Shown: one piece after another, positions 1 through 62,115 of the stretch
Layout of the letters: every line of letters begins with the position of its first letter
Numbering within the stretch: the stretch's first letter is position 1
Assembly (NCBI GenBank): GCA_023954035.1
Contig: JAMLIT010000020.1
Span: 1-62,115, forward strand
Origin: Burkholderiaceae bacterium
GTDB taxonomy: Bacteria > Pseudomonadota > Gammaproteobacteria > Burkholderiales > Burkholderiaceae_C
Length of the DNA stretch: 62,115 nt
Reading direction: 5' to 3'
Position numbers and translations under genes: made by a program
Notes under the pieces: generated by a model
Databases searched by the model: none
What the model was told of the DNA's origin: nothing
The model's input: only the letters and a program-made list of their open reading frames with translations

Positions 1-77
1 GATTGCAGGATGGTCTTGTCGCCAATGGCAACGCGCAGGGCGTCCAGTTGCAGCAGGGGGGTGGTCGCAGTGGTCAT
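1..77 (-). CDS. sufC: Fe-S cluster assembly ATPase SufC (5' end only)
   Basis: Partial gene cut off by the window edge. The reverse strand from the ATG at 77 reads MTTATTPLLQLDALRVAIGD and continues into DKTILQ, which matches the N-terminal beta-strand region of SufC ABC-type ATPases that energise the SufBCD scaffold. It lies 32 bases downstream of sufB on the same strand, the normal sufBC order. No Walker motifs are included in the visible part, so the call rests on the N-terminus and on context. Confidence 0.8.
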   Translation of the reverse strand, partial: MTTATTPLLQLDALRVAIGDKTILQ

Positions 78-109
78 GGGGTGTTTTCGATTTTTATGAA
101 TGTTGGGGC

Positions 110-1564
<1,455 letters not shown>

Positions 1565-1640
1565 GGCAGACCTCGGGCGTCGGGGAGCAGAGCAGAGCGG
1601 TTGGGGTGGTAACGGGCATCGTGGAAATGGCTGGTTTTAT

Positions 1641-1663
1641 TAGATGTACATGATATGCATCTT
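1641..1663 (-). promoter_or_regulatory. Candidate Rrf2-family (NsrR/IscR-like) operator upstream of sufB
   Basis: A 23-base imperfect palindrome: read on the gene strand it is AAGATGCATAT, a central C, then ATGTACATCTA. The first half matches 10 of 11 positions of the NsrR half-site AAGATGYATTT, the second 8 of 11. Rrf2 regulators commonly control suf operons and sense Fe-S status or nitric oxide. No Rrf2 gene is present in this window, so the cognate protein is unknown. The link is inferred from sequence and position. Confidence 0.45.
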
Positions 1664-1706
1664 TGGACTGGCTGGCAACTGCATGGGACGCACCGCCGCG
1701 TTGCAA

Positions 1707-2035
1707 TCAGGGGTTTGGTGCCGGGCGCGTTGCAGTGCGAAAGGGCGTGTGCGCCCGCAGTTCTTCCACATACGCCGCCATGCCGGCATCTTCGCGCGCC
1801 AGGAAGCGTTCCACCGCGTCGGCAAAGGCCGGGTGCGCCAGCCAATGGGCGCTGTGCGTGGCCACAGGCATCAGCGCGCGGGCCATTTTGTGCTCACCTT
1901 GTGCGCCGCCCTCGAAGGCGCCCAATCCATGGGCAATGCACCAGGCGAGCGGCTGGTAGTAGCAGGCGTCGAAGTGCAGGCTGTCGACGCGCTCGAGCGC
2001 GCCCCAGTAGCGGCCGAGGTTGTTGGCGACGCTAA
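1707..2035 (-). pseudogene. Duplicated 3' fragment of the GNAT-family gene at 3252-4478
   Basis: By eye, 1690-2000 is identical to 3235-3545 (311 bases, offset 1545), and similarity decays over the next 30 bases. The fragment keeps the last ~100 codons and stop of the GNAT gene but has no start or catalytic fold. It ends at a GCGCTT-core repeat (2043-2098), as the intact gene does at the equivalent place. The identity implies a recent duplication or gene conversion. Confidence 0.85.
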
Positions 2036-2042
2036 TTGAAGA

Positions 2043-2098
2043 GAGTTTTGCCTCTAGCGCTTGATCGGTAAGCGATAAAAGCTATAAAATTAGTAGCT
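2043..2098 (-). repeat. GCGCTT-core interspersed repeat, copy 1
   Basis: The + strand reads TTTTGCCTCTAGCGCTTG and then, after a variable centre, AAGCG and AGCTAT-like ends. It is a diverged member of the repeat found about 17 times in this window. It sits exactly where the duplicated GNAT fragment loses similarity to the intact gene. The stretch from here to 2333 holds nothing else I can identify. Confidence 0.75.
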
Positions 2099-2333
2099 AA
2101 AAATCGTTTGCCGTGCTAGTGGCAGTGCTAGAAAACTCAAGCCGACGGCCGGAAATGTTTGCGCCGTGCGTCCAGGACTGCCGCTTGCCCGCGCCCTTCG
2201 CGCCGCGCTGCTGCTGGCAAATTTCTTTGCGGCAGGAAATGCTTCAAGTCAGCAAACGGCGCACGCGCGGGACGGGCGCCGTCACCAGCGCCTGGATGGG
2301 TTCGAATCGGCGGCGCGAGAGCAGTGCAGCGAC

Positions 2334-3029
2334 TCAGCCGCGCCGACGCTGGTGCAGGGCGGTGGCGCCCAGCACCATGGCCAGCAGCAGCAGACTCCAT
2401 TCGGACAGTGTGGGCACGGCCGTCACAGAGGCTGGGCCGACGTCCAGGTTGTCCATGGCAAAGTGGAAGCCACTACCGGGGTATCCTGGGTGAGGTGTTC
2501 CATCTGCCGATGTCATGCGTACGCGGTCAATATTGGCCAGGTTCAGTGTGACCAGCGTTGGCGCGGTGGCTGAGAGCGTGTGGCTGGTGGTGGAAACCAG
2601 GCCGGCGTCCCGGTAGGCCTCAATGGTCACGACCAGATCGTCGTTCCAGGCGCCCGTCAGATACACGCTATTGAAGTTGAATTTGGCACCGGCAGGAGCG
2701 GTGATTACAAACTCCGCAGGATCTCCGTTGCGGTTGTAAGCCACATTGGTCCCGGACACGCGTCCCGCGTTGTAGCCGGAATTGCCGCTGGAAACCGCTG
2801 TGCCGTCTAAGCATCCGAAGGTGCTCCAATCCAGCCCGGCGTAGCCATTGGGAATGAGCATTCCAGTGCCGCAGGCGAGATCGTCAAAGTTAATCACAGC
2901 CGCCTGCGCGGCGACAGGTGCGGCGCCCAGGCACAGGGCAAAACCGAGCCCTGCGGCAATTCGGCGCGCGGCGCGTGTGAGGCGGTTGGGCAAACTGTCG
3001 GGTGTTGGGTGGCAGACGGCGATTGGCAT
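2334..3029 (-). CDS. IPTL-CTERM sorting-domain protein, secreted
   Basis: 231 residues. An N-terminal signal peptide (hydrophobic stretch about residues 24-42, AAQAA cleavage region) is followed by a beta-rich region opening with INFDDL, of the kind seen in PEP-CTERM-type secreted proteins. The C-terminus is VPTLSEWSLLLLAMVLGA plus a basic RRRG tail, the hallmark of IPTL-CTERM, a putative cell-surface sorting signal processed by an exosortase-like system. No exosortase gene is in the window. The gene lies between two copies of the GNAT 3' end, which suggests it arrived as a cassette. Ligand and function are unknown. Confidence 0.8.
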   Translation of the reverse strand: MPIAVCHPTPDSLPNRLTRAARRIAAGLGFALCLGAAPVAAQAAVINFDDLACGTGMLIPNGYAGLDWSTFGCLDGTAVSSGNSGYNAGRVSGTNVAYNRNGDPAEFVITAPAGAKFNFNSVYLTGAWNDDLVVTIEAYRDAGLVSTTSHTLSATAPTLVTLNLANIDRVRMTSADGTPHPGYPGSGFHFAMDNLDVGPASVTAVPTLSEWSLLLLAMVLGATALHQRRRG

Positions 3030-3251
3030 GGGTGAATTCCCTCGTTGGTTTAGGCGGCTGAAGCTATCACAAAACGTCTCTCGCTCGGACCGTGTTTGCC
3101 CTCGGCAGACGGCTTGGCGCAGCTACCAATGGCTCGCATGTTGTTTTCGATCAACGATTGTGGGCGGATCCCTGTCTGTTCTTGGCAGGGTCGGCAAGGC
3201 GCGCAGTTTTTGATGCGTTGGCAACGGCTGGCGTGCACCGCCGCGTTGCAA

Positions 3252-4478
3252 TCAGGGGTTTGGTGCCGGGCGCGTTGCAGTGCGAAAGGGCGTGTGCGCC
3301 CGCAGTTCTTCCACATACGCCGCCATGCCGGCATCTTCGCGCGCCAGGAAGCGTTCCACCGCGTCGGCAAAGGCCGGGTGCGCCAGCCAATGGGCGCTGT
3401 GCGTGGCCACAGGCATCAGCGCGCGGGCCATTTTGTGCTCACCTTGTGCGCCGCCCTCGAAGGCGCCCAATCCATGGGCAATGCACCAGGCGAGCGGCTG
3501 GTAGTAGCAGGCGTCGAAGTGCAGGCTGTCGACGCGCTCGAGCGCTCCCCAGTAGCGTCCGTAGGCTGTTGGCGACGGGAAATTCAATACATTTTGGCCT
3601 CCAGCGCTTGATGGGTCTGCGTTGATCGCTATCAAACTGCTAGCTATTGCCTGTCCCCCCCGCTCGGCAATGAACAGCAGCCAGGCGTCGGGCATGTCGT
3701 GCCCCATGCGCTCAAAGAAGGTACGGCTGAGGTAGGGCGGGTTGCCGTGCTCCAGATAGGTGCGTTCGTAGCAGCGGTAGAAGAACTCCCAGTCGGCAAC
3801 TGCAATGTCTGTGCCGCGCACCCAGCGAAAGCGCACGCCTGCATCCCGCACGCGGCGCTGTTCCTGGCGGATTTTCTTGCGCTTGTCCTGGGTAAGGGCG
3901 CCGAGAAAATGCTCGAAATCACGGAATTTTCCACCGTCTGGCGCAAGGTTGTTCCAGTGAAATTGCACCGTGGTGCGCTGCATCAGCCCGGCCTGCTTGC
4001 ACGCTGCAAGGTCCTCCTCGCTGCCAAATAGCAGGTGCAGGGACGACAAGGCGTGCTCCTCACACCAGGCTACCACGGCCCGCAGAAGTGCCGTGCGCGC
4101 GGCCGCATCGCGCGCGAGCAATCGGGTTCCAGGCACCGGCGTGAACGGCACAGCAATCAGCGCCTTCGGGTAGTAGTGCAGGCCATGCTCCTGGTAGGCG
4201 CGTGCCCAGGCCCAATCAAAGACGTATTCCCCGTAAGAATGCTCTTTGAGATACAGAGGGCAGGCGGCGATCAGAATGCCGTCCCGCTCCAGCGTCAGGA
4301 AGCGGGGGTGCCAGCCCGTGGCAGGCACGGCGCTGCCGCTGGTGTGCAGGGCAGCGAAGTATTCGTGGCGCATGAAGGGTGTGGCGTGCGCCTGCTGCTC
4401 CAGCAGTGCGTTCCACCGGGTGGCGTCCAGCGCCAGCGGGCTGGCGTGTACGCGGGTAATAATGGGCTTTTCAGCCAT
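3252..4478 (-). CDS. GNAT / FemAB-like acyltransferase family protein (PF04339-type)
   Basis: 408 residues, resembling the peptidoglycan biosynthesis/recognition FemAB-like family with a GNAT fold. Recognisable family blocks are FMRHEYFAAL (near residue 35), KEHSYGEYVFDWAWARAY (near 80), DKRKKIRQEQRRV, and TAYGRYWGALERVDSLHFDACYYQ. Substrate is not established for this family. Residues about 277-296 (SSLIAINADPSSAGGQNV) are encoded by an in-frame copy of the interspersed repeat and replace what is normally a short loop before YGRYWGA. The last third of the gene is duplicated at 1707-2035. It is divergent from nadE, with 89 bases between the starts. Confidence 0.85.
   Translation of the reverse strand: MAEKPIITRVHASPLALDATRWNALLEQQAHATPFMRHEYFAALHTSGSAVPATGWHPRFLTLERDGILIAACPLYLKEHSYGEYVFDWAWARAYQEHGLHYYPKALIAVPFTPVPGTRLLARDAAARTALLRAVVAWCEEHALSSLHLLFGSEEDLAACKQAGLMQRTTVQFHWNNLAPDGGKFRDFEHFLGALTQDKRKKIRQEQRRVRDAGVRFRWVRGTDIAVADWEFFYRCYERTYLEHGNPPYLSRTFFERMGHDMPDAWLLFIAERGGQAIASSLIAINADPSSAGGQNVLNFPSPTAYGRYWGALERVDSLHFDACYYQPLAWCIAHGLGAFEGGAQGEHKMARALMPVATHSAHWLAHPAFADAVERFLAREDAGMAAYVEELRAHTPFRTATRPAPNP
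3591..3649 (+). repeat. GCGCTT-core repeat, copy 2, inside the GNAT gene
   Basis: The + strand reads ATTTTGGCCTCCAGCGCTTG, a variable centre, then GCTATCAAACTGCTAGCTAT. It lies wholly within the GNAT coding region on the other strand and keeps the frame open. Confidence 0.8.
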
Positions 4479-4567
4479 GCACGGCCCTGGTCAAGCGCGA
4501 TCCAACTGCGCGCGCGCGCCCGTCCGGCGTGCACCGCCCCTGTTTCTTGTCCGCCCTTCTGGACCCC

Positions 4568-6591
<2,024 letters not shown>

Positions 6592-6604
6592 CCAACCCAG
6601 GGGG

Positions 6605-7201
6605 TCAAATCCTGGCCCGCAGCGCCCCATCTTGCGGGGCGTTGCGCAGCCCCGATTGCACCAACTGCTCCAGCAGGCTCGCCGGCTCCGTGCCCACGCG
6701 CACCAGGTCCATTTGCCACGAGCCCATGAAACCCGCCTGAACACTGCCTGCCAGAAACGCCAGCAGGGGTTGGTAATAATCGGCCACGTCGAGCAGGCCA
6801 ATCGGCTTGTCATGGTAGCCGAGCTGGCTCCAGGTCCAGACTTCAAACAGTTCTTCAAACGTGCCGATGCCGCCCGGCAGCGCCAGGAAGGCGTCGCTGC
6901 GCTCGGCCATCAATGCCTTGCGCTCGTGCATGGTCTGCACGATGTGCAACTCGTCGCAGGCGCGGTTGGCATGTTCCTTGTCCACCAGCGACTGGGGAAT
7001 CACGCCCACCACGCGCCCGCCGGCCTGCGCCGTCGCCTGCGCCACGGTGCCCATCAAGCCGCTGCGGCCACCGCCATAGACGAGTTGACCCCCCTGCGCG
7101 CCAATCCAGCTGCCCACCGCCTGCGCGGCCTCGGCAAACAGCGGGTTCTCGCCGGGCCGCGAGCCGCAGTACACACACACCGAAAAACGTGGCTCAGCCA
7201 T
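6605..7201 (-). CDS. LOG-family protein (putative cytokinin riboside 5'-monophosphate phosphoribohydrolase)
   Basis: 198 residues with the Rossmann-type lysine-decarboxylase-like (LOG) fold and the signature PGGIGTFEELFE near residue 113. The N-terminus SVCVYCGSRPG and GGGRSGLMG are also typical. LOG enzymes hydrolyse nucleoside 5'-monophosphates such as cytokinin nucleotides or AMP; they are not lysine decarboxylases. The ATG at 7201 overlaps the stop of dgkA by 8 bases, which indicates translational coupling. It is the last gene of the leftward run starting at the sigma factor. Confidence 0.9.
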   Translation of the reverse strand: MAEPRFSVCVYCGSRPGENPLFAEAAQAVGSWIGAQGGQLVYGGGRSGLMGTVAQATAQAGGRVVGVIPQSLVDKEHANRACDELHIVQTMHERKALMAERSDAFLALPGGIGTFEELFEVWTWSQLGYHDKPIGLLDVADYYQPLLAFLAGSVQAGFMGSWQMDLVRVGTEPASLLEQLVQSGLRNAPQDGALRARI

Positions 7202-7604
7202 GAACAATCCTTTGGTAAATGGCGGCGCCCCAGATGCCCATGCACAGCAGCAGGCTGAGCAGGACGGCGGCGCTGCCAATGTCTTTCGCGCGGCCCGAGA
7301 GCGCATGCCATTCAGGGCCAATACGGTCGATGGCCGCCTCAATACCTGTGTTGAGCAATTCAACAATCATCAGCAGTACGACCGAACCGGCCAGCAGTGC
7401 GACCTCAACCCAGCTGCGCCCCAGCCAGAACGCGGCGGGCACCAGCACCAGCGCGGCAAGGACTTCCTGGCGAAATGCGGTTTCACCCCAGGCGGCGCGC
7501 AGCCCAAGCAGGGAATAGCGGGTGGCGTGCAGCATGCGGCTGGCGCCGCGCCGCTCTTTTTGTGGATTGGCGTATCGGCCTTTGGAGCCGGGAGTCTCAG
7601 TCAT
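7194..7604 (-). CDS. dgkA: Diacylglycerol kinase
   Basis: 136 residues, a small integral membrane kinase. It has three predicted helices after an amphipathic N-terminus, and the conserved catalytic segment VELLNTGIEAAIDRIG (about residues 81-96). It phosphorylates diacylglycerol, recycling the by-product of membrane-derived glucan or LPS modification to phosphatidic acid. It follows the RDD gene after 39 bases and overlaps the LOG gene by 8. Confidence 0.94.
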   Translation of the reverse strand: MTETPGSKGRYANPQKERRGASRMLHATRYSLLGLRAAWGETAFRQEVLAALVLVPAAFWLGRSWVEVALLAGSVVLLMIVELLNTGIEAAIDRIGPEWHALSGRAKDIGSAAVLLSLLLCMGIWGAAIYQRIVHG

Positions 7605-7643
7605 GGGCGCATTGTCGCGCGGGCGCAGGCCCTCACCGCGTGC

Positions 7644-8180
7644 TCATTGCGCGCGCGGCTGGCTGCTCACGAGGCGCGTTCCGGCCAGGGCGTCGTGCCA
7701 GAACTGGCGCTGGGGGTGCAGGCGGCTGGCGAGCGCCCAGAAAACAACCCAGCCCACCAGAATCACTACGACTTCGCTGGCAGGAAGCCCGAACGGCGCG
7801 AGCACTGCCAGAGGCGGCAAAAACCACAGCCAGGCGAGCAGGTAGCGGCCCAGTGCGCGAAGCTGCGTCAGCGGTTGTCCGGCGCGGTCTACCACGCGGA
7901 TATGCCAGGTTTTCATGGCCAGGGTCTGGCCCTTGGCCCAGAACCAGACGAAATAGATGCCGAACACCACAAAGAGAAAGGCCTGCAGCGGGTGCCGGTT
8001 GTCCAGTGCATTGCGGGTCTGGCTCAAGGTGCCAAACAGGTAGCCGGCAATGAAGACGACGCCGAACATCAAAATGCCTTCGTAGAGCCAGCACGCCATG
8101 CGGCGCGAGAGCGCCGGGGCCACGAGCGGGCTGCCTGGCGCAGCCAGGGAAACGGAAGAGGGCGTGGGAGCAGCAGGCAA
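7644..8180 (-). CDS. RDD-family membrane protein
   Basis: 178 residues from a TTG at 8180; an ATG at 8099 (MACWLYEGILMFG) would give 151. The TTG lies 5 bases after the stop of the upstream gene and extends a plausible tail, so I prefer it, but no strong Shine-Dalgarno supports either start. There are three hydrophobic segments, and the RDD-like region has the R..D..T pattern in RRMACWLYEG, TLAMKTWHIRVVDRAG and FWHDALAGTRLV. The family is linked to ion transport in some species; the role here is unknown. Confidence 0.8.
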   Translation of the reverse strand: MPAAPTPSSVSLAAPGSPLVAPALSRRMACWLYEGILMFGVVFIAGYLFGTLSQTRNALDNRHPLQAFLFVVFGIYFVWFWAKGQTLAMKTWHIRVVDRAGQPLTQLRALGRYLLAWLWFLPPLAVLAPFGLPASEVVVILVGWVVFWALASRLHPQRQFWHDALAGTRLVSSQPRAQ

Positions 8181-8185
8181 GGCGT

Positions 8186-9010
8186 TCAGTTGATGTAGGG
8201 GTCGGGAAGCGGGTCCGACGGGCGCGGAGTTTCGTCCACATCGACGGGAATCGGCAGGACCGCGGCATCGGTTTGCGGGCTGGACGCGGGCGCCGAGGGC
8301 GGGAGAACGCTGGGCTCGAGCGATGGCGCGGCGCGCACGGCGGATGCGGCAGGGAAGACGATCTTCGGCGGGTTGGCCGATTGCGCACGGGCGTCGGTGG
8401 CGGTGGGCACGCGCGCCAGTCGTTTGGAGGGCACTGGCTTGAGCGCCGTGGCCGCGCCGCGGGGCTTGGCGGCGTGCGCGGCCAGGCGCTGTTTGTCGGC
8501 GTCGCTCAGGGCCTGGTAGGCTTCCCACTGGGACTGGATGTCCTGCGGAGCCAGGGAACGCGTCACGGCAAAGTTCAGCCGCGCCTGGCTGCGTTGCTGG
8601 GCGCTCAGGCTCGCCCAGGCCGTCATGCGCTCGTGCAGCCGCGCCTGCTCGGCTTCGGACAAGGAGCCAAAATTTTCTGCCAGCACCAGCCAATGGCGCT
8701 TTTGCGCCTCGCTCAGGTAGGCCCAGCGCTCGGCCAGGGGATAGAGCGCGAGCTTTTGCGGAGTTGTCATCAGCTCCCAGCCCGGACCTGCAGAGTGAGG
8801 CGGCTTTCGGGGGCCTGCGTTGAGCGTCTCCGCGCCCCGCTCACTGACAGACGCCAGGGCTTGCGACGGGATGGCTGTTCCGGGAGCCATCGGAACGGCA
8901 TGCAGGATCGCCAAGCCGCCCGCGCCGAAGGCCACCAACAAAACCAACGCCAGCCCAAGGGCTGGCGTGGCGCGGGAGGAACGAAGAGCGGGCGCGGTGG
9001 TTGGATGCAT
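8186..9010 (-). CDS. DUF3106 protein, membrane-anchored, periplasmic
   Basis: 274 residues. An N-terminal membrane segment (LGLALVLLVAFGAGGLAIL, about residues 18-36) is followed by a helical DUF3106 region with repeated W..L...R..L..A motifs (LAERWAYLSEAQKRHWL, WEAYQALSDADKQRL, about 75-180), then a long Pro/Ala-rich tail. The function of DUF3106 is not known. It lies between the DUF3619 and RDD genes in the run headed by an ECF sigma factor, an arrangement I recognise from Burkholderiales. Confidence 0.78.
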   Translation of the reverse strand: MHPTTAPALRSSRATPALGLALVLLVAFGAGGLAILHAVPMAPGTAIPSQALASVSERGAETLNAGPRKPPHSAGPGWELMTTPQKLALYPLAERWAYLSEAQKRHWLVLAENFGSLSEAEQARLHERMTAWASLSAQQRSQARLNFAVTRSLAPQDIQSQWEAYQALSDADKQRLAAHAAKPRGAATALKPVPSKRLARVPTATDARAQSANPPKIVFPAASAVRAAPSLEPSVLPPSAPASSPQTDAAVLPIPVDVDETPRPSDPLPDPYIN

Positions 9011-9034
9011 GCAAAAGGCGAGAGAGCGGCGTAC

Positions 9035-9484
9035 TCAGCGATTCTCGTCGGCTCGCGCCTTCAGAAATTGAACGAAACCGGGATCGGCATAGGCCGCGGG
9101 AGGCAGGTCGCTGGCCAGGAGGGCGGCGTCGACCTCGGCGATTTCCATGACGCCAGTCTCATCCTGGGCTGCACCGATGACCATGATGCCCGCCACCAGG
9201 GCCAGCATGGGAACCGCTGCCAGCAGCGAATGCCACCAGCTGTCCGAGCCACCGGCGGGGCCGCGGTTCCATGCCAGGCTCGATCCCAGCCGGGTCCACA
9301 CCGGGACGCTCTGGCGCACTGGCACGGCTTTCTTGCGATGGACCAGCGCCTGCACGCGGGCCGCCCGAAGGCGCTCGACGACGTCATAGTCCAGCGCATC
9401 GGCCGACTCGTCCAGCCGTGCTGCGATGCGCCGGGCATAGGCTTGCACGGCCCGGTCTGCACTGCTTTGGGAAGGTTGGTTCAT
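9035..9484 (-). CDS. DUF3619 protein, possible anti-sigma factor
   Basis: 149 residues. A soluble N-terminal helical part (AYARRIAARLDESADALDYD) is followed by one membrane span (SLLAAVPMLALVAGIMVIGA, about residues 85-104) and a short periplasmic tail. Size, topology and the 4-base ATGA overlap with the sigma factor gene fit a membrane-bound anti-sigma factor, but no zinc-binding HxxxCxxC motif is present, so the anti-sigma role is inferred from context only. Confidence 0.72.
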   Translation of the reverse strand: MNQPSQSSADRAVQAYARRIAARLDESADALDYDVVERLRAARVQALVHRKKAVPVRQSVPVWTRLGSSLAWNRGPAGGSDSWWHSLLAAVPMLALVAGIMVIGAAQDETGVMEIAEVDAALLASDLPPAAYADPGFVQFLKARADENR

Positions 9485-10050
9485 GGTTCGATTCCTTTGG
9501 CCTTGAGTGCCTTGCCGAGAGTTTGCACCGCCCGAAAGCAGTGGGTCTTGACGCTGCCCTCCGAGCAGCCCATGGCGGCTGCCGTTTCAGCCACATCCAG
9601 CTCCTCCCAGTAACGCAGCAAGAACGCTTCGCGTTGACGCGGCGGCAGGCGGGCGATCTCATCCTCGATCTGGTGAAAGGTTTGCGCGCGCCGCGCCGAG
9701 TCTTCCGTGCTCTGCGAGGGCTCGCCGTTGCTTGTTAACGACAAAACCTCCAATGCGTCAAATTCTGCCCCATCGTCGCCAGCTGCGACAAATTCCCCCA
9801 TGGAAGAAAACAGTGCGCGATGGGTTTTTTGGCGACGAAACCAGTCCAGGGTGCAGTTGCTGAGAATGCGCTGGTACAGCATGGGCAGCTCGTTGGGCGG
9901 CTTGTCTCCATAGTGCTGGGCGAGCTTCATCATGCTGTCCTGCACGATGTCGAGCGCGGATTCCTCATTGCGTACGTGGTAGTACGAGCGTTTAAAGGCC
10001 CGTTTTTCGACGCTTTTGAGGAAATCAGACAGTTCTTTTTCGGTGGCCAA
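9481..10050 (-). CDS. RNA polymerase ECF-type sigma factor
   Basis: 189 residues from the TTG at 10050 (ATEKELSDFLKSVEKRAFKRS); an ATG at 10119 would add 23 residues that look non-conserved. Region 2 is HVRNEESALDIVQDSMMKLAQHY and the core-binding/-10 region; region 4 has LPPRQREAFLLRYWEELDVAETAAAMGCSEGSVKTH, a clear helix-turn-helix. It heads a leftward operon with DUF3619, DUF3106, RDD, dgkA and LOG genes. The target promoter is unknown. Confidence 0.9.
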   Translation of the reverse strand: MATEKELSDFLKSVEKRAFKRSYYHVRNEESALDIVQDSMMKLAQHYGDKPPNELPMLYQRILSNCTLDWFRRQKTHRALFSSMGEFVAAGDDGAEFDALEVLSLTSNGEPSQSTEDSARRAQTFHQIEDEIARLPPRQREAFLLRYWEELDVAETAAAMGCSEGSVKTHCFRAVQTLGKALKAKGIEP

Positions 10051-10142
10051 GAGGGTTCGACGCCTTGGATGCAACGGCTGCGCACCCAGGGCCCAGGCGC
10101 CGCCGGGCGAATTATGCATTGCCGAGATTTTTTCCACGCCGC

Positions 10143-10173
10143 TTGCACACGGGTTTTGTTGCAGTGCGATAAT
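10143..10173 (+). promoter_or_regulatory. Candidate promoter for the ilvB operon
   Basis: TTGCAC at 10143-10148 and GATAAT at 10168-10173 with TGC just before it (extended -10), spacing 19. It leaves a ~140-base leader before ilvB. I see no branched-chain-rich leader peptide or clear attenuator in that leader. Confidence 0.4.
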
Positions 10174-10322
10174 CTCAGCCTGCACCATCAAGCAAACGGG
10201 TCACGGTCCGGCGCGGCATCCATCCCGCCCATGTCCCTGGCCTCAAGTTTCAAGCGGGCTTCACGAGGGCCTTGCGAGAAGCACCCAAGGTTTTTCGTTA
10301 GAGAAAATCACAAAGGTTCATC

Positions 10323-12110
10323 ATGGAAATCACACCCGCCGAAATCGCATCGGCAGCCGCAGCCCAAAAGCAGGGCGCCGCGCCCGCCACCCAGGAACTC
10401 ATGGGGGCCGAAATCCTCGTCAAGGCCTTGCAGGCCGAAGGCGTCAAGTACATCTGGGGCTACCCCGGGGGCGCCGTCCTCTACATCTACGACGCGCTCT
10501 ACAAGCAGGACACCATGCAGCATGTGCTGGTGCGCCACGAGCAGGCGGCGATTCACGCTGCAGACGGTTATGCCCGCGCCACAGGCGATGTGGGCGTGGC
10601 GCTGGTCACTTCGGGCCCCGGCGTGACCAACGCCGTCACCGGCATCGCCACGGCCTACATGGACAGCATCCCCATGGTGATCATCACCGGCCAGGTGCCT
10701 ACCGCAGCCATTGGCCTCGATGCCTTCCAGGAATGCGACACCGTGGGCATCACGCGCCCCATCGTCAAGCACAATTTCCTGGTCAAGGATGTGCGCGACG
10801 TGGCGAGCACCCTGAAAAAGGCGTTTCACATTGCGCGCTCGGGCCGTCCGGGCCCGGTGGTGGTGGACATCCCGAAAGACGTATCTTTCAAGAAAACTGC
10901 GTTCGAGGGCTATCCGAAAACCATCGAAATGCGCTCGTACAACCCGGTGCGCCGCGGCCATGGCGGTCAAATCCGCAAAGCCCTGCAGCTGCTCTTGACG
11001 GCCAAGCGCCCCTACATCTACACCGGCGGCGGCGTGCTGCTGGGCAACGCCACCGAGGAGCTGCGCACCCTGGTGGACATGCTCGGCTACCCGGTCACCA
11101 ACACGCTGATGGGTCTGGGCGCCTATCCGGCCAGCGACCGCAAGTTCCTGGGCATGCCGGGCATGCACGGCACGGTGCAGGCCAACAATGCCATGCAGAA
11201 CTGCGACGTGCTGCTGGCCGTGGGGGCGCGTTTTGACGACCGCGTCATCGGCAACCCCAAGCATTTTGCGCAGAACGAACGCAAGATCATCCATGTCGAT
11301 ATCGACCCGTCGAGCATTTCCAAACGCGTCAAGGTCGATATCCCCATCGTTGGCGATGTCAAGGACGTGCTGACCGAGCTGATCGCCATGGTCCGCGAAA
11401 CCCCGACCCGCGCCGACGCCGCTGCGCTGGCCGCGTGGTGGGACACCATCGAAGGCTGGCGCAGCCGCGACTGCCTCAAGTACAGCATGGGCAGCTCGGA
11501 CGTCATCAAGCCCCAGTATGTGGTCGAGACGCTCTGGAACATGACCAAGGACGCAGACACCTACATCACGTCCGACGTCGGCCAGCACCAGATGTGGGCC
11601 GCCCAGTACTACCGCTTCGACGAACCGCGCCGCTGGATCAATTCCGGGGGCCTGGGCACCATGGGTGTGGGCATTCCCTATGCCATGGGCATCAAGCTGG
11701 CCAAGCCGCAAAGCGAGGTGTTCTGCATCACCGGCGAAGGCTCGGTGCAGATGAACATCCAGGAGCTCTCGACCTGCCTGCAGTACAACACCCCGATCAA
11801 GGTGGTGTCACTGAACAACCGCTATCTGGGCATGGTGCGCCAGTGGCAGGAGATCGAATACTCCGGCCGCTACAGCCACAGCTACATGGACGCGCTGCCC
11901 AACTTCGTCAAACTCGCCGAGGCCTTTGGCCATGTCGGAATGCTGATCGAGCGCCCGCAAGACGTGGAGCCGGCGCTGCGCGAAGCCCGCAAGCTCAAGG
12001 ACCGCACGGTGTTCATGGACTTCCGCACCGACCCCACCGAGAACGTGTTCCCCATGGTGCAGGCCGGCAAGGGCATTACGGAGATGCTGCTCGGTTCTGA
12101 GGATTTATAG
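10323..12110 (+). CDS. ilvB: Acetolactate synthase large subunit
   Basis: 595 residues, thiamine diphosphate enzyme. An N-terminal ~20-residue Ala/Gln-rich extension precedes the ThDP PYR domain with the catalytic Glu in RHEQAAIHAADGYAR (near residue 75), the central FAD-binding domain, and the C-terminal ThDP-binding motif ITGEGSVQMNIQ with Asn. It makes acetolactate or acetohydroxybutyrate for valine, leucine and isoleucine. The regulatory subunit ilvH is next. A copy of the interspersed repeat follows the stop codon directly. ilvI is an equivalent name. Confidence 0.97.
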   Translation: MEITPAEIASAAAAQKQGAAPATQELMGAEILVKALQAEGVKYIWGYPGGAVLYIYDALYKQDTMQHVLVRHEQAAIHAADGYARATGDVGVALVTSGPGVTNAVTGIATAYMDSIPMVIITGQVPTAAIGLDAFQECDTVGITRPIVKHNFLVKDVRDVASTLKKAFHIARSGRPGPVVVDIPKDVSFKKTAFEGYPKTIEMRSYNPVRRGHGGQIRKALQLLLTAKRPYIYTGGGVLLGNATEELRTLVDMLGYPVTNTLMGLGAYPASDRKFLGMPGMHGTVQANNAMQNCDVLLAVGARFDDRVIGNPKHFAQNERKIIHVDIDPSSISKRVKVDIPIVGDVKDVLTELIAMVRETPTRADAAALAAWWDTIEGWRSRDCLKYSMGSSDVIKPQYVVETLWNMTKDADTYITSDVGQHQMWAAQYYRFDEPRRWINSGGLGTMGVGIPYAMGIKLAKPQSEVFCITGEGSVQMNIQELSTCLQYNTPIKVVSLNNRYLGMVRQWQEIEYSGRYSHSYMDALPNFVKLAEAFGHVGMLIERPQDVEPALREARKLKDRTVFMDFRTDPTENVFPMVQAGKGITEMLLGSEDL

Positions 12111-12112
12111 GC

Positions 12113-12170
12113 AAATTGGCCTCTAGCGCTTATCCAGTAAGCGTAACCAGCTACTATTTCGATAGTATTT
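12113..12170 (+). repeat. GCGCTT-core repeat, copy 4, between ilvB and ilvH
   Basis: AAATTGGCCTCTAGCGCTTA, then TAAGCG and CAGCTACTAT. It starts 3 bases after the ilvB stop. The rest of the ilvB-ilvH gap (to 12295) holds a GC-rich hairpin-forming segment (12185-12228) and the ilvH ribosome binding site. Confidence 0.85.
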
Positions 12171-12295
12171 TTTAGACGAATCTATTGCCTGCCAAGGCGC
12201 GCGCTTACCGGCGCGTGCGGAGGGCAGCAAAAAACGACAGTTTTCTGCGACCACTTTTTTGATCGCTCTGTCGTCGCAAAAAGAGGAATCCTTTC

Positions 12296-12787
12296 ATGAA
12301 ACACATCATCGCTGTCCTGCTCGAAAACGAACCCGGTGCGCTCTCGCGTGTTGTGGGGCTGTTCTCGGCGCGGGGCTACAACATTGAATCGTTGACCGTT
12401 GCGCCCACCGAGGACGCATCGCTCTCGCGCATGACCATCCAGACCACGGGGTCGGACGACGTCATCGAGCAGATCACCAAGCACTTGAACCGCCTGATCG
12501 AGGTGGTCAAGGTGGTCGATCTGACCGAAGGCGCCTATACCGAGCGCGAACTGATGATGGTCAAGGTGCGCGCGGTGGGCAAGGAGCGCGAGGAGATGAA
12601 GCGCATGGCCGACATCTTCCGCGGCCGCATCATCGACGTCACCGAGCGCAGCTACACGCTCGAGCTCACCGGCGACCAGGCCAAGAACGACGCCTTCCTG
12701 CAGGCCATCGACCGCACAGCGATATTGGAAACCGTTCGTACCGGCGCCAGCGGCATCGGCCGGGGCGAGCGCGTGTTGCGCGTCTGA
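12296..12787 (+). CDS. ilvH: Acetolactate synthase small (regulatory) subunit
   Basis: 163 residues. The N-terminal ACT domain (MKHIIAVLLENEPGALSRVVGLFSARGYNIESLTV) binds the valine effector, and the C-terminal domain (from KVVDLTEGAYTERELMM) completes the fold. It activates IlvB and confers valine feedback inhibition. AGAGGAATCC precedes the ATG. Confidence 0.97.
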   Translation: MKHIIAVLLENEPGALSRVVGLFSARGYNIESLTVAPTEDASLSRMTIQTTGSDDVIEQITKHLNRLIEVVKVVDLTEGAYTERELMMVKVRAVGKEREEMKRMADIFRGRIIDVTERSYTLELTGDQAKNDAFLQAIDRTAILETVRTGASGIGRGERVLRV

Positions 12788-13936
<1,149 letters not shown>

Positions 13937-13959
13937 TTGGCGTCGGGGCAGCGCAGTGC

Positions 13960-13982
13960 AAGGGGCCACTTCGGTGGCCCTT
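13960..13982 (+). terminator. Hairpin after ilvC with TTCG loop
   Basis: GGGCCAC TTCG GTGGCCC followed by TTGTCGTT. The stem is strong with a stable tetraloop but the U-tract is poor, so it may be a weak or processing terminator. Confidence 0.5.
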
Positions 13983-14055
13983 GTCGTTGGCGGCGCGCGC
14001 TGGCGGAGCGCGCCCGGCCGCGACTACACTGCCGCCAGAGTTCACGGAGTATCCA

Positions 14056-14108
14056 CTATTAAAAAAATAGCTATATGCGCACTATCTTCCTGCGCTGGAG
14101 GCCATTTT
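14056..14108 (+). repeat. GCGCTT-core repeat, copy 5, carrying the pssA ribosome binding site
   Basis: ACTATTAAAAAAATAGCTAT, then TGCGC, and the end GCGCTGGAGGCCATTTT. The GGAGG of the repeat end lies at 14097-14101, 8 bases before the pssA ATG at 14110. Confidence 0.85.
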
Positions 14109-14109
14109 G

Positions 14110-14943
14110 ATGCATGAAAACGACCAGGGCGCGGCGCCGCACGGGGTGTTCGTGCGCAAGCGCCGCAAAGGCATCTACATCCTGCCCAACCTGTTCACAC
14201 TGGCTGCGTTGTTCGGCGGGTTCTACGCCATCGTCATGGCCATGAACGGCCACTTCGACCTGGCCGCCATCGGCATCTTCTGCGCCATGGTGCTCGACAG
14301 CCTCGACGGGCGCGTGGCGCGCATGACGAACACGCAAAGCGCCTTCGGCGAACAGATGGATTCGCTCTCGGACATGGTGTCTTTCGGCGCGGCGCCTGCT
14401 CTCATTGCCTACGAGTGGGCGCTCAAGGGATTGGGCCGCTGGGGCTGGATCGCGGCGTTCGTCTACTGCGCCTGCGCAGCGCTGCGTCTGGCGCGCTTCA
14501 ACGTGAACACCAGCGTGGTGGACAAGCGCTTTTTCCAGGGGCTGCCTTCGCCCGCCGCTGCGGCGCTGGTGGCAGGTTTCATCTGGCTGGTGACGGAACT
14601 GGGGATCGGACGCGGTCAGTCGGGTTGGCTGAGCTGGCAGCAGACCACCTGGACCATGTTTGCCTTCACCCTGTACGCCGGCCTCACCATGGTGACCAAC
14701 GTACCGTTCTACAGCTTCAAGGACGTACAGATGAAAAAAAGCGTTCCGTTCGCGGCCATCGTGCTCATCGCGCTTGCCTTTGCCATGATCAGCATTCGCC
14801 CGCCGGTGGTGCTGTTCTGCATTTTCGTGGTCTATGGCTTCAGCGGCTACGCGGTGTATGCCTGGCGAAAGTCCAAAGGCCAGCAGACCAGCGTCATCAG
14901 CACCTCGACCGACGAGCCCGACGAGCGCGGCCTGCACAATTGA
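14110..14943 (+). CDS. pssA: CDP-diacylglycerol-serine O-phosphatidyltransferase
   Basis: 277 residues, membrane-embedded CDP-alcohol phosphatidyltransferase of the Bacillus-like PssA type. The signature DSLDGRVAR..FGEQMDSLSD is near residues 63-88, and there are about seven hydrophobic segments. It makes phosphatidylserine, which Psd (39132-39992) decarboxylates to phosphatidylethanolamine. The ATG at 14110 is spaced 8 bases from the GGAGG provided by the interspersed repeat. A TTG directly before it and an ATG at 14114 are less likely starts. Confidence 0.94.
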   Translation: MHENDQGAAPHGVFVRKRRKGIYILPNLFTLAALFGGFYAIVMAMNGHFDLAAIGIFCAMVLDSLDGRVARMTNTQSAFGEQMDSLSDMVSFGAAPALIAYEWALKGLGRWGWIAAFVYCACAALRLARFNVNTSVVDKRFFQGLPSPAAAALVAGFIWLVTELGIGRGQSGWLSWQQTTWTMFAFTLYAGLTMVTNVPFYSFKDVQMKKSVPFAAIVLIALAFAMISIRPPVVLFCIFVVYGFSGYAVYAWRKSKGQQTSVISTSTDEPDERGLHN

Positions 14944-14967
14944 AGGGTGGCATTCCTGTGGTAAAGT
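14940..14967 (+). promoter_or_regulatory. Candidate leuA promoter
   Basis: TTGAAG at 14940-14945, 16-base spacer, TAAAGT at 14962-14967. Transcription would start close to the leader-peptide ATG at 14975, so the leader may be translated without a 5' UTR. Confidence 0.5.
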
Positions 14968-14974
14968 GGCCCTC

Positions 14975-15028
14975 ATGAATTTTGCGACCCTGGCCCTACT
15001 GCTATCCCCGAACGGGCGGAGACAGTAA
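14975..15028 (+). CDS. leuL: leuA operon leader peptide
   Basis: A 17-residue [20 protein letters not shown]. It has four leucine codons (CTG, CTA, CTG, CTA) in a six-codon window, two of them the rare CTA. It is followed by an antiterminator-capable segment and an intrinsic terminator before leuA. This is the layout of ribosome-mediated transcription attenuation: stalling at Leu codons when leucyl-tRNA is scarce would prevent the terminator. No strong Shine-Dalgarno is visible. Named by role, not by homology. Confidence 0.8.
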
Positions 15029-15053
15029 GGCGCGCGCGCACACTTTTTCCAAA

Positions 15054-15085
15054 AGGCCCGTATGCATCCGCAGCGGGCCTTTTTT
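15054..15085 (+). terminator. leuA attenuator terminator
   Basis: AGGCCCG (15054-15060), 13-base loop, CGGGCCT (15074-15080), then six T. The upstream CGGGC at 15013-15017 can pair with GCCCG at 15056-15060, giving an alternative antiterminator; a small CCCG/CGGG hairpin at 15007-15016 could act as the pause or protector. Confidence 0.85.
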
Positions 15086-15140
15086 CTGGGCGCCAGAATT
15101 TTCCCACTGCCAACGCCTTCCCGATTTTCCAGGAGTCCCC

Positions 15141-16679
15141 ATGACCGACAAGCTCATCATATTCGACACCACTTTGCGCGACGGCGAGCAATCGCCCGGC
15201 GCTTCCATGACGCGCGACGAGAAGCTGCGCATCGCACGCCAGCTTGAACGGCTGAAGGTGGATGTGATCGAGGCGGGTTTTGCCGCCAGCTCGAACGGCG
15301 ACTTCGAGGCGGTGCAGCTCATTGCCAGCCAGATTCAGGATTCCACCATCTGCTCGCTCTCACGCGCCAACGACCGCGACATCGCGCGCGCTGCCGAGGC
15401 GCTCAAAGGGGCCCAACGTGCCCGCATCCACACCTTCATTGCGACCAGCCCGCTGCACATGGAGAAAAAGCTGCGGATGACGCCCGAGCAGGTGCTCGAA
15501 CAGGCCACGCAGTCGGTGCGCTTTGCCCGCAACCTCTGCGGCGACATCGAGTTCAGCCCCGAAGACGGCTACCGAAGCGACGTGGACTTCCTCTGCCGCG
15601 TGATCGAGGCGGTGATCCGCGAGGGCGCGACCACCATCAACGTGCCCGACACCGTAGGCTATGCCATTCCCGAGCTGTACGGCAACTTCATCAAGACGCT
15701 GCGTGAGCGCGTGCCCAACAGCGACCAGGCGGTCTGGTCGGTGCACTGCCACAACGACCTGGGCATGGCGGTGGCCAATTCGCTCGCCGGAGTCAAACTC
15801 GGTGGTGCCCGCCAGGTGGAATGCACCATCAACGGGCTGGGCGAGCGCGCCGGCAACTGCTCCCTCGAAGAAGTGGTCATGGCGGTCAAGACGCGCAAGG
15901 ACTACTTCGGGCTCGAGGTTGGCATCGACACTCAGCACATCGTTGCGGCCAGCCGCATGGTCAGCCAGACCACCGGCTTCGTCGTGCAGCCCAACAAGGC
16001 GGTGGTTGGCGCCAACGCTTTTGCCCACGCCAGCGGCATCCACCAGGACGGCGTGCTCAAGGCGCGCGACACCTACGAAATCATGCGCGCGGAGGACGTG
16101 GGCTGGAGTGCCAACAAGATCGTGCTCGGCAAGCTGAGCGGCCGCAACGCGTTCAAGCAGCGCCTGCAGGATTTGGGCGTGAGCCTGGAGAGCGAAGCCG
16201 ACACCAATGCGGCATTTGCGCGCTTCAAGGAGCTGGCCGACCGCAAAAGCGAAATTTTCGACGAGGACATTCTGGCCCTGGTGAGCGACGAAAGCGTCGG
16301 CAGCCATGGCGAGGAGTACGCCTTCGTGTCGCTGTCGCAGCACAGCGAGACGGGCGAGCGCCCGCACGCTCAGGTGGTTTTTACCGCGGCGGGCAGCGAA
16401 ATCAAGGGGGAGTCCGATGGCAACGGGCCAGTCGATGCTTCGCTCAAGGCCATTGAAAAGCACGTGCAGAGTGGCGCGGAAATGGTGCTGTATTCGGTCA
16501 ATGCCATCAGCGGCTCCACGGAGAGCCAGGGCGAAGTCACGGTGCGGCTGCAGAGCAGTGGTCGGGTCGTCAATGGCGTGGGAGCCGACCCCGACATCGT
16601 TGTGGCCTCTGCGAAAGCCTATCTCAGCGCCTTGAATAAACTCCACAGCAAAGCCGAAAAGGTGCCTGCGCAGGGTTGA
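15141..16679 (+). CDS. leuA: 2-isopropylmalate synthase
   Basis: 512 residues. The HMGL-like TIM barrel begins [19 protein letters not shown], metal-binding [15 protein letters not shown] is near residue 205, and the C-terminal LeuA allosteric domain (residues ~390-512) mediates leucine inhibition. It is the first committed step of leucine synthesis. The start is the ATG at 15141 with AGGAG upstream; the in-frame extension upstream is the attenuator region. Confidence 0.97.
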
Positions 16680-16720
16680 ATGCACCCGGCGTATCGATCT
16701 CACGCAGATTCTTCAAAACA

Positions 16721-16754
16721 ACACGCAAGACATTGATCTTGCGTGTATTTTTTT
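16721..16754 (+). terminator. leuA intrinsic terminator
   Basis: ACACGCAAGA, 6-base loop, TCTTGCGTGT, then A and seven T. A perfect 10-bp stem with a U-tract, 42 bases after the leuA stop. Confidence 0.9.
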
Positions 16755-16799
16755 AACTCTGTACACTGGAATACGTTTGTTGCTGTTTGGAGACATGTC

Positions 16800-17888
16800 G
16801 TGATTCTTCCACGCCTGCGCGCTGCCTTTTCTCCATTTTTCAAGTGTGTCTCCATCGTCGTTCTAGGGGCCGCGCTCGCAGCGCCCGCCGCCGACGCAGG
16901 CCAGCGAAAATCCACGGCATCCAAGAAAACGGTGTCCCTTGCCAAGCGGGCGCCTGCCGCATCCAAGGTGTCGCTGCGCAAGCAGGCTCCCCGCACGCGC
17001 GGCACGCGCAGCGTCTCCGCCTCGGTGCGAAAGCCCGTCATGGCCGCAGCGGCGATGCGCGCCAAGCCCTCCTTTGGCGAACTCGCCGGTCTGCATTCCA
17101 GTGACGACCTGCTGGATCTGAAATCCAGCGTGGCCCTGGTGATCGACCAGGACACGAACGAAGTGCTGCTGAGCAAGAACGACCACGCCGTGCTTCCCAT
17201 TGCCTCGCTGACCAAGCTGATGACCGGCCTCATCATCAGCCAGGCCCACCTGCCAATGGACGAGCCGATCACGATCACCGAGGACGACATCGACACCGAG
17301 AAGAACAGCCGCTCGCGCCTGGCCGTGGGAACGACGCTGAGCCGCCGCGAAATGCTGCACCTGGCGCTCATGTCCAGCGAGAACCGTGCTGCCCATGCCT
17401 TGGGAAGAACCTATCCCGGCGGGCTGGGGGCTTTTGTCACGCAAATGAATCTCAAGGCCCGCTTGCTCGGGATGAGCGACACGCGTTATGTGGAGCCCAC
17501 GGGTCTGTCCAGCCAAAACCAGTCGAGCGCGCGCGACCTGGCGGCGCTGGTGAATGTGGCTCACACCGATCCGGTGCTGCGCGAGTTCACCACTTCCCCA
17601 AGCTACGAAGTCGCCGTGGGGCGGCGCACGCTGCAGTACCGCAATACCAATCGCCTCGTCAAGAGCCCGGACTGGGACATCGGCCTGCAAAAGACAGGCT
17701 ATATCTCCGAAGCCGGTCGCTGCCTGGTCATGCAGGCAGAGATTTCCGGTCGCAAGCTCATCATGGTGTTTCTTGATTCTGCCGGCAAGCTCAGCCGCAT
17801 CGCCGATGCGGAGCGGGTGCGCAGCTGGCTGGAGTCCACCGCCGGCCTGGCGTCGGGCAGCCACCAGGCCCAGGCCATCAAGGGCTGA
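16800..17888 (+). CDS. D-alanyl-D-alanine endopeptidase / low-molecular-mass penicillin-binding protein (PbpG-like)
   Basis: 362 residues from a GTG at 16800, preceded by TTGGAGA at good spacing; an upstream ATG at 16743 lies inside the leuA terminator and is rejected. Signal peptide (SIVVLGAALAAPAADA), a basic Ser/Lys/Arg-rich linker of ~60 residues, then the peptidase S11 fold with active-site SLTK, SEN and KTG motifs. PbpG-like enzymes cleave peptidoglycan cross-links in the periplasm. Confidence 0.9.
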   Translation: MILPRLRAAFSPFFKCVSIVVLGAALAAPAADAGQRKSTASKKTVSLAKRAPAASKVSLRKQAPRTRGTRSVSASVRKPVMAAAAMRAKPSFGELAGLHSSDDLLDLKSSVALVIDQDTNEVLLSKNDHAVLPIASLTKLMTGLIISQAHLPMDEPITITEDDIDTEKNSRSRLAVGTTLSRREMLHLALMSSENRAAHALGRTYPGGLGAFVTQMNLKARLLGMSDTRYVEPTGLSSQNQSSARDLAALVNVAHTDPVLREFTTSPSYEVAVGRRTLQYRNTNRLVKSPDWDIGLQKTGYISEAGRCLVMQAEISGRKLIMVFLDSAGKLSRIADAERVRSWLESTAGLASGSHQAQAIKG

Positions 17889-17916
17889 GCCAGAGCACGG
17901 GCCCAGCCTGGCGGCC

Positions 17917-18738
17917 TTAGCGCAAGGGCAAACCCACGGAGCCGGCGTGCAGTGCGTCGTCGTTTCCCAGGTAGCCCAAGGCAGCAGAAATGCTGCGCAC
18001 CGTGGCCTGCAGCTTGCCCAGCCACGCCGTGTCTAGCCGGTCGGCCGGCGCCGAAATGGACAGGCCCGCCACCAGCTTTCCCTGGTCGTCGTGAATGCCG
18101 GCGGCCATGCAGCGCACCCCCAGCTCGAGTTCTTCGTTGTCGTGCGCCACGCCGCTTTCTCGTGCCTGCGCCAGCTCGCGCTCCAGGTCGGCCAGCCGCG
18201 TCAGGCTGTTGCGGGTGTGTCCGGCGAGGCCGGTGCGCGTCGCGTAGGCGCGCACGCGTGAGGCTTCTTCGGCGGCCAGGAACAGCTTGCCGGTGGACGT
18301 CAGGTGCAGCGGCGCCCGCCCGCCAATGGCGCGCACCACCTGCATGCCCGAGCGCTCGCTGTAGGCGCGCTCGACGTAGATGATTTCGTCGCCCTGGCGC
18401 ATGCTCAGGTTCACGGGCTGCTGTGTCAGGCGGTGCAGTTCGCGCATGGGGGCGAGCGCCGCATCGCGCACGCTCAATCGGCCCTTGACCACATTGCCCA
18501 ATTCCAGCAGGCGCATGCCCAGGCGGTAGCTCCCGGCCTCAGGGCGGTCCACGAAACGGCCCAGCGTCAAATCGTTGAGGATGCGGTGCGCAGTGGACGG
18601 GTGCAGGCCCGTGCGCTCGCTCACGTCCTTGAGCGACACCGGGTCTGCGCGCGAGGCAAGCACGTCCATGATGGCAAACATGCGCTCCAATACCTGAACG
18701 CTGGGCTTGGCGGGCGGGGCATGGGGGTGTTTTTTCAT
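17917..18738 (-). CDS. IclR-family transcriptional regulator
   Basis: 273 residues. N-terminal winged helix (VQVLERMFAIMDVLASRADPVSLKDVSERTGLHPSTAHRILNDL, residues ~13-60) and a C-terminal IclR effector-binding domain (from LELGNVVKGRLSVRDAA to the end). The effector is unknown. It starts 58 bases from the ate stop, with a dyad at 18769-18788 that could be its own operator. Downstream and upstream genes do not identify the regulon. Confidence 0.9.
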   Translation of the reverse strand: MKKHPHAPPAKPSVQVLERMFAIMDVLASRADPVSLKDVSERTGLHPSTAHRILNDLTLGRFVDRPEAGSYRLGMRLLELGNVVKGRLSVRDAALAPMRELHRLTQQPVNLSMRQGDEIIYVERAYSERSGMQVVRAIGGRAPLHLTSTGKLFLAAEEASRVRAYATRTGLAGHTRNSLTRLADLERELAQARESGVAHDNEELELGVRCMAAGIHDDQGKLVAGLSISAPADRLDTAWLGKLQATVRSISAALGYLGNDDALHAGSVGLPLR

Positions 18739-18768
18739 GGCAGATCGACTCCGCAGTGCGGCCTGCCA

Positions 18769-18788
18769 TTTTACTTCGTGAAATAAAA
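18769..18788. promoter_or_regulatory. Candidate IclR operator
   Basis: TTTTACTTCG / TGAAATAAAA, an imperfect 10+10 dyad (8 of 10 positions), about 30 bases upstream of the IclR gene. AT-rich against a GC-rich background. It fits autoregulation, common in the family. Confidence 0.4.
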
Positions 18789-18796
18789 CCCGGCCA

Positions 18797-19546
18797 TCAG
18801 TCCGGTCGACGGTCCACCCTGCGCCACTGCTCGTCCACCAAGACCTCGTGCGGGACGAAGCGCGCTTTGTAGCGCATCTTTTTGCTCTGTTCGATCCAGT
18901 ACCCCAGATAGAGATGCGAGAGCCCAAGCGTTCGCGCCTGCTCGATTTGCCACAGTACCGCATAGGTGCCCAGTTGGCTGCCCGGCTGGGGATCGTAGAA
19001 AGTGTAGACCGCCGAGAGGCCATCGTCGAGCAGGTCGAGAATGGCCACCATGCGCAGGCACCCTGGATCGTGTGCGCTGGCGGGTTCGCGAAACTCCACC
19101 AGGCGGGAGTTGACCCGGCTTTGCAGCAGAAACTGCGTGTACTGGTCCACGCTGTCGTGGTCCATGCCGCCGCCGCTGTGGCGGCCCGTCTGGTAGCGCA
19201 GGTAGAGCTGGTAATGCTCGGCGCTGAAGCTCGGGCGCAGCACACGCGCCTGCAGATGGGCATGGCGGGCCTGCGCACGTCGCTGGCTGCGGTTGGGTTT
19301 GAAAGGCTCGACCAACACCCGCAAGGCAATGCAGGCGCGGCAGCTGTCACAGTAGGGGCGGTAGGTGAACATGCCGCTGCGCCGAAAGCCCTGGGCCACC
19401 AGGGCGGAATAGCTGTCGCTGCGCACCAGATGACTGGGTGTTGCCACCTGCGATCGGGCTTGTCGACCGGGCAGGTAGCTGCACGCATAGGGCGCGGTGG
19501 CGTAGAACTGCAGGGTCTGAAAAGGAAGCTCGTTGAGGTGCGTCAT
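18797..19546 (-). CDS. bpt: Aspartate/glutamate leucyltransferase (Bpt)
   Basis: 249 residues, member of the ATE1-like family. The N-terminal Cys motif [14 protein letters not shown] (near residues 69-82) and the C-terminal [23 protein letters not shown] match Bpt. It transfers Leu to proteins with N-terminal Asp or Glu, making them ClpS/ClpAP substrates. Older annotations call it arginyltransferase (ate). The start overlaps the stop of aat by 4 bases, so the two N-degron enzymes are co-translated. Confidence 0.93.
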
Positions 19547-20292
19547 GCGTCGGTGGGCGCAAAGGGCAGCAGTTCGTTCCAGTATAGAGGGTCGAATCCC
19601 CAAACCAGCGGCTCCTGCCGACAAGCCTGCGCCACGTGCGCGGTGAACTGGGCGCGGGGGACTTCGCGGGCGCCCAGCCGGGCCAGATGCGCGGTGTTCT
19701 GCTGGCAATCGATGGCCCGCACGTCGCTTTTTCGGCACAGTGCGACCAAGGCGGCCAATGCGATCTTTGATGCGTTGGGCGCGCGGGAGAACATGGACTC
19801 ACCAAAGACCGCGCGCCCGATGGCAACACAATACAGGCCTCCCACGCGCTCTCGGCCGACCCAGGTTTCCACACTGTGTGCAAAGCCCGCATGGTGCAGG
19901 CGAACGTAGGCGCGCACCATGTCCGGCACGATCCAGGTGCCCGGCTGCCCGGCACGCGGCGCCTGGGCGCAGGCCTGGATGACCCCGGCAAAATCGTGGT
20001 CGATGCGGATTTCGCAGCGGGCATCGCGGCGAAACCTTTGCAGGGCCTGGCGCAGCGATCGGTGCACACGAAACTGCGCCACGTCCAGCACCATGCGGGG
20101 GTCGGGAGACCACCACAGAATCGGCTGCTCGTCCGAATACCACGGAAAGATGCCATGGGCATAGGCATCGCGCAGGCGTTCCACGCCCAGGCCGCCGCCG
20201 GCAGCGAGCAATCCGGGGGCGGGGGAAGCGGCATCCCATGCGGCGCTCACCGGGGGGAAGGCGTCTTCGGGTGCAAGCCAGGGCAGGGTCAT
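19543..20292 (-). CDS. aat: Leucyl/phenylalanyl-tRNA-protein transferase
   Basis: 249 residues from the ATG at 20292 ([15 protein letters not shown]); an ATG at 20346 would add 18 residues. The family core [43 protein letters not shown] and [28 protein letters not shown] are intact. It adds Leu or Phe to N-terminal Arg/Lys. Operon with bpt. Confidence 0.94.
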
Positions 20293-20370
20293 TTCAGGCA
20301 ATGCTGTTCGGTGCAGACTCCAGCCCGGCTGCTGCCGGAGAGTCATGCAGCGCATGGTAGCGGGCCTGTG

Positions 20371-20404
20371 GAAAAGCAAAATGGGCCAGCTTGCGCTGAC
20401 CCAT
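20371..20404 (-). terminator. Terminator after tRNA-Asn copy 1
   Basis: On the minus strand, ATGGGTCAGC GCAA GCTGGCCCAT then TTTGCTTTTC. It ends the leftward tRNA unit before aat. Confidence 0.7.
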
Positions 20405-20413
20405 TGCTGGTTC

Positions 20414-20489
20414 TGGCTCCTCGACCTGGGCTCGAACCAGGGACCTACGGATTAACAGTCCGGCGCTCTACCGACTGAGCTATCGAGGA
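20414..20489 (-). tRNA. tRNA-Asn (GTT), copy 1
   Basis: 76 bases including encoded CCA. Acceptor TCCTCGA/TCGAGGA, anticodon loop CTGTTAA, T-loop TTCGAGC. Sequence is the same as copy 2 130 bases away. Confidence 0.97.
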
Positions 20490-20501
20490 AAAATTGGCAT
20501 G

Positions 20502-20530
20502 AAAAAGCCCTGCTGGCACATGCAGGGCTT
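20502..20530 (-). terminator. Terminator between the two tRNA-Asn genes
   Basis: On the minus strand, AAGCCCTGC, 8-base loop, GCAGGGCTT then TTT. It lies after copy 2 and before copy 1. Confidence 0.7.
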
Positions 20531-20543
20531 CAATGAAAGATTC

Positions 20544-20619
20544 TGGCTCCTCGACCTGGGCTCGAACCAGGGACCTACGGATTAACAGTCCGGCGCTCTA
20601 CCGACTGAGCTATCGAGGA
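20544..20619 (-). tRNA. tRNA-Asn (GTT), copy 2
   Basis: 76 bases including CCA, sequence the same as copy 1. A consensus -10 TATAAT lies 11 bases upstream (20636-20631, minus strand). Confidence 0.97.
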
Positions 20620-20630
20620 ACAAGCCTTAG

Positions 20631-20636
20631 ATTATA
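20631..20636 (-). promoter_or_regulatory. -10 element for tRNA-Asn
   Basis: A consensus TATAAT on the minus strand, 11 bases before tRNA copy 2. No good -35 at standard spacing; a TTGACA lies further away than usual. Confidence 0.5.
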
Positions 20637-20664
20637 TACAAGGAAAAGGGGCGCACAGGGGATG

Positions 20665-21108
20665 TCAAGCCTGCGGCGGCTCGGGCCGCATCCACAGCCA
20701 GGTCAGTACCACCGCCATGTTCGTGCTGGCCAGAATGGGTATCCACAGCCGGTGCACCGTAAGAAACAGCACCACTGCGCAGATGGCCATGACCAGGCTG
20801 GCGTTCCACTTGGCCCGGCGGCTGACCCAGCCGCCCCGCGCCCAGTCGCGCAGCATGGGGCCGAAAAAACGGTGGTACCACAGCCATTCGTGCAGGCGCG
20901 GCGAGCTGCGCGCCGCCGCCCAGGCGGCCAGGAGGATGAAGACGGTGGTTGGCAGGCCCGGCAGAAAAATGCCGAGAATGCCAAGCCCCAGACACAGCAC
21001 GGCAAAAGCGTGGAGCAGCCAGCGCACCGCCCGCGGCACGGGGGCCAGACTGGGGGGCGGGGGAATGCCGGACGAAATGGCAGGCGGAGTGAGAGGGTCT
21101 TCGGGCAT
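20665..21108 (-). CDS. DUF454 (YbaN) family inner membrane protein
   Basis: 147 residues. The family motif [37 protein letters not shown] spans residues ~39-75, followed by two further membrane segments at the C-terminus. The function of YbaN/DUF454 is unknown. It is divergent from def, with 96 bases between the starts. Confidence 0.85.
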
Positions 21109-21204
21109 GTCGATAGCGCGCCGACGCGGCGACCAGAGAGCGTATTCTCGCGCCAAGGACACTGGTTCGTCGGTGAATGCGGCACAACAGATAGGGGATT
21201 TCAC

Positions 21205-21744
21205 ATGGGCGTTCGAAGCATTCTCAAAATGGGCGATCCGCGCCTGCTGCGCGTCTCGCGTCCGGTAAGCGCATTCGGCACCCAGGATCTGCGCGCTCTG
21301 GTGGCCGACATGCAGGACAGCATGCTTGCGGCCCGGGGCGCCGGCCTGGCCGCGCCGCAGATCGGCGTGGACCTGCAGGTGGTAATTTTTGGCTCGAACG
21401 AGCCCAATCCGCGTTACCCGGGCCGGCCCTTGGTCCCGCCCACCGTGCTGATCAACCCGGTGCTGACGCCGCTGGGCGAAGAACAAGAGAGCGACTGGGA
21501 GGGCTGCCTGTCCGTGCCCGGCCTGCGGGGCCTGGTCCCTCGGTGGCGGCGGGTGCGCTACCAGGGTGTGGACATCGACGGAGCGCCGATCGATCGCAGT
21601 GTGGAAGGATTTCACGCGCGCGTTGTGCAGCACGAATGCGATCACCTGGCCGGCATGCTGTATCCCATGCGGATGGTGGATTTTTCACAGTTCGGCTATA
21701 CCGAGGTGCTTTTCCCCGAGGTGGCAGGCGACGCGGACGATTGA
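21205..21744 (+). CDS. def: Peptide deformylase
   Basis: 179 residues with all three motifs: [10 protein letters not shown] (near residue 46), [11 protein letters not shown] (near 100) and [12 protein letters not shown] (near 142), whose Cys and two His bind Fe2+. It removes the formyl group from nascent proteins. The start at 21205 is the family start [15 protein letters not shown]. Confidence 0.96.
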
Positions 21745-21787
21745 GCTTTGCGCCGCTCACGGGCTTGTCCGCTCGGCGCCGGTCGCA

Positions 21788-22237
21788 TCACTGCGCCTGT
21801 CCGCGCCAGACCAGCACCGGAATCTTGCCGTGGGTCAGTACTTTCTGCGTTTCGCTGCCCACCAGCATGCCCTCGATACCGCGCCGGCCGTGCGATGCCA
21901 TGAAGATCAGGTCGCAATCGCGGTCGAGCGCCGCCCGCAGGATGGCTTCGTGCGGATGGTCGCTGCTGACCATCACGGTCTGGCACGCCACGCTCTGGGC
22001 CTGCGCTGCCTCTTTGACAAAGGCCAGCAGTTCGTCGGCATGCGCGCGTGCCTGCTCCACAAAGCTGTTGCGCGTTTCGGGGGTCAGGCCAGGATGATTG
22101 GCCAGCAGCCGCAGTTCGGGCATGGCGTGAAAGGCGGTGATCTTGGCGTCGATGGACTTGGCAAACCGCACGGCCTGCAGTGCGGTGTCGCGTGACAGGG
22201 CCGAGCCGTCGGTGGGAACAAGCAGATGCTGAAACAT
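21788..22237 (-). CDS. Universal stress protein, UspA family
   Basis: 149 residues. N-terminal HLLVPTDGSALSRDTALQAV and the ATP-binding region SHGRRGIEGMLVGSETQKVL; the first Gly of the G-2X-G-9X-G(S/T) pattern is Ala here, as in many members. The start at 22237 is MFQHLLVPTDG. Confidence 0.92.
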   Translation of the reverse strand: MFQHLLVPTDGSALSRDTALQAVRFAKSIDAKITAFHAMPELRLLANHPGLTPETRNSFVEQARAHADELLAFVKEAAQAQSVACQTVMVSSDHPHEAILRAALDRDCDLIFMASHGRRGIEGMLVGSETQKVLTHGKIPVLVWRGQAQ

Positions 22238-22352
22238 GCGGGGACTCCTTGCAAAGGGGGATGGCTTGGTGCTGCGCCAGGGCGGGCAGGCCGTGCGCAG
22301 CGTGCGTCGGGCCATGGTAGCGCCACTGCTTGGAGAACAGAAGAAATTTCTA

Positions 22353-22410
22353 GTAAAAAATGGCTCCAGCGCTTAATGGGTATACGCAAGCAGCTATTGT
22401 TTTAGTAGTG
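22353..22410 (+). repeat. GCGCTT-core repeat, copy 6, between uspA and glnD
   Basis: AGTAAAAAATGGCTCCAGCGCTT, a variable centre, then ACGCAAGCAGCTATTG. It ends at the glnD stop codon. Confidence 0.85.
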
Positions 22411-22411
22411 T

Positions 22412-25042
22412 TCAACTTGCGTCGCCGGCCAGCGCTTGGAGCAACTCGGTCTCGATACGGATCTGCGCCGCGTTGTTCTGCAGCTCTGGTCCCTGCACCA
22501 GAAAGGTGTCTTCCACGCGTTCACCCAGCGTGCTGATCTTGGCCAGTTGCACGCTCAGTTGGTGCTTGGCCAGCACCCGGGCAATGCAGTAGAGCAGGCC
22601 GGCGCGGTCGCTGGCCGAGACGCCGAGCAGCCAGCGCTGGGCTTTTTCATCCGGGCGCAGGGTCACGCGCGGCGCCATGGGGAAGTTGCGCACCCGGCGT
22701 GAAACCCGCTTGCGCCTTGGCTCAGGCAGGGGGCGGGTGTCCTGCAGTGCGTGCATGAGGCCGCTTTCGACCAGGTGCGTCAGCTCGCGGTAATGCCCTG
22801 GCAGGTTGTCGCTGACCACCTGAAAGGTGTCGAGCGCAAAACCGTTCTGGGTGGTGTGAATGCGCGCGTCCAGGATGCTGAAGCCCGCCTGGTCGAAGTA
22901 CCCGCAGATGCGGGCAAACAGGTCGCTCTGGTCGGCGGTGTAGACCATCACCTGCAGGCCCTCGCCCACGGGCGACTGGCGCGCGCTGACGACGGGCCGC
23001 GCGCTGCCGACGTGGCGCGAGAGGTGGCGCGTGTGCCAGGCGATGTCGGTGGCCTCATGGCGCATGAAGTAGCCCACGTCCAGCGTGTCCCACAGGGCCT
23101 TGTGCGACTCGAATGGCAGGGCACTGAGCGCCAGCAGCACCAGGGCGTCGCGCTTGCGGGCCTCGACTTCGGCAGCGGCGTCGGGTGCGCGCCCGCCCAG
23201 CACGCGCAGCGTGGCGCGGTACAGGTCTTCCAGCAATTTGCCCTTCCAGGCGTTCCAGACCTTGGGGCTGGTGCCGCGAATGTCGGCCACGGTCAGCAGG
23301 TAGAGCGCGGTGAGGTAGCGCTCGTTGCCCACGTGCCGCGCGAAGGCAGTGATCACATCCGGGTCGCTCAGGTCTTCTTTTTGCGCCACCCGGCTCATCG
23401 TGAGGTGCTCGCGCACCAGAAATTCGATCAAACGCGCGTCCGCCCGGTCCACCGCGTGCTGGCGGCAAAAGCGCCGCACCGCTACGGCGCCGATTTGCGA
23501 ATGGTCGCCGCCGCGCCCCTTGCCGATGTCATGGAACAGCGCGGCAATGTAGAGCACCCAGGGCTTGTCCCAGCCAGCGGCGAGTTGCGAGCAAAACGGG
23601 TACTCGTGCGCATGCTCGGCCATGAAGAAACGCCGCGCATTGCGCAGCACCATCAGGATGTGCTGGTCCACCGTGTAAACGTGGAACAAATCGTGCTGCA
23701 TTTGCCCCACGATGCGGCGAAACGGCCAGAGGTAGCGCCCCAGCACCGAGGTCTGGTTCATCAGCCGCATGGCGTGGGTGATGCCGGAGGGCTGCTGCAG
23801 GATGTGCAAGAAGGCCGCGCGGTTCACCGGGTCGTTGCGAAACGCGCTGTTCATCACGTTGCGCGCAGCGTACAGCGCCCGCAGTGTGCGCGCCGAGAGG
23901 TTTTGCAGCGCCGACGAAGACTGGAACAGCAAGAAGGTTTCCAGGATGGCGTGCGGGTCGCGCTGGTACAGATCGTCGCTGGCCACCTCGATCATTCCGC
24001 CCTTGTCCAGAAAACGCTCGTCGATGCGAATTGGCGGTGTCTGCGGTGGATTGAGCCGGTCTTCGATGTCGAGCAGCAGGATCTGCGTGAGCTGCGTGAC
24101 CGCCTTGGCGGCCCAGTAATAGCGCCGCATCAGGGTTTCGCTTGGGCGCAGGGGCAGGTGCGAGCCGCCTTCGGAAGCGCTGCGGTAGCCAAACGCCTCG
24201 GCCACGGTGGTCTGCAGATCGAACACCAGGCGGTCTTCGCGCCGCCCGGCCACGGCGTGCAGGCGTGCACGAATCAGGAGCAGCACAGCTTCGTTGCGTT
24301 CGAGCTGGTGCATTTCATACACCGTAGCCAGACCGCTGGCTGCGAGCGCGCGCCAGCTCTGGCCCAGGCCGGCCGCGTCGGCCACCCACAAGATGGTTTG
24401 CAGGTCGCGCAGGCCTCCGGGCGACTCCTTGGCGTTGGGCTCCAGCGCGTAAGCGGTGTTTTCGTATTTGTTGTGGCGCTGGCGCAGCTCCAGGGTCTTG
24501 GCAGTGAGAAAGGCGCGCGGGTCGATGGTTGCGCGAAACTCCCGCTCAAAGCGGGCAAACAGCGCGGCGCTGCCGCAGATGCGCCGCGCCTCCAGCAGCG
24601 AGGTCTGCACCGTGACGTCGCCCGCTGCCTCCTCCAGACACTCCTGTACCGATCGCACGCTGGAGCCAATCTCCAGGCCGGCGTCCCAGCAGTTGCGGAT
24701 GAAATCTTCCACGCGCGAGCGTGCCTCGGTCCCCAGCGCGGCGTGCGAACCGTCCGGCAGCAGCACCACGACGTCGACATCCGAATAGGGCAGCAACTGT
24801 TCGCGCCCAAAGCCGCCCACCGCCAGAAGCGCCAGATCGGGCGGCAGCCCGCTCGCCTTCCACAGCGTATGCAGCAAACGATCGGCCAGGCGGGTGAACC
24901 TGCGCAGCAGGCCATGGATGCCGCGCACCGTCGGCAGCGGGGCGAGCAGTGCGGCCACCAGGGCCGCCTTGTCGCTGCGGTAGGCTTCGCGCAGCGCCTG
25001 AAGGTTCGGCGTGCCGGGTGCGGGAGCGCGGGTCAGATTCAT
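22412..25042 (-). CDS. glnD: [Protein-PII] uridylyltransferase / uridylyl-removing enzyme
   Basis: 876 residues. Nucleotidyltransferase domain with [19 protein letters not shown] (near residue 75), HD phosphohydrolase domain with [16 protein letters not shown] (near 505), and two C-terminal ACT domains (from about 690 and 800) that sense glutamine. It uridylylates GlnB at Tyr51 under nitrogen limitation and reverses this when glutamine is high. It lies 45 bases downstream of map, probably co-transcribed. Confidence 0.97.
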
Positions 25043-25087
25043 TTCGCCGGCGATGCAAGAAGCGAGCCAAGACCGCCTCCGAGCGCC

Positions 25088-25903
25088 TCAGGTGGTGGTG
25101 GCCGTGACGAAATCGGGCAGCGCGGGTGAGCCGGCCGAGAGCGTCATCACCTCGTAGCCGGTCGGCGTGACGAGCACGGTGTGCTCCCATTGCGCGGACA
25201 AGCTGTGGTCCTTGGTGACGATGGTCCAGCCGTCGTTGCCGAACTCTTTGATCTCGCGCCGGCCGGCGTTGATCATGGGCTCGATGGTGAAGACCATGCC
25301 GGGCTCCAGCTTCTCCAGCGTGCCTGGGCGCCCGTAATGCAGCACCTGGGGTTCTTCGTGAAAGCGCTTGCCGATGCCATGGCCACAAAACTCGCGCACC
25401 ACCGAAAAACCGTGGCCTTCGGCAAACTTCTGAATCGCGTGGCCGATGTCGCCCAGGTGCGCACCAGGTTTCACCTGCATGATGCCGTGCCACATGGCCT
25501 CGAACGTGATGGCGCACAGGCGCCTGGCCGCAATCGAGCAATCGCCCACAAGGTACATGCGGCTGTTGTCGCCGTACCAGCCGTCCTGGGTGATGACGGT
25601 GACGTCCACGTTGACGATGTCGCCCTTCTTGAGCGGCTTGTCGTTCGGAATGCCGTGGCAGACCACGTGGTTGACCGAGGTGCAGAGCGAGGCGGGATAG
25701 GGCGGGTAGCCCGGCGGCTGGTAACCGACCGTGGCGGATACCGTGCCTTGCTGCGCCATGCATTCGGCGGCGATGTGGTCGATCTGGCGCGTGGTGATGC
25801 CGGGCCGGATGTGCGGCGCAATGGCGTCCAGCACTTCCGAGGCCAGGCGGCAGGCGACGCGCATGCCGGCAATGTCCTCTGCGCTCTTGATGGTGATGCT
25901 CAT
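25088..25903 (-). CDS. map: Methionine aminopeptidase, type I
   Basis: 271 residues. Metal ligands are in [50 protein letters not shown] and QWEHTVLV, the usual Asp-Asp-His-Glu-Glu set. It removes the initiator Met after deformylation. A -10-like GATAAT lies only 8 bases before the ATG, so the message may be leaderless. Confidence 0.96.
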
Positions 25904-25911
25904 GGGGCGAA

Positions 25912-25917
25912 ATTATC
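25912..25917 (-). promoter_or_regulatory. Extended -10 immediately upstream of map
   Basis: Minus strand TGGGATAATTTCGCCCCATG: a TGn extended -10 (GATAAT) ends 8 bases before the start codon. Flanking GGGGCGA/TCGCCCC form a 7-bp dyad (25904-25927). Confidence 0.45.
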
Positions 25918-26055
25918 CCATCGCCCCTTTTTGCCCGCTCGCACGGGCGCGGCTGCGCGGGGTGCCAACTAAAATGTGCGGGGCGTGCGCTGGCTGCCCA
26001 CAATGCGCCGCAGCCGCTCTTCGTCCCCCACGCTCCCCACCTGAACGCTGCCACC

Positions 26056-29000
26056 GTGACCCTGCACCTGACCCTGTTTGAAGGCGGCAACGCCCTGAGT
26101 CCCTTCCGCGCACGCCAATTGCTGCCGCAGTTGCAAGCCATAGAGCCGCGCGTCGAAGCGGTGCGCGCACGCTATGTGCACTGGGTGGCGACACCCGGGC
26201 AGCCGACCGACGCGCAAACCGCGCAGCTGGGTGCGCTGCTGCAATACGGCGAACCGTTTGCGGGCGAGGCCAGCGGCCAGGCGGTGGTCGTCTCGCCGCG
26301 CCTGGGCACGGTGTCGCCCTGGGCGTCCAAGGCCACCGACATCGCGCACAACTGCGGCCTGGACGTGCGCCGCATCGAACGCGCCACCGAATACCGCATC
26401 GCCCTGCGTCCCGGCCTGCTCGGGGGTGCCAAGGCCCTGAGCGACGCGCAGCTGGCCGAGGCTGCCGCACTGCTGCACGACCGCATGACCGAATCCTGGT
26501 TCACCGACCGGGACGCCGCCCGCGCGCTGTTCACCGAGCTGCCGGCGCAGCCGATGGCGCTGGTCGACGTGCTGGGGGGTGGCCGCGCGGCGCTGGAGGC
26601 CGCCGACGCGCAGTGGGGCCTGGCCTTGGCGAGCGACGAAATCGACTACCTGGCCCGCGCCTTCACCGCGCTGGGCCGCAACCCCACCGATGTCGAACTG
26701 ATGATGTTTGCGCAGGCCAACAGCGAGCACTGCCGGCACAAAATTTTCAACGCCCAGTTCACCATTGACGGTGCGCCGCAGGATATGAGCCTGTTCGGCA
26801 TGATCCGCCACACCCACAAGACCAGCCCGCAGCACACGGTGGTGGCGTACTCGGACAACGCCTCGGTGATGGAAGGCGGCGTGGTCGAGAAATTTCAAGC
26901 CAAATCGGCCTCTAGCGCAGGTGGGGCAAGCGCTCCCAGCTATCAAAAAGAGAGTGCGCTGCAGCATGTGCTGATGAAGGTGGAGACGCACAACCACCCC
27001 ACGGCCATCTCGCCCTTCCCCGGCGCCTCGACCGGCGCGGGCGGCGAAATTCGCGACGAAGGCGCCACCGGGCGCGGCTCCAAGCCCAAGGCGGGCCTGG
27101 CAGGCTTCACGGTGTCCAAGCTCTGGGGCGGCCTGTCGGATACGGCAGGCGGCAAGCCCGGCCACATTGCCAGCCCCTTGCAGATCATGACCGAGGGGCC
27201 GCTGGGTGGCGCGGCGTTCAACAACGAGTTTGGCCGGCCCAACCTGCTGGGCTACTTTCGCGAGTACGAAGCTGAAGTTGCCGGCGTGCAGCGCGGCTAC
27301 CACAAGCCGATCATGATTGCCGGGGGCCTGGGCAGCATAGCCGCGGCGTTGACGCAAAAAATTCAATTCCCCGCCGGCTCGCTGCTGGTGCAGCTGGGCG
27401 GCCCCGGCATGCGCATCGGCATGGGTGGCAGCGCCGCCAGCTCCATGGCCACCGGCCAGAACGCGGCCGAGCTTGATTTTGATTCGGTGCAGCGCGGCAA
27501 CCCCGAGATCGAGCGGCGCGCACAAGAGGTCATCAACCACTGCGCGGCGCTGGGCGCTGACAACCCGATTCTCGCGATCCACGACGTGGGCGCGGGCGGC
27601 CTCTCCAACGCCTTCCCCGAGCTGGTGAACGACGCCGGGCGCGGCGCGCGCTTTGACCTGTCCGCCGTGCCGCTCGAAGAAACGGGCATGGCACCGCGCG
27701 AAATCTGGTGCAACGAAAGCCAGGAGCGCTACGTGCTGGCCATTGCCCCGCAAGCGCTGGCGCAGCTTGAAGCCTTCTGCGAACGCGAGCGCTGCCCCTT
27801 TGCCGTGGTCGGCGTGACCACCGAGGCGCGTGAACTGGTGGTCGGCGCCGACGTGCCGCTGACGCCCGGCGCCGCCTTGCCCGAAGGCGATCACGCGGTG
27901 CACATGCCGATGGATGTGCTGCTCGGCAAGCCGCCCAAGATGCACCGCGACGTGGCCCGCGTGGCGCGCACCGCCGAGCCCATCGATTTGACAGGCGTGG
28001 CGCTGCAAAAGGCCGCGCTGGACGTGCTCAGCCACCCCACGGTGGCGTCCAAGCGCTTTCTCATCACTATTGGCGACCGCACGGTCGGTGGCCTGACACA
28101 CCGCGACCAGATGGTGGGCCCCTGGCAGGTGCCGGTGGCCGATTGCGCGGTCACCCTGGCCGACTACGCCGGTTTTGCCGGCGAAGCCATGGCCCTGGGC
28201 GAGCGCACGCCGCTGGCGTCGCTCGATGGCCCGGCCTCGGGCCGCATGGCCGTGGCCGAAGCCATCACCAACCTGCTGGCTGCGCCGATGGCGCTGGACC
28301 GCGTCAAGCTCTCGGCCAACTGGATGGCAGCCTGCGGCGAGCCCGGCGAAGATGCCGCGCTGTACGACACCGTGCACGCGGTCGGCATGGAGCTGTGCCC
28401 GGCGCTGGGCATCTCCATTCCGGTCGGCAAGGACAGCCTGTCGATGCGCACCCAGTGGCAGCACGGCGATGAAGCTAAAAAAGTGGTCTCGCCGGTCAGC
28501 CTCATCGTCACCGCCTTTGCCACGCTGCCCGACGTGCGCGGCACGCTCACGCCGCAGCTGGCACGCGATGTGGACAGCGCGCTGATTCTGGTCGACCTGG
28601 GCAAGGGCCAGGCCCGCATGGGCGGCAGCATCCTGGCGCAGACCTTGAATCAGGCCGGTGGCGCAGTGCCCGACCTGGACGACGCGCAGGACCTGAAAAA
28701 CCTGGTGGCCGCCGTGAACGCGCTGCGCGCCGACGGAAAAATTCTCGCTTACCACGACCGCAGCGACGGCGGCCTGTTCGCTGCGGCATTCGAGATGGCC
28801 ATTGCCGGCCAGGTTGGCGTGGCGCTGAACGTCGACATGCTGCTCACCGAGGGCGACGGCGTCAGCGACAGCCGCATGGAGGCCGGCGACGCCAAGAACT
28901 GGGCGCAGCAGGTCAGCGCGCGGCGCGAAGAACTCACACTCAAAGCCTTGTTCAACGAGGAACTCGGCGTGCTGCTGCAAGTGGCCACGCCCGAGCGCGA

Positions 29001-30099
29001 TGCCGCCCTGCAGGTGCTGCGCGCGCACGGCCTCTCGCGCTTCTCGCATGTGGTCGGCAACACCCGGCCAGAGCACTCGGGCATTGACGTGGGTAAAGGC
29101 AAGCTCAGCGTCTGGCGCGATACGCGCGAGGTGTTTTCTGCCAGCTTGGCCGACCTGCACCAGGTCTGGGACAGTGTTAGCTGGAAGATCTGCCAGCAGC
29201 GCGACAACCCGGCCTGCGCCGATGCCGAGCACGCCAGCCGGGGTGAGCCCACCGATCCCGGCCTGCACGTACAACTCAGCTTCGACCCAGGCGAAAACGT
29301 GGCCGCGCCTTTCGTGCACGGCGCGCGCCCGCGCGTGGCCGTGCTGCGCGAGCAGGGCGTCAATTCCCATGTGGAGATGGCCTACGCCTTCACCGAAGCG
29401 GGGTTTGAGGCGGTGGACGTGCACATGACGGATCTGCAAACCGGCCGCGCCGACCTGCAGGATTTTGCCGGCCTGGTCGCCTGCGGGGGCTTCAGCTACG
29501 GCGATACGCTGGGCGCGGGCATTGGCTGGGCGCGTTCGATCACCTTCAACCCGCGCCTGGCCGAGCAGTTTGCCGCCTTCTTTGCGCGCGAGGACACCTT
29601 TGGTCTGGGCGTCTGCAATGGCTGCCAGATGTTTGCCGAGCTGGCCGACATCATTCCCGGTGCGCAGGACTGGCCGCGCTTTACCACCAACCAGAGCGAG
29701 CGCTTCGAAGCCCGTCTGTCGCTGGTGGAAGTGCTGGACTCGCCGAGCCTGTTCTTCGCCGGCATGGCCGGCAGCCGATTGCCGATTGCCGTGGCGCACG
29801 GCGAGGGCTATGCCAACTTCGCGCGCCGCGGCAATGCGAACAAGGCCATCCCTGCCATGCGTTTTGTCGACCACCACGGCGCGGCCACCGAGCAGTACCC
29901 CTTCAACCCCAACGGCAGCGCCGGCGGCCTCACGGCTGTGACCACGGCCGACGGGCGCTTCACGGCCATGATGCCGCACCCCGAGCGGGTGTTTCGCAAC
30001 GTGCAGATGAGCTGGACAGACCTGGCGGCCACCGGTGGCCTGGACGCTGCCAGCCCGTGGATGCGCTTGTGGCGCAACGCCCGGCGCTGGGTAAGCTGA
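26056..30099 (+). CDS. purL: Phosphoribosylformylglycinamidine synthase, single-chain
   Basis: 1347 residues, the large gammaproteobacterial-type PurL. N-terminal domain and linker, two AIRS-like halves ([38 protein letters not shown] near residue 310), and a C-terminal class I glutaminase with GVCNGCQMF and the final HPERVF. It makes FGAM from FGAR in purine synthesis. GTG start at 26056 ([14 protein letters not shown]). Residues ~282-299 ([17 protein letters not shown]) come from an in-frame interspersed repeat, in the loop where E. coli has a different segment before [11 protein letters not shown]. Confidence 0.97.
26901..26952 (+). repeat. GCGCTT-core repeat, copy 7, inside purL
   Basis: CAAATCGGCCTCTAGCGCAG, then GCAAGCGCTCCCAGCTATC. 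Full-length, in frame, encoding a Ser/Ala/Gly-rich loop. Confidence 0.85.
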
Positions 30100-30120
30100 G
30101 CGGTCTTTCGAGCGATTCAC

Positions 30121-30174
30121 TATGAAAAATATAGCTATCAGCGCATGTCCTACAAGCGCTAGAGGCCTGTTCTT
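30121..30174 (+). repeat. GCGCTT-core repeat, copy 8, between purL and the DUF808 gene
   Basis: AAAATATAGCTATCAGCGCA, then CAAGCGCTAGAGGCCTGTT. Located 21 bases after the purL stop. Confidence 0.85.
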
Positions 30175-30214
30175 ATCAAAATCTCTGACCTTTACCTGAC
30201 CCACAAGGATTCCC

Positions 30215-31198
30215 ATGGCCGGAGCCAGTCTGCTGACGCTGCTTGACGACATCGCCACCATCCTCGACGACGTGGCGCTGATGACCAAGGTGGCCGCCAA
30301 GAAAAGCGCCGTGATTGCCGACGACGTCACCCTGATGTCCAAAGTCGCCGCAAAAAAAACGGCGGGCGTGCTGGGCGACGATCTGGCGCTGAACGCCGAG
30401 CAGGTCTCGGGCGTGCGCGCCGATCGCGAGCTGCCCGTGGTCTGGGCGGTGGCAAAGGGCTCCATGATCAACAAGATGATTCTGGTGCCGCTGGCCCTGG
30501 TCATCAGCACGTTTGCTCCCTGGGCCGTGACGCCGCTGTTGATGGTGGGCGGCGCCTTCCTGTGCTTTGAGGGCGCCGAGAAACTGGCGCATCGCTTTCT
30601 GCACGGTCGGCAAGAAGACGCGGTGGTGCATGAGAGCCGCGTGCGCGCCAACCTGGATCCACAGGTCGATCTGGTGGCGTTTGAGAAGGACAAGATCAAG
30701 GGCGCCGTGCGCACCGATTTCATCCTGTCGGCCGAAATCATCATCATTGCCCTGGGCACCGTGGCGGCTGCACCGCTGGCGCAGCGGGTGGGGGTGTTGT
30801 CGGCGATCGCGGTCGTCATGACCGTCGGCGTCTATGGCCTGGTGGCGGGCATCGTCAAGCTCGACGACCTGGGGCTGTGGCTCAGCCGCAAGTCCAGCAG
30901 CCTGGCGCGGGGGCTGGGGGATGCGATCGTGCGCGCCGCCCCCTGGCTGATGAAATCCTTGTCGGTGATTGGCACAGCGGCCATGTTTCTGGTGGGCGGC
31001 GGCATTCTGGTGCACGGCGTGCATGCCGTGGCCGAGACAATCGACGCGCTGGCGGGGCGCGCCGCCATCGGGCCGCTGGGCCATGTGTGGGATGTCCTGG
31101 CTGAGCAGCTGCTCAATGCCGGGGTGGGGGTGCTTGCGGGCGCGGTGGTGCTGGTGGGGGTGACGCTGATCCAGCGGCTGCGCAAAGCGGCCGCCTGA
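30215..31198 (+). CDS. DUF808 (YedI) family membrane protein
   Basis: 327 residues. The N-terminal repeated motif [48 protein letters not shown] is diagnostic, followed by the charged segment [37 protein letters not shown] and about five membrane helices. Function unknown. AAGGATTCCC precedes the ATG. Confidence 0.88.
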
Positions 31199-31332
31199 CG
31201 CGGGCGCTGCGCGAGGCGAGCGGGTCGGCCTTCTCCCCGCAGCGGGCGGTGCCGGGGCAATGGCTTACACCGCAGGCCACGGCGGGCCGTCACAATGGAC
31301 CGGCCACCCTGACGAGAAAGCGCTGTCCAGAC

Positions 31333-32250
31333 ATGCATGAGCCCCGCCACGCCGAGATTATTGAAGGCCTCTCCCGCACGCCGGCCCGCATTTCACCGAA
31401 GTACTTTTATGACGAGCGCGGCTCCCAACTGTTTGAGGCCATCACACAGCTCCCCGAGTACTACCCGACACGCACCGAGCACGCCATCCTGGAGCAATAC
31501 GGGCCAGAGATTGCCCGTGCCGTCGGGTCCGGCTGCACCCTGATCGAGCCCGGTGCTGGCAGTTGCGCCAAGGCGGCGGTGCTCTGTGGGCTGATTGCGC
31601 CGCGCTGTTTTGTCGGCGTTGATATTTCTGCCGATTACCTCACTGAATCGGTCCAGCGCCTGGGAGCGCGCTTTCCCGGGATGGACGCGCGCGCGCTGGG
31701 CGGCGACATCACATGCGGCATCCACTTGCCCGACGATTTGCCGGCGGCGCCGCGCCTGGTGTTTTATCCCGGCTCGTCGATCGGCAATTTCGATCCACCG
31801 AGTGCGCTCGCCTTGCTGCGCCAGATGCGTGCCTTGGCGCGCAGCGATGGCGGCCTGCTCATCGGCATTGACCTGCCCAAAGAGGTGTCGGTGCTCGAAG
31901 CCGCCTACGACGATGCGCAGGGCGTGACGGCGCAGTTCAACATCAACGTGCTGGCACACATCAACCGCCTGATCGGCAGCGACTTTGAGGCCGACGACTG
32001 GCAGCACCGCGCCTTTTTCAACTCCGAGGAATCGCGCATCGAGATGCACCTGGAAGCCTGCGCGCCGGTTCAGGTGCGCTGGCCGGGCGGCGCGCGGACC
32101 TTCGCCGCAGGCGAGTGCATCCATACCGAAAACAGCTACAAGTACCCGCTGGACCGCTTTTGCGATCTGTTGGCGCAAGCCGGATTTTCCCGTGCGCGCG
32201 CCTGGCAGGATGCGCGCGGGTGGTTTGCCGTGGTGCACGCCCAGCCCTGA
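31333..32250 (+). CDS. egtD: L-histidine N(alpha)-methyltransferase
   Basis: 305 residues. EgtD family blocks: ISPKYFYDERGSQLFEAITQLPEYYPTRTE at the N-terminus, SAM site LIEPGAGSCAKAAVLC, FYPGSSIGNFDP, and the C-terminal ENSYKYPLDRFCDLLAQAGF. It trimethylates histidine to hercynine. The start at 31333 is the family start MHEPRHAEIIEGL; the longer frame upstream has no family similarity. egtB follows after 12 bases. Confidence 0.93.
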   Translation: MHEPRHAEIIEGLSRTPARISPKYFYDERGSQLFEAITQLPEYYPTRTEHAILEQYGPEIARAVGSGCTLIEPGAGSCAKAAVLCGLIAPRCFVGVDISADYLTESVQRLGARFPGMDARALGGDITCGIHLPDDLPAAPRLVFYPGSSIGNFDPPSALALLRQMRALARSDGGLLIGIDLPKEVSVLEAAYDDAQGVTAQFNINVLAHINRLIGSDFEADDWQHRAFFNSEESRIEMHLEACAPVQVRWPGGARTFAAGECIHTENSYKYPLDRFCDLLAQAGFSRARAWQDARGWFAVVHAQP

Positions 32251-32262
32251 CTGCCCAACGCC

Positions 32263-33525
32263 ATGAACGATCTTCTGTCCCGCTTTGCTTCAGTGCGCCG
32301 CCACAGCCTGGCCTTGGCCGAGCCGCTGTCCGCCGAGGACTGCTGCGCGCAATCCATGCCCGACGCCAGCCCCGTCAAGTGGCACCTGGCGCACACCACC
32401 TGGTTCTTTGAGACTTTTGTGCTGGAGCCGAATGAACCGGGTTTTCAGCCGTTCCACCCGGCCTTTCGGGTGCTGTTCAATTCCTACTACAACGGCGTGG
32501 GCGCCAAACACCCGCGCCCACAGCGCGGCTTGCTTACCCGGCCGGCATTGTCCGCGGTGCTTGCTTACCGCAGCAACGTAGAACAGCGCATGCACGCCTT
32601 GCTGGCGCAGCAAGACGGCAACGCGGCACTGCGCGCCTTGGTGGAGCTGGGCATGCAGCACGAACAGCAGCACCAGGAATTGTTGCTGACCGATGTGCTG
32701 CATTTGCTCTCCTGCAACCCCACCGCGCCGGCCTACCGCGATGCCGCGCCGCTGCAGGGTACGGCGCCTGTGCAGCCGATGGCTTGGCTGGAGTTCCCCG
32801 GTGGCTTGGCAGATGTGGGCCACCTTGGCACCGGGTTTTGCTTTGACAACGAGCTGCCGCGCCATGCCAGCTTCCTCGCGCCCTATGCCCTGGGGGAGCG
32901 GCTGGTGAACCAGTCCGAGTTCGCCGCCTTCATTGCCGATGGCGGCTACTTGCGGCCCGAGCTGTGGCTGGCCGAGGGCTGGGACTGGCTGGCGGCACAG
33001 CAGCTTGCCCATCCGCTGTACTGGCGCCGGGCAGAGCAGGGCGGCTGGAACCGGTTTGGCCTGCACGGCGAGCAGCCGATCGCGCCACAGGCCCCAGTGG
33101 CGCATCTGTCGTACTTTGAAGCCGATGCCTACGCGCGCTGGGCGGGTGCCCGCCTGCCCACCGAGGCGGAGTGGGAAGCGGCCGCCGCGTCCGCAATGTC
33201 TCTTGCGCCCGCCATGCTGGCCCAAGCCGGCGCGCCGCGCGAGCGCATCGAGCCCGAGGCCGCAGGCGGCAAGGGCCTGCGCGAGCTGTTTGGCGAAGTC
33301 TGGCAGTGGACGCAGTCGAGCTACGCGCCGTATCCTGGCTTTCGCGCTGCCGAAGGGGCGGTGGGCGAATACAACGGCAAGTTCATGGTCAACCAGTACG
33401 TGCTGCGCGGAAGTTCCTGCGCCACGCCGCCGGGGCATGCGCGGCTGTCGTACCGCAACTTCTTTCCCACCACGGCACGCTGGCAGTTCAGCGGACTGCG
33501 ACTGGCACGGGACGGCGCTAAATAG
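32263..33525 (+). CDS. egtB: Ergothioneine biosynthesis protein EgtB (sulfoxide synthase)
   Basis: 420 residues. The N-terminal DinB-like domain has iron-ligand His in WHLAHTTWFFE (near residue 44) and MQHEQQHQELLLTDVLHLL (near 131); the C-terminal formylglycine-generating-enzyme-like domain ends RLSYRNFFPTTARWQFSGLRLARD. It joins hercynine and a thiol donor (gamma-Glu-Cys or Cys). The stop codon TAG and final AAA are part of an interspersed repeat, so the native 3' end has been replaced by the repeat edge. Confidence 0.93.
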   Translation: MNDLLSRFASVRRHSLALAEPLSAEDCCAQSMPDASPVKWHLAHTTWFFETFVLEPNEPGFQPFHPAFRVLFNSYYNGVGAKHPRPQRGLLTRPALSAVLAYRSNVEQRMHALLAQQDGNAALRALVELGMQHEQQHQELLLTDVLHLLSCNPTAPAYRDAAPLQGTAPVQPMAWLEFPGGLADVGHLGTGFCFDNELPRHASFLAPYALGERLVNQSEFAAFIADGGYLRPELWLAEGWDWLAAQQLAHPLYWRRAEQGGWNRFGLHGEQPIAPQAPVAHLSYFEADAYARWAGARLPTEAEWEAAAASAMSLAPAMLAQAGAPRERIEPEAAGGKGLRELFGEVWQWTQSSYAPYPGFRAAEGAVGEYNGKFMVNQYVLRGSSCATPPGHARLSYRNFFPTTARWQFSGLRLARDGAK

Positions 33526-33580
33526 CTATTGAATAAATAGCTGCAAGCGCTTGCCACATAAGCGCCAGGAGCCATTTTTG
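33519..33580 (+). repeat. GCGCTT-core repeat, copy 9, overlapping the egtB stop
   Basis: TAAATAGCTATTGAATAAATAGCTGC, then AAGCGCTTG and TAAGCGCCAGGAGCC. The TAG of the first AAATAGCTAT is the egtB stop codon (33523-33525). Confidence 0.88.
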
Positions 33581-33581
33581 C

Positions 33582-35456
33582 CTAAATTTCCTGCCGCACT
33601 ACCACCACGCGGTTGCGCCCCGTGGCCTTGGCCTGGTAGAGCGCCTGGTCGGCCGCCGCCACCAGGTGGTCGGGCGTTTGTCCCGGCGACGCAGTCACCG
33701 CGGCGACCCCGGCGCACAGGGTGACGTGGCCGCTGGGCGTGGTGGGGTGCGGCAGGGCCAGGGCGGCCAGTTCGCGCTGAATTTCCAGGGCCAGGCGCTG
33801 CATCTGCTCTGCCGTGCTGCCCGGCGAAATGACGGCAAATTCCTCGCCGCCATAGCGCGCCACCAGGTCGGTGCCGCGCACGGCACAGGCGGTCAGCACG
33901 CTGGCGACGCTGCGCAGGCAGTCGTCGCCCGCCAGGTGACCGAAGTGGTCGTTGTAGGCCTTGAACCAGTCAATGTCCAGCATGGCCAGCGCCAGCGGCT
34001 CTCCGCTGCGCTGCGAGCGCGCCCATTCGCTTGCCAGGGCTTCGTCGAAGCGGCGCCGGTTGGCGATGCCGGTCAGGCCATCGGTGCGGCTGAGCGCCTC
34101 CAGACGCCGATTGGCATTCTCCAGCGCGGCGGTCCGTTCGGCCACATGCTCTGCCAGGTGCTGCTCGTTGCTGCGCAGCGTCTCGATCAGGGCGTTTTGC
34201 GCGGCCAGCAACTCAGTCTGCATGGCGGCGCGCTCGCGGCGCATCTGATTGAACCGGTCGGCCAGCGCCAGCGCCAGCAGCAGCATTTCCAGGGCCGAGC
34301 CGACTTGCATTGCGTTGGCGGTCAGGACGTTGGTCGGCAGCAGCCCCATGGCCCGCAGCGCATTGGTGGCCGCGCCCAGGCCCAGCAAGGTGAACGCCGC
34401 CAGGAAGAAATAGGCGCTGCGTTCGCGCTGCCAGGCGCTGTAGACCGCAAGCCCGATCATGGCGAGCATGGCCAGCAGGTAGCTCACCGCAGCGGCGCGG
34501 ATCAAGGTCTGGCCGGTCACCAGGAACAGCAGCGGGCTGACGAAGAAGAAGGCGATGAAGCCGCGCAGCCAAGGGTCGAGCCGGGGCAGCAGACGCGGCG
34601 CCGCCACCATGCGCCGAAGGAAAAGCATGCCGCTGGCCAGGGCGAACGAATATCCAAACGTGGTGCACAGGTCGGACCACAGGGGCGACTGCAGGCGAAA
34701 CACCTCCTTCACCAGGCCGTTTTGCGCGGCCAGGGCAAAGGCCATGGACAGCGCGAAGCCCACGTACTGCGCATACAGGACATCCTTGAGGCGGATGAAA
34801 AGCAGCAGGTTGTACAGCACCATGGCTGCAGCCATGCCGAAGTACCAGGCCTGCGCCGCGTAGTCGATGCGCTCGTGGGCGTGAAAGGCCGACGGCGTCC
34901 ACAGCCGCGCCGGCACGATGAAGGCTGTCGTCGAAGCCACGCGCAAGTACAGGGTCTGCTCGGCGTGCGGCGCCAGGGCCACCGGAAAAACGAAGTGGCG
35001 GTTGGGGTAGCCGCGGCTCTCGAATGGGGCGGTGGTGCCGGTTTCAATCACCCGGTAGCTGCCGTCGGCGACGGGCGCATAGAAGTTCAGATGCGACAGG
35101 CGGGGATACGCGACCTCCAGCAGGCGCTCGATGCGTGCATTGCTCCCGTTGGTCAGGCGCAGGCGCAGCCACCAGACCGAGGGCGTGATGCCGAAGTTCA
35201 AGGCGTCCCCGCGGTCACCGCTGGGGACAAACCGGTCGTGGCGCTCGGGCGAGCGCACTTGCTCCAGGCTCAGGCGGCCTTCGGGATCCTCGAGCAGCCC
35301 GAACCAGGGGGTCAGATTGGTGGGCGATGCGCCGGTCGCGTCCAGCTCCAGCGCAGGCCCGGATGCTGCCTGTGCCGCTACTGCCATGGCCAGACACCAC
35401 GCAGCCATCAGAAGGCGAAAATGCAGCGACCAAAACCGATTCAGGAAGCAGCGCAT
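33582..35456 (-). CDS. Diguanylate cyclase with 7TMR-DISM sensor
   Basis: 624 residues. Signal peptide, 7TMR-DISMED2-type periplasmic beta domain (SVWWLRLRLTN..LLEVAYPRLSHLNFYAP, ~40-180), seven-helix membrane domain (~190-390), short coiled coil (~400-450), GGDEF domain with RTDGLTGIANRRRFDE and active-site RYGGEEFAV. RGTD five residues before GGEEF is an intact inhibitory I-site, so product inhibition by c-di-GMP is expected. The signal sensed is unknown. Paralogue of the next gene. Confidence 0.92.
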   Translation of the reverse strand: MRCFLNRFWSLHFRLLMAAWCLAMAVAAQAASGPALELDATGASPTNLTPWFGLLEDPEGRLSLEQVRSPERHDRFVPSGDRGDALNFGITPSVWWLRLRLTNGSNARIERLLEVAYPRLSHLNFYAPVADGSYRVIETGTTAPFESRGYPNRHFVFPVALAPHAEQTLYLRVASTTAFIVPARLWTPSAFHAHERIDYAAQAWYFGMAAAMVLYNLLLFIRLKDVLYAQYVGFALSMAFALAAQNGLVKEVFRLQSPLWSDLCTTFGYSFALASGMLFLRRMVAAPRLLPRLDPWLRGFIAFFFVSPLLFLVTGQTLIRAAAVSYLLAMLAMIGLAVYSAWQRERSAYFFLAAFTLLGLGAATNALRAMGLLPTNVLTANAMQVGSALEMLLLALALADRFNQMRRERAAMQTELLAAQNALIETLRSNEQHLAEHVAERTAALENANRRLEALSRTDGLTGIANRRRFDEALASEWARSQRSGEPLALAMLDIDWFKAYNDHFGHLAGDDCLRSVASVLTACAVRGTDLVARYGGEEFAVISPGSTAEQMQRLALEIQRELAALALPHPTTPSGHVTLCAGVAAVTASPGQTPDHLVAAADQALYQAKATGRNRVVVVRQEI

Positions 35457-35619
35457 GGCGGGCAGGGGCGAAATGCCGGCGGCAAGACGTGCATGATCTC
35501 AGAGTCGTGCCGCCGCGGTCCAGGTGTGCGCGATCGCAGCGTTCGGCCCGCCGGAGCGAGCCAGCCCTGCGGCCGGCGCCGATTGCCCAAGGGGCGTCGC
35601 GATGCAAGCACGCAGGCTG

Positions 35620-37482
35620 TCACGCAAGCACCACCGCATTGCGCCCAGCCAGCTTGGCCTGATAGAGGGCCTGGTCGGCCGCGGCGACCAGGTTTTCTGC
35701 CACATCACCCGACTGCGCCGTGTGCGCTGCGACCCCCGCGCAGAGCGTGACGCAACGGCTGGGGGTGCTGGGGTGTGGCAAGGCAAGCACTGCCAGCGCC
35801 CGTTGCAGCTCTTTCAGCAACGACTGCATCTGCGCGCCCGTGGTGTGGGGCGAGACGATGGCAAATTCCTCGCCCCCGTAGCGGGCCACCAGGTCGCTGC
35901 TGCGGGCGGCGCACTTGGCCAGCAAGCCCGCGACGCTGCGCAGGCAGTCATCGCCCCCCAGGTGCCCGAAGTGGTCGTTGTAGGCCTTGAACCAGTCGAT
36001 GTCGATCATGGCCAGCGCCAGCGGTGCACCGCTGCGCTGCGAGCGGGCCCATTCGCTGGCCAGCACTTCGTCAAAATGGCGCCGGTTGGCAAGACCGGTG
36101 AGCCCGTCCGTGCGGCTGAGCGCCTCGAGGCGGCGGTTGGCCTCCTCAAGGGCCATGGTGCGCTCGGCGACACGCTCCTGCAGGCGCTGTTCGCTGTGGC
36201 GCAGGGTGTCGATCATGGTCTTTTGCATGGCGGCCCGCTCACGCCGCATCTGGATGAAGCGGTCGGCCAGCGCCAGTGCCAGCAAAATCATCTCCAGGGT
36301 CGATCCCAGCTGGATGGCGTTGGCGGTGAGCAGGTTGGTCGGCATCAATCCGATGGCGTGCAGGGCATAGACGGCCGCACCCAGGCACACCAGCGTGAAG
36401 GCGGCCAGAAAGAAATACGCGCTGCGCTGGCGCAGCCAGGCGCTGTATGCGGCCACCGACAGGACGACGGCGATGGCCAGTATGTAGCCCACGGCCATGG
36501 GCTTGATCAGTGCCTGACCGGTCACGAGAAAAAGGAAAGGACTGAGAAAGTAGAACGCGATGAAACCCTTCAACCATGGGTCCAGGCGGGGCAGCAGGCG
36601 CGGCGCCTCGACCATGCGGCGCATGAAGAGCGTGCCGCTGGCGATCGAAAAACAATAGCCGAAGCTGGTGCACAGGTCGGACCACAGGGGCGATCGGAGC
36701 TGCAGCAGCTCTTTCACCAGCCCGTTTTGTGCCGCCATCGCAAAGGCCACCGAGAGGGCAAAGCCCACGTATTGCAGGTACAGCCAGTCCCTGAGCCGCA
36801 GAAACAGGAGCAGGTTGAAAAGCACCATGGCGCCCACCATGCCGAAATACCAGGCCTGCGCGGCATAGTCGCTGCGCTCGAAGGCATGAAATGCTGCCGG
36901 CTCCCACAGACGGGCCGGCACGACGAACGCGGTGGTGGACGCGATGCGCAAATAAATCGTTGGTTCGGCGTGCGCCGGCAGGGCGATGCCAAAGACGAAG
37001 TTGCGGTGCGCGTAGCCCCGGCTGTCAAAGGGCTGGGTGGTGCCGGTGTGCAGATGCTGCCAGGTGCCGTCGCTTTGCGGCGCGTAGAAGTCCAGGTGGG
37101 ACAGGCGCGCGTAGGCCACTTCGAGCAAGCGGTCCAGCGCACCGTCGCCGGGGTTGGCCAGCCGCAGCCGCAGCCACCAGGCGGAGGGCGTGATGCCAAA
37201 GTTCAGGGCCGTGCCGGAACGGCCACTGGGAGTGAAGCGTGCAGCGATGTCCGGGGAGCGGATCTGCTCGAAACTGAGCGCGCCAGAGGAGTCTTCCAGC
37301 ACATCGAACCACGGTGTGAGGGTCAGCGGCCCTGCCGAAGCATGGGTCACGTCCAGCGTTCTGTTCGCTGGCGCAGCGGGGTCGCCACTGCTGGCGAGCG
37401 CTACAGATGCGCCTGCCAGCGCCAGAAAGCACAGCAGCCAGCGCAGCGCGCAATGCGGATGGAACAAGAGGCGCCGATGCAT
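35620..37482 (-). CDS. Diguanylate cyclase with 7TMR-DISM sensor (tandem paralogue)
   Basis: 620 residues from the ATG at 37482 (MHRRLLFHPH, then a signal peptide); a longer frame adds 29 unlikely residues. Same domain order as the upstream-strand neighbour: DISMED2, seven helices, coiled coil, GGDEF with RYGGEEFAI and I-site RSSD. The two proteins align along the full length, so they arose by tandem duplication; divergence is spread over the sensor domain, and the second lacks a short coiled-coil segment (about 7 residues). Confidence 0.92.
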   Translation of the reverse strand: MHRRLLFHPHCALRWLLCFLALAGASVALASSGDPAAPANRTLDVTHASAGPLTLTPWFDVLEDSSGALSFEQIRSPDIAARFTPSGRSGTALNFGITPSAWWLRLRLANPGDGALDRLLEVAYARLSHLDFYAPQSDGTWQHLHTGTTQPFDSRGYAHRNFVFGIALPAHAEPTIYLRIASTTAFVVPARLWEPAAFHAFERSDYAAQAWYFGMVGAMVLFNLLLFLRLRDWLYLQYVGFALSVAFAMAAQNGLVKELLQLRSPLWSDLCTSFGYCFSIASGTLFMRRMVEAPRLLPRLDPWLKGFIAFYFLSPFLFLVTGQALIKPMAVGYILAIAVVLSVAAYSAWLRQRSAYFFLAAFTLVCLGAAVYALHAIGLMPTNLLTANAIQLGSTLEMILLALALADRFIQMRRERAAMQKTMIDTLRHSEQRLQERVAERTMALEEANRRLEALSRTDGLTGLANRRHFDEVLASEWARSQRSGAPLALAMIDIDWFKAYNDHFGHLGGDDCLRSVAGLLAKCAARSSDLVARYGGEEFAIVSPHTTGAQMQSLLKELQRALAVLALPHPSTPSRCVTLCAGVAAHTAQSGDVAENLVAAADQALYQAKLAGRNAVVLA

Positions 37483-37593
37483 CAAGGCACGGACTGCGCG
37501 CTGGACGCAGGAGCTGGTGAGGCGCCTATCATCGCAGGCCGCAGACCCGCTCCTTCTGACGCACCCCATATTGGCTGCCGTCAGCGGTGCGAT

Positions 37594-37658
37594 TGCTATT
37601 TAATGTGTAGCAAGCTATCTATATCTGGAAAGCGGTAGGGGCCAAAAACAACAGATTT
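37594..37658 (+). repeat. GCGCTT-core repeat, copy 10, degenerate, after metY
   Basis: TGCTATTTAATGTGTAGCAA then AGCTATC, AAAGCGGTAGGGGCCAAAAA. Recognisable ends but a decayed core. It lies in the 193-base gap between metY and the second cyclase gene. Confidence 0.55.
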
Positions 37659-37675
37659 TTGCCCCTGGTTTCGAC

Positions 37676-38959
37676 TTAGACCTTTTCCAGCGCCTGCGCC
37701 AGGTCGGCCTGCAGGTCGTCGATGTGCTCAATGCCCACCGAGAGACGGACCATGTTTTCGCTCACGCCGGCCTTTTCCATCTCGGCAGCGTCGAGCTGGC
37801 GGTGCGTGGTGGAGGCCGGGTGCGTCGCCAGCGACTTGGCGTCGCCGATGTTGACCAGGCGTGTGAACAGGCCGAGCGCGTCGAGAAAGCGTGCGCCAGC
37901 GGCACGCGGGTCGGCATCGCTGCCCTTGAGGCCGAAGGACAGAATGCCCGACGCCCGCCCGCCCATCTGGCGCTGCGCCAGTGCGTGGTCCTTGTGGTCC
38001 GGCAAGCCCGCGTAGCGCACCCACTCGACCTTCTCGTGGCCTTGCAGGAATTTGGCCAGCGCCAGGGTGTTGTCGCAGATGCGGTCCATGCGCAGCGGCA
38101 GGGTCTCGATTCCCTGCAGCGTCAGCCAGGCGTTGAACGGGCTGATGGCCGCGCCCATGTTGCGCAGCGGCACCACGCGGGCGCGGCCGATGTAGGCGGC
38201 GGCTCCGAGCGCCTCGGTATAGACCACGCCGTGGTAGCTCACGTCGGGTTCGTTCAGGCGCTTGAAGCGCGCCTTGTGCTCGGCCCAGGGGAATTTGCCG
38301 CTGTCGACGATGATGCCGCCGATCGAGTTGCCATGGCCGCCAAGATATTTGGTGAGCGAATGCACGACGATGTCGGCGCCATGCTCGATGGGGCGGCACA
38401 GGCAGGGGGTCGGCACGGTGTTGTCCACGATGAGCGGGATGCCGTAGCGGTGGGCGATGTCGGCGAGGCGCTCGAAATCGGTGATGTTGCCCAGCGGATT
38501 GCCGACCGATTCGCAATAGATCGCCTTGGTGCGCTCGTCGATCTGCTTCTCGAAGGCTTGCGGATCGCGGTAATCGGCGAAGCGCACGGCGATGCCGAAC
38601 TGCGGCAAGGTATGGGCGAACAGGTTGTAGGTGCCGCCGTAGAGCGTGCTGGCCGAGACGATGTTGTCGCCGGCCTCCGAGATGGTCTGGATCGCATAGG
38701 TGATGGCCGCCTGGCCCGAGGCCAGCGCCAGCCCGGCAATGCCGCCCTCCATCGCGGCGACGCGCTTTTCCAGCACGTCCTGCGTCGGGTTCATGATGCG
38801 GGTGTAGATGTTGCCCGCCACCTTGAGGTCGAACAGGTCGGCGCCGTGCTGGGCGTTGTCGAAGGCGTACGCCGTGGTCTGGTACAGCGGAACGGCGGCG
38901 GATTTGGTCGTCGGGTCGGGCGAGTAACCGGCGTGGACGGCAAGGGTTTCGAGCTTCAT
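37676..38959 (-). CDS. metY: O-acetylhomoserine sulfhydrylase
   Basis: 427 residues, Cys/Met metabolism PLP enzyme. [32 protein letters not shown] at the N-terminus, and the PLP lysine in [16 protein letters not shown] near residue 208. Makes homocysteine from O-acetylhomoserine and sulfide. The length and N-terminus fit MetY rather than MetB or MetC. No SAM riboswitch is visible in the 172 bases upstream. Confidence 0.95.
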
Positions 38960-39131
38960 TCAGGGTCTCCGAGGGGTTGCGAAATCGCGCGGGGCGGCGA
39001 GCCGCCATTGTTGCAGCGCCTTCCGCCGGCGCGAACGACATCCTGGCTATATCGTCATGCCGCCGTGCCGCGGCGTACGCGGGGTCGCGGCCCCGTTGCC
39101 CGTAGACCGTGCGTCCAGCCAGTACCCTGGG

Positions 39132-39992
39132 TCAACCGCTCGGGCTGGCTGCGCGCTCGGCCATGGCCTGGCCCAGTCGCACTGCACCTGCGCTTTGCCA
39201 CTGGGGACTGAAATGCAGCGGCCCCGGCGGGAACAGCAGGACGACCGTGGAGCCGAGTTGGAAGCGCCCCATCTCCTCGCCTTTTTGCAACACCACCTTG
39301 CCTTCGGGGTAATCCCAGTGCCGCAGCACCCCCGTGCGCGGCGGGTTGACCAGACCGTGCCAGACCGTGGCCATGCTGCCCACAATGGTGGCGCCGACCA
39401 GAACCATGGCAAAGGGGCCTTGCGCACCCTCGAAAACGCAGACCACCCGCTCGTTGCGCGCAAACAGTCCGGGCACGCCCCGCGCCGTGGCCGGGTTGAC
39501 CGAGAACAGATCCCCCGGCACGTGCACCATGCGCGTCAGCCGACCCGCGCAGGGCATGTGGATGCGGTGGTAGTCCCGGGGACTCAAGTACACGGTGGCA
39601 AAGTGCCCATTCTGAAAGCGCGCGGCCAGCGCCGAATCGCCGCCCAGCAGCGCTGTGGTCGAATAGTGATGGCCCTTGGCCTGAAAGATCTGGTCCTGTG
39701 CGATGGCGCCAAACTGGCTGATCGCCCCATCGACCGGGCAGACCCAATCGGCTCCCGAGATCGGCCGCGCGCCAGTTCGCAAGGCGCGCGTGAAAAAGGC
39801 ATTGAAACTGGCGTAGGCGGCCGGGTCCGGCTGCTCCGCTTCGGTCATGTCCACGCCATAGTGCGAAATGAAAGCGCGCACCATGGCGGTCGTGAACCAT
39901 CCCGCGCGCGCCGAGGCGATCTTGCCGGCCAGCACGGTCAGCGCCTGCTTGGGCAGCAGGTACTGCAGGGAAACGAGGAAGGAATCGGACAT
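39132..39992 (-). CDS. psd: Phosphatidylserine decarboxylase proenzyme
   Basis: 286 residues. Catalytic Asp-His-Ser set: CPVDGAISQFG, RDYHRIHMPCAG and the self-cleavage site LGSTVVLLFPPG near residue 247, where Ser becomes the pyruvoyl group. It makes phosphatidylethanolamine from the product of PssA. Membrane-associated. Confidence 0.95.
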   Translation of the reverse strand: MSDSFLVSLQYLLPKQALTVLAGKIASARAGWFTTAMVRAFISHYGVDMTEAEQPDPAAYASFNAFFTRALRTGARPISGADWVCPVDGAISQFGAIAQDQIFQAKGHHYSTTALLGGDSALAARFQNGHFATVYLSPRDYHRIHMPCAGRLTRMVHVPGDLFSVNPATARGVPGLFARNERVVCVFEGAQGPFAMVLVGATIVGSMATVWHGLVNPPRTGVLRHWDYPEGKVVLQKGEEMGRFQLGSTVVLLFPPGPLHFSPQWQSAGAVRLGQAMAERAASPSG

Positions 39993-40285
39993 GGAAAGGG
40001 CAGTTGCGGGTGTGGCAGACCATTCTATAGAGCGCTGCGGCGCCCGCTGTAGTCAAACGGAGCGAGGCGCGTTACAATCGACCGGTTAAGGGCCTGCGTC
40101 CCCGCCTGCCATTGAAGCCGCCACGCCGGCCTTCCTACCGAGCTTTGCTGCGGCTGCAGCCACCCCCCGACCGCAATGCATGGCGCCTGTTGACCGAACA
40201 GACAGCGCGCGCCGTACCCCCGCTCTGGCGATGGCGCCAAAGCCACGCCGGCGTTCGGATCGAATTCGTTTACCAGAGATTGAAA

Positions 40286-40531
40286 ATGGCCAAAGAAGAA
40301 CTGATTGAAATGCAGGGCAGTGTGACCGAGGTGTTGCCCGACTCGCGCTTTCGCGTCACGCTGGACAACGGGCACCAGCTCATCGCCTACACCGGCGGCA
40401 AGATGCGCAAGCACCATATCCGCATTCTGGCGGGCGACAAGGTATCGCTTGAACTCTCGCCTTACGACCTGAGCAAGGGCCGCATCACCTTCCGCCACCT
40501 CGCGGGCCGCGGGCCCGGGCCTTCGCGCTGA
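40286..40531 (+). CDS. infA: Translation initiation factor IF-1
   Basis: 81 residues, S1/OB fold: [70 protein letters not shown]. It has a Pro/Arg tail, [11 protein letters not shown], longer than the 72-residue classical IF-1. It stands alone rather than in the ribosomal protein operon, so it is probably the second infA found in many Burkholderiales. A TACAAT -10 lies at 40073-40078, giving a ~200-base leader with no ORF I trust. Confidence 0.93.
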
Positions 40532-40616
40532 TTGCCGCATTGCCCCCGCTTTTCTTTTCACGCACGGTCCGTCTGCGGCAATCCGGGAGTCATCTGCAGG
40601 TTAGAATGCCAGCTGT

Positions 40617-40693
40617 CGGAGCGTAGCGCAGCCTGGTAGCGCATCTGCTTTGGGAGCAGAGGGTCGCGAGTTCGAATCCCGCCGCTCCGACCA
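40617..40693 (+). tRNA. tRNA-Pro (TGG)
   Basis: 77 bases with CCA. Acceptor CGGAGCG/CGCTCCG, anticodon loop CTTTGGGA, T-loop TTCGAAT. Confidence 0.97.
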
Positions 40694-40790
40694 CCGAACC
40701 GAGGGCTTGCAGCACGCGCTGCAAGTCCTTTTTTCATGGCTGGGCGAGAATCGTGGTCCCCATGCTGCGCCAAGACGGAACCTGCCCTGC

Positions 40791-41564
40791 ATGCCCGAAC
40801 GTTCTGCCAGCCACCTCCAGCGCTACGCCGCCATCGACGCCTTGCGTGGCCTGGCCATGGTGTGGATGACGGTGTTTCATTTCTGCTTTGATCTGAGCTA
40901 CTTCGGCTGGTGGCCGCAGGATTTTCTGGGCGACCCGTTCTGGACCTGGCAGCGCACCGCCATCGTCACGCTGTTCCTCCTGTGCGCTGGGCTGGGTCAG
41001 GCGGTGGCGCAGGCGCAGGCCGTGGGCTGGCGCCGGTTTTCGCGCCGCTGGCTGCAGGTGCTGGCCGCCGCGATGCTGGTCAGTTTCGGCTCGTGGCTGA
41101 TGTTTCCGAGAAGCTTTATCTACTTTGGCATCCTGCACGGCATGGCGGTGATGCTGTTGCTGGCCCGCCTGACGGCTGGCTGGAGGCGCTGGCTGTGGCC
41201 GGCAGGCATGCTGGCGCTGCTCCTGCCCTGGCTGGCGCAGGGGCTGCTCGGCGGCCCGCTCGCGCACTGGGCACCACTCATGGACGGGCGGGCGCTCAAC
41301 TGGCTGGGCCTGATTTGGCGAAAGCCATTTACCGAAGACTATGTGCCCGTGCTGCCCTGGCTGGGCGTGATGTGGTGGGGCCTGGCTGCCGGGCAATGGC
41401 TTGTTGCGCAGCAGCCCCGGTGGCTCACGGCGCCCGTGCCGCGCGCTGCCCGGCCGCTGGCCCGGCTCGGACGCTGGAGCCTGTCGTACTACTTGCTGCA
41501 CCAGCCCGTGATGCTCGGCGCACTGACGGCGCTGGCCTGGCTGATCGCGGCCAAGGGAGCATAA
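40791..41564 (+). CDS. DUF1624 membrane protein (heparan-alpha-glucosaminide acetyltransferase-like)
   Basis: 257 residues. N-terminal IDALRGLAMVWMTVFHFCFDLSYFGWW matches the DUF1624/acyltransferase-like family, with about seven membrane segments including a C-terminal LSYYLLHQPVMLGAL. Likely an acyl transferase of unknown substrate. It starts 97 bases after tRNA-Pro. Confidence 0.82.
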   Translation: MPERSASHLQRYAAIDALRGLAMVWMTVFHFCFDLSYFGWWPQDFLGDPFWTWQRTAIVTLFLLCAGLGQAVAQAQAVGWRRFSRRWLQVLAAAMLVSFGSWLMFPRSFIYFGILHGMAVMLLLARLTAGWRRWLWPAGMLALLLPWLAQGLLGGPLAHWAPLMDGRALNWLGLIWRKPFTEDYVPVLPWLGVMWWGLAAGQWLVAQQPRWLTAPVPRAARPLARLGRWSLSYYLLHQPVMLGALTALAWLIAAKGA

Positions 41565-41586
41565 AAAACGCGGCCGAGGCCGCGTT
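41563..41586 (-). terminator. Terminator of the leftward parvulin/bolA/yciB unit
   Basis: AACGCGGC, loop CTCG, GCCGCGTT followed by T-rich sequence on the minus strand. It overlaps the stop of the DUF1624 gene on the other strand. Confidence 0.85.
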
Positions 41587-41624
41587 GCGATGCACCGAAA
41601 AATTCGGTGGTATTCGATGCAAGG

Positions 41625-42410
41625 CTATTCGATCTTTGCCTTGGCGCGCAGGTCTTCCTGGAACTTGGCCAGTTTTTGCTGCTGCAGCTGCTGCGCCACC
41701 TGGGCCTTGACGTCTTCGAGCTTGGGGAGTTCGGCCTGGCGCACGTCGTCCAGGCGAATCACGTGCCAGCCAAACTGGCTTTTCACCGGGGTCTGCGTCA
41801 TCTTGCCTTTTTCGAGCTTGATCAGCGCTTCGGTGAACTCGGCCACGTAGCTGCTTGGGTTGGCCCAATCAAGGTTGCCGCCCTTGGCGCCCGAACCCGG
41901 GTCTTTGGATTGCTTCTTGGCGATGTCTTCAAACTTGGCGCCCTTCTTGATGGAAGCGATGATGGCCTTGGCCTCGTCTTCTTTTTCCACCAGGATGTGG
42001 CTGGCCTTGTATTCCTTGCCGCTGTTGGCGGCAACGAACTTGTCGTATTCGGCCTTGATTTCGGCGTCGGTCACCGGGTTGTTCTTCTGGAAGTCAGCAA
42101 ACAACTCGCGAATCAGGATGGTCTGGCGCGCCAGCTCCATCTGCACCTTGAAATCGGGGTCTTTTTCGAGGTTGCGCTTGGCGGCTTCCTGCAGGAAGAT
42201 TTCGCGCGCAATGACTTCGTCCTTGATCTGTTTTTCGATGTCGGGTGTGACGGGGCGACCCGAGCGCTCCACCTGCTGGCGCAGGATGTCGGCGCGCTCT
42301 TTGGGGATGGCCTTGCCGTTGACCACGGCAATGTTCTGGGCGGCCACAGGCAATGCCACGGTGCCCAGCAAGGCGGCGGCCACAAGGCCGGACAAAAGCT
42401 GTTTCTTCAT
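41625..42410 (-). CDS. Parvulin-type peptidyl-prolyl cis-trans isomerase, periplasmic
   Basis: 261 residues from MKKQLLSGLVAAALLGTVALPVAAQ (signal peptide). N-terminal SurA/PrsA-like chaperone helices, then one parvulin domain (KEYKASHILVEKEDEAKAIIASIKKGAKFEDIAKKQSKDPGSGAKGGNLDW, ~140-235). Folding factor for exported proteins. Likely last gene of the selO-msrB-yciB-bolA run. Confidence 0.92.
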   Translation of the reverse strand: MKKQLLSGLVAAALLGTVALPVAAQNIAVVNGKAIPKERADILRQQVERSGRPVTPDIEKQIKDEVIAREIFLQEAAKRNLEKDPDFKVQMELARQTILIRELFADFQKNNPVTDAEIKAEYDKFVAANSGKEYKASHILVEKEDEAKAIIASIKKGAKFEDIAKKQSKDPGSGAKGGNLDWANPSSYVAEFTEALIKLEKGKMTQTPVKSQFGWHVIRLDDVRQAELPKLEDVKAQVAQQLQQQKLAKFQEDLRAKAKIE

Positions 42411-42478
42411 TCGAAATCCAAAAAGTGGAAAAGGTGCCAGCAGACTGCCGGCGAGCCGCACCGCGTTGCCGGGTGGGA

Positions 42479-42751
42479 TCAAAGAACCTCAATCGCCAGG
42501 GCGTGGGCGCCTCCGTCGATAAATTCTTGCAGCGCATCATACACAAGCCGATGCTGCTTGACGCGGGGCAGTCCTGCAAGCGCAGGAGACGCAATCCGTA
42601 CCCGGAAATGCGTGCCAAAGCCCGTGCCGTTGGCGCCGGCATGGCCCTCGTGCTGGTAGCTTTCGTCCAGCACTTCGAGCTGTGTCGGAGTGAGCGCCGC
42701 GCGCAGGGCAGCGTCCATGGCGGAAGCGGTAATGGCCAAGGGGGTGGTCAT
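42479..42751 (-). CDS. BolA-family protein
   Basis: 90 residues. Core LDESYQHEGHAGANGTGFGTHFRVRI and VKQHRLVYDALQEFIDGGAHALAIEVL. BolA proteins bind monothiol glutaredoxins and Fe-S clusters or regulate transcription. Its ATG overlaps the yciB stop by 4 bases. Confidence 0.9.
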   Translation of the reverse strand: MTTPLAITASAMDAALRAALTPTQLEVLDESYQHEGHAGANGTGFGTHFRVRIASPALAGLPRVKQHRLVYDALQEFIDGGAHALAIEVL

Positions 42752-43302
42752 GGCTGGGGGTCCTTTTCGGGTTCGGTGTCTTTGACATAGCGGCTGAGGA
42801 AAACCGCCTGCGCCAGCACGAAGGCCAGCATCAGTCCGAGTCCGCCAAAGAGCTTGAAGTTCACCCAAGTATCGGTGTCGAAGTTGAAAGCCACCCACAG
42901 ATTGAGCAAGCCCATCGCAGTGAAAAATCCGCTCCATGCCCAGTTGAGCGCGTTCCAGGCGGGTTCCGGCAGTTCCATTTGCGCACCCATCAGGCTCTTG
43001 ATGAGGTTGCGGCGAAACACCCATTGCCCCACCAGCAGGGCGCCGCCCATCAGCCAGTACAGCACCGTGGGCTTCCATTTGATGAAGGTGTCGCTGTGCG
43101 CCAGCAGCGTGGCGCCGCCAAACACCACGATAACGCCCAGGCTCAACCATTGCATGGCTTGCACCTGGCCATGCCGGTAGCGCAGGTAAGCGATCTGCAG
43201 CACCGTGGCGGCAATGGCCACGCCGGTTGCCACATAGATCCCCCAGACCTTGAAGGCCACGAAGAACAGAATGATGGGGAAAAAATCGATGAGCAGTTTC
43301 AT
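42748..43302 (-). CDS. yciB: Inner membrane septation protein A family (YciB)
   Basis: 184 residues, five or six membrane helices: MKLLIDFFPIILFFVAFKVWGIYVATGVAIAATVLQIAY, then WKPTVLYWLMGGALLVGQ. Affects envelope and septation. Coupled to bolA by an ATGA overlap. Confidence 0.92.
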   Translation of the reverse strand: MKLLIDFFPIILFFVAFKVWGIYVATGVAIAATVLQIAYLRYRHGQVQAMQWLSLGVIVVFGGATLLAHSDTFIKWKPTVLYWLMGGALLVGQWVFRRNLIKSLMGAQMELPEPAWNALNWAWSGFFTAMGLLNLWVAFNFDTDTWVNFKLFGGLGLMLAFVLAQAVFLSRYVKDTEPEKDPQP

Positions 43303-43328
43303 GAAAATGGCGCCGGAGCAGCGGCGGG

Positions 43329-43742
43329 TCAGGGGGCCTTGGCCTCGAAGTCGAGCGAAGCCGAATTCATGCAATAGCGCAGTCCGGTCGGAGCGGGGCC
43401 GTCCTCGAACACATGGCCCAGATGCGAGCCGCATTGTGCACAAACGGTTTCCACCCGCCGCATGCCGTGGCTGAGGTCCACGTTTTCCTTGATGGCGCCA
43501 GGCACCGCCTGCGAGAAGCTGGGCCAGCCGCAGCCGGCGTCGAACTTGGTCCCCGCGTCGAAGAGCAGGTTGCCGCAGCAGATGCAGTGGTAGCTGCCAT
43601 CCTGCCAATGCGCTTCGTATTTACCAGTAAAAGGGCGCTCGGTGGCTGCGTGGCGCGTGACCTGCAGCGCGCCGGGTTCGGCGCCTTTTTCTTTCAATAC
43701 CGACTGCCACTCGGCTTCGGATTTCTGAACACGAAAGGTCAT
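43329..43742 (-). CDS. msrB: Peptide-methionine (R)-S-oxide reductase
   Basis: 137 residues. Zinc-binding CxxC pairs CICC and CAQC, catalytic Cys in [13 protein letters not shown]. Reduces methionine-R-sulfoxide. Its ATG overlaps the selO stop by 4 bases (MTFRVQK start). Confidence 0.95.
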
Positions 43743-45286
43743 GATGAACAACTGATGGATAGGTGGGACGCCCAGTCGGGCGGGGGCGCCGCATAGGCGG
43801 CGTGGCCGGGGCTCTCGGTGAAAGGATGGGCAAGCAAAGCCAGCAAGCGGTGCACTTCGCTGAAATCGCCAGCGCCTGCCGTTCGGATGGCTTGTTCGGC
43901 CAGGTAGTTCCGCAGCACGATCCAGGGATTCGTTTCAAGCATCAAATTGGCCGCTAGCGCTTTATCCGTATTAGAAAGCAGCTCTGAATACGATAGCAAC
44001 CACGAATCGAATGCGGCGCGGTCGGCAAACAGATCGCGCACCGGCTCGAACGCGTTCCCCGCCACAGCATGCGAGAGCGTGCGCCAGAAAATGGTGTAGT
44101 CCACCGCATTGTCGGCCAGCAGGCGCAGGATGCCGTCGATGAGTTCGGTGTCGCCCGGCTGCGGCTGGCTCAGGCCGATCTTGGCGCGCATGCGGGCCGT
44201 GAGCTCGGACGGGAACACGCGCTTGTACGAATCAAGCGCCTGCACCACGCGCTCGGGTTCGCCAATCAGCGGCTGCAGGGCCTGGCCCAGCGCGTAGAGG
44301 TTCCAGTACACCACGTTGGGCTGGCGATCAAAGGCATAGCGCCCCAGCTTGTCGCTGTGGTTGCAGACATGGTTGGGCACGAAGGCATCCAGAAACTGGA
44401 ACGGCCCGTAGTCGATGCTGAGCCCCAGGATGCTCATGTTGTCGGTATTGAGCACGCCGTGGCAAAAGCCCACCGCCTGCCACTGCGCCACCATGGCGGC
44501 GGTGCGCTCGCTCACGGCCTGCAGCAAGTCGGCGTAGGGATTGCCCAAGGTGGCTCCCTCGCGGCATTCGGGGTAGTGCCGTTCGATCACATGGTCGGCG
44601 AGCTGGCGCAGCTCTTTGTGCTTGCCGGCGGCGGCAAAGTGCTCGAAATGGCCAAAGCGCAAGAAACTCGGTGCGGTGCGCGTCACCACGGCAGTGGTTT
44701 CCATGGTTTCGCGCCGCACGCGGTAGGGAGAGCCCGTCAGCGCCAGCGCCCGCGTGGTGGGAATGCCCAGCGCATGCATGGCTTCGCTCACCAGAAACTC
44801 ACGGATGCTTGAGCGCAGCACGGCGCGTCCGTCGCCCATGCGGGAATACGGCGTCAGGCCGCTGCCCTTGAGCTGCACCTCCCTGCTGCCTTGGGGCGTG
44901 TCGATTTCGCCCAGCAGCAAGGCCCGGCCATCGCCCAACTGCCCGGCCCAGACGCCAAACTGGTGGCCGCTGTAGACGCTGGCACGCGTCTGGCTGCCCT
45001 CGGGCGCGGCGTTGCCGCTCAGCAACTGCAGCGCGGCGTCCGAAGCAAGCCAGTTTGCATCAATGCCCAGATCGCACGCGCAATCAGCGCTGGTGGCGAT
45101 CCAATGCGGGTCAGGCAGCGGCACGGCCGGCAGCGCGGTGTAAAACGCCGGCCCCAGGTCCTGCAGGGCACTGCGCCAGAGGGGCGCGCCATCGGCGCAG
45201 ACGGGAACCGTCGCCAAGGTGCTGTCGCAGGGCAGGTGGGAGGAAGCCATCTGCTGCATTGTCGCGGCTGCCGGCTGTACATGCAT
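43739..45286 (-). CDS. selO: Protein adenylyltransferase SelO
   Basis: 515 residues. Pseudokinase fold: [89 protein letters not shown]. The C-terminal SCSS carries the conserved Cys. It AMPylates redox-related proteins. Start uncertain: ATGs at 45286, 45259 and 45250 are all possible. Residues ~430-447 ([15 protein letters not shown]) come from an in-frame interspersed repeat just before [11 protein letters not shown]. Confidence 0.93.
43944..43998 (+). repeat. GCGCTT-core repeat, copy 11, inside selO
   Basis: AAATTGGCCGCTAGCGCTTT, centre, then GAAAGCAGCTCTGAATACGA. In frame on the opposite strand. Confidence 0.8.
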
Positions 45287-45322
45287 CGGCAAGGTTTTAT
45301 CGCGCTGCCCGGCCGCCAAGCG

Positions 45323-46138
45323 CTAGCCCCGCAGCCCCTTCCAGAGCATGTACCCTGCCAAGCCAAACAACAGGCCGGCAAAAACGCGTTTGAGCTGCGC
45401 CACGGGCAGTGCATGCGCTGCGCGTGCGCCCAGCGGCGCGGTGAGCACGCTGCACAGCGCCACCGCCGCAAGCGCTGGCAACCAGACATAGCCAAGCGCT
45501 GCAGGCGGCAGGCCGGGTTCGGAGCGCCCGGCCAGCACGTAGCCGATCACATTCACCACCGCAATCGGAAAACCCAGCGCGGCGCTGGTGGCCACGGCAT
45601 GGTGGATGGGAACGTTGCACCAGGTCATGAACGGCACGCTGACAAAACCGCCTCCGGCGCCTACCAGGCCCGAGAGAAAACCAATGCTGCTGCCGGCGGC
45701 CAGCTGCCCTGCGGTCCCTGGCATCTGGCGGGTGGGTGCCGGCTTCTTGCCGCGCAGCATCTGTAGCGCCGAAAAACTCACGAACACGGCGAACACAATC
45801 GCCAGTACCGAACCCTTGAGCAGAGCAAAAACGCCCAGGCTCGCGGCCAGACCGCCCAGCACGATGCCGGGCGCGAGCCGCTGCGCGATGTCCCAGCGGA
45901 CCGCCCCGCGCCGGTGGTGCGCACGCACGCTGGAGAGCGAGGTAAACATGATGGTGGCCATGGATGTGGCAATGGCCATCTTCACCGACAGGCCCGGCGC
46001 GACGCCTTGCTGGGTGATGAAGTACGTGAGAAACGGCACCAGCAGCATGCCGCCGCCAATGCCCAGCAGGCCGGCAAGAAAGCCCGTGGCCAGGCCAAGG
46101 AGTGCCAATTCGACCAGCAAAAGAGGAGAGATCGACAT
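45323..46138 (-). CDS. TSUP-family (TauE/SafE) anion permease
   Basis: 271 residues, eight membrane helices. The two family repeats are visible: GFLAGLLGIGGGMLLVPFL near residue 19 and GFLSGLVGAGGGFVSVPFM near 153. Probably exports or imports sulfur-containing anions; the substrate cannot be read from sequence. Confidence 0.9.
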   Translation of the reverse strand: MSISPLLLVELALLGLATGFLAGLLGIGGGMLLVPFLTYFITQQGVAPGLSVKMAIATSMATIMFTSLSSVRAHHRRGAVRWDIAQRLAPGIVLGGLAASLGVFALLKGSVLAIVFAVFVSFSALQMLRGKKPAPTRQMPGTAGQLAAGSSIGFLSGLVGAGGGFVSVPFMTWCNVPIHHAVATSAALGFPIAVVNVIGYVLAGRSEPGLPPAALGYVWLPALAAVALCSVLTAPLGARAAHALPVAQLKRVFAGLLFGLAGYMLWKGLRG

Positions 46139-46212
46139 GGCAGCGAAGCGGGGCGCGAAAGACCTCGCGAGAGGGGGCAGAAAAAATCGGGACCGAGCGC
46201 CCCTGGCCGAAT

Positions 46213-46388
46213 CAGGTGTCCGCGAATGCCGCCGAGCCGGCATCCTGAACCGGGGGTTCAGGTGGGCGAGGGCAGCCCGGCGTTGGGTTCATCTAACGCG
46301 AGATGATCACGCTCACCAGGCAATATTCCAAGCCCGGGCTCTATGAGCATTGGTTCAAGGAATTACAGCCCGGCAGCACCGCAGACAA
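46213..46388 (-). ncRNA. ssrS: 6S RNA
   Basis: About 175 bases downstream of zapA on the same strand, the conserved place for ssrS. The 5' region has TTCCTTGAACCAATGCTCAT, similar to the conserved CCCUGAGCCGAU box; the 3' region has CACCTGAACC..GGTTCAGG, like the E. coli 3' hairpin CCUUGAACC..GGUUCAAGG. Termini GTCTGCGG..GCTGCC and GGCGGCATTCGCGGAC form the closing stem. A TACAAT -10 (46398-46393) places the start near 46388. Confidence 0.82.
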
Positions 46389-46439
46389 GTTCATTGTAGG
46401 CGCAGCCGATGCGTTTGGGCAGCGCCGAAGCACACCGTT

Positions 46440-46805
46440 TCAGAACAGGCGGCCGTCGGCACCCAAGGCATCGTCGAGTCGCTTGACCAGGGCTTCCAGG
46501 CGCTCGCTGTCATTGCCCGAGAGCTGTGCCGGCAGCAGGGAGTCGGTACCAGGCAGGCTCTGCTGGGCAGCGGGGGATGCCGCTGCACGCTCCAGTTCCT
46601 CGGCTTCGCGATCGGCAAGATCAAACGCCAGATTGAGTGCGGCCAGTACCGCAATGCGCTCGCGGGCGCGCACCTTGCCGGCGTCGCGAATGGCTGTCAT
46701 GGCGGTGTCCACGCGCTCCACGGCTTCGAGCAGGCGCGCCTCCCGGCCCTCGGGGCAGCCGAGCAGGTAGCTCTGCTGCATGATTTGCACCTCCAGCTGT
46801 TTCAT
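46440..46805 (-). CDS. zapA: Cell division protein ZapA
   Basis: 121 residues. N-terminal beta part MKQLEVQIMQQSYLLGCPEGREARLLEAVERVDTAMTAIRDAG with the ZapA signature, then RERIAVLAALNLAFDLADREAEEL coiled coil. Bundles FtsZ. Its ATG overlaps the stop of the upstream coiled-coil gene by 4 bases. Confidence 0.92.
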   Translation of the reverse strand: MKQLEVQIMQQSYLLGCPEGREARLLEAVERVDTAMTAIRDAGKVRARERIAVLAALNLAFDLADREAEELERAAASPAAQQSLPGTDSLLPAQLSGNDSERLEALVKRLDDALGADGRLF

Positions 46806-47029
46806 TGCGCGTCCTTCGTGGTGGGCGACGGGGGCAGGCGTTCGATCAGGGCGTCTACACGGGCCCGCGCGGCCTGCAGGCGCGAGCGCAGCGAATCGCG
46901 CTCCTGCGTCAGCGCGGCCACCTGGTCCGTCAAAAGCGCAATGGTGTTTTCAAGCTGCTCGTGGCGAACCAGCAGCCGCTCCACGCGTTCGGCAATGCGA
47001 TCGAAGGGTGACGAAGAGTCCATGGACAT
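46802..47029 (-). CDS. ZapB-like coiled-coil protein (TIGR02449-type)
   Basis: 75 residues, almost all coiled coil: RIAERVERLLVRHEQLENTIALLTDQVAALTQERDSLRSRL. The usual partner gene upstream of zapA. Alternative ATG at 47023. Confidence 0.8.
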   Translation of the reverse strand: MSMDSSSPFDRIAERVERLLVRHEQLENTIALLTDQVAALTQERDSLRSRLQAARARVDALIERLPPSPTTKDAQ

Positions 47030-47120
47030 AGCCCAAGAATTGTAGGGGCAGCGCGGCGCGCCGGGTCGCATTGCCGGCCTACATTGTGGCCGCCCGGTGC
47101 ACGCCATGTCGTAAACTCCG

Positions 47121-47340
47121 CCCGTTGGTGCTCGCGCCGTGGTTCACACGGCGCAGTTCAACGGGAAGCAGGGAGGAGGGCGCCGATCATGGCGCCAGCC
47201 GAGCCTGCGCTGCCCCCGCAACGGTCAGCGGCCGAATCTTTCGATTCACCTTTCACACCCAGTGCCACTGGGCGCCTTGAACAAGCGCCTGGGAAGGCCG
47301 TGAAAGGCGCGCCGCCAGCCCGGATACCGGCCAACACGGT
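47121..47340 (+). promoter_or_regulatory. Cobalamin riboswitch
   Basis: The B12 box GCCAGCCCGGATACCGGCC is at 47314-47332, preceded by the aptamer core CTGCCCCCGCAACGG (47210-47224) and CCAGTGCCACTGGG. Flanking CCGTTGG and CCAACACGG close the aptamer. Adenosylcobalamin should repress btuB and the genes behind it. The expression platform may include hairpins at 47343-47365 and a T8 tract at 47413-47420; no Shine-Dalgarno is evident before the btuB ATG. Confidence 0.95.
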
Positions 47341-47427
47341 GGTTGCGTGCGCCCTTGGCGCGTGCAGCCGTGTCACCCATACGCTGGCGGGGAAGCCGGC
47401 ACGGGTTGTCTGTTTTTTTTGTCTTCC

Positions 47428-49347
47428 ATGAAAAATCGCTCCTTCCATGTGCGCCGTGCGGCTGCACTGTGCCTGTCTCCGGCTGTTTTTTCCGCCTTGT
47501 CCTTGTTGACCATGCAACTGGCACGCGCACAAATGACTGCACCGGTGCAGGTGGCGCAGAACCTGCGCGCCCCCCAACTGGCCGAAACCGTGGTGACCGC
47601 CACACGCAGCGAGCAGCCGCTGTCCGACCTGGTGGCCGACATCTCCATCGTCGACCGCGAGACCATCGAGTCCAGCGGCGCCACCGGCATCTCTGACGTG
47701 CTCGCCCGCCTGCCCGGTGTGGAGATCACGCGCAACGGGGGCATTGGCAATTCCAGCAGCGTGTACCTGCGCGGTGCCGAGTCGCGCTTTACCGCTGTTT
47801 ACATCGACGGTGTGCGCGTTGATTCCCAATCCACGGGTGGCGCGCTGTGGGAGCAAATTCCGCTGTCGCAGATCGAGCGCATCGAAGTGCTGCGCGGCCC
47901 GGCCGCTGCGGTGTATGGCTCGGACGCCATTGGCGGCGTCATTCAGCTCTTCACGCGCAAGGGCGAAGGCCCGGCTGCGCCCTACGTGGGTGTGGGCCTG
48001 GGCAACCAGGGCACGCGCAAGGTCGAGGCCGGCGTCGCCGGCACGGCCGGACCGCAGGGCGCACTGGACTATGCGCTGGGCCTGGCGCATGCGCGCAGCA
48101 GCGGCTTTGACAGCAAGGCCAGCGGAGTCCACAACCCGGACGACGACGGCTACCGCAGCACCAGTGCCAGCGCCAGGCTGGGCTACCGCATCAATGCCCA
48201 GCACCAGCTGGGCGCAACGCTGCTCGCCAACCGCCTCGATTCCGCCTACGACGCGTTCACGTACCTGCCTGCTGCGCCGAACGATGACCGCAACCAGCAC
48301 CGTCTGCGCACCTTGGGCGCCCACTGGGCTGCGCAGTGGAGCGAGTCTTACAGCACCCGCGTCTCGGTCAGTGAATCGCTGAGCCGCTACGAAACCAGTC
48401 CGCCGCCCTACCTGACCGAGACCGAATTGCGCGGCTATCTGTGGCAAAACCAATGGCGCCTGGGCGCACACCGCCTGAGCGCCACGCTTGAGCGCCGTGA
48501 AGACCACCTGAACAACCCTGCGCTGGACGCCTACAGCGTGGGCATCGTGCGCAGCCGCTCGCAGGACGGCCTGGCGCTTGGCTATGGCTACAGCGCCGGC
48601 GCGCACACGGTTCAGGCCAACCTGCGCCACGACAGCGACAGCGAATTCGGCGGCAAGGGCACCGGCAGCCTGTCCTACGGTTATGGGTTCGCCCCCGGCT
48701 GGCGTGCCACGGCGTCGGTGGGCACGGCCTTCCGAGCGCCCACGCTGTACCAGCGCTTCAGCGAGTACGGCGACGCCACGCTGCGCCCCGAGAGCAGCCG
48801 CAACGCCGAAATCGGCGTGCGCTATGCGCAGGGCAGCAGCAGCTTCTCGGCGGTGGCCTACCGCAACCGGGTCAGCAACCTGATCCTCTTCGCTGGGGCC
48901 GGCAGCTGCGCATCGAGCTTTGGCTGCTACGCCAACACCGCGCGCGCCGAATATTCCGGGCTGACGCTGGCCGCGTCGCACCGCCTCGCTGGCGTGCAGG
49001 TGCACGGCTCGATCGATGTGCAAAACCCGCGCGACCTGGACACGGGCAAGCAGCTCGCCCGCCGCGCCAAGCGCCACGCCACGCTGGGTGCCGATACGCA
49101 AGTGGCGGGCTGGACGCTGGGCACCGAGCTGCAGGCCTCGGGGCGGCGTTTTGACAACGCGGCCAACACCAACGTGCTCGGCGGCTACGCCCTGGTCAAT
49201 CTGTATGCCAGCACCCGATTGGCGCAGGACTATCGCCTGCTCGCCCGCATCGACAACGTGGGCGACAAGGATTACCAGACCGCCCGCAGCTACGCCACCG
49301 GCGGCCGCCAGCTCTACATCGGCCTGAAGTGGGAGCCGCGCCTGTAA
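47428..49347 (+). CDS. btuB: TonB-dependent vitamin B12 receptor
   Basis: 639 residues, outer membrane. Signal peptide, TonB box-like AETVVTATRSEQPL near residue 52, plug domain (IVDRETIESSGATGISDVLARLPGVEITRNGG; RGPAAAVYGSDAIGGVIQLFTRKG), 22-strand barrel ending LYIGLKWEPRL with terminal hydrophobic residue. The start at 47428 gives MKNRSFHVRRAAALCLSPAV. Follows the cobalamin riboswitch and heads the uptake operon. Confidence 0.95.
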   Translation: MKNRSFHVRRAAALCLSPAVFSALSLLTMQLARAQMTAPVQVAQNLRAPQLAETVVTATRSEQPLSDLVADISIVDRETIESSGATGISDVLARLPGVEITRNGGIGNSSSVYLRGAESRFTAVYIDGVRVDSQSTGGALWEQIPLSQIERIEVLRGPAAAVYGSDAIGGVIQLFTRKGEGPAAPYVGVGLGNQGTRKVEAGVAGTAGPQGALDYALGLAHARSSGFDSKASGVHNPDDDGYRSTSASARLGYRINAQHQLGATLLANRLDSAYDAFTYLPAAPNDDRNQHRLRTLGAHWAAQWSESYSTRVSVSESLSRYETSPPPYLTETELRGYLWQNQWRLGAHRLSATLERREDHLNNPALDAYSVGIVRSRSQDGLALGYGYSAGAHTVQANLRHDSDSEFGGKGTGSLSYGYGFAPGWRATASVGTAFRAPTLYQRFSEYGDATLRPESSRNAEIGVRYAQGSSSFSAVAYRNRVSNLILFAGAGSCASSFGCYANTARAEYSGLTLAASHRLAGVQVHGSIDVQNPRDLDTGKQLARRAKRHATLGADTQVAGWTLGTELQASGRRFDNAANTNVLGGYALVNLYASTRLAQDYRLLARIDNVGDKDYQTARSYATGGRQLYIGLKWEPRL

Positions 49348-49411
49348 TGCACAGCGCGCTGTTTCGTGGTCTGACATGGCGGGTGGCTGCGCGCGTGCCC
49401 GCAGGCGCGGC

Positions 49412-49999
49412 ATGAGCTTGTCCGTAGCCCGCAGCGAGCTGATTCTGGGTGGCCAGAAAAGCGGCAAGTCGCGCCGCGCCGAGGCGCTGGCGGCTGCGTG
49501 GCTGGCCGCCAGCCCCAAGCACAGCGCGCTGCTCATCGCCACGGCAGAGGCGCACGACGAGGAAATGCGTGCGCGCATCGCGCGCCACCAGAGCGACCGC
49601 GCCGCGCGCGTGCCGCGCCTGCAGACGTGGGAGGAGCCCCGCGACCTGGCGGCGGCCTTGGAAAAACACGGCGCCGCAGAGGCGCTCATCGTCGTCGATT
49701 GCCTCACGCTGTGGCTGACGCACTGGCTCTTTGGACAAGATGAAAATTTGAAGCAAAAAGAGGCTCTAGCGCACGGCTGGCAAGCGCAAGCAGCTCTCTT
49801 TTTTGAAGCATTGGCGAAAACCCCTGGGCCGGTTGTTCTGGTGGGCAACGAGATTGGCCTGGGGGTCATTCCCTTAGGAAGCCAGGTGCGCGCCTTTGTC
49901 GATGCGCTGGGCCTCGTGAACCAGCAGGCAGCGCAGGTGTGCGACCGCGTCACGCTGATGGCGGCCGGCCTGCCTCTGAGCTTGAAGGAGGTGCCATGA
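49412..49999 (+). CDS. cobU: Bifunctional adenosylcobinamide kinase / adenosylcobinamide-phosphate guanylyltransferase
   Basis: 195 residues. P-loop LILGGQKSGKSRRAE near residue 14, LIVVDCLTLWLTHWLF near 100, VVLVGNEIGLGVIPLG near 145. Residues ~114-131 (KQKEALAHGWQAQAALFF) are encoded by an in-frame interspersed repeat between the two last blocks, a region variable in length in the family. Also called cobP. btuF starts inside its stop (4-base overlap). Confidence 0.93.
   Translation: MSLSVARSELILGGQKSGKSRRAEALAAAWLAASPKHSALLIATAEAHDEEMRARIARHQSDRAARVPRLQTWEEPRDLAAALEKHGAAEALIVVDCLTLWLTHWLFGQDENLKQKEALAHGWQAQAALFFEALAKTPGPVVLVGNEIGLGVIPLGSQVRAFVDALGLVNQQAAQVCDRVTLMAAGLPLSLKEVP
49751..49805 (+). 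repeat. GCGCTT-core repeat, copy 12, inside cobU
   Basis: AAGCAAAAAGAGGCTCTAGC, GCAC, then GCAAGCGCAAGCAGCTCTC. In frame. Confidence 0.8.
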
Positions 50000-50904
50000 A
50001 ACCCACGCCCATCAAGCGCATTCTCATCGTGCTGGCGGTCTTGCTGGTGCTGGTGCTGGCCATGGCCACGCTGGCCCAGGCCGGGCCCATCACCGTCGTG
50101 GACGACAAGGGCCGAACCGTCACGCTTGCCGGCGCGCCGCAGCGCATCGTCAGCCTGCTGCCCTCGCTGACAGAGACGGTGTGCGCGCTGGGCGCCTGCG
50201 ATCGACTGGTGGGTGTGGACCGCTATTCCAACTGGCCGGCCAGCGTCAAGGTGCTTCAGGGCGTGGGCGGTGGGCTGGACCCGAACATTGAAGCCATCGT
50301 GGCACTGCGCCCCGATGTGGTGCTGATGGCCACCTCGTCGCGCGCGCAGGTGCGGCTCGAATCCTTGGGCCTGAAGGTGGTGGCCCTGGAGCCCAAAACC
50401 CATGCCGACGTGCAGCGCGTACTTGGCAAGGTCGGCCAGGTGCTGGGCGTGCAGGATGCGCTGCAGGTCTGGCGCGTGATTGACGCCGGTGTGCAGGCCG
50501 CCGCCCAGTCGGTGCCTGCCGCCGCACATGGCACGCGGGTGTACTTCGAAGTCAGCAGCGGGCCGTTTGCTGCGGGGCAGGCGTCCTTCATTGGCGAGAC
50601 CCTGACCCGGCTGGGCGCGGGCAACATCATTCCCGCGTCGCTGGGGCCGTTTCCAAAAATCAACCCCGAATTCGTGGTGCGCGCCGACCCCGACCTCATC
50701 ATGGTCGGTGAGCGCAGCGCCGATGGCATGGCCGCCCGGCCCGGCTGGGCGCAGATGCGCGCGATTCGCGAAGGCCGGCTGTGCCGGTTCGATGCGGCGC
50801 AGTCCGACGTGTTGATCCGCCCCGGCCCGCGCATGGCCGAGGCGGCGCGTCTGATGGCAGCCTGCCTGAGCGACAAAACCCAGCAAAAAACCGTGCGACC
50901 ATGA
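49996..50904 (+). CDS. btuF: Cobalamin ABC transporter substrate-binding protein
   Basis: 302 residues. Signal or anchor helix (ILIVLAVLLVLVLAMATLAQA), then a periplasmic-binding fold with TVVDDKGRTVTLAGAPQRIVSLLPSLTETVCALGACDRLVGVDRYSNWP typical of BtuF. No lipobox Cys is present, so it is probably soluble or held by an uncleaved helix. Overlaps btuC by 4 bases. Confidence 0.9.
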   Translation: MKPTPIKRILIVLAVLLVLVLAMATLAQAGPITVVDDKGRTVTLAGAPQRIVSLLPSLTETVCALGACDRLVGVDRYSNWPASVKVLQGVGGGLDPNIEAIVALRPDVVLMATSSRAQVRLESLGLKVVALEPKTHADVQRVLGKVGQVLGVQDALQVWRVIDAGVQAAAQSVPAAAHGTRVYFEVSSGPFAAGQASFIGETLTRLGAGNIIPASLGPFPKINPEFVVRADPDLIMVGERSADGMAARPGWAQMRAIREGRLCRFDAAQSDVLIRPGPRMAEAARLMAACLSDKTQQKTVRP

Positions 50905-52016
50905 GCGCCGTCATGCCCCTGCCGTCCGTCCCCACACGCGCCCGTACCGTGCACGCGCGCCGGGGTGGCTGGCTGGCGGTTGCACTCATCGTTCTGGCGC
51001 TGTGCCTGCTGGCGCTGGGCACGGCGGTGGGCAGCATGGGGCTGGAAAACCTCTTGCCCGCGCTGTGGAACCCGCAGGGCGACAGCGCGGCACACGCCAT
51101 GGCGCAGCAAATCGTCTGGGACATCCGCCTGCCGCGTACGCTGGGCGCCTGGTGTGCCGGCGCACTGCTCGGGCTGGCGGGCGCCGTGGCGCAGGGGCTG
51201 TTTCGCAACCCGCTGGCCGACCCCTACCTGCTGGGCAGCGCCTCGGGCGCTTCGCTGGGCGTGGCCATCGCGCTGGCGCTGATGGGTGGCGGCGTGGGCA
51301 TGCTGGGGGGGGCGCAAAGCGCCATCGCCATTTCTGTCTATTCCAGCCACTGGCTGGTGCGCCTGGGCCTCACCGGCGCCGCCTTTGTCGGCGCGGTGTT
51401 GGCGGTGCTGCTCACGCTGGTGCTGGCGCGCGGCGTGCAGCACACGCTGCGCCTGCTGCTGGCCGGCGTGGTGGTGGGCGTGGTGCTGGGGGCGCTGACC
51501 TCGCTCATCCTGCTGCTTTCGCCCGATTCGCTGCAAGCCATGCAGGCGTTTTTGCTCGGCTCAACCGGCTTTGTCGGCTGGACGTCTTGCGTGCTGATGG
51601 CCGCCGTGTGGCTGCTGTGCCTGGTGGTGGCCTGGCTGCTGGCGCGCGGGCTCGATGGCCTGGCGCTGGGCGAGGCCACCGCGCTCAGCCTGGGGCTGCG
51701 GCTGGCGCCGCTGCGCGCCGCGCTGGTGGCGGTGCTGGCGCTGGCCACCGGCACGGCGGTGGCGCAGACCGGTTTGATCGCTTTTGTCGGCCTGGCCGCG
51801 CCGCACCTGGTGCGCGCCGCCGTGTCGGTATCGCACGGGCGCTTGATGTTGTTGTCCAGCCTGATGGGGGGCGCCCTGCTTGCCGGCGCCGACCTGCTGG
51901 CGCGCGGCCTGCTGGCACCGCAGGAGCTGCCCGTGGGGGTGCTCACTGCGGTGCTCGGTGGTGGATACCTGCTCTGGCTCATGCACCGTCGCACCTCTCC
52001 AGGAGGCTTGCTGTGA
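50901..52016 (+). CDS. btuC: Cobalamin ABC transporter permease
   Basis: 371 residues, FecCD/BtuC type with about ten helices: LPRTLGAWCAGALLGLAGAVAQGLFRNPLADPYLLGSASGASLG and GLIAFVGLAAPHLVRAAVSVSH, the loop that contacts BtuD. N-terminal 20 residues are basic and cytoplasmic. Confidence 0.93.
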   Translation: MSAVMPLPSVPTRARTVHARRGGWLAVALIVLALCLLALGTAVGSMGLENLLPALWNPQGDSAAHAMAQQIVWDIRLPRTLGAWCAGALLGLAGAVAQGLFRNPLADPYLLGSASGASLGVAIALALMGGGVGMLGGAQSAIAISVYSSHWLVRLGLTGAAFVGAVLAVLLTLVLARGVQHTLRLLLAGVVVGVVLGALTSLILLLSPDSLQAMQAFLLGSTGFVGWTSCVLMAAVWLLCLVVAWLLARGLDGLALGEATALSLGLRLAPLRAALVAVLALATGTAVAQTGLIAFVGLAAPHLVRAAVSVSHGRLMLLSSLMGGALLAGADLLARGLLAPQELPVGVLTAVLGGGYLLWLMHRRTSPGGLL

Positions 52017-52813
52017 TTGCTCCTGAAAAAGTAGCTGTCAGCGCAGACAGAATAAGCGCTGGCATAGGAAAACGCCCGATATTGCACAGCATCACCTTGC
52101 CGCTGGCGGCAGGCCGCTGGACCAGCATCGTCGGTCCCAACGGCGCGGGCAAATCGACGCTGCTCAAGGTGCTGGCCGGGCTGCTGCCAGCGCAACGCGG
52201 GCAGGTGACTTTGGCTGGCCGTGCCTTGCAGGAATGGCCAGCCCGCGAGCGCGCCTGCCAGATGGCCTGGCTGGGCCAGAACGAAGCGGCTGCCGACGAC
52301 CTGACGGTGCTCGATGTGGCCCTGCTGGGCCGCCTGCCGCACCAGGGCTGGTTGCAGCCGCCCAGTGCAGCCGACCACGCCGCGGCGGAAGCCGCGCTGC
52401 GCCAGACGCAGGCCTGGGACTGGCGCGAGCGGCCGCTGGGCCAGCTCTCTGGCGGCGAGCGCCAGCGCGTGCTGCTGGCGCGCGCCCTGGCCGTGAACGC
52501 CCCGGTGCTGCTGATGGATGAGCCCCTGGCGAATCTCGACCCACCGCACCAGGCCGACTGGTTGCTGCTGGTGCGCAGCCTGGTGGCGCAGGGCTGCACC
52601 GTGGTCAGCGTGCTGCACGAGCTGTCGATGGCGCTGCAGGCCGACGACGTGGCCGTGCTGGCGGGTGGCCGCCTGCTGCACCACGGCGCCGCACGCCACA
52701 GCGCCACCCACCGCGCGCTCGAAGCCGTGTTCGACCAGCGCATCGCCATCCACTGTGTGCAGGACCAATGGCTGGCCTTGCCACGGATGCACGCCCCTGA
52801 ACTTGCACTTTGA
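52013..52813 (+). CDS. btuD: Cobalamin ABC transporter ATPase
   Basis: 266 residues from a GTG overlapping the btuC stop (GTGA). Walker A GPNGAGKST near residue 43, signature LSGGERQRVLLARAL, Walker B VLLMDEPLANLDPPHQ, switch His in SVLHELS. The N-terminal strand (residues ~5-20, EKVAVSADRISAGIGK) is encoded by the interspersed repeat. Confidence 0.93.
   Translation: MIAPEKVAVSADRISAGIGKRPILHSITLPLAAGRWTSIVGPNGAGKSTLLKVLAGLLPAQRGQVTLAGRALQEWPARERACQMAWLGQNEAAADDLTVLDVALLGRLPHQGWLQPPSAADHAAAEAALRQTQAWDWRERPLGQLSGGERQRVLLARALAVNAPVLLMDEPLANLDPPHQADWLLLVRSLVAQGCTVVSVLHELSMALQADDVAVLAGGRLLHHGAARHSATHRALEAVFDQRIAIHCVQDQWLALPRMHAPELAL
52025..52071 (+). repeat. GCGCTT-core repeat, copy 13, at the btuD N-terminus
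   Basis: GAAAAAGTAGCTGTCAGCGC, AGACAGAATAAGCGCTGGCA. In frame, 9 bases after the start codon. Confidence 0.78.
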
Positions 52814-52822
52814 GGACATTCC

Positions 52823-53392
52823 ATGGAAATCGAAACCGCCCCCACAGAGAAGCGCTATGAAAAGCCTGAGGGCGAACGCCGGGGCCTCGTCATCGTCAAC
52901 ACCGGCGACGGCAAGGGCAAAAGCACGGCGGCCTTTGGCCTGGCGCTGCGCGCGCACGGGCGCGGCAAGGCGGTGCGCATCTTTCAGTTCATGAAGGTGC
53001 CCAGCGCGCGCTTTGGCGAGCACCGGATGTTCGAGCAGCTTGGCATTCCGATTGAAGGGCTGGGCGATGGTTTCAGCTGGAAGAGCAAGGACCTGGAGCA
53101 TTCGGCCCAGCTCGCGCGCGATGGCTGGGAGAAGGCGCGCGCTGCCATCCACTCGGGCGAGCACTTCATGGTGGTGCTGGACGAAATCACCTACCCGCTG
53201 ATCTACGGCTGGCTGCCGCTCGAACCCGTGCTGGAGACCTTGCGCACGCGCCCGAAGGACGTGCACGTGGTGCTCACCGGCCGCCGCTGCCCGCCGGAAA
53301 TCATCGAGCTGGCCGACACCGTGACGGAGATGGCGCTCATCAAGCATGCGTTCAAGGCCGGCGTCCCGGCGCAGCGCGGCATTGAGGATTAA
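52823..53392 (+). CDS. cobO: Corrinoid adenosyltransferase (CobA/CobO/BtuR type)
   Basis: 189 residues. P-loop [35 protein letters not shown] near residue 24, [39 protein letters not shown]. Attaches the adenosyl group to cob(I)yrinic acid a,c-diamide or cobinamide. 9 bases after btuD. Confidence 0.95.
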
Positions 53393-53399
53393 CGTGGCA

Positions 53400-53640
53400 C
53401 CCCCCCTGTGTCGCTTCGCTCCTCTCTGCAGCCGCCAGAGGCGGCAGCCCTTCGGGGACGTCCAAGCCTGCGCCGGCAGGCTTGGAGCCGCGCCCCTCAG
53501 CCCCCTCACTCGCCTCGCTGCGCGATGCGGGAGGTGGGACGCCACCAGCGCGGCGGGGCGGCCCTTGCGCGGTGGCCGCTGGCTCAGGGCGTGCCAGTGT
53601 CTTGCGCCCCAGGCGGTGCGACGCAGCAAAAAAGCCGAAC
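53400..53640. repeat. Noncoding GC-rich repeat-like region between cobO and cobD
   Basis: 265-base gap in an otherwise tightly overlapping operon. It holds inverted segments such as CAGCCGCCAGAGGCGGC and AAGCCTGCGCCGGCAGGCTT, and GGCGGGGCGGCCC, like the GGGGCGGCCCGGCGGCG block in cobQ. It looks like a dispersed Comamonadaceae intergenic repeat. No coding sign. Confidence 0.6.
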
Positions 53641-53657
53641 TGTAGGTTCTAGTTTCC

Positions 53658-54734
53658 ATGCCCTGGCACTGGCTCCATCCGCTTGCGGCGCACCCTGGTT
53701 TCGGGTCTGCCTGCATGGCGCTGGCCGTGCTGGTGGCGCTGGCGGTGGACCGGCTGTGGGGCGAGCCGCCCGCGCGCTGGCACCCGGTGGTGTGGATGGG
53801 CAGAGCGCTGGAGGCCTGCGGTGCGCGCATTGCGCCTACCAGGGAGACCCACCGAAATTTGAAGCATTTTTGGCTCGCAGCGCTTGTCTGGGGAGCGTTG
53901 GCAGCTCTGGTTGTGATAGCAGCCGCTGTGTTGCAGGGCATGCTGCTTTGGCTGGGCAGCCCGGCGCCCGCCCGTCCCCAGGGGCTCGACATCGAGGGCG
54001 TGGGCATGGCGGGCGCCCATGCGGTGCAAACGGCGCTGTTGGCACTGCTGACCGCCACGGTGCTGGGGCTGCTGCTCAAGCCGATGCTGGCGCTGGCCGC
54101 GCTGCAAAGCGAAGTGCGCGCAGTGGAAGCGGCGCTGGGCGAGTCGCTGGAAGCGGGCCGCGCGCGCCTGGCCTGGCTGGTGAGCCGCGATGTGGACAGC
54201 CTTGGCGTCGACGAAGTGCGCCAGAGCGCCATCGAATCGCTGGCCGAAAACCTGAACGACTCGGTCGTGGCGCCCATCTTCTGGTTCGCGCTGGCGGGCC
54301 TGCCCGGCGCCGCGCTGTACCGCTTTGCCAACACCGCCGACGCCATGTGGGGCTACCCAGGAATGCGCGGCGGGCGCTACTGGCAATGGGCGGGCAAGTG
54401 GGCGGCGCGGGCCGACGATGTGCTGTCGTGGCTGCCGGCGCGGCTCACGGCGCTGCTGCTGGCGCTGGTGGCCGGGGGCGTGTCGCTGGGGCAACTGGCA
54501 GGCGAGGCGCGCAAAACCCCGTCGCCCAACAGCGGCTGGCCCATGGCGGCGATGGCGCTGGCGCTGGGCGTGCAGCTGTCCAAGGCGGGGGTGTACCAGC
54601 TCCATTCCACTGGCCGCGCGCCGACGCCGTGCGACGCTGCATATGCGCAAAATTTGGTATCAAAAGTGGCTCTAGCGCTTGTGCTGATTGCGCTCACAGC
54701 TATTGTTTTTGTAGTTTTTGGTATGGACGCCTGA
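53658..54734 (+). CDS. cobD: Adenosylcobinamide-phosphate synthase
   Basis: 358 residues, membrane protein (cbiB in the Salmonella scheme). VDRLWGEPPARWHPVVWMGRALE near residue 30, DVDSLGVDEVRQSAIESLAENLNDSVVAPIFW near 178, NTADAMWGYPGMRGGRYWQWAGKWAARADDVLSWLPARLTA near 228. Residues ~68-88 (FWLAALVWGALAALVVIA) and ~334-354 (VALALVLIALTAIVFVVF) are encoded by two copies of the interspersed repeat and form hydrophobic helices. Couples aminopropanol phosphate to cobyric acid. Confidence 0.93.
   Translation: MPWHWLHPLAAHPGFGSACMALAVLVALAVDRLWGEPPARWHPVVWMGRALEACGARIAPTRETHRNLKHFWLAALVWGALAALVVIAAAVLQGMLLWLGSPAPARPQGLDIEGVGMAGAHAVQTALLALLTATVLGLLLKPMLALAALQSEVRAVEAALGESLEAGRARLAWLVSRDVDSLGVDEVRQSAIESLAENLNDSVVAPIFWFALAGLPGAALYRFANTADAMWGYPGMRGGRYWQWAGKWAARADDVLSWLPARLTALLLALVAGGVSLGQLAGEARKTPSPNSGWPMAAMALALGVQLSKAGVYQLHSTGRAPTPCDAAYAQNLVSKVALALVLIALTAIVFVVFGMDA
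53861..53921 (+). repeat. GCGCTT-core repeat, copy 14, inside cobD (N-terminal third)
   Basis: GCATTTTTGGCTCGCAGCGC, TTG, then AGCGTTGGCAGCTCTGG. Encodes a transmembrane helix. Confidence 0.75.
54658..54720 (+). repeat. GCGCTT-core repeat, copy 15, at the cobD C-terminus
   Basis: TATCAAAAGTGGCTCTAGCG, CTTG, then GCGCTCACAGCTATTG. Encodes the last helix of CobD in the same repeat frame as copy 14. Confidence 0.82.
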
Positions 54735-55783
54735 TGCCCCATGCTCTGCTTGTTCACGGCGGCCGTTTCCACGGCGGCCCGGACGCACAAGGCGTGCCGC
54801 TGCACGACTTTTCCACCAACGCCAACGCCAGCCGGCCCTGCCCCGAGGCGCTGGCCGCCATAGAGCAGGCCGATGCCACGCGCTACCCCGACCCGGCCTA
54901 CACAGCGCTGCGCGAGGCCTTAGGCACGTTCCATGCCGTGATGCCCGAGCGCATCGTTCTGGCCGCCAGCGCCAGCGAATGCATCCACCGCTTCACCGCG
55001 CTGGCCGCCTTGCGGGGCGCACCGGCCGTCAGCGTGCCCAGTCACAGCTACGGTGACTACGCACAGGCGGCGCGGGTGCGTGGCATGGCCGTGCTGCACG
55101 AAGCGGCTGCGGGCGTGGGGCTGCAATGGGCGTGCGAGCCCGCCAGCCCTCTGGGCGGCCTGGATCTGCAGCGCGCCGGCTGGTTGTGGGCGGCCGAGGC
55201 GCCCCCTGCGGGAGAAGGGCAGGCGCTGCGGGTGCTCGATTGCGCCTATGCGCCGCTGCGGCTCGATGGCACGCCGCTTCCGGGCGAAACCCCTGGCGTC
55301 TGGCAACTCTGGACGCCCAACAAGGCGCTGGGCCTGACGGGCGTGCGCGCTGCCTACGCGGTGGCGCCGAATGCCGATGCGGCCGAGCGGCTTGCTGCGC
55401 TGGCGCCGTCCTGGCCTGTCGGGGCGCATGGCGTGGCGCTGCTGTCTGCCTGGGTGCAGCCGTCGGTGCAACGCTGGCTGGCCGACTGCCTGCCACGGCT
55501 CTGCAGCTGGAAAACGCGCCAGCAGGCACTCTGCACGGCCCTGGGCTGGGCGGTGCTGCCGGGCAGCACGGCCAATTTTTTCTGTGCCCGTCCACCGCAG
55601 GCGCATTTGCCTGAGCGGCTTGCCGCCCTGCGCAAGGCGGGCATCAAGCTGCGCGAATGCAGCTCCTTTGGCCTGCCGGGTGTTCTGCGCCTGGGCGTGC
55701 TGCCACCACCCGCGCAGGATGCGCTGCAGGCGGCTTGGCTGGCGGCCTGCAGAACCCATCCTTCTACCGAGAACATGCAATGA
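54734..55783 (+). CDS. cobC: L-threonine-O-3-phosphate decarboxylase (CobC type)
   Basis: 349 residues, PLP fold-type I. HGGRFHGGPDAQGVPLHDFSTNANASRPCP at the N-terminus, PLP Lys in WTPNKALGLTGVRAAYAV near residue 200, TANFFCARPP and RLGVLPP at the end. Makes aminopropanol phosphate for CobD. Its ATG overlaps the cobD stop (TGATG). Called cobD in Salmonella nomenclature. Confidence 0.9.
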   Translation: MPHALLVHGGRFHGGPDAQGVPLHDFSTNANASRPCPEALAAIEQADATRYPDPAYTALREALGTFHAVMPERIVLAASASECIHRFTALAALRGAPAVSVPSHSYGDYAQAARVRGMAVLHEAAAGVGLQWACEPASPLGGLDLQRAGWLWAAEAPPAGEGQALRVLDCAYAPLRLDGTPLPGETPGVWQLWTPNKALGLTGVRAAYAVAPNADAAERLAALAPSWPVGAHGVALLSAWVQPSVQRWLADCLPRLCSWKTRQQALCTALGWAVLPGSTANFFCARPPQAHLPERLAALRKAGIKLRECSSFGLPGVLRLGVLPPPAQDALQAAWLAACRTHPSTENMQ

Positions 55784-57369
55784 CATTCCCCTATCAAGGG
55801 CGCCGCCCCGCCGTCTGCGTCATGGTGCTGGGCACCACCAGCGGCGCCGGCAAAAGCTGGTTGACCACTGCGCTGTGCCGCTACTACAGCAATCAGGGTC
55901 TCAAAGTGGCGCCGTTCAAGGCGCAGAACATGAGCAACAACGCGCGGGTGGTTGTGGCCCCCACGCTTGCCACTGCGTGTGCTGCGCTGCCCCCCGAGGG
56001 GGCGCACCCCGCCTTGGGGCGGCCCGGCGGCGTGGTGGCAGGCGCTGATGACTTGCTGGGCGAGATCGGCAGTGCCCAGTATTTCCAGGCCCTGGCCGCG
56101 CGCGCCACGCCCGAAGTGCGCATGAACCCGCTGCTGCTCAAACCCGAGGCCGATACCCACAGCCAGGTGGTGCTGCTGGGGCAGGTGCACGCCGAATTCA
56201 CCGCGCTCCCCTGGCGCGGGCGCAGCGAGAAGGTGTGGCCGCAGATTGCTGCCGCGCTCGACCAGCTCCGTGCCGAGAACGACGTAGTCGTCATCGAAGG
56301 CGCTGGTTCGCCGGCGGAGATCAACCTGCACGCCAGCGACATCGTCAACATGCGCGTGGCGCGGCACGCAAGCGCGCGCTGCCTGCTGGTGACCGATATC
56401 GACCGGGGCGGCGCCTTTGCCCACCTCTATGGCACCTGGGCGCTGCTGCCGGAAGACGAGCGCGCGCTGATTCACGGCTTTGTGCTCAACAAGTTTCGCG
56501 GCGACGCCAGCCTGCTGGCGCCCGCGCCGCAGCAACTGCAGGCGCTGACCGGCGTGCCGACGGTGGCCACCATCCCCATGCAGTGGCACCACGGACTGCC
56601 TGAAGAAGATGGGGTTTTTGACGACCGCAGCACCACCGCAGGCGCCGTGCATACCACGGTGGCCGTGGTGGCATTCCCGCGCATCAGCAACCTCGACGAA
56701 TTCCAGCCGCTCAAGAACGTGCCCGGCGTGCGCCTGCTCTGGGTGCGCAGCCCGGCCGACGTGGCGGGTTTGAAGGCGACCGACTGGATCGTGCTGCCGG
56801 GCTCCAAAGCCACGGCGTCCGATCTGGCCTGGGTGCGCGCGCAGGGGCTGGACCGCGCCATTGCCGCGCACGCCGCACAGGGCGGGGCGGTGCTGGGGGT
56901 GTGCGGCGGGCTGCAGATGCTGGGCGAGGGATTGATCGACCTGGCCGGCATCGACGGCAACGGTCCCGGCCTGGGGCTGCTGCCGCTGGTCACGGTGTTC
57001 GAGCCTGCCAAGACGGTGCGCCGCACCACGGCGCGTTTTGCCGACCTGCAAGGCGCCTGGGCGCCGCTGTCGGGCGTGCCGGTATCGGGCTACGAAATCC
57101 ACCACGGCCAGACCGCCCAGCACCCGGCCATGGCGGCCAAGGGCGACATCGCGCGGGGCGTCATCCCCGGCATGGCCTGGCAAAACCCGGCCGGCAATGT
57201 GCTGGGCGTGTACCTGCACGGTCTGCTGGAAGACCCTGCCGTGCTGCAGGCCCTGTTTGGCCAGGAAGGCGCAGCGCCGGTGCCTACGCTCAACGCGGTA
57301 TTCGATGGCCTGGCGCGCACGGTCGAAGAATGTTTCGACGCCCATTTTCTACGTGAGCTTCTCATCTGA
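55780..57369 (+). CDS. cobQ: Cobyric acid synthase
   Basis: 529 residues. N-terminal synthetase with VMVLGTTSGAGKSWLTTALCRYYSNQGLKVAPFKAQNMSNNARVV and VIEGAGSPAEINL, C-terminal type I glutaminase with Cys in GGAVLGVCGGLQMLG and His in VYLHGLLED. Amidates four side chains of the corrin. Residues ~58-93 (ALPPEGAHPALGRPGG region) are an insertion between NNARVV and GEIGSAQYFQA, which are adjacent in relatives up to about 8 residues; its DNA resembles a GC-rich dispersed repeat. Overlaps cobC by 4 bases. Confidence 0.94.
   Translation: MTFPYQGRRPAVCVMVLGTTSGAGKSWLTTALCRYYSNQGLKVAPFKAQNMSNNARVVVAPTLATACAALPPEGAHPALGRPGGVVAGADDLLGEIGSAQYFQALAARATPEVRMNPLLLKPEADTHSQVVLLGQVHAEFTALPWRGRSEKVWPQIAAALDQLRAENDVVVIEGAGSPAEINLHASDIVNMRVARHASARCLLVTDIDRGGAFAHLYGTWALLPEDERALIHGFVLNKFRGDASLLAPAPQQLQALTGVPTVATIPMQWHHGLPEEDGVFDDRSTTAGAVHTTVAVVAFPRISNLDEFQPLKNVPGVRLLWVRSPADVAGLKATDWIVLPGSKATASDLAWVRAQGLDRAIAAHAAQGGAVLGVCGGLQMLGEGLIDLAGIDGNGPGLGLLPLVTVFEPAKTVRRTTARFADLQGAWAPLSGVPVSGYEIHHGQTAQHPAMAAKGDIARGVIPGMAWQNPAGNVLGVYLHGLLEDPAVLQALFGQEGAAPVPTLNAVFDGLARTVEECFDAHFLRELLI
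55952..56058 (+). repeat. GC-rich repeat inserted in frame in cobQ
   Basis: TGCCCCCCGAGGGGGCGCAC then CGCCTTGGGGCGGCCCGGCG. The CCCCCCGAGGGGG palindrome and CCTTGGGGCGGCCCGGCGGCG are of a type I recognise as intergenic repeats of this family. Confidence 0.65.
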
Positions 57370-57375
57370 TTTTTC

Positions 57376-58431
57376 ATGCAAATTCCTCTTCTTCCCGATC
57401 TCACCCATCCAGCCCTCACCGCGCGCCTGCAGCACCTGATCGACCAAAAAACCAAGCCGCTCGGCTCGCTCGGGAAGCTGGAATCTCTGGCCCTGCGCCT
57501 GGGCCAGATTCTGGGCACCGAGGCACCGCAGTTGCAGGCCCCGCAAATGCTGGTGTGCGCCGGCGACCACGGCCTGGCAGCGCGCGGCGTGTCGGCCTTT
57601 CCGAGCGACGTGACCTGGCAGATGGTCGAGAACTTTCTTGCCGGCGGCGCAGCCGTCAGCGTGCTGGCGCGCCAGCACGGTCTGGCGCTCACCGTGGTGG
57701 ACTGCGGTGTGGCGAAGGGCATCGCCCCGCGCGAGACCACGCCCGGCCAGCCGCGCCTGCTCCTGCGCAAAGTGGCAGCGGGCACGCAGGATGCATCTCA
57801 AGGTCCCGCCATGAGCACGGCGCAGTGCGAAACCGCCATTCAAAACGGTATCGACGTGGTGCGAAGTTTGCCCGGCAATGCCTTGTTGCTGGGGGAAATG
57901 GGCATTGGCAACACCTCGGTGGCCTCGCTGCTGCTGGCACGCTTGTGCGGCCTGCCCATTGCCGAATGCACGGGCGCAGGCACCGGGCTGGACGCAGCAG
58001 GCATTGCGCGCAAATGCGCTGTGTTGCAGCAAGCGCTGGACGCCAACGCAAGCGCCACCAAGCCACTTGCTGCCCTGGCCGCGCTGGGTGGTTTTGAAGT
58101 GGCCACACTGGTCGGCGCGGTGCTGCAGGCCGCCGCCGAGCGCCGCGTGATCGTGGTCGATGGCTTCATCACCAGCGCCGCTGTTTTGGTGGCCAGCCGC
58201 CTGCAGCCGTGGGTGCTGCAGCGCTGCGTATTCGCCCACCGCTCGGGTGAGCGCGCGCATGGCCTGATGCTGGAGCAGATGCAGGCCGAGCCGCTGCTGG
58301 ACCTGGGCCTGCGCCTGGGCGAGGGCTCGGGCGCCGCGCTGGCCTGGCCGCTGCTGCAGTCGGCCTGCGCCATCCTGCGCGAGATGGCGAGTTTTGAGGC
58401 GGCGGGGGTGTCGGGGCAAAGCGCAGCGTGA
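57376..58431 (+). CDS. cobT: Nicotinate-nucleotide-dimethylbenzimidazole phosphoribosyltransferase
   Basis: 351 residues. KTKPLGSLGKLESLALRLGQI near residue 25, VCAGDHGLAARGVSAFPSDVT near 60, GEMGIGNTSVASLL near 170, catalytic Glu in RLGEGSGAALAWPLL near 318. Activates the lower-ligand base for nucleotide-loop assembly. cobS, commonly next, is not found downstream. Confidence 0.95.
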   Translation: MQIPLLPDLTHPALTARLQHLIDQKTKPLGSLGKLESLALRLGQILGTEAPQLQAPQMLVCAGDHGLAARGVSAFPSDVTWQMVENFLAGGAAVSVLARQHGLALTVVDCGVAKGIAPRETTPGQPRLLLRKVAAGTQDASQGPAMSTAQCETAIQNGIDVVRSLPGNALLLGEMGIGNTSVASLLLARLCGLPIAECTGAGTGLDAAGIARKCAVLQQALDANASATKPLAALAALGGFEVATLVGAVLQAAAERRVIVVDGFITSAAVLVASRLQPWVLQRCVFAHRSGERAHGLMLEQMQAEPLLDLGLRLGEGSGAALAWPLLQSACAILREMASFEAAGVSGQSAA

Positions 58432-58476
58432 TGGGCTGCCCTGGCGTTGCCGCCAGCTTGAGGAAACGGAATGCGC

Positions 58477-58536
58477 TAAAGGCTATTAAATCAATAGCTG
58501 TTAGCGCTTATGGGGTAAGCGCTACAGGATGATTTT
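58477..58536 (+). repeat. GCGCTT-core repeat, copy 16, after cobT
   Basis: AAAGGCTATTAAATCAATAGCTGTTAGCGCTT split by a variable centre, then TAAGCGCTACAGG. One of the best-preserved copies. The remaining gap to 58790 contains no gene I can support; it is less GC-rich and shows no clear hairpin terminator. Confidence 0.88.
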
Positions 58537-58790
58537 GCTGTGGATCTGCGCTGAGTGAAAGAGGTTGGGCTGGCGCGAAATGGTGCCGTCTGTGGAGCGG
58601 CTCTCGGCCAGGAGGTGTAGTTCGCCTGCTCGAGAGCGAAGACTGTTCAAGGCTGTCTGCTGACCTTGAATTCTCCGCGCTGCACGACCGCAGCCCCCAA
58701 AACCCGCCGTTCATGGCTGGCAAGCGCGTCGGTCCGCTGAACTGACAAAACCGGTCAGCGACTAACTACCCCACGCTCACGGATTACAGC

Positions 58791-60017
58791 TCACCAATCC
58801 ATGTCGGCTGCCTGTTCCATCCGGCTGGTCAAGTGCTCCACGAAGCAGTTCATGTCAGCTTCCGACGTCATCGCCTGTGCATAGGTTCCGTCCACGGTGT
58901 ACGACAGAATGGAAGGAAGCTCGCTGAAGAGGTAGAGCCGTGCTGGCGCCAAAGCGCCGACCCACAGGTTGTCAAGAAACAGTTCGATCTCAGACACCGC
59001 AGAGGCTTCGTCGAACGCCAAGCGGCCCGTCAGGCTTACCGGATGGTCGCGGTTGTTAGTCAACAGGACTGGCACCGCGCCGGCACCCGAATGGAAGCTG
59101 AACGCTTGACCTTCCTTGCCGAACGCGCCATGCGCGACGAAGTTCCGGACCTGAGCACGGATATCCAAGAGCTTGTCATACCTCGCCTTTGTCTCGCCAT
59201 GCTCAAGATCCAAGGCCGCTTTGAACTTTGTGCTCCAGTTTGCTTTGGCAAGCTCCGCTACCTGCGTGCCGAGGGTCATTCTTCCCCGAAGAATGGCGAG
59301 GTGAATGAACACATGCTCAGTCCAGCTGAAGAAGGCCTCGATCGCCGCCTGCGCAGTCCACTTGAGGTGCTTGCGCAGCGACACCGAGGAAAGAATGCGG
59401 TCCCGATCCACAGGGGAGTACGAGCTATCTCTCTGGCTCGCGATGTGGGCCGCCAGCGCCTGGCTTTCACGATCTATATCCCGGAACCGATCTCGGAAGT
59501 AAGAGTAGCGGTCGAACAGTTCGCGGCTGTTGTTCACCACGTTGATCTCCGACGTAGAGATCGCCTGTTGGGCACGCCAACGAAAGTAAGGCTCGGCAAC
59601 AACAATTGCAGCTTTTACAAGGGCAACGATGGCGGCTGCATCATCCTCGGCTTGCCCGCTCGGTCGGCCGCTCATTCTTGCTTCGGGATCAAGGTTCGGC
59701 GCGAAGACGCCTATGCCCATCTTCTTGTGCTCGATCACATACAAGCGCCCATGAAACCGGACAGGAACAGCCCACGCAGTCTTCTCCCATTGGCCGAGAC
59801 TGGGAAAGCTGAGCAAGTCAACAAGGAGAAAGTAAACGAGAAAATTCGACGGTAGGCTACGGCCGGCTTCAGTGCGGGCCGACAGAATCAGCCCGAAGCC
59901 CTCCTCGTTCGAGCGCGGCGCCCCTGCTGGCTCCAATTCTCCGAGCGCCGCGCGAGCGCTCTCTCGCAATTTCTCTGGGATCACCTGCAGAGCGGAAAGC
60001 TTCGATTTTTTTACCAT
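58791..60017 (-). CDS. Uncharacterised protein with HEPN-type RNase motif
   Basis: 408 residues, not recognised as a named family. Residues ~215-300 look like a HEPN helical bundle: KWTAQAAIEAFFSWTEHVFIHLAI, KANWSTKFKAAL, then KLLDIRAQVRNFVAHGAFG with the R-x4-H signature (Arg291, His296). The N-terminal half contains LLVDLLSFPSLGQWEKTAWAVPVRFHGRLYVIEHKKMGIGVF, possibly a beta-rich sensor region. The C-terminal ~100 residues are of unknown fold. The G+C and codon use look lower than in the cob genes. Paired with a membrane protein gene upstream on the same strand; possible toxin or abortive-infection effector. Confidence 0.65.
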   Translation of the reverse strand: MVKKSKLSALQVIPEKLRESARAALGELEPAGAPRSNEEGFGLILSARTEAGRSLPSNFLVYFLLVDLLSFPSLGQWEKTAWAVPVRFHGRLYVIEHKKMGIGVFAPNLDPEARMSGRPSGQAEDDAAAIVALVKAAIVVAEPYFRWRAQQAISTSEINVVNNSRELFDRYSYFRDRFRDIDRESQALAAHIASQRDSSYSPVDRDRILSSVSLRKHLKWTAQAAIEAFFSWTEHVFIHLAILRGRMTLGTQVAELAKANWSTKFKAALDLEHGETKARYDKLLDIRAQVRNFVAHGAFGKEGQAFSFHSGAGAVPVLLTNNRDHPVSLTGRLAFDEASAVSEIELFLDNLWVGALAPARLYLFSELPSILSYTVDGTYAQAMTSEADMNCFVEHLTSRMEQAADMDW

Positions 60018-60203
60018 GTTCCTCGTCGTCGAGCCGCAGCTTGGTAACTCGCGATCTCGTTGCTGTGCATCTAGGCAGATGTAGTCGGTGTGCCAGCGCC
60101 GGCCTCAGCCTTGTGCGTGCGACACGGAGACAGCTGCCAACGTATGTGACGCCGCCTTCGACGCCGTAACTTTTGCTGCTGGCCTGGGCATAAGGCCAGT
60201 TGC

Positions 60204-61163
60204 TCATTTCTTAGCAGTTACCGCTGTTCTGAAGACCTTTAGGACGCCCACATACCCTTTTGCGTTTGCCGTGATGAACGCGTCACTTGACAAGCGAAGC
60301 ATCTCATCGAGCTCAATCGGTTGCACTTCCAGTCCGAGGGGCTCCCCTTGGACTTCGAGCAGTCCTATACATAGTTGAGAGAGCGCAAGCATGCGCAGCC
60401 AGAGGATCGGTCGCGAACTGGGCGTGAAGCCGATCATCAAAGCAGGTACAGGATGCAAGCCCTTCTTCAAGTCATCGTCGTCGAGGATTCTCTGAAATTC
60501 GTCGAAGCGAACCACGCGCTCGATCCCTGTTCCGGCATCTTTGACGATCACGGTTGCAGCCAAATTCGATAGGACATCGCTGAACACGTGCTGGTTCTGA
60601 CTGGTCCAGTCCTCGTTGGGATGCGCCATGGAAACATCTGCACTGGAAAGACACTGGCCGGCTTGACGCTTGAACTTAAGCAGCGTGCGCATATCAGGGT
60701 CGACCATGAAGTCCGCAAATGCCGACTGGCGCTCGATGAGTTCAGCAATCGCCAGGAGACGCAGCAAGCGGTACGCAGTGCTTCGCAAGAAGTGTCCCTG
60801 CAATGACATGTCGTAAGAACCGGATGGCTTGAGGCCAACGCGGGCAACGCGGTTGGTCCACTCGGCTGCCGCCACGAGCAGTTGGAACCGCAGTGGGCCA
60901 AGTGCTTGATAAAGGCGCTTGCGTGCTTCGGACCGATAGGCCCGATCTGCGGCGGCGTCCCCCAAGACCAACTCAACTCTTTCCTTGTACTGCGCCTCAA
61001 CTTCGGCCTTTGCTGCATTAACTGCCGTTGTCAGCTTCGCGTCGAACTGCTTGAGGTCCTTGGCAAGCCGGTTATTGATGAGCTTCTCTGTCAGCAGCCA
61101 AGACGCGCCAAGGGTGGCGGCAGCAGTGATCCCCATCGCAGAAAGTAGGTCCCAGAATTCCAT
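60204..61163 (-). CDS. Uncharacterised membrane-anchored helical protein
   Basis: 319 residues, not recognised. One N-terminal membrane span (MGITAAATLGASWLLTEKL, ~10-28), a coiled coil (KDLKQFDAKLTTAVNAAKAEVEAQYKERVELVL, ~35-70), then an alpha-helical cytoplasmic region. Good GGAGG 8 bases before the ATG at 61163. It precedes the HEPN-motif gene by 186 bases on the same strand, so the two may form one unit. Function unknown. Confidence 0.65.
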   Translation of the reverse strand: MEFWDLLSAMGITAAATLGASWLLTEKLINNRLAKDLKQFDAKLTTAVNAAKAEVEAQYKERVELVLGDAAADRAYRSEARKRLYQALGPLRFQLLVAAAEWTNRVARVGLKPSGSYDMSLQGHFLRSTAYRLLRLLAIAELIERQSAFADFMVDPDMRTLLKFKRQAGQCLSSADVSMAHPNEDWTSQNQHVFSDVLSNLAATVIVKDAGTGIERVVRFDEFQRILDDDDLKKGLHPVPALMIGFTPSSRPILWLRMLALSQLCIGLLEVQGEPLGLEVQPIELDEMLRLSSDAFITANAKGYVGVLKVFRTAVTAKK

Positions 61164-61562
61164 TTACCAAACCTCCAGAAGCCGCGTTCGGACCTGGCTG
61201 CCAATCGATGGTGCAGGCCAGACGATCCTATTCGCATTCTCCAGGCAGACCAACTACACGGCCGAGAGGTGGACGCTTTGCGCTTCGGTCGTAGCCGACC
61301 GCGTCTCACTCGAATCCAGTCATTCAAGCCACGCGAGCGACACAGGGCTTAGCGACCGCAAGACAGCCCAGACGGTTCTTTCACCTACAGGTGACAACGG
61401 CGACAGTCGCTGCGCTGCCGCTACCCACGTTTGCCGTCTGAACGTCAGCAACGGGTCGCTTGCAGACCTGGATACTCAGTGCCGTGCTCCCGTTGTTGCC
61501 GCCTGATGATTGGCACCCAACGCGTCGGCGGCCACTGGCCTACGGCACCGGAATACGCCAGA

Positions 61563-61618
61563 AGCTATGAAATAAATAGCTGTCAGCGCAATGAAATAAT
61601 TCGCTGCAAGCCAATTTG
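61563..61618 (+). repeat. GCGCTT-core repeat, copy 17
   Basis: AAGCTATGAAATAAATAGCTGTCAGCGC broken by a centre, then TTCGCTGCAAGCCAATTT. The second GCGCT arm has decayed. It marks the end of the island-like segment. Confidence 0.7.
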
Positions 61619-61814
61619 ACCTGACTATGTAGCTGCCTCAGCTAATCCGCCAGACAACAATGAGAGCACGGCTTTGAAGGGTTCGCGCTTCGTGGTAAAC
61701 GGCGGATGCCGGGATGTGCGCCCGGCGGCGCAGTAACTTTTTTCATGCCGAAAAAAGTCAACAAAAAAGGGCTCACCCTGCTGTCTGCGACCCCTTCGCT
61801 GCGCTACGGGGCAA

Positions 61815-61954
61815 CCTGCGTCGGGGTACTTGCGGGGTGCGCCGTGGAACTCACTGCGCTGCTACGCAGCTACATTCGAACAACCACGGCGAGCTAGTCA
61901 ACGAAGCATGCGCGCACCTGCGCGCATGCCACCCCGCAAGCACCCCGACGCAGG
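61815..61954. repeat. Nested large inverted repeats near the window end
   Basis: Outer arms at 61815-61839 and 61930-61954 pair over 25 positions with one mismatch (CCTGCGTCGGGGTACTTGCG.. with ..CGCAAGCACCCCGACGCAGG). Inside, GCATGCGCGCA and TGCGCGCATGC (61906-61929) form a perfect 11-bp hairpin. A further pair, CCACAAGGGC (near 61961) and GCCCTTGTGG (near 62036), follows. The region 61164-62115 otherwise holds no gene I trust; a 50-codon ORF at 61745-61897 (MPKKVNKKGLTLLSATPSLR) resembles a small hypothetical frame that recurs in this family and is probably part of the repeat. Confidence 0.7.
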
Positions 61955-62115
61955 CGCATCCACAAGGGCCTGGAAGCCACACGGGCCGCGCGCAGAGATA
62001 GGCCCGTGAGGATGTTTGGTTTTCCGTTGTCCCAAGCCCTTGTGGCCGTGCCGAGAAGCGCAGCGGCGGGCGGATCAGGGCTCGCGTCTGTTTGAGCGCG
62101 TAGCGCGAGTTCAGC

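Follow-up and report, generated by a model that had tools for sequence, protein, structure and literature searches.

The 62,115-nucleotide stretch of DNA analysed here, referred to as the window, carries a palindromic repeat that recurs both between and inside its genes. Does such a repeat enter genes as a mobile insertion, or is it a site that is written and maintained in place?

Copy number, extent and placement of the repeat

The initial annotation had reported about 17 copies with a shared layout. Both number and layout were recovered: a profile built from 12 seeds detected 16 clear copies at E <= 2.1e-6 and a weak one at about 37584, and the refined profile scored 17 window copies above 15 bits. 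Yet, the unit is longer than described. It measures about 70 nt, corresponding to columns 7-76 of a 79-column alignment, and has sharp ends. AGCGCTT occurred 33 times in the window with a shuffle mean of 16.1, and TAAGCGCTAGAGGCC with up to three mismatches 15 times with a shuffle mean of 1.6; none of 100 shuffles reached either count. In 862 kb sampled from this genome there were 136 copies above the cut-off of 15 bits, while a Markov control of equal size held none. Thus a single motif is strongly over-represented in the genome (136 copies vs. 0 in the control), as is typical of uptake signals. These controls and a GC content of 42% in a 65% GC genome leave a likeness due to chance or codon usage practically negligible as an explanation.

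None of the 136 copies was gapped. This rigid length refers to profile hits; with the covariance model two of 150 matches in the same genome fell short of 79 nt, at 77 and 78 nt, and one of 150 in the related genome G012 reached 80 nt, and one gapped profile hit each was seen in G123 and G213. The density of about one site per 6 kb extrapolates to about 500 per chromosome. The repeat had rightly been placed in the Comamonadaceae: its occurrence is patchy among genera, and many Comamonadaceae-type bacteria carry hundreds of copies. At gathering scores no Rfam family covered the element, the six window hits being other RNAs. A search of low sensitivity with one consensus gave matches in 6 plasmid records (72,556 searched) and in no phage record (50,697 searched). 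The copies in the window are as follows.

2029..2107, minus strand: copy overlapping the 3' end of predicted gene 1749-2039
3576..3654, minus strand: copy inside the FemAB-like gene 3252-4478 (minus), in a loop that is 12-15 aa shorter in element-free orthologues
5275..5353, minus strand: degenerate copy inside the NAD synthase gene 4568-6223 (plus)
12098..12176, minus strand: copy overlapping the 3' end of gene 10323-12110, followed by the ilvH RNA (12175-12242)
14045..14123, plus strand: copy providing GGAGG ahead of ATG 14110; orthologous copies in G012, G007 and G014
22341..22419, minus strand: copy at the 3' end of gene 22412-25042 (minus)
26887..26965, minus strand: copy inside purL (26056-30099, plus), aa 279-301
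30109..30187, plus strand: intergenic copy after purL
33515..33593, plus strand: copy between the convergent genes 32263-33525 (plus) and 33582-35387 (minus)
37585..37663, plus strand: weak copy of 21 bits; the aligned sequence is also present in G012
43929..44007, minus strand: copy inside selO (43739-45259, minus)
49741..49819, minus strand: copy inside the CobU-family gene 49412-49999 (plus)
52009..52087, plus strand: copy at the 3' end of gene 50901-52016 (plus)
53852..53930, minus strand: copy inside the CobD/CbiB gene 53715-54734 (plus)
54647..54725, minus strand: second copy in the same CobD/CbiB gene, where it codes for VALALVLIALTAIVFVV, a hydrophobic segment at the C terminus
58472..58550, plus strand: copy between the convergent genes 57376-58431 (plus) and 58791-59984 (minus)
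61554..61632, plus strand: copy near the window end, outside called genes

Placement inside genes was borne out, with seven instead of the claimed eight window copies lying wholly in genes by the present calls (3576, 5275, 26887, 43929, 49741, 53852 and 54647). In the 862-kb sample 37 of 136 copies (27%) were wholly inside predicted genes; the gene calls came from a custom script and some in-gene calls may be false. Those at L023:18930 and L008:16649 resemble spurious antisense ORFs. Genes were said to tolerate both orientations and at least two frames; of the six possible frames five occur among the 37 in-gene copies, four of them accounting for 35 copies and the fifth for two weak ones of 29 and 25 bits. 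The proposed ribosome binding site corresponds to the GGAGG of copy 14045, the position of which is identical in the three genomes with orthologous copies. Several copies overlap stop codons, and copies are concentrated at 3' ends.

Inserted or written in place

Rickettsia palindromic elements are palindromic, reside in genes in several frames and are in-frame insertions. The initial annotation had drawn a parallel to them and had proposed a comparison with orthologues lacking the repeat. This comparison spoke against the parallel. Of the spanning alignments, 14 of 20 with the element-free genome G002 and 13 of 18 with G005 showed homologous segments of equal length (±1 aa), where an insertion would leave a gap of about 23 aa. 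Because the absence of the element from the clade of G002, G005 and G008 appears to be a secondary loss, the test on these genomes alone is not decisive, and it was supplemented by five further element-free genomes covering 17 sites. Out of 71 alignments 45 fell within -8 to +2 aa, including 25 within ±2 aa; 11 were shorter by 9-17 aa and 13 longer by more than 2 aa. A deficit of at least 18 aa was seen in only two, both at L003:12536.

Element-free purL orthologues were 5-8 aa shorter, not 23, and selO had an unchanged length compared with G002. The copy at 53852 covers a hydrophobic segment common to element-free orthologues. The exceptions are one site with gaps of at least 18 aa and two with consistent gaps of 9-17 aa; the lengthened loops are those of FemAB, L031:14278 (deficits of 9 to 17 aa) and L003:12536 (8 to 27 aa). 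The alignments thus indicate that the in-gene sites that could be tested mostly originated in place by substitution, the mode of origin of uptake signals, and differ in this from the Rickettsia elements. An in-frame insertion of the Rickettsia type was rejected for most in-gene sites. The same gap test had the same outcome with the uptake signal sequences (USS) of Haemophilus influenzae as reported in PMC1626085.

REP/BIME sequences with their RAYT transposases are also palindromic and located near 3' ends, and a GTAG/CGTC foot borders their hairpin. A RAYT-type mobiliser, which had been suggested as a check, was rejected here for most in-gene sites, as the distribution of Y1_Tnp does not follow the repeat: the bearers G003 and G119 lack the domain, whereas G002, G005 and G008, all of them element-free, have it. 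Unlike REP/BIME, the element has no gapped copies among the 136, and the orthologue comparison revealed no turnover at testable window sites. Its high copy number, its use of both orientations, its patchy distribution and the few lengthened loops would suit a mobile palindromic element, either of the Rickettsia type or a REP moved by RAYT, inserted in frame. Against the absence of the 23-aa gap at most in-gene sites, the conserved orthologous sites, the uniform length of the copies and a purL site that changes its dialect in place (see below), we consider such an origin very improbable.

Dialects, dyad symmetry and a nearly element-free clade

Sister species carry copies at orthologous places, where flanks and loops diverge and the sites are kept. 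Orthologues of the copy at 22341 in G012, G007 and G014 have diverged loops and flanks, and in six sister species the core of the copy at 30109 is visibly better preserved than its upstream flank. The purL site is shared across several genera, with AGC, TAT and AAA codons in most of 17 bearers. Codon identity at equal residues was 0.685 at the site compared with 0.667 in the rest of the gene in these bearers, a weak sign, and 0.464 compared with 0.617 in 13 element-free genomes. In the purL tree G000, G007 and G012 stand apart from other congeners, therefore purL may have been transferred.

The copies within one genome share a core dialect. In G123 column 35 is C in 75% and column 49 is G in 95% of copies; in the Polaromonas loci column 49 is G in 86%. 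At column 49 the purL copy carries the majority letter of the neighbouring copies in 12 of 14 multi-copy loci, and the PurL residues track the dialect from Ser-Ala to Ser-Pro. By its sequence context a Polaromonas site with the dialect core is probably the one in selO. Clade-specific dialects, a hallmark of uptake signals, are thus present. Almost no copies are left in a clade of three species that branches within the bearers. A replacement dialect was sought in 460 kb of G002 and none was found. The top dyads of G002 formed a tandem array with a 60-bp period, which is probably a CRISPR.

Pairing of the stem was near chance within the genome, and the A-tracts appear as AAA or TTT, as expected of a site that is read on double-stranded DNA. 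Pair 37-47 was formed in 69 of 99 copies compared with 63.3 expected (mutual information, 10/500 permutations). The compensatory stem changes of a structured RNA were scarce within the genome, and an RNA hairpin as the prime constraint was rejected. In the comparison between genomes, G123 shows joint changes of columns 35/49 and of columns 37/47, which we read as reflecting a symmetric DNA core.

At gene ends the hairpin could nevertheless have a role of its own. Outside genes it folds at -12.3 kcal/mol compared with -7.0 kcal/mol for shuffled sequences, and the inner A-T pairs are paired at frequencies of 0.70 and 0.77 there compared with 0.32 and 0.27 inside genes. In addition, the Acidovorax ebreus motif discussed below lies at 44 convergent and 4 divergent places (PMC5217627). 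Together with the 3'-end clustering, these data suit a sequence-specific bidirectional terminator or 3'-end element whose in-gene copies are tolerated by-products. Yet, more than a quarter of the copies are wholly inside predicted genes, including purL and selO, and still fold at -10.7 kcal/mol; compensatory change is scarce within the genome; columns 61-64, the downstream tract, are A-rich in 23 of the 99 copies outside genes, compared with 70 T-rich ones; and the spacing is more even than that of gene junctions. As the main function termination appears improbable.

A different account invokes a chromosome-organising or nucleoid-protein site, with topoisomerase- or IHF-like wrapping every few kb, preferably between convergent genes, that was lost together with its protein. 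The dyad carries outward A-tracts about one helical turn apart. Junctions with a gap of at least 50 nt were occupied in 28 of 49 convergent, 51 of 274 co-directional and 12 of 82 divergent cases. Sites are over-dispersed, with 5 gaps below 1 kb compared with 15.0 ± 3.2 in a gene-junction null. All this and the clade-wide loss accord with such a protein. A change of specificity at hundreds of individually selected sites would, however, be hard to achieve and easier for a drive, and no candidate protein was found. We regard this alternative as rather unlikely, but as the most serious one. A KOPS- or Chi-like polarity was rejected: the best 150 copies of G012 showed an even distribution and no strand preference. 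This distribution and the over-dispersion of sites also support the reading that follows.

Taken together we favor with high confidence a maintained recognition site that evolves in concert, driven by a reader and not by mobile insertion. It would be a roughly dyad-symmetric site of about 70 bp on double-stranded DNA, kept by a putative trans-acting reader. Within genes such sites would mostly be formed and altered in place over ordinary codons, through substitutions and small indels; those of one genome would drift jointly to a lineage dialect. The inner palindrome at gene ends may double as a bidirectional terminator.

A candidate DNA-uptake signal

In-gene tags that are mostly written letter by letter suggest that a component of the cell reads them, perhaps for recognition of the species' own DNA. 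By analogy with USS and with the DNA uptake sequences (DUS) of Neisseriaceae, although the element is far longer, we give an even chance to a reader that belongs to DNA uptake and transformation specificity. Fragments with the site would then be preferentially imported and recombined, and the site would accumulate by molecular drive as USS does in Pasteurellaceae and DUS in Neisseriaceae. More tentatively, and at slightly less than even chances, such a signal may drive through Comamonadaceae-type chromosomes, rewriting about 500 sites including codons of core proteins, with dialects that could isolate lineages, and be erased when the reader is lost.

Acidovorax temperans and A. facilis carry the element. 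Both are reported to be naturally transformable, but not by DNA of another Acidovorax species (PMC4212676); transformable and element-bearing Acidovorax were matched by species, not by strain, and the failed transformation may simply reflect sequence divergence. ComEC (78 of 80 genomes) and GspH (68 of 70) occur in bearers and non-bearers alike and do not discriminate between them. A loss of ComEC or of FimT/GspH, considered as an explanation for the missing element, was not seen in G002 and G005, which both retain ComEC. G008, a genome of 84% completeness, gave no ComEC hit. The best likeness of the consensus to a USS core is a match with an H. ducreyi variant at 9 of 10 positions. Among 4000 shuffles 23 did as well, and 60 did so with all four cores taken into account; the dialects of other genera, with 6-8 of 10, do not share the likeness.

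Like the element, USS as described in PMC1626085 has at least hundreds of copies, an origin by substitution in place, clade-specific cores and a core with AT-rich tracts about a helical turn apart. Unlike USS, the element is about 70 bp long and dyad-symmetric, its host has 65% GC compared with 37-44% for USS hosts, and 27% (37/136) of its copies lie in genes compared with 65% (PMC1626085). The similarity of the cores is weak, and preferential uptake is a prediction for the element. DUS share lineage dialects, inverted pairs at terminators and dialect-dependent residues in coding copies with the element (PMC3630211). In contrast, DUS is a 10-bp unit without flanking motifs and has a known receptor, ComP; its best match to the consensus is 6 of 10. 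The length of 9-12 bp of USS and DUS, the smaller share of in-gene copies, the distribution of ComEC and FimT/GspH, the absence of a replacement motif in G002, the weak likeness to USS cores and the few in-gene sites in lengthened loops speak against the uptake reading.

The initial annotation knew of no account of in-gene copies. They are partly in print: in the part of PMC5217627 that deals with it, the A. ebreus motif GCTTAT(N)5AAGCG has 114 copies, mostly near gene ends, with 5 of 114 in genes. It fits element columns 35-40 and 46-50, column 40 being C in 43% and T in 33% of copies, and stands exactly in window copy 12098-12176. ATAGCT(N)22CAAAAG of Polaromonas naphthalenivorans, possibly the same element, has 18 of 125 copies in genes (PMC5217627). 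Both are listed there as potential novel motifs, without the full unit, frames, orthology or dialects. BRE, a dispersed repeat of about 90 bp, is also present in Comamonadaceae with some copies in coding sequences (PMC3110155); its 69% GC, compared with 42% for the element, and its tandem arrays are differences in the description. In the literature searched, no paper described the element as an uptake signal or mentioned dialects of it.

If the uptake reading is true, a further group that tags its own DNA would join Pasteurellaceae and Neisseriaceae, in environmental Betaproteobacteria, and dialects could act as barriers of genetic isolation. Dialects and a nested loss clade would then be a natural experiment for the reader and for DNA-level drive on proteins. 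Even with a chromosome-organising reader it would be unusual for 70-bp sites to evolve in concert in their hundreds, partly within coding sequence. Short hypothetical ORFs, for example DUF1010, may also find an explanation in the element, which in addition points to the probable source lineage of an integron cassette.

Copy number, shape and position of the element

With a profile built from 12 aligned seeds the window yielded 16 copies of the element at E <= 2.1e-6, gap-free over a 79-column alignment, and one weak copy, in agreement with the about 17 dispersed copies claimed in the initial annotation. An iterated profile found 136 copies above 15 bits, none of them gapped, in a sample of the own genome (862,115 bases: the window plus 40 stretches of 20 kb at round contig coordinates), while an order-3 Markov control of equal size gave none. 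The density of one copy per 6.3 kb extrapolates to about 500 copies per genome. In the own genome, a covariance model matched all 150 candidates scored from 1,940 first-look candidates; thus, its counts are lower bounds. Conservation showed sharp edges at about columns 7-76 and background level in the flanks, with a consensus in one orientation of GCTAT-(W-tract)-ATAGCTG-AGCGCTT-N7-AAGCGCT-AGAGGCC-AATTT-N6-AAATTT. PMC5217627 lists GCTTAT(N)5AAGCG as a potential novel motif of A. ebreus with 114 copies, 5 in genes. It fits columns 35-40 and 46-50 and matches the copy at 12098-12176 of the window exactly. In the literature searched, which held few subscription papers, neither the complete unit nor its in-place origin nor its dialects turned out to be described.

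The element is a site of the double-stranded DNA type. Within the own genome, pairing in three stems was near the expectation under independence, e.g. 69 of 99 paired versus 63.3 expected for the column pair 37-47. The strongest column dependencies were between neighbours, chiefly columns 62-63 with TT (73) or AA (23), and A25, G26, C27 and C49 were invariant in all 136 profile-found copies. The inner A-T pairs 37-47 and 38-46 were paired at 0.70 and 0.77 outside genes versus 0.32 and 0.27 inside, as though the palindrome also served another purpose at the ends of genes.

By our own gene calls (87.5% coding), 37 of the 136 copies were wholly within genes, 54 crossed a gene end and 45 were intergenic. 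The claim that both orientations and at least two frames occur in genes was borne out: copies in gene direction were in frame 0 (12) or 2 (4), opposed copies in frame 0 (5) or 2 (14), and two weak copies used a further frame. Among junctions of at least 50 nt, 28 of 49 convergent, 51 of 274 co-directional and 12 of 82 divergent ones carried the element.

In-gene copies mostly arise in place

In-frame insertion of the Rickettsia palindromic type, as proposed initially, predicts an element-length gap in orthologues free of the element; most testable in-gene sites showed no such gap. The purL copy was also present in nine further congeners, and purL of three element-free congeners had the flanking portions of those codons, the difference being 15 bp rather than 70. 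Of the alignments spanning the other in-gene copies, 14 of 20 with element-free G002 and 13 of 18 with element-free G005 agreed in length to within 1 aa, and 14 of 14 with the bearer G014 showed no length change.

Because the purL tree (support 0.95-1.0) places the loss clade, G002, G005 and G008, inside the bearers, five further genomes were added: two belong to element-free genera of the same family and three to other families of the order. The 27 segments sent gave 71 spanning alignments at 17 sites, two site-genome pairs being counted twice. Differences, net over whole segments of about 113 aa, were within 2 aa in 25 alignments; 20 were shorter by 3-8, 11 by 9-17 and only 2 by at least 18 aa, and 13 were longer by more than 2 aa. 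Thus some in-gene sites lie in lengthened loops, and a few copies may be insertions. The test covers in-gene copies; for intergenic window sites the flanks mapped to no element-free genome.

Maintenance, dialects and loss

The element is maintained at its sites and evolves in concert. Orthologous copies stand at the sites of window copies in G012, G007, G014 and further genomes; their core has been retained, while loops and flanks have diverged. By locus names, the purL site was recognisable in Acidovorax temperans, A. facilis, Rhodoferax ferrireducens, Polaromonas, Ottowia and several MAGs. Of the 80 named purL loci, 14 had one or more copies scoring over 12 bits, a number that rose to 15 when a pooled profile was used, and the purL codons AGC, TAT and AAA recurred in most of 17 bearers.

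Clades differ in dialect. Of 20 ungapped copies from 140 kb of G123, 75% had C at column 35 and 95% had G at column 49, versus 89% G and 100% C in the own genome; columns 37 and 47 were likewise exchanged, which preserves the dyad. Among 21 copies from six Polaromonas loci, 86% had G at column 49, and the dyad is not preserved because column 35 is mostly still G; of the five copies of a Polaromonas MAG (L097), four showed GGCA and four showed CCGGCT. G010 was mixed (4 C, 4 G), and G213 did not differ from the own-genome dialect at the threshold used. In 14 loci the purL copy was accompanied by one or more further copies; it followed the locus majority at column 49 in 12 of them, the exceptions being a tie (L126) and a disagreement (L104). 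In Rhodoferax purL the dialect change turns Ser-Ala into Ser-Pro. Concerted change at fixed orthologous places points to a reader.

Of 299 family genomes, 55 contained the exact 14-mer AAGCGCTAGAGGCC. The covariance model, limited to 59 scored places per genome, matched in 22 of 80 further genera: 13 gave 29-59 matches, 3 gave 9-13 and 6 gave 1-3, and the other 58 gave none. An order-wide draw of 200 genomes, made with the own-dialect model, which may miss other dialects, gave matches in three: two belong to the family, and the third, a genome with 6% contamination, had just one copy. A within-genus search leaving out G009 and G011 found ten congeneric bearers, each with 68 to at least 150 matches, and 0, 1 and 0 in G002, G005 and G008. 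Neither an element match above 11 bits nor a replacement motif was found in 460 kb of G002. L126, from a MAG next to Acidovorax temperans/facilis in the purL tree, has three degenerate copies near the Acidovorax copy positions and is perhaps a second lineage losing the site. The G002 sample (L059-L061, L207-L226) also holds a tandem array of about 27 copies with a period of about 60 bp, probably a CRISPR array, which dominates its spaced-word statistics.

Candidate readers and neighbouring features

A RAYT-type mobiliser, suggested in the initial annotation, did not fit the distribution: Y1 transposases occurred in 65 of 80 genomes, unrelated to element presence, with none in the bearers G003 and G119 and 4, 3 and 4 in G002, G005 and G008. 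ComEC was present in 78 of 80 genomes and GspH/FimT in 68 of 70; the presence of none of the three explains the pattern.

From the maintained, concerted site we infer a reader, and the chances that it would belong to DNA uptake appear about even. PMC1626085 and PMC3630211 describe clade dialects for the uptake signal sequence (USS) of Pasteurellaceae and the DNA uptake sequence (DUS) of Neisseriaceae, as seen here. In-place origin, demonstrated for USS (PMC1626085), likewise resembles that of most in-gene copies; DUS form inverted pairs at terminators and have dialect-dependent residues in coding copies (PMC3630211). The bearers A. temperans and A. facilis are reported in PMC4212676 to be naturally transformable, and not with DNA of another Acidovorax species. 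The length of the element and the retention of ComEC in the loss clade count against uptake. A chromosome-organising protein is a possible but rather doubtful reader.

Spacing was somewhat even (CV 0.815 versus 0.96 at random places, p 0.034), with 5 gaps below 1 kb versus 15.0 ± 3.2 when gene junctions were reshuffled; the best 150 copies of G012 were evenly spread (p 0.21) and showed no strand polarity (p 0.25).

Pfam DUF1010 (PF06231) may be translated element in at least its first 22 or so positions. The observation concerns the ORF in L023 that crosses the copy with its first column at base 465; of three element-crossing ORFs compared with the profile, one matched its positions 1-22 at E 0.009, which falls short of the curated cut-off, one was weak (E 0.96) and one did not match. 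On the E. coli plasmid pP11b (NZ_MZ513635.1) a full copy (L247:1492-1561, 46.5 bits, E 5e-15) lies inside CDS 54251-54541, a DUF1010 ORF between dfrA12 and aadA2 beside intI1. Because the ORF holds a full copy with a core of own-genome type, its sequence suggests derivation from an element-bearing chromosome of the Comamonadaceae type.

Further features of the window
12098-12242: element copy ending at the start of the ilvH leader RNA (RF02993)
20414-20619: tandem pair of tRNA-Asn genes with equal scores
46213-47349: 6S RNA near a cobalamin riboswitch, ahead of two cobalamin genes
49412-49999 and 53715-54734: these cobalamin genes, containing three element copies in all
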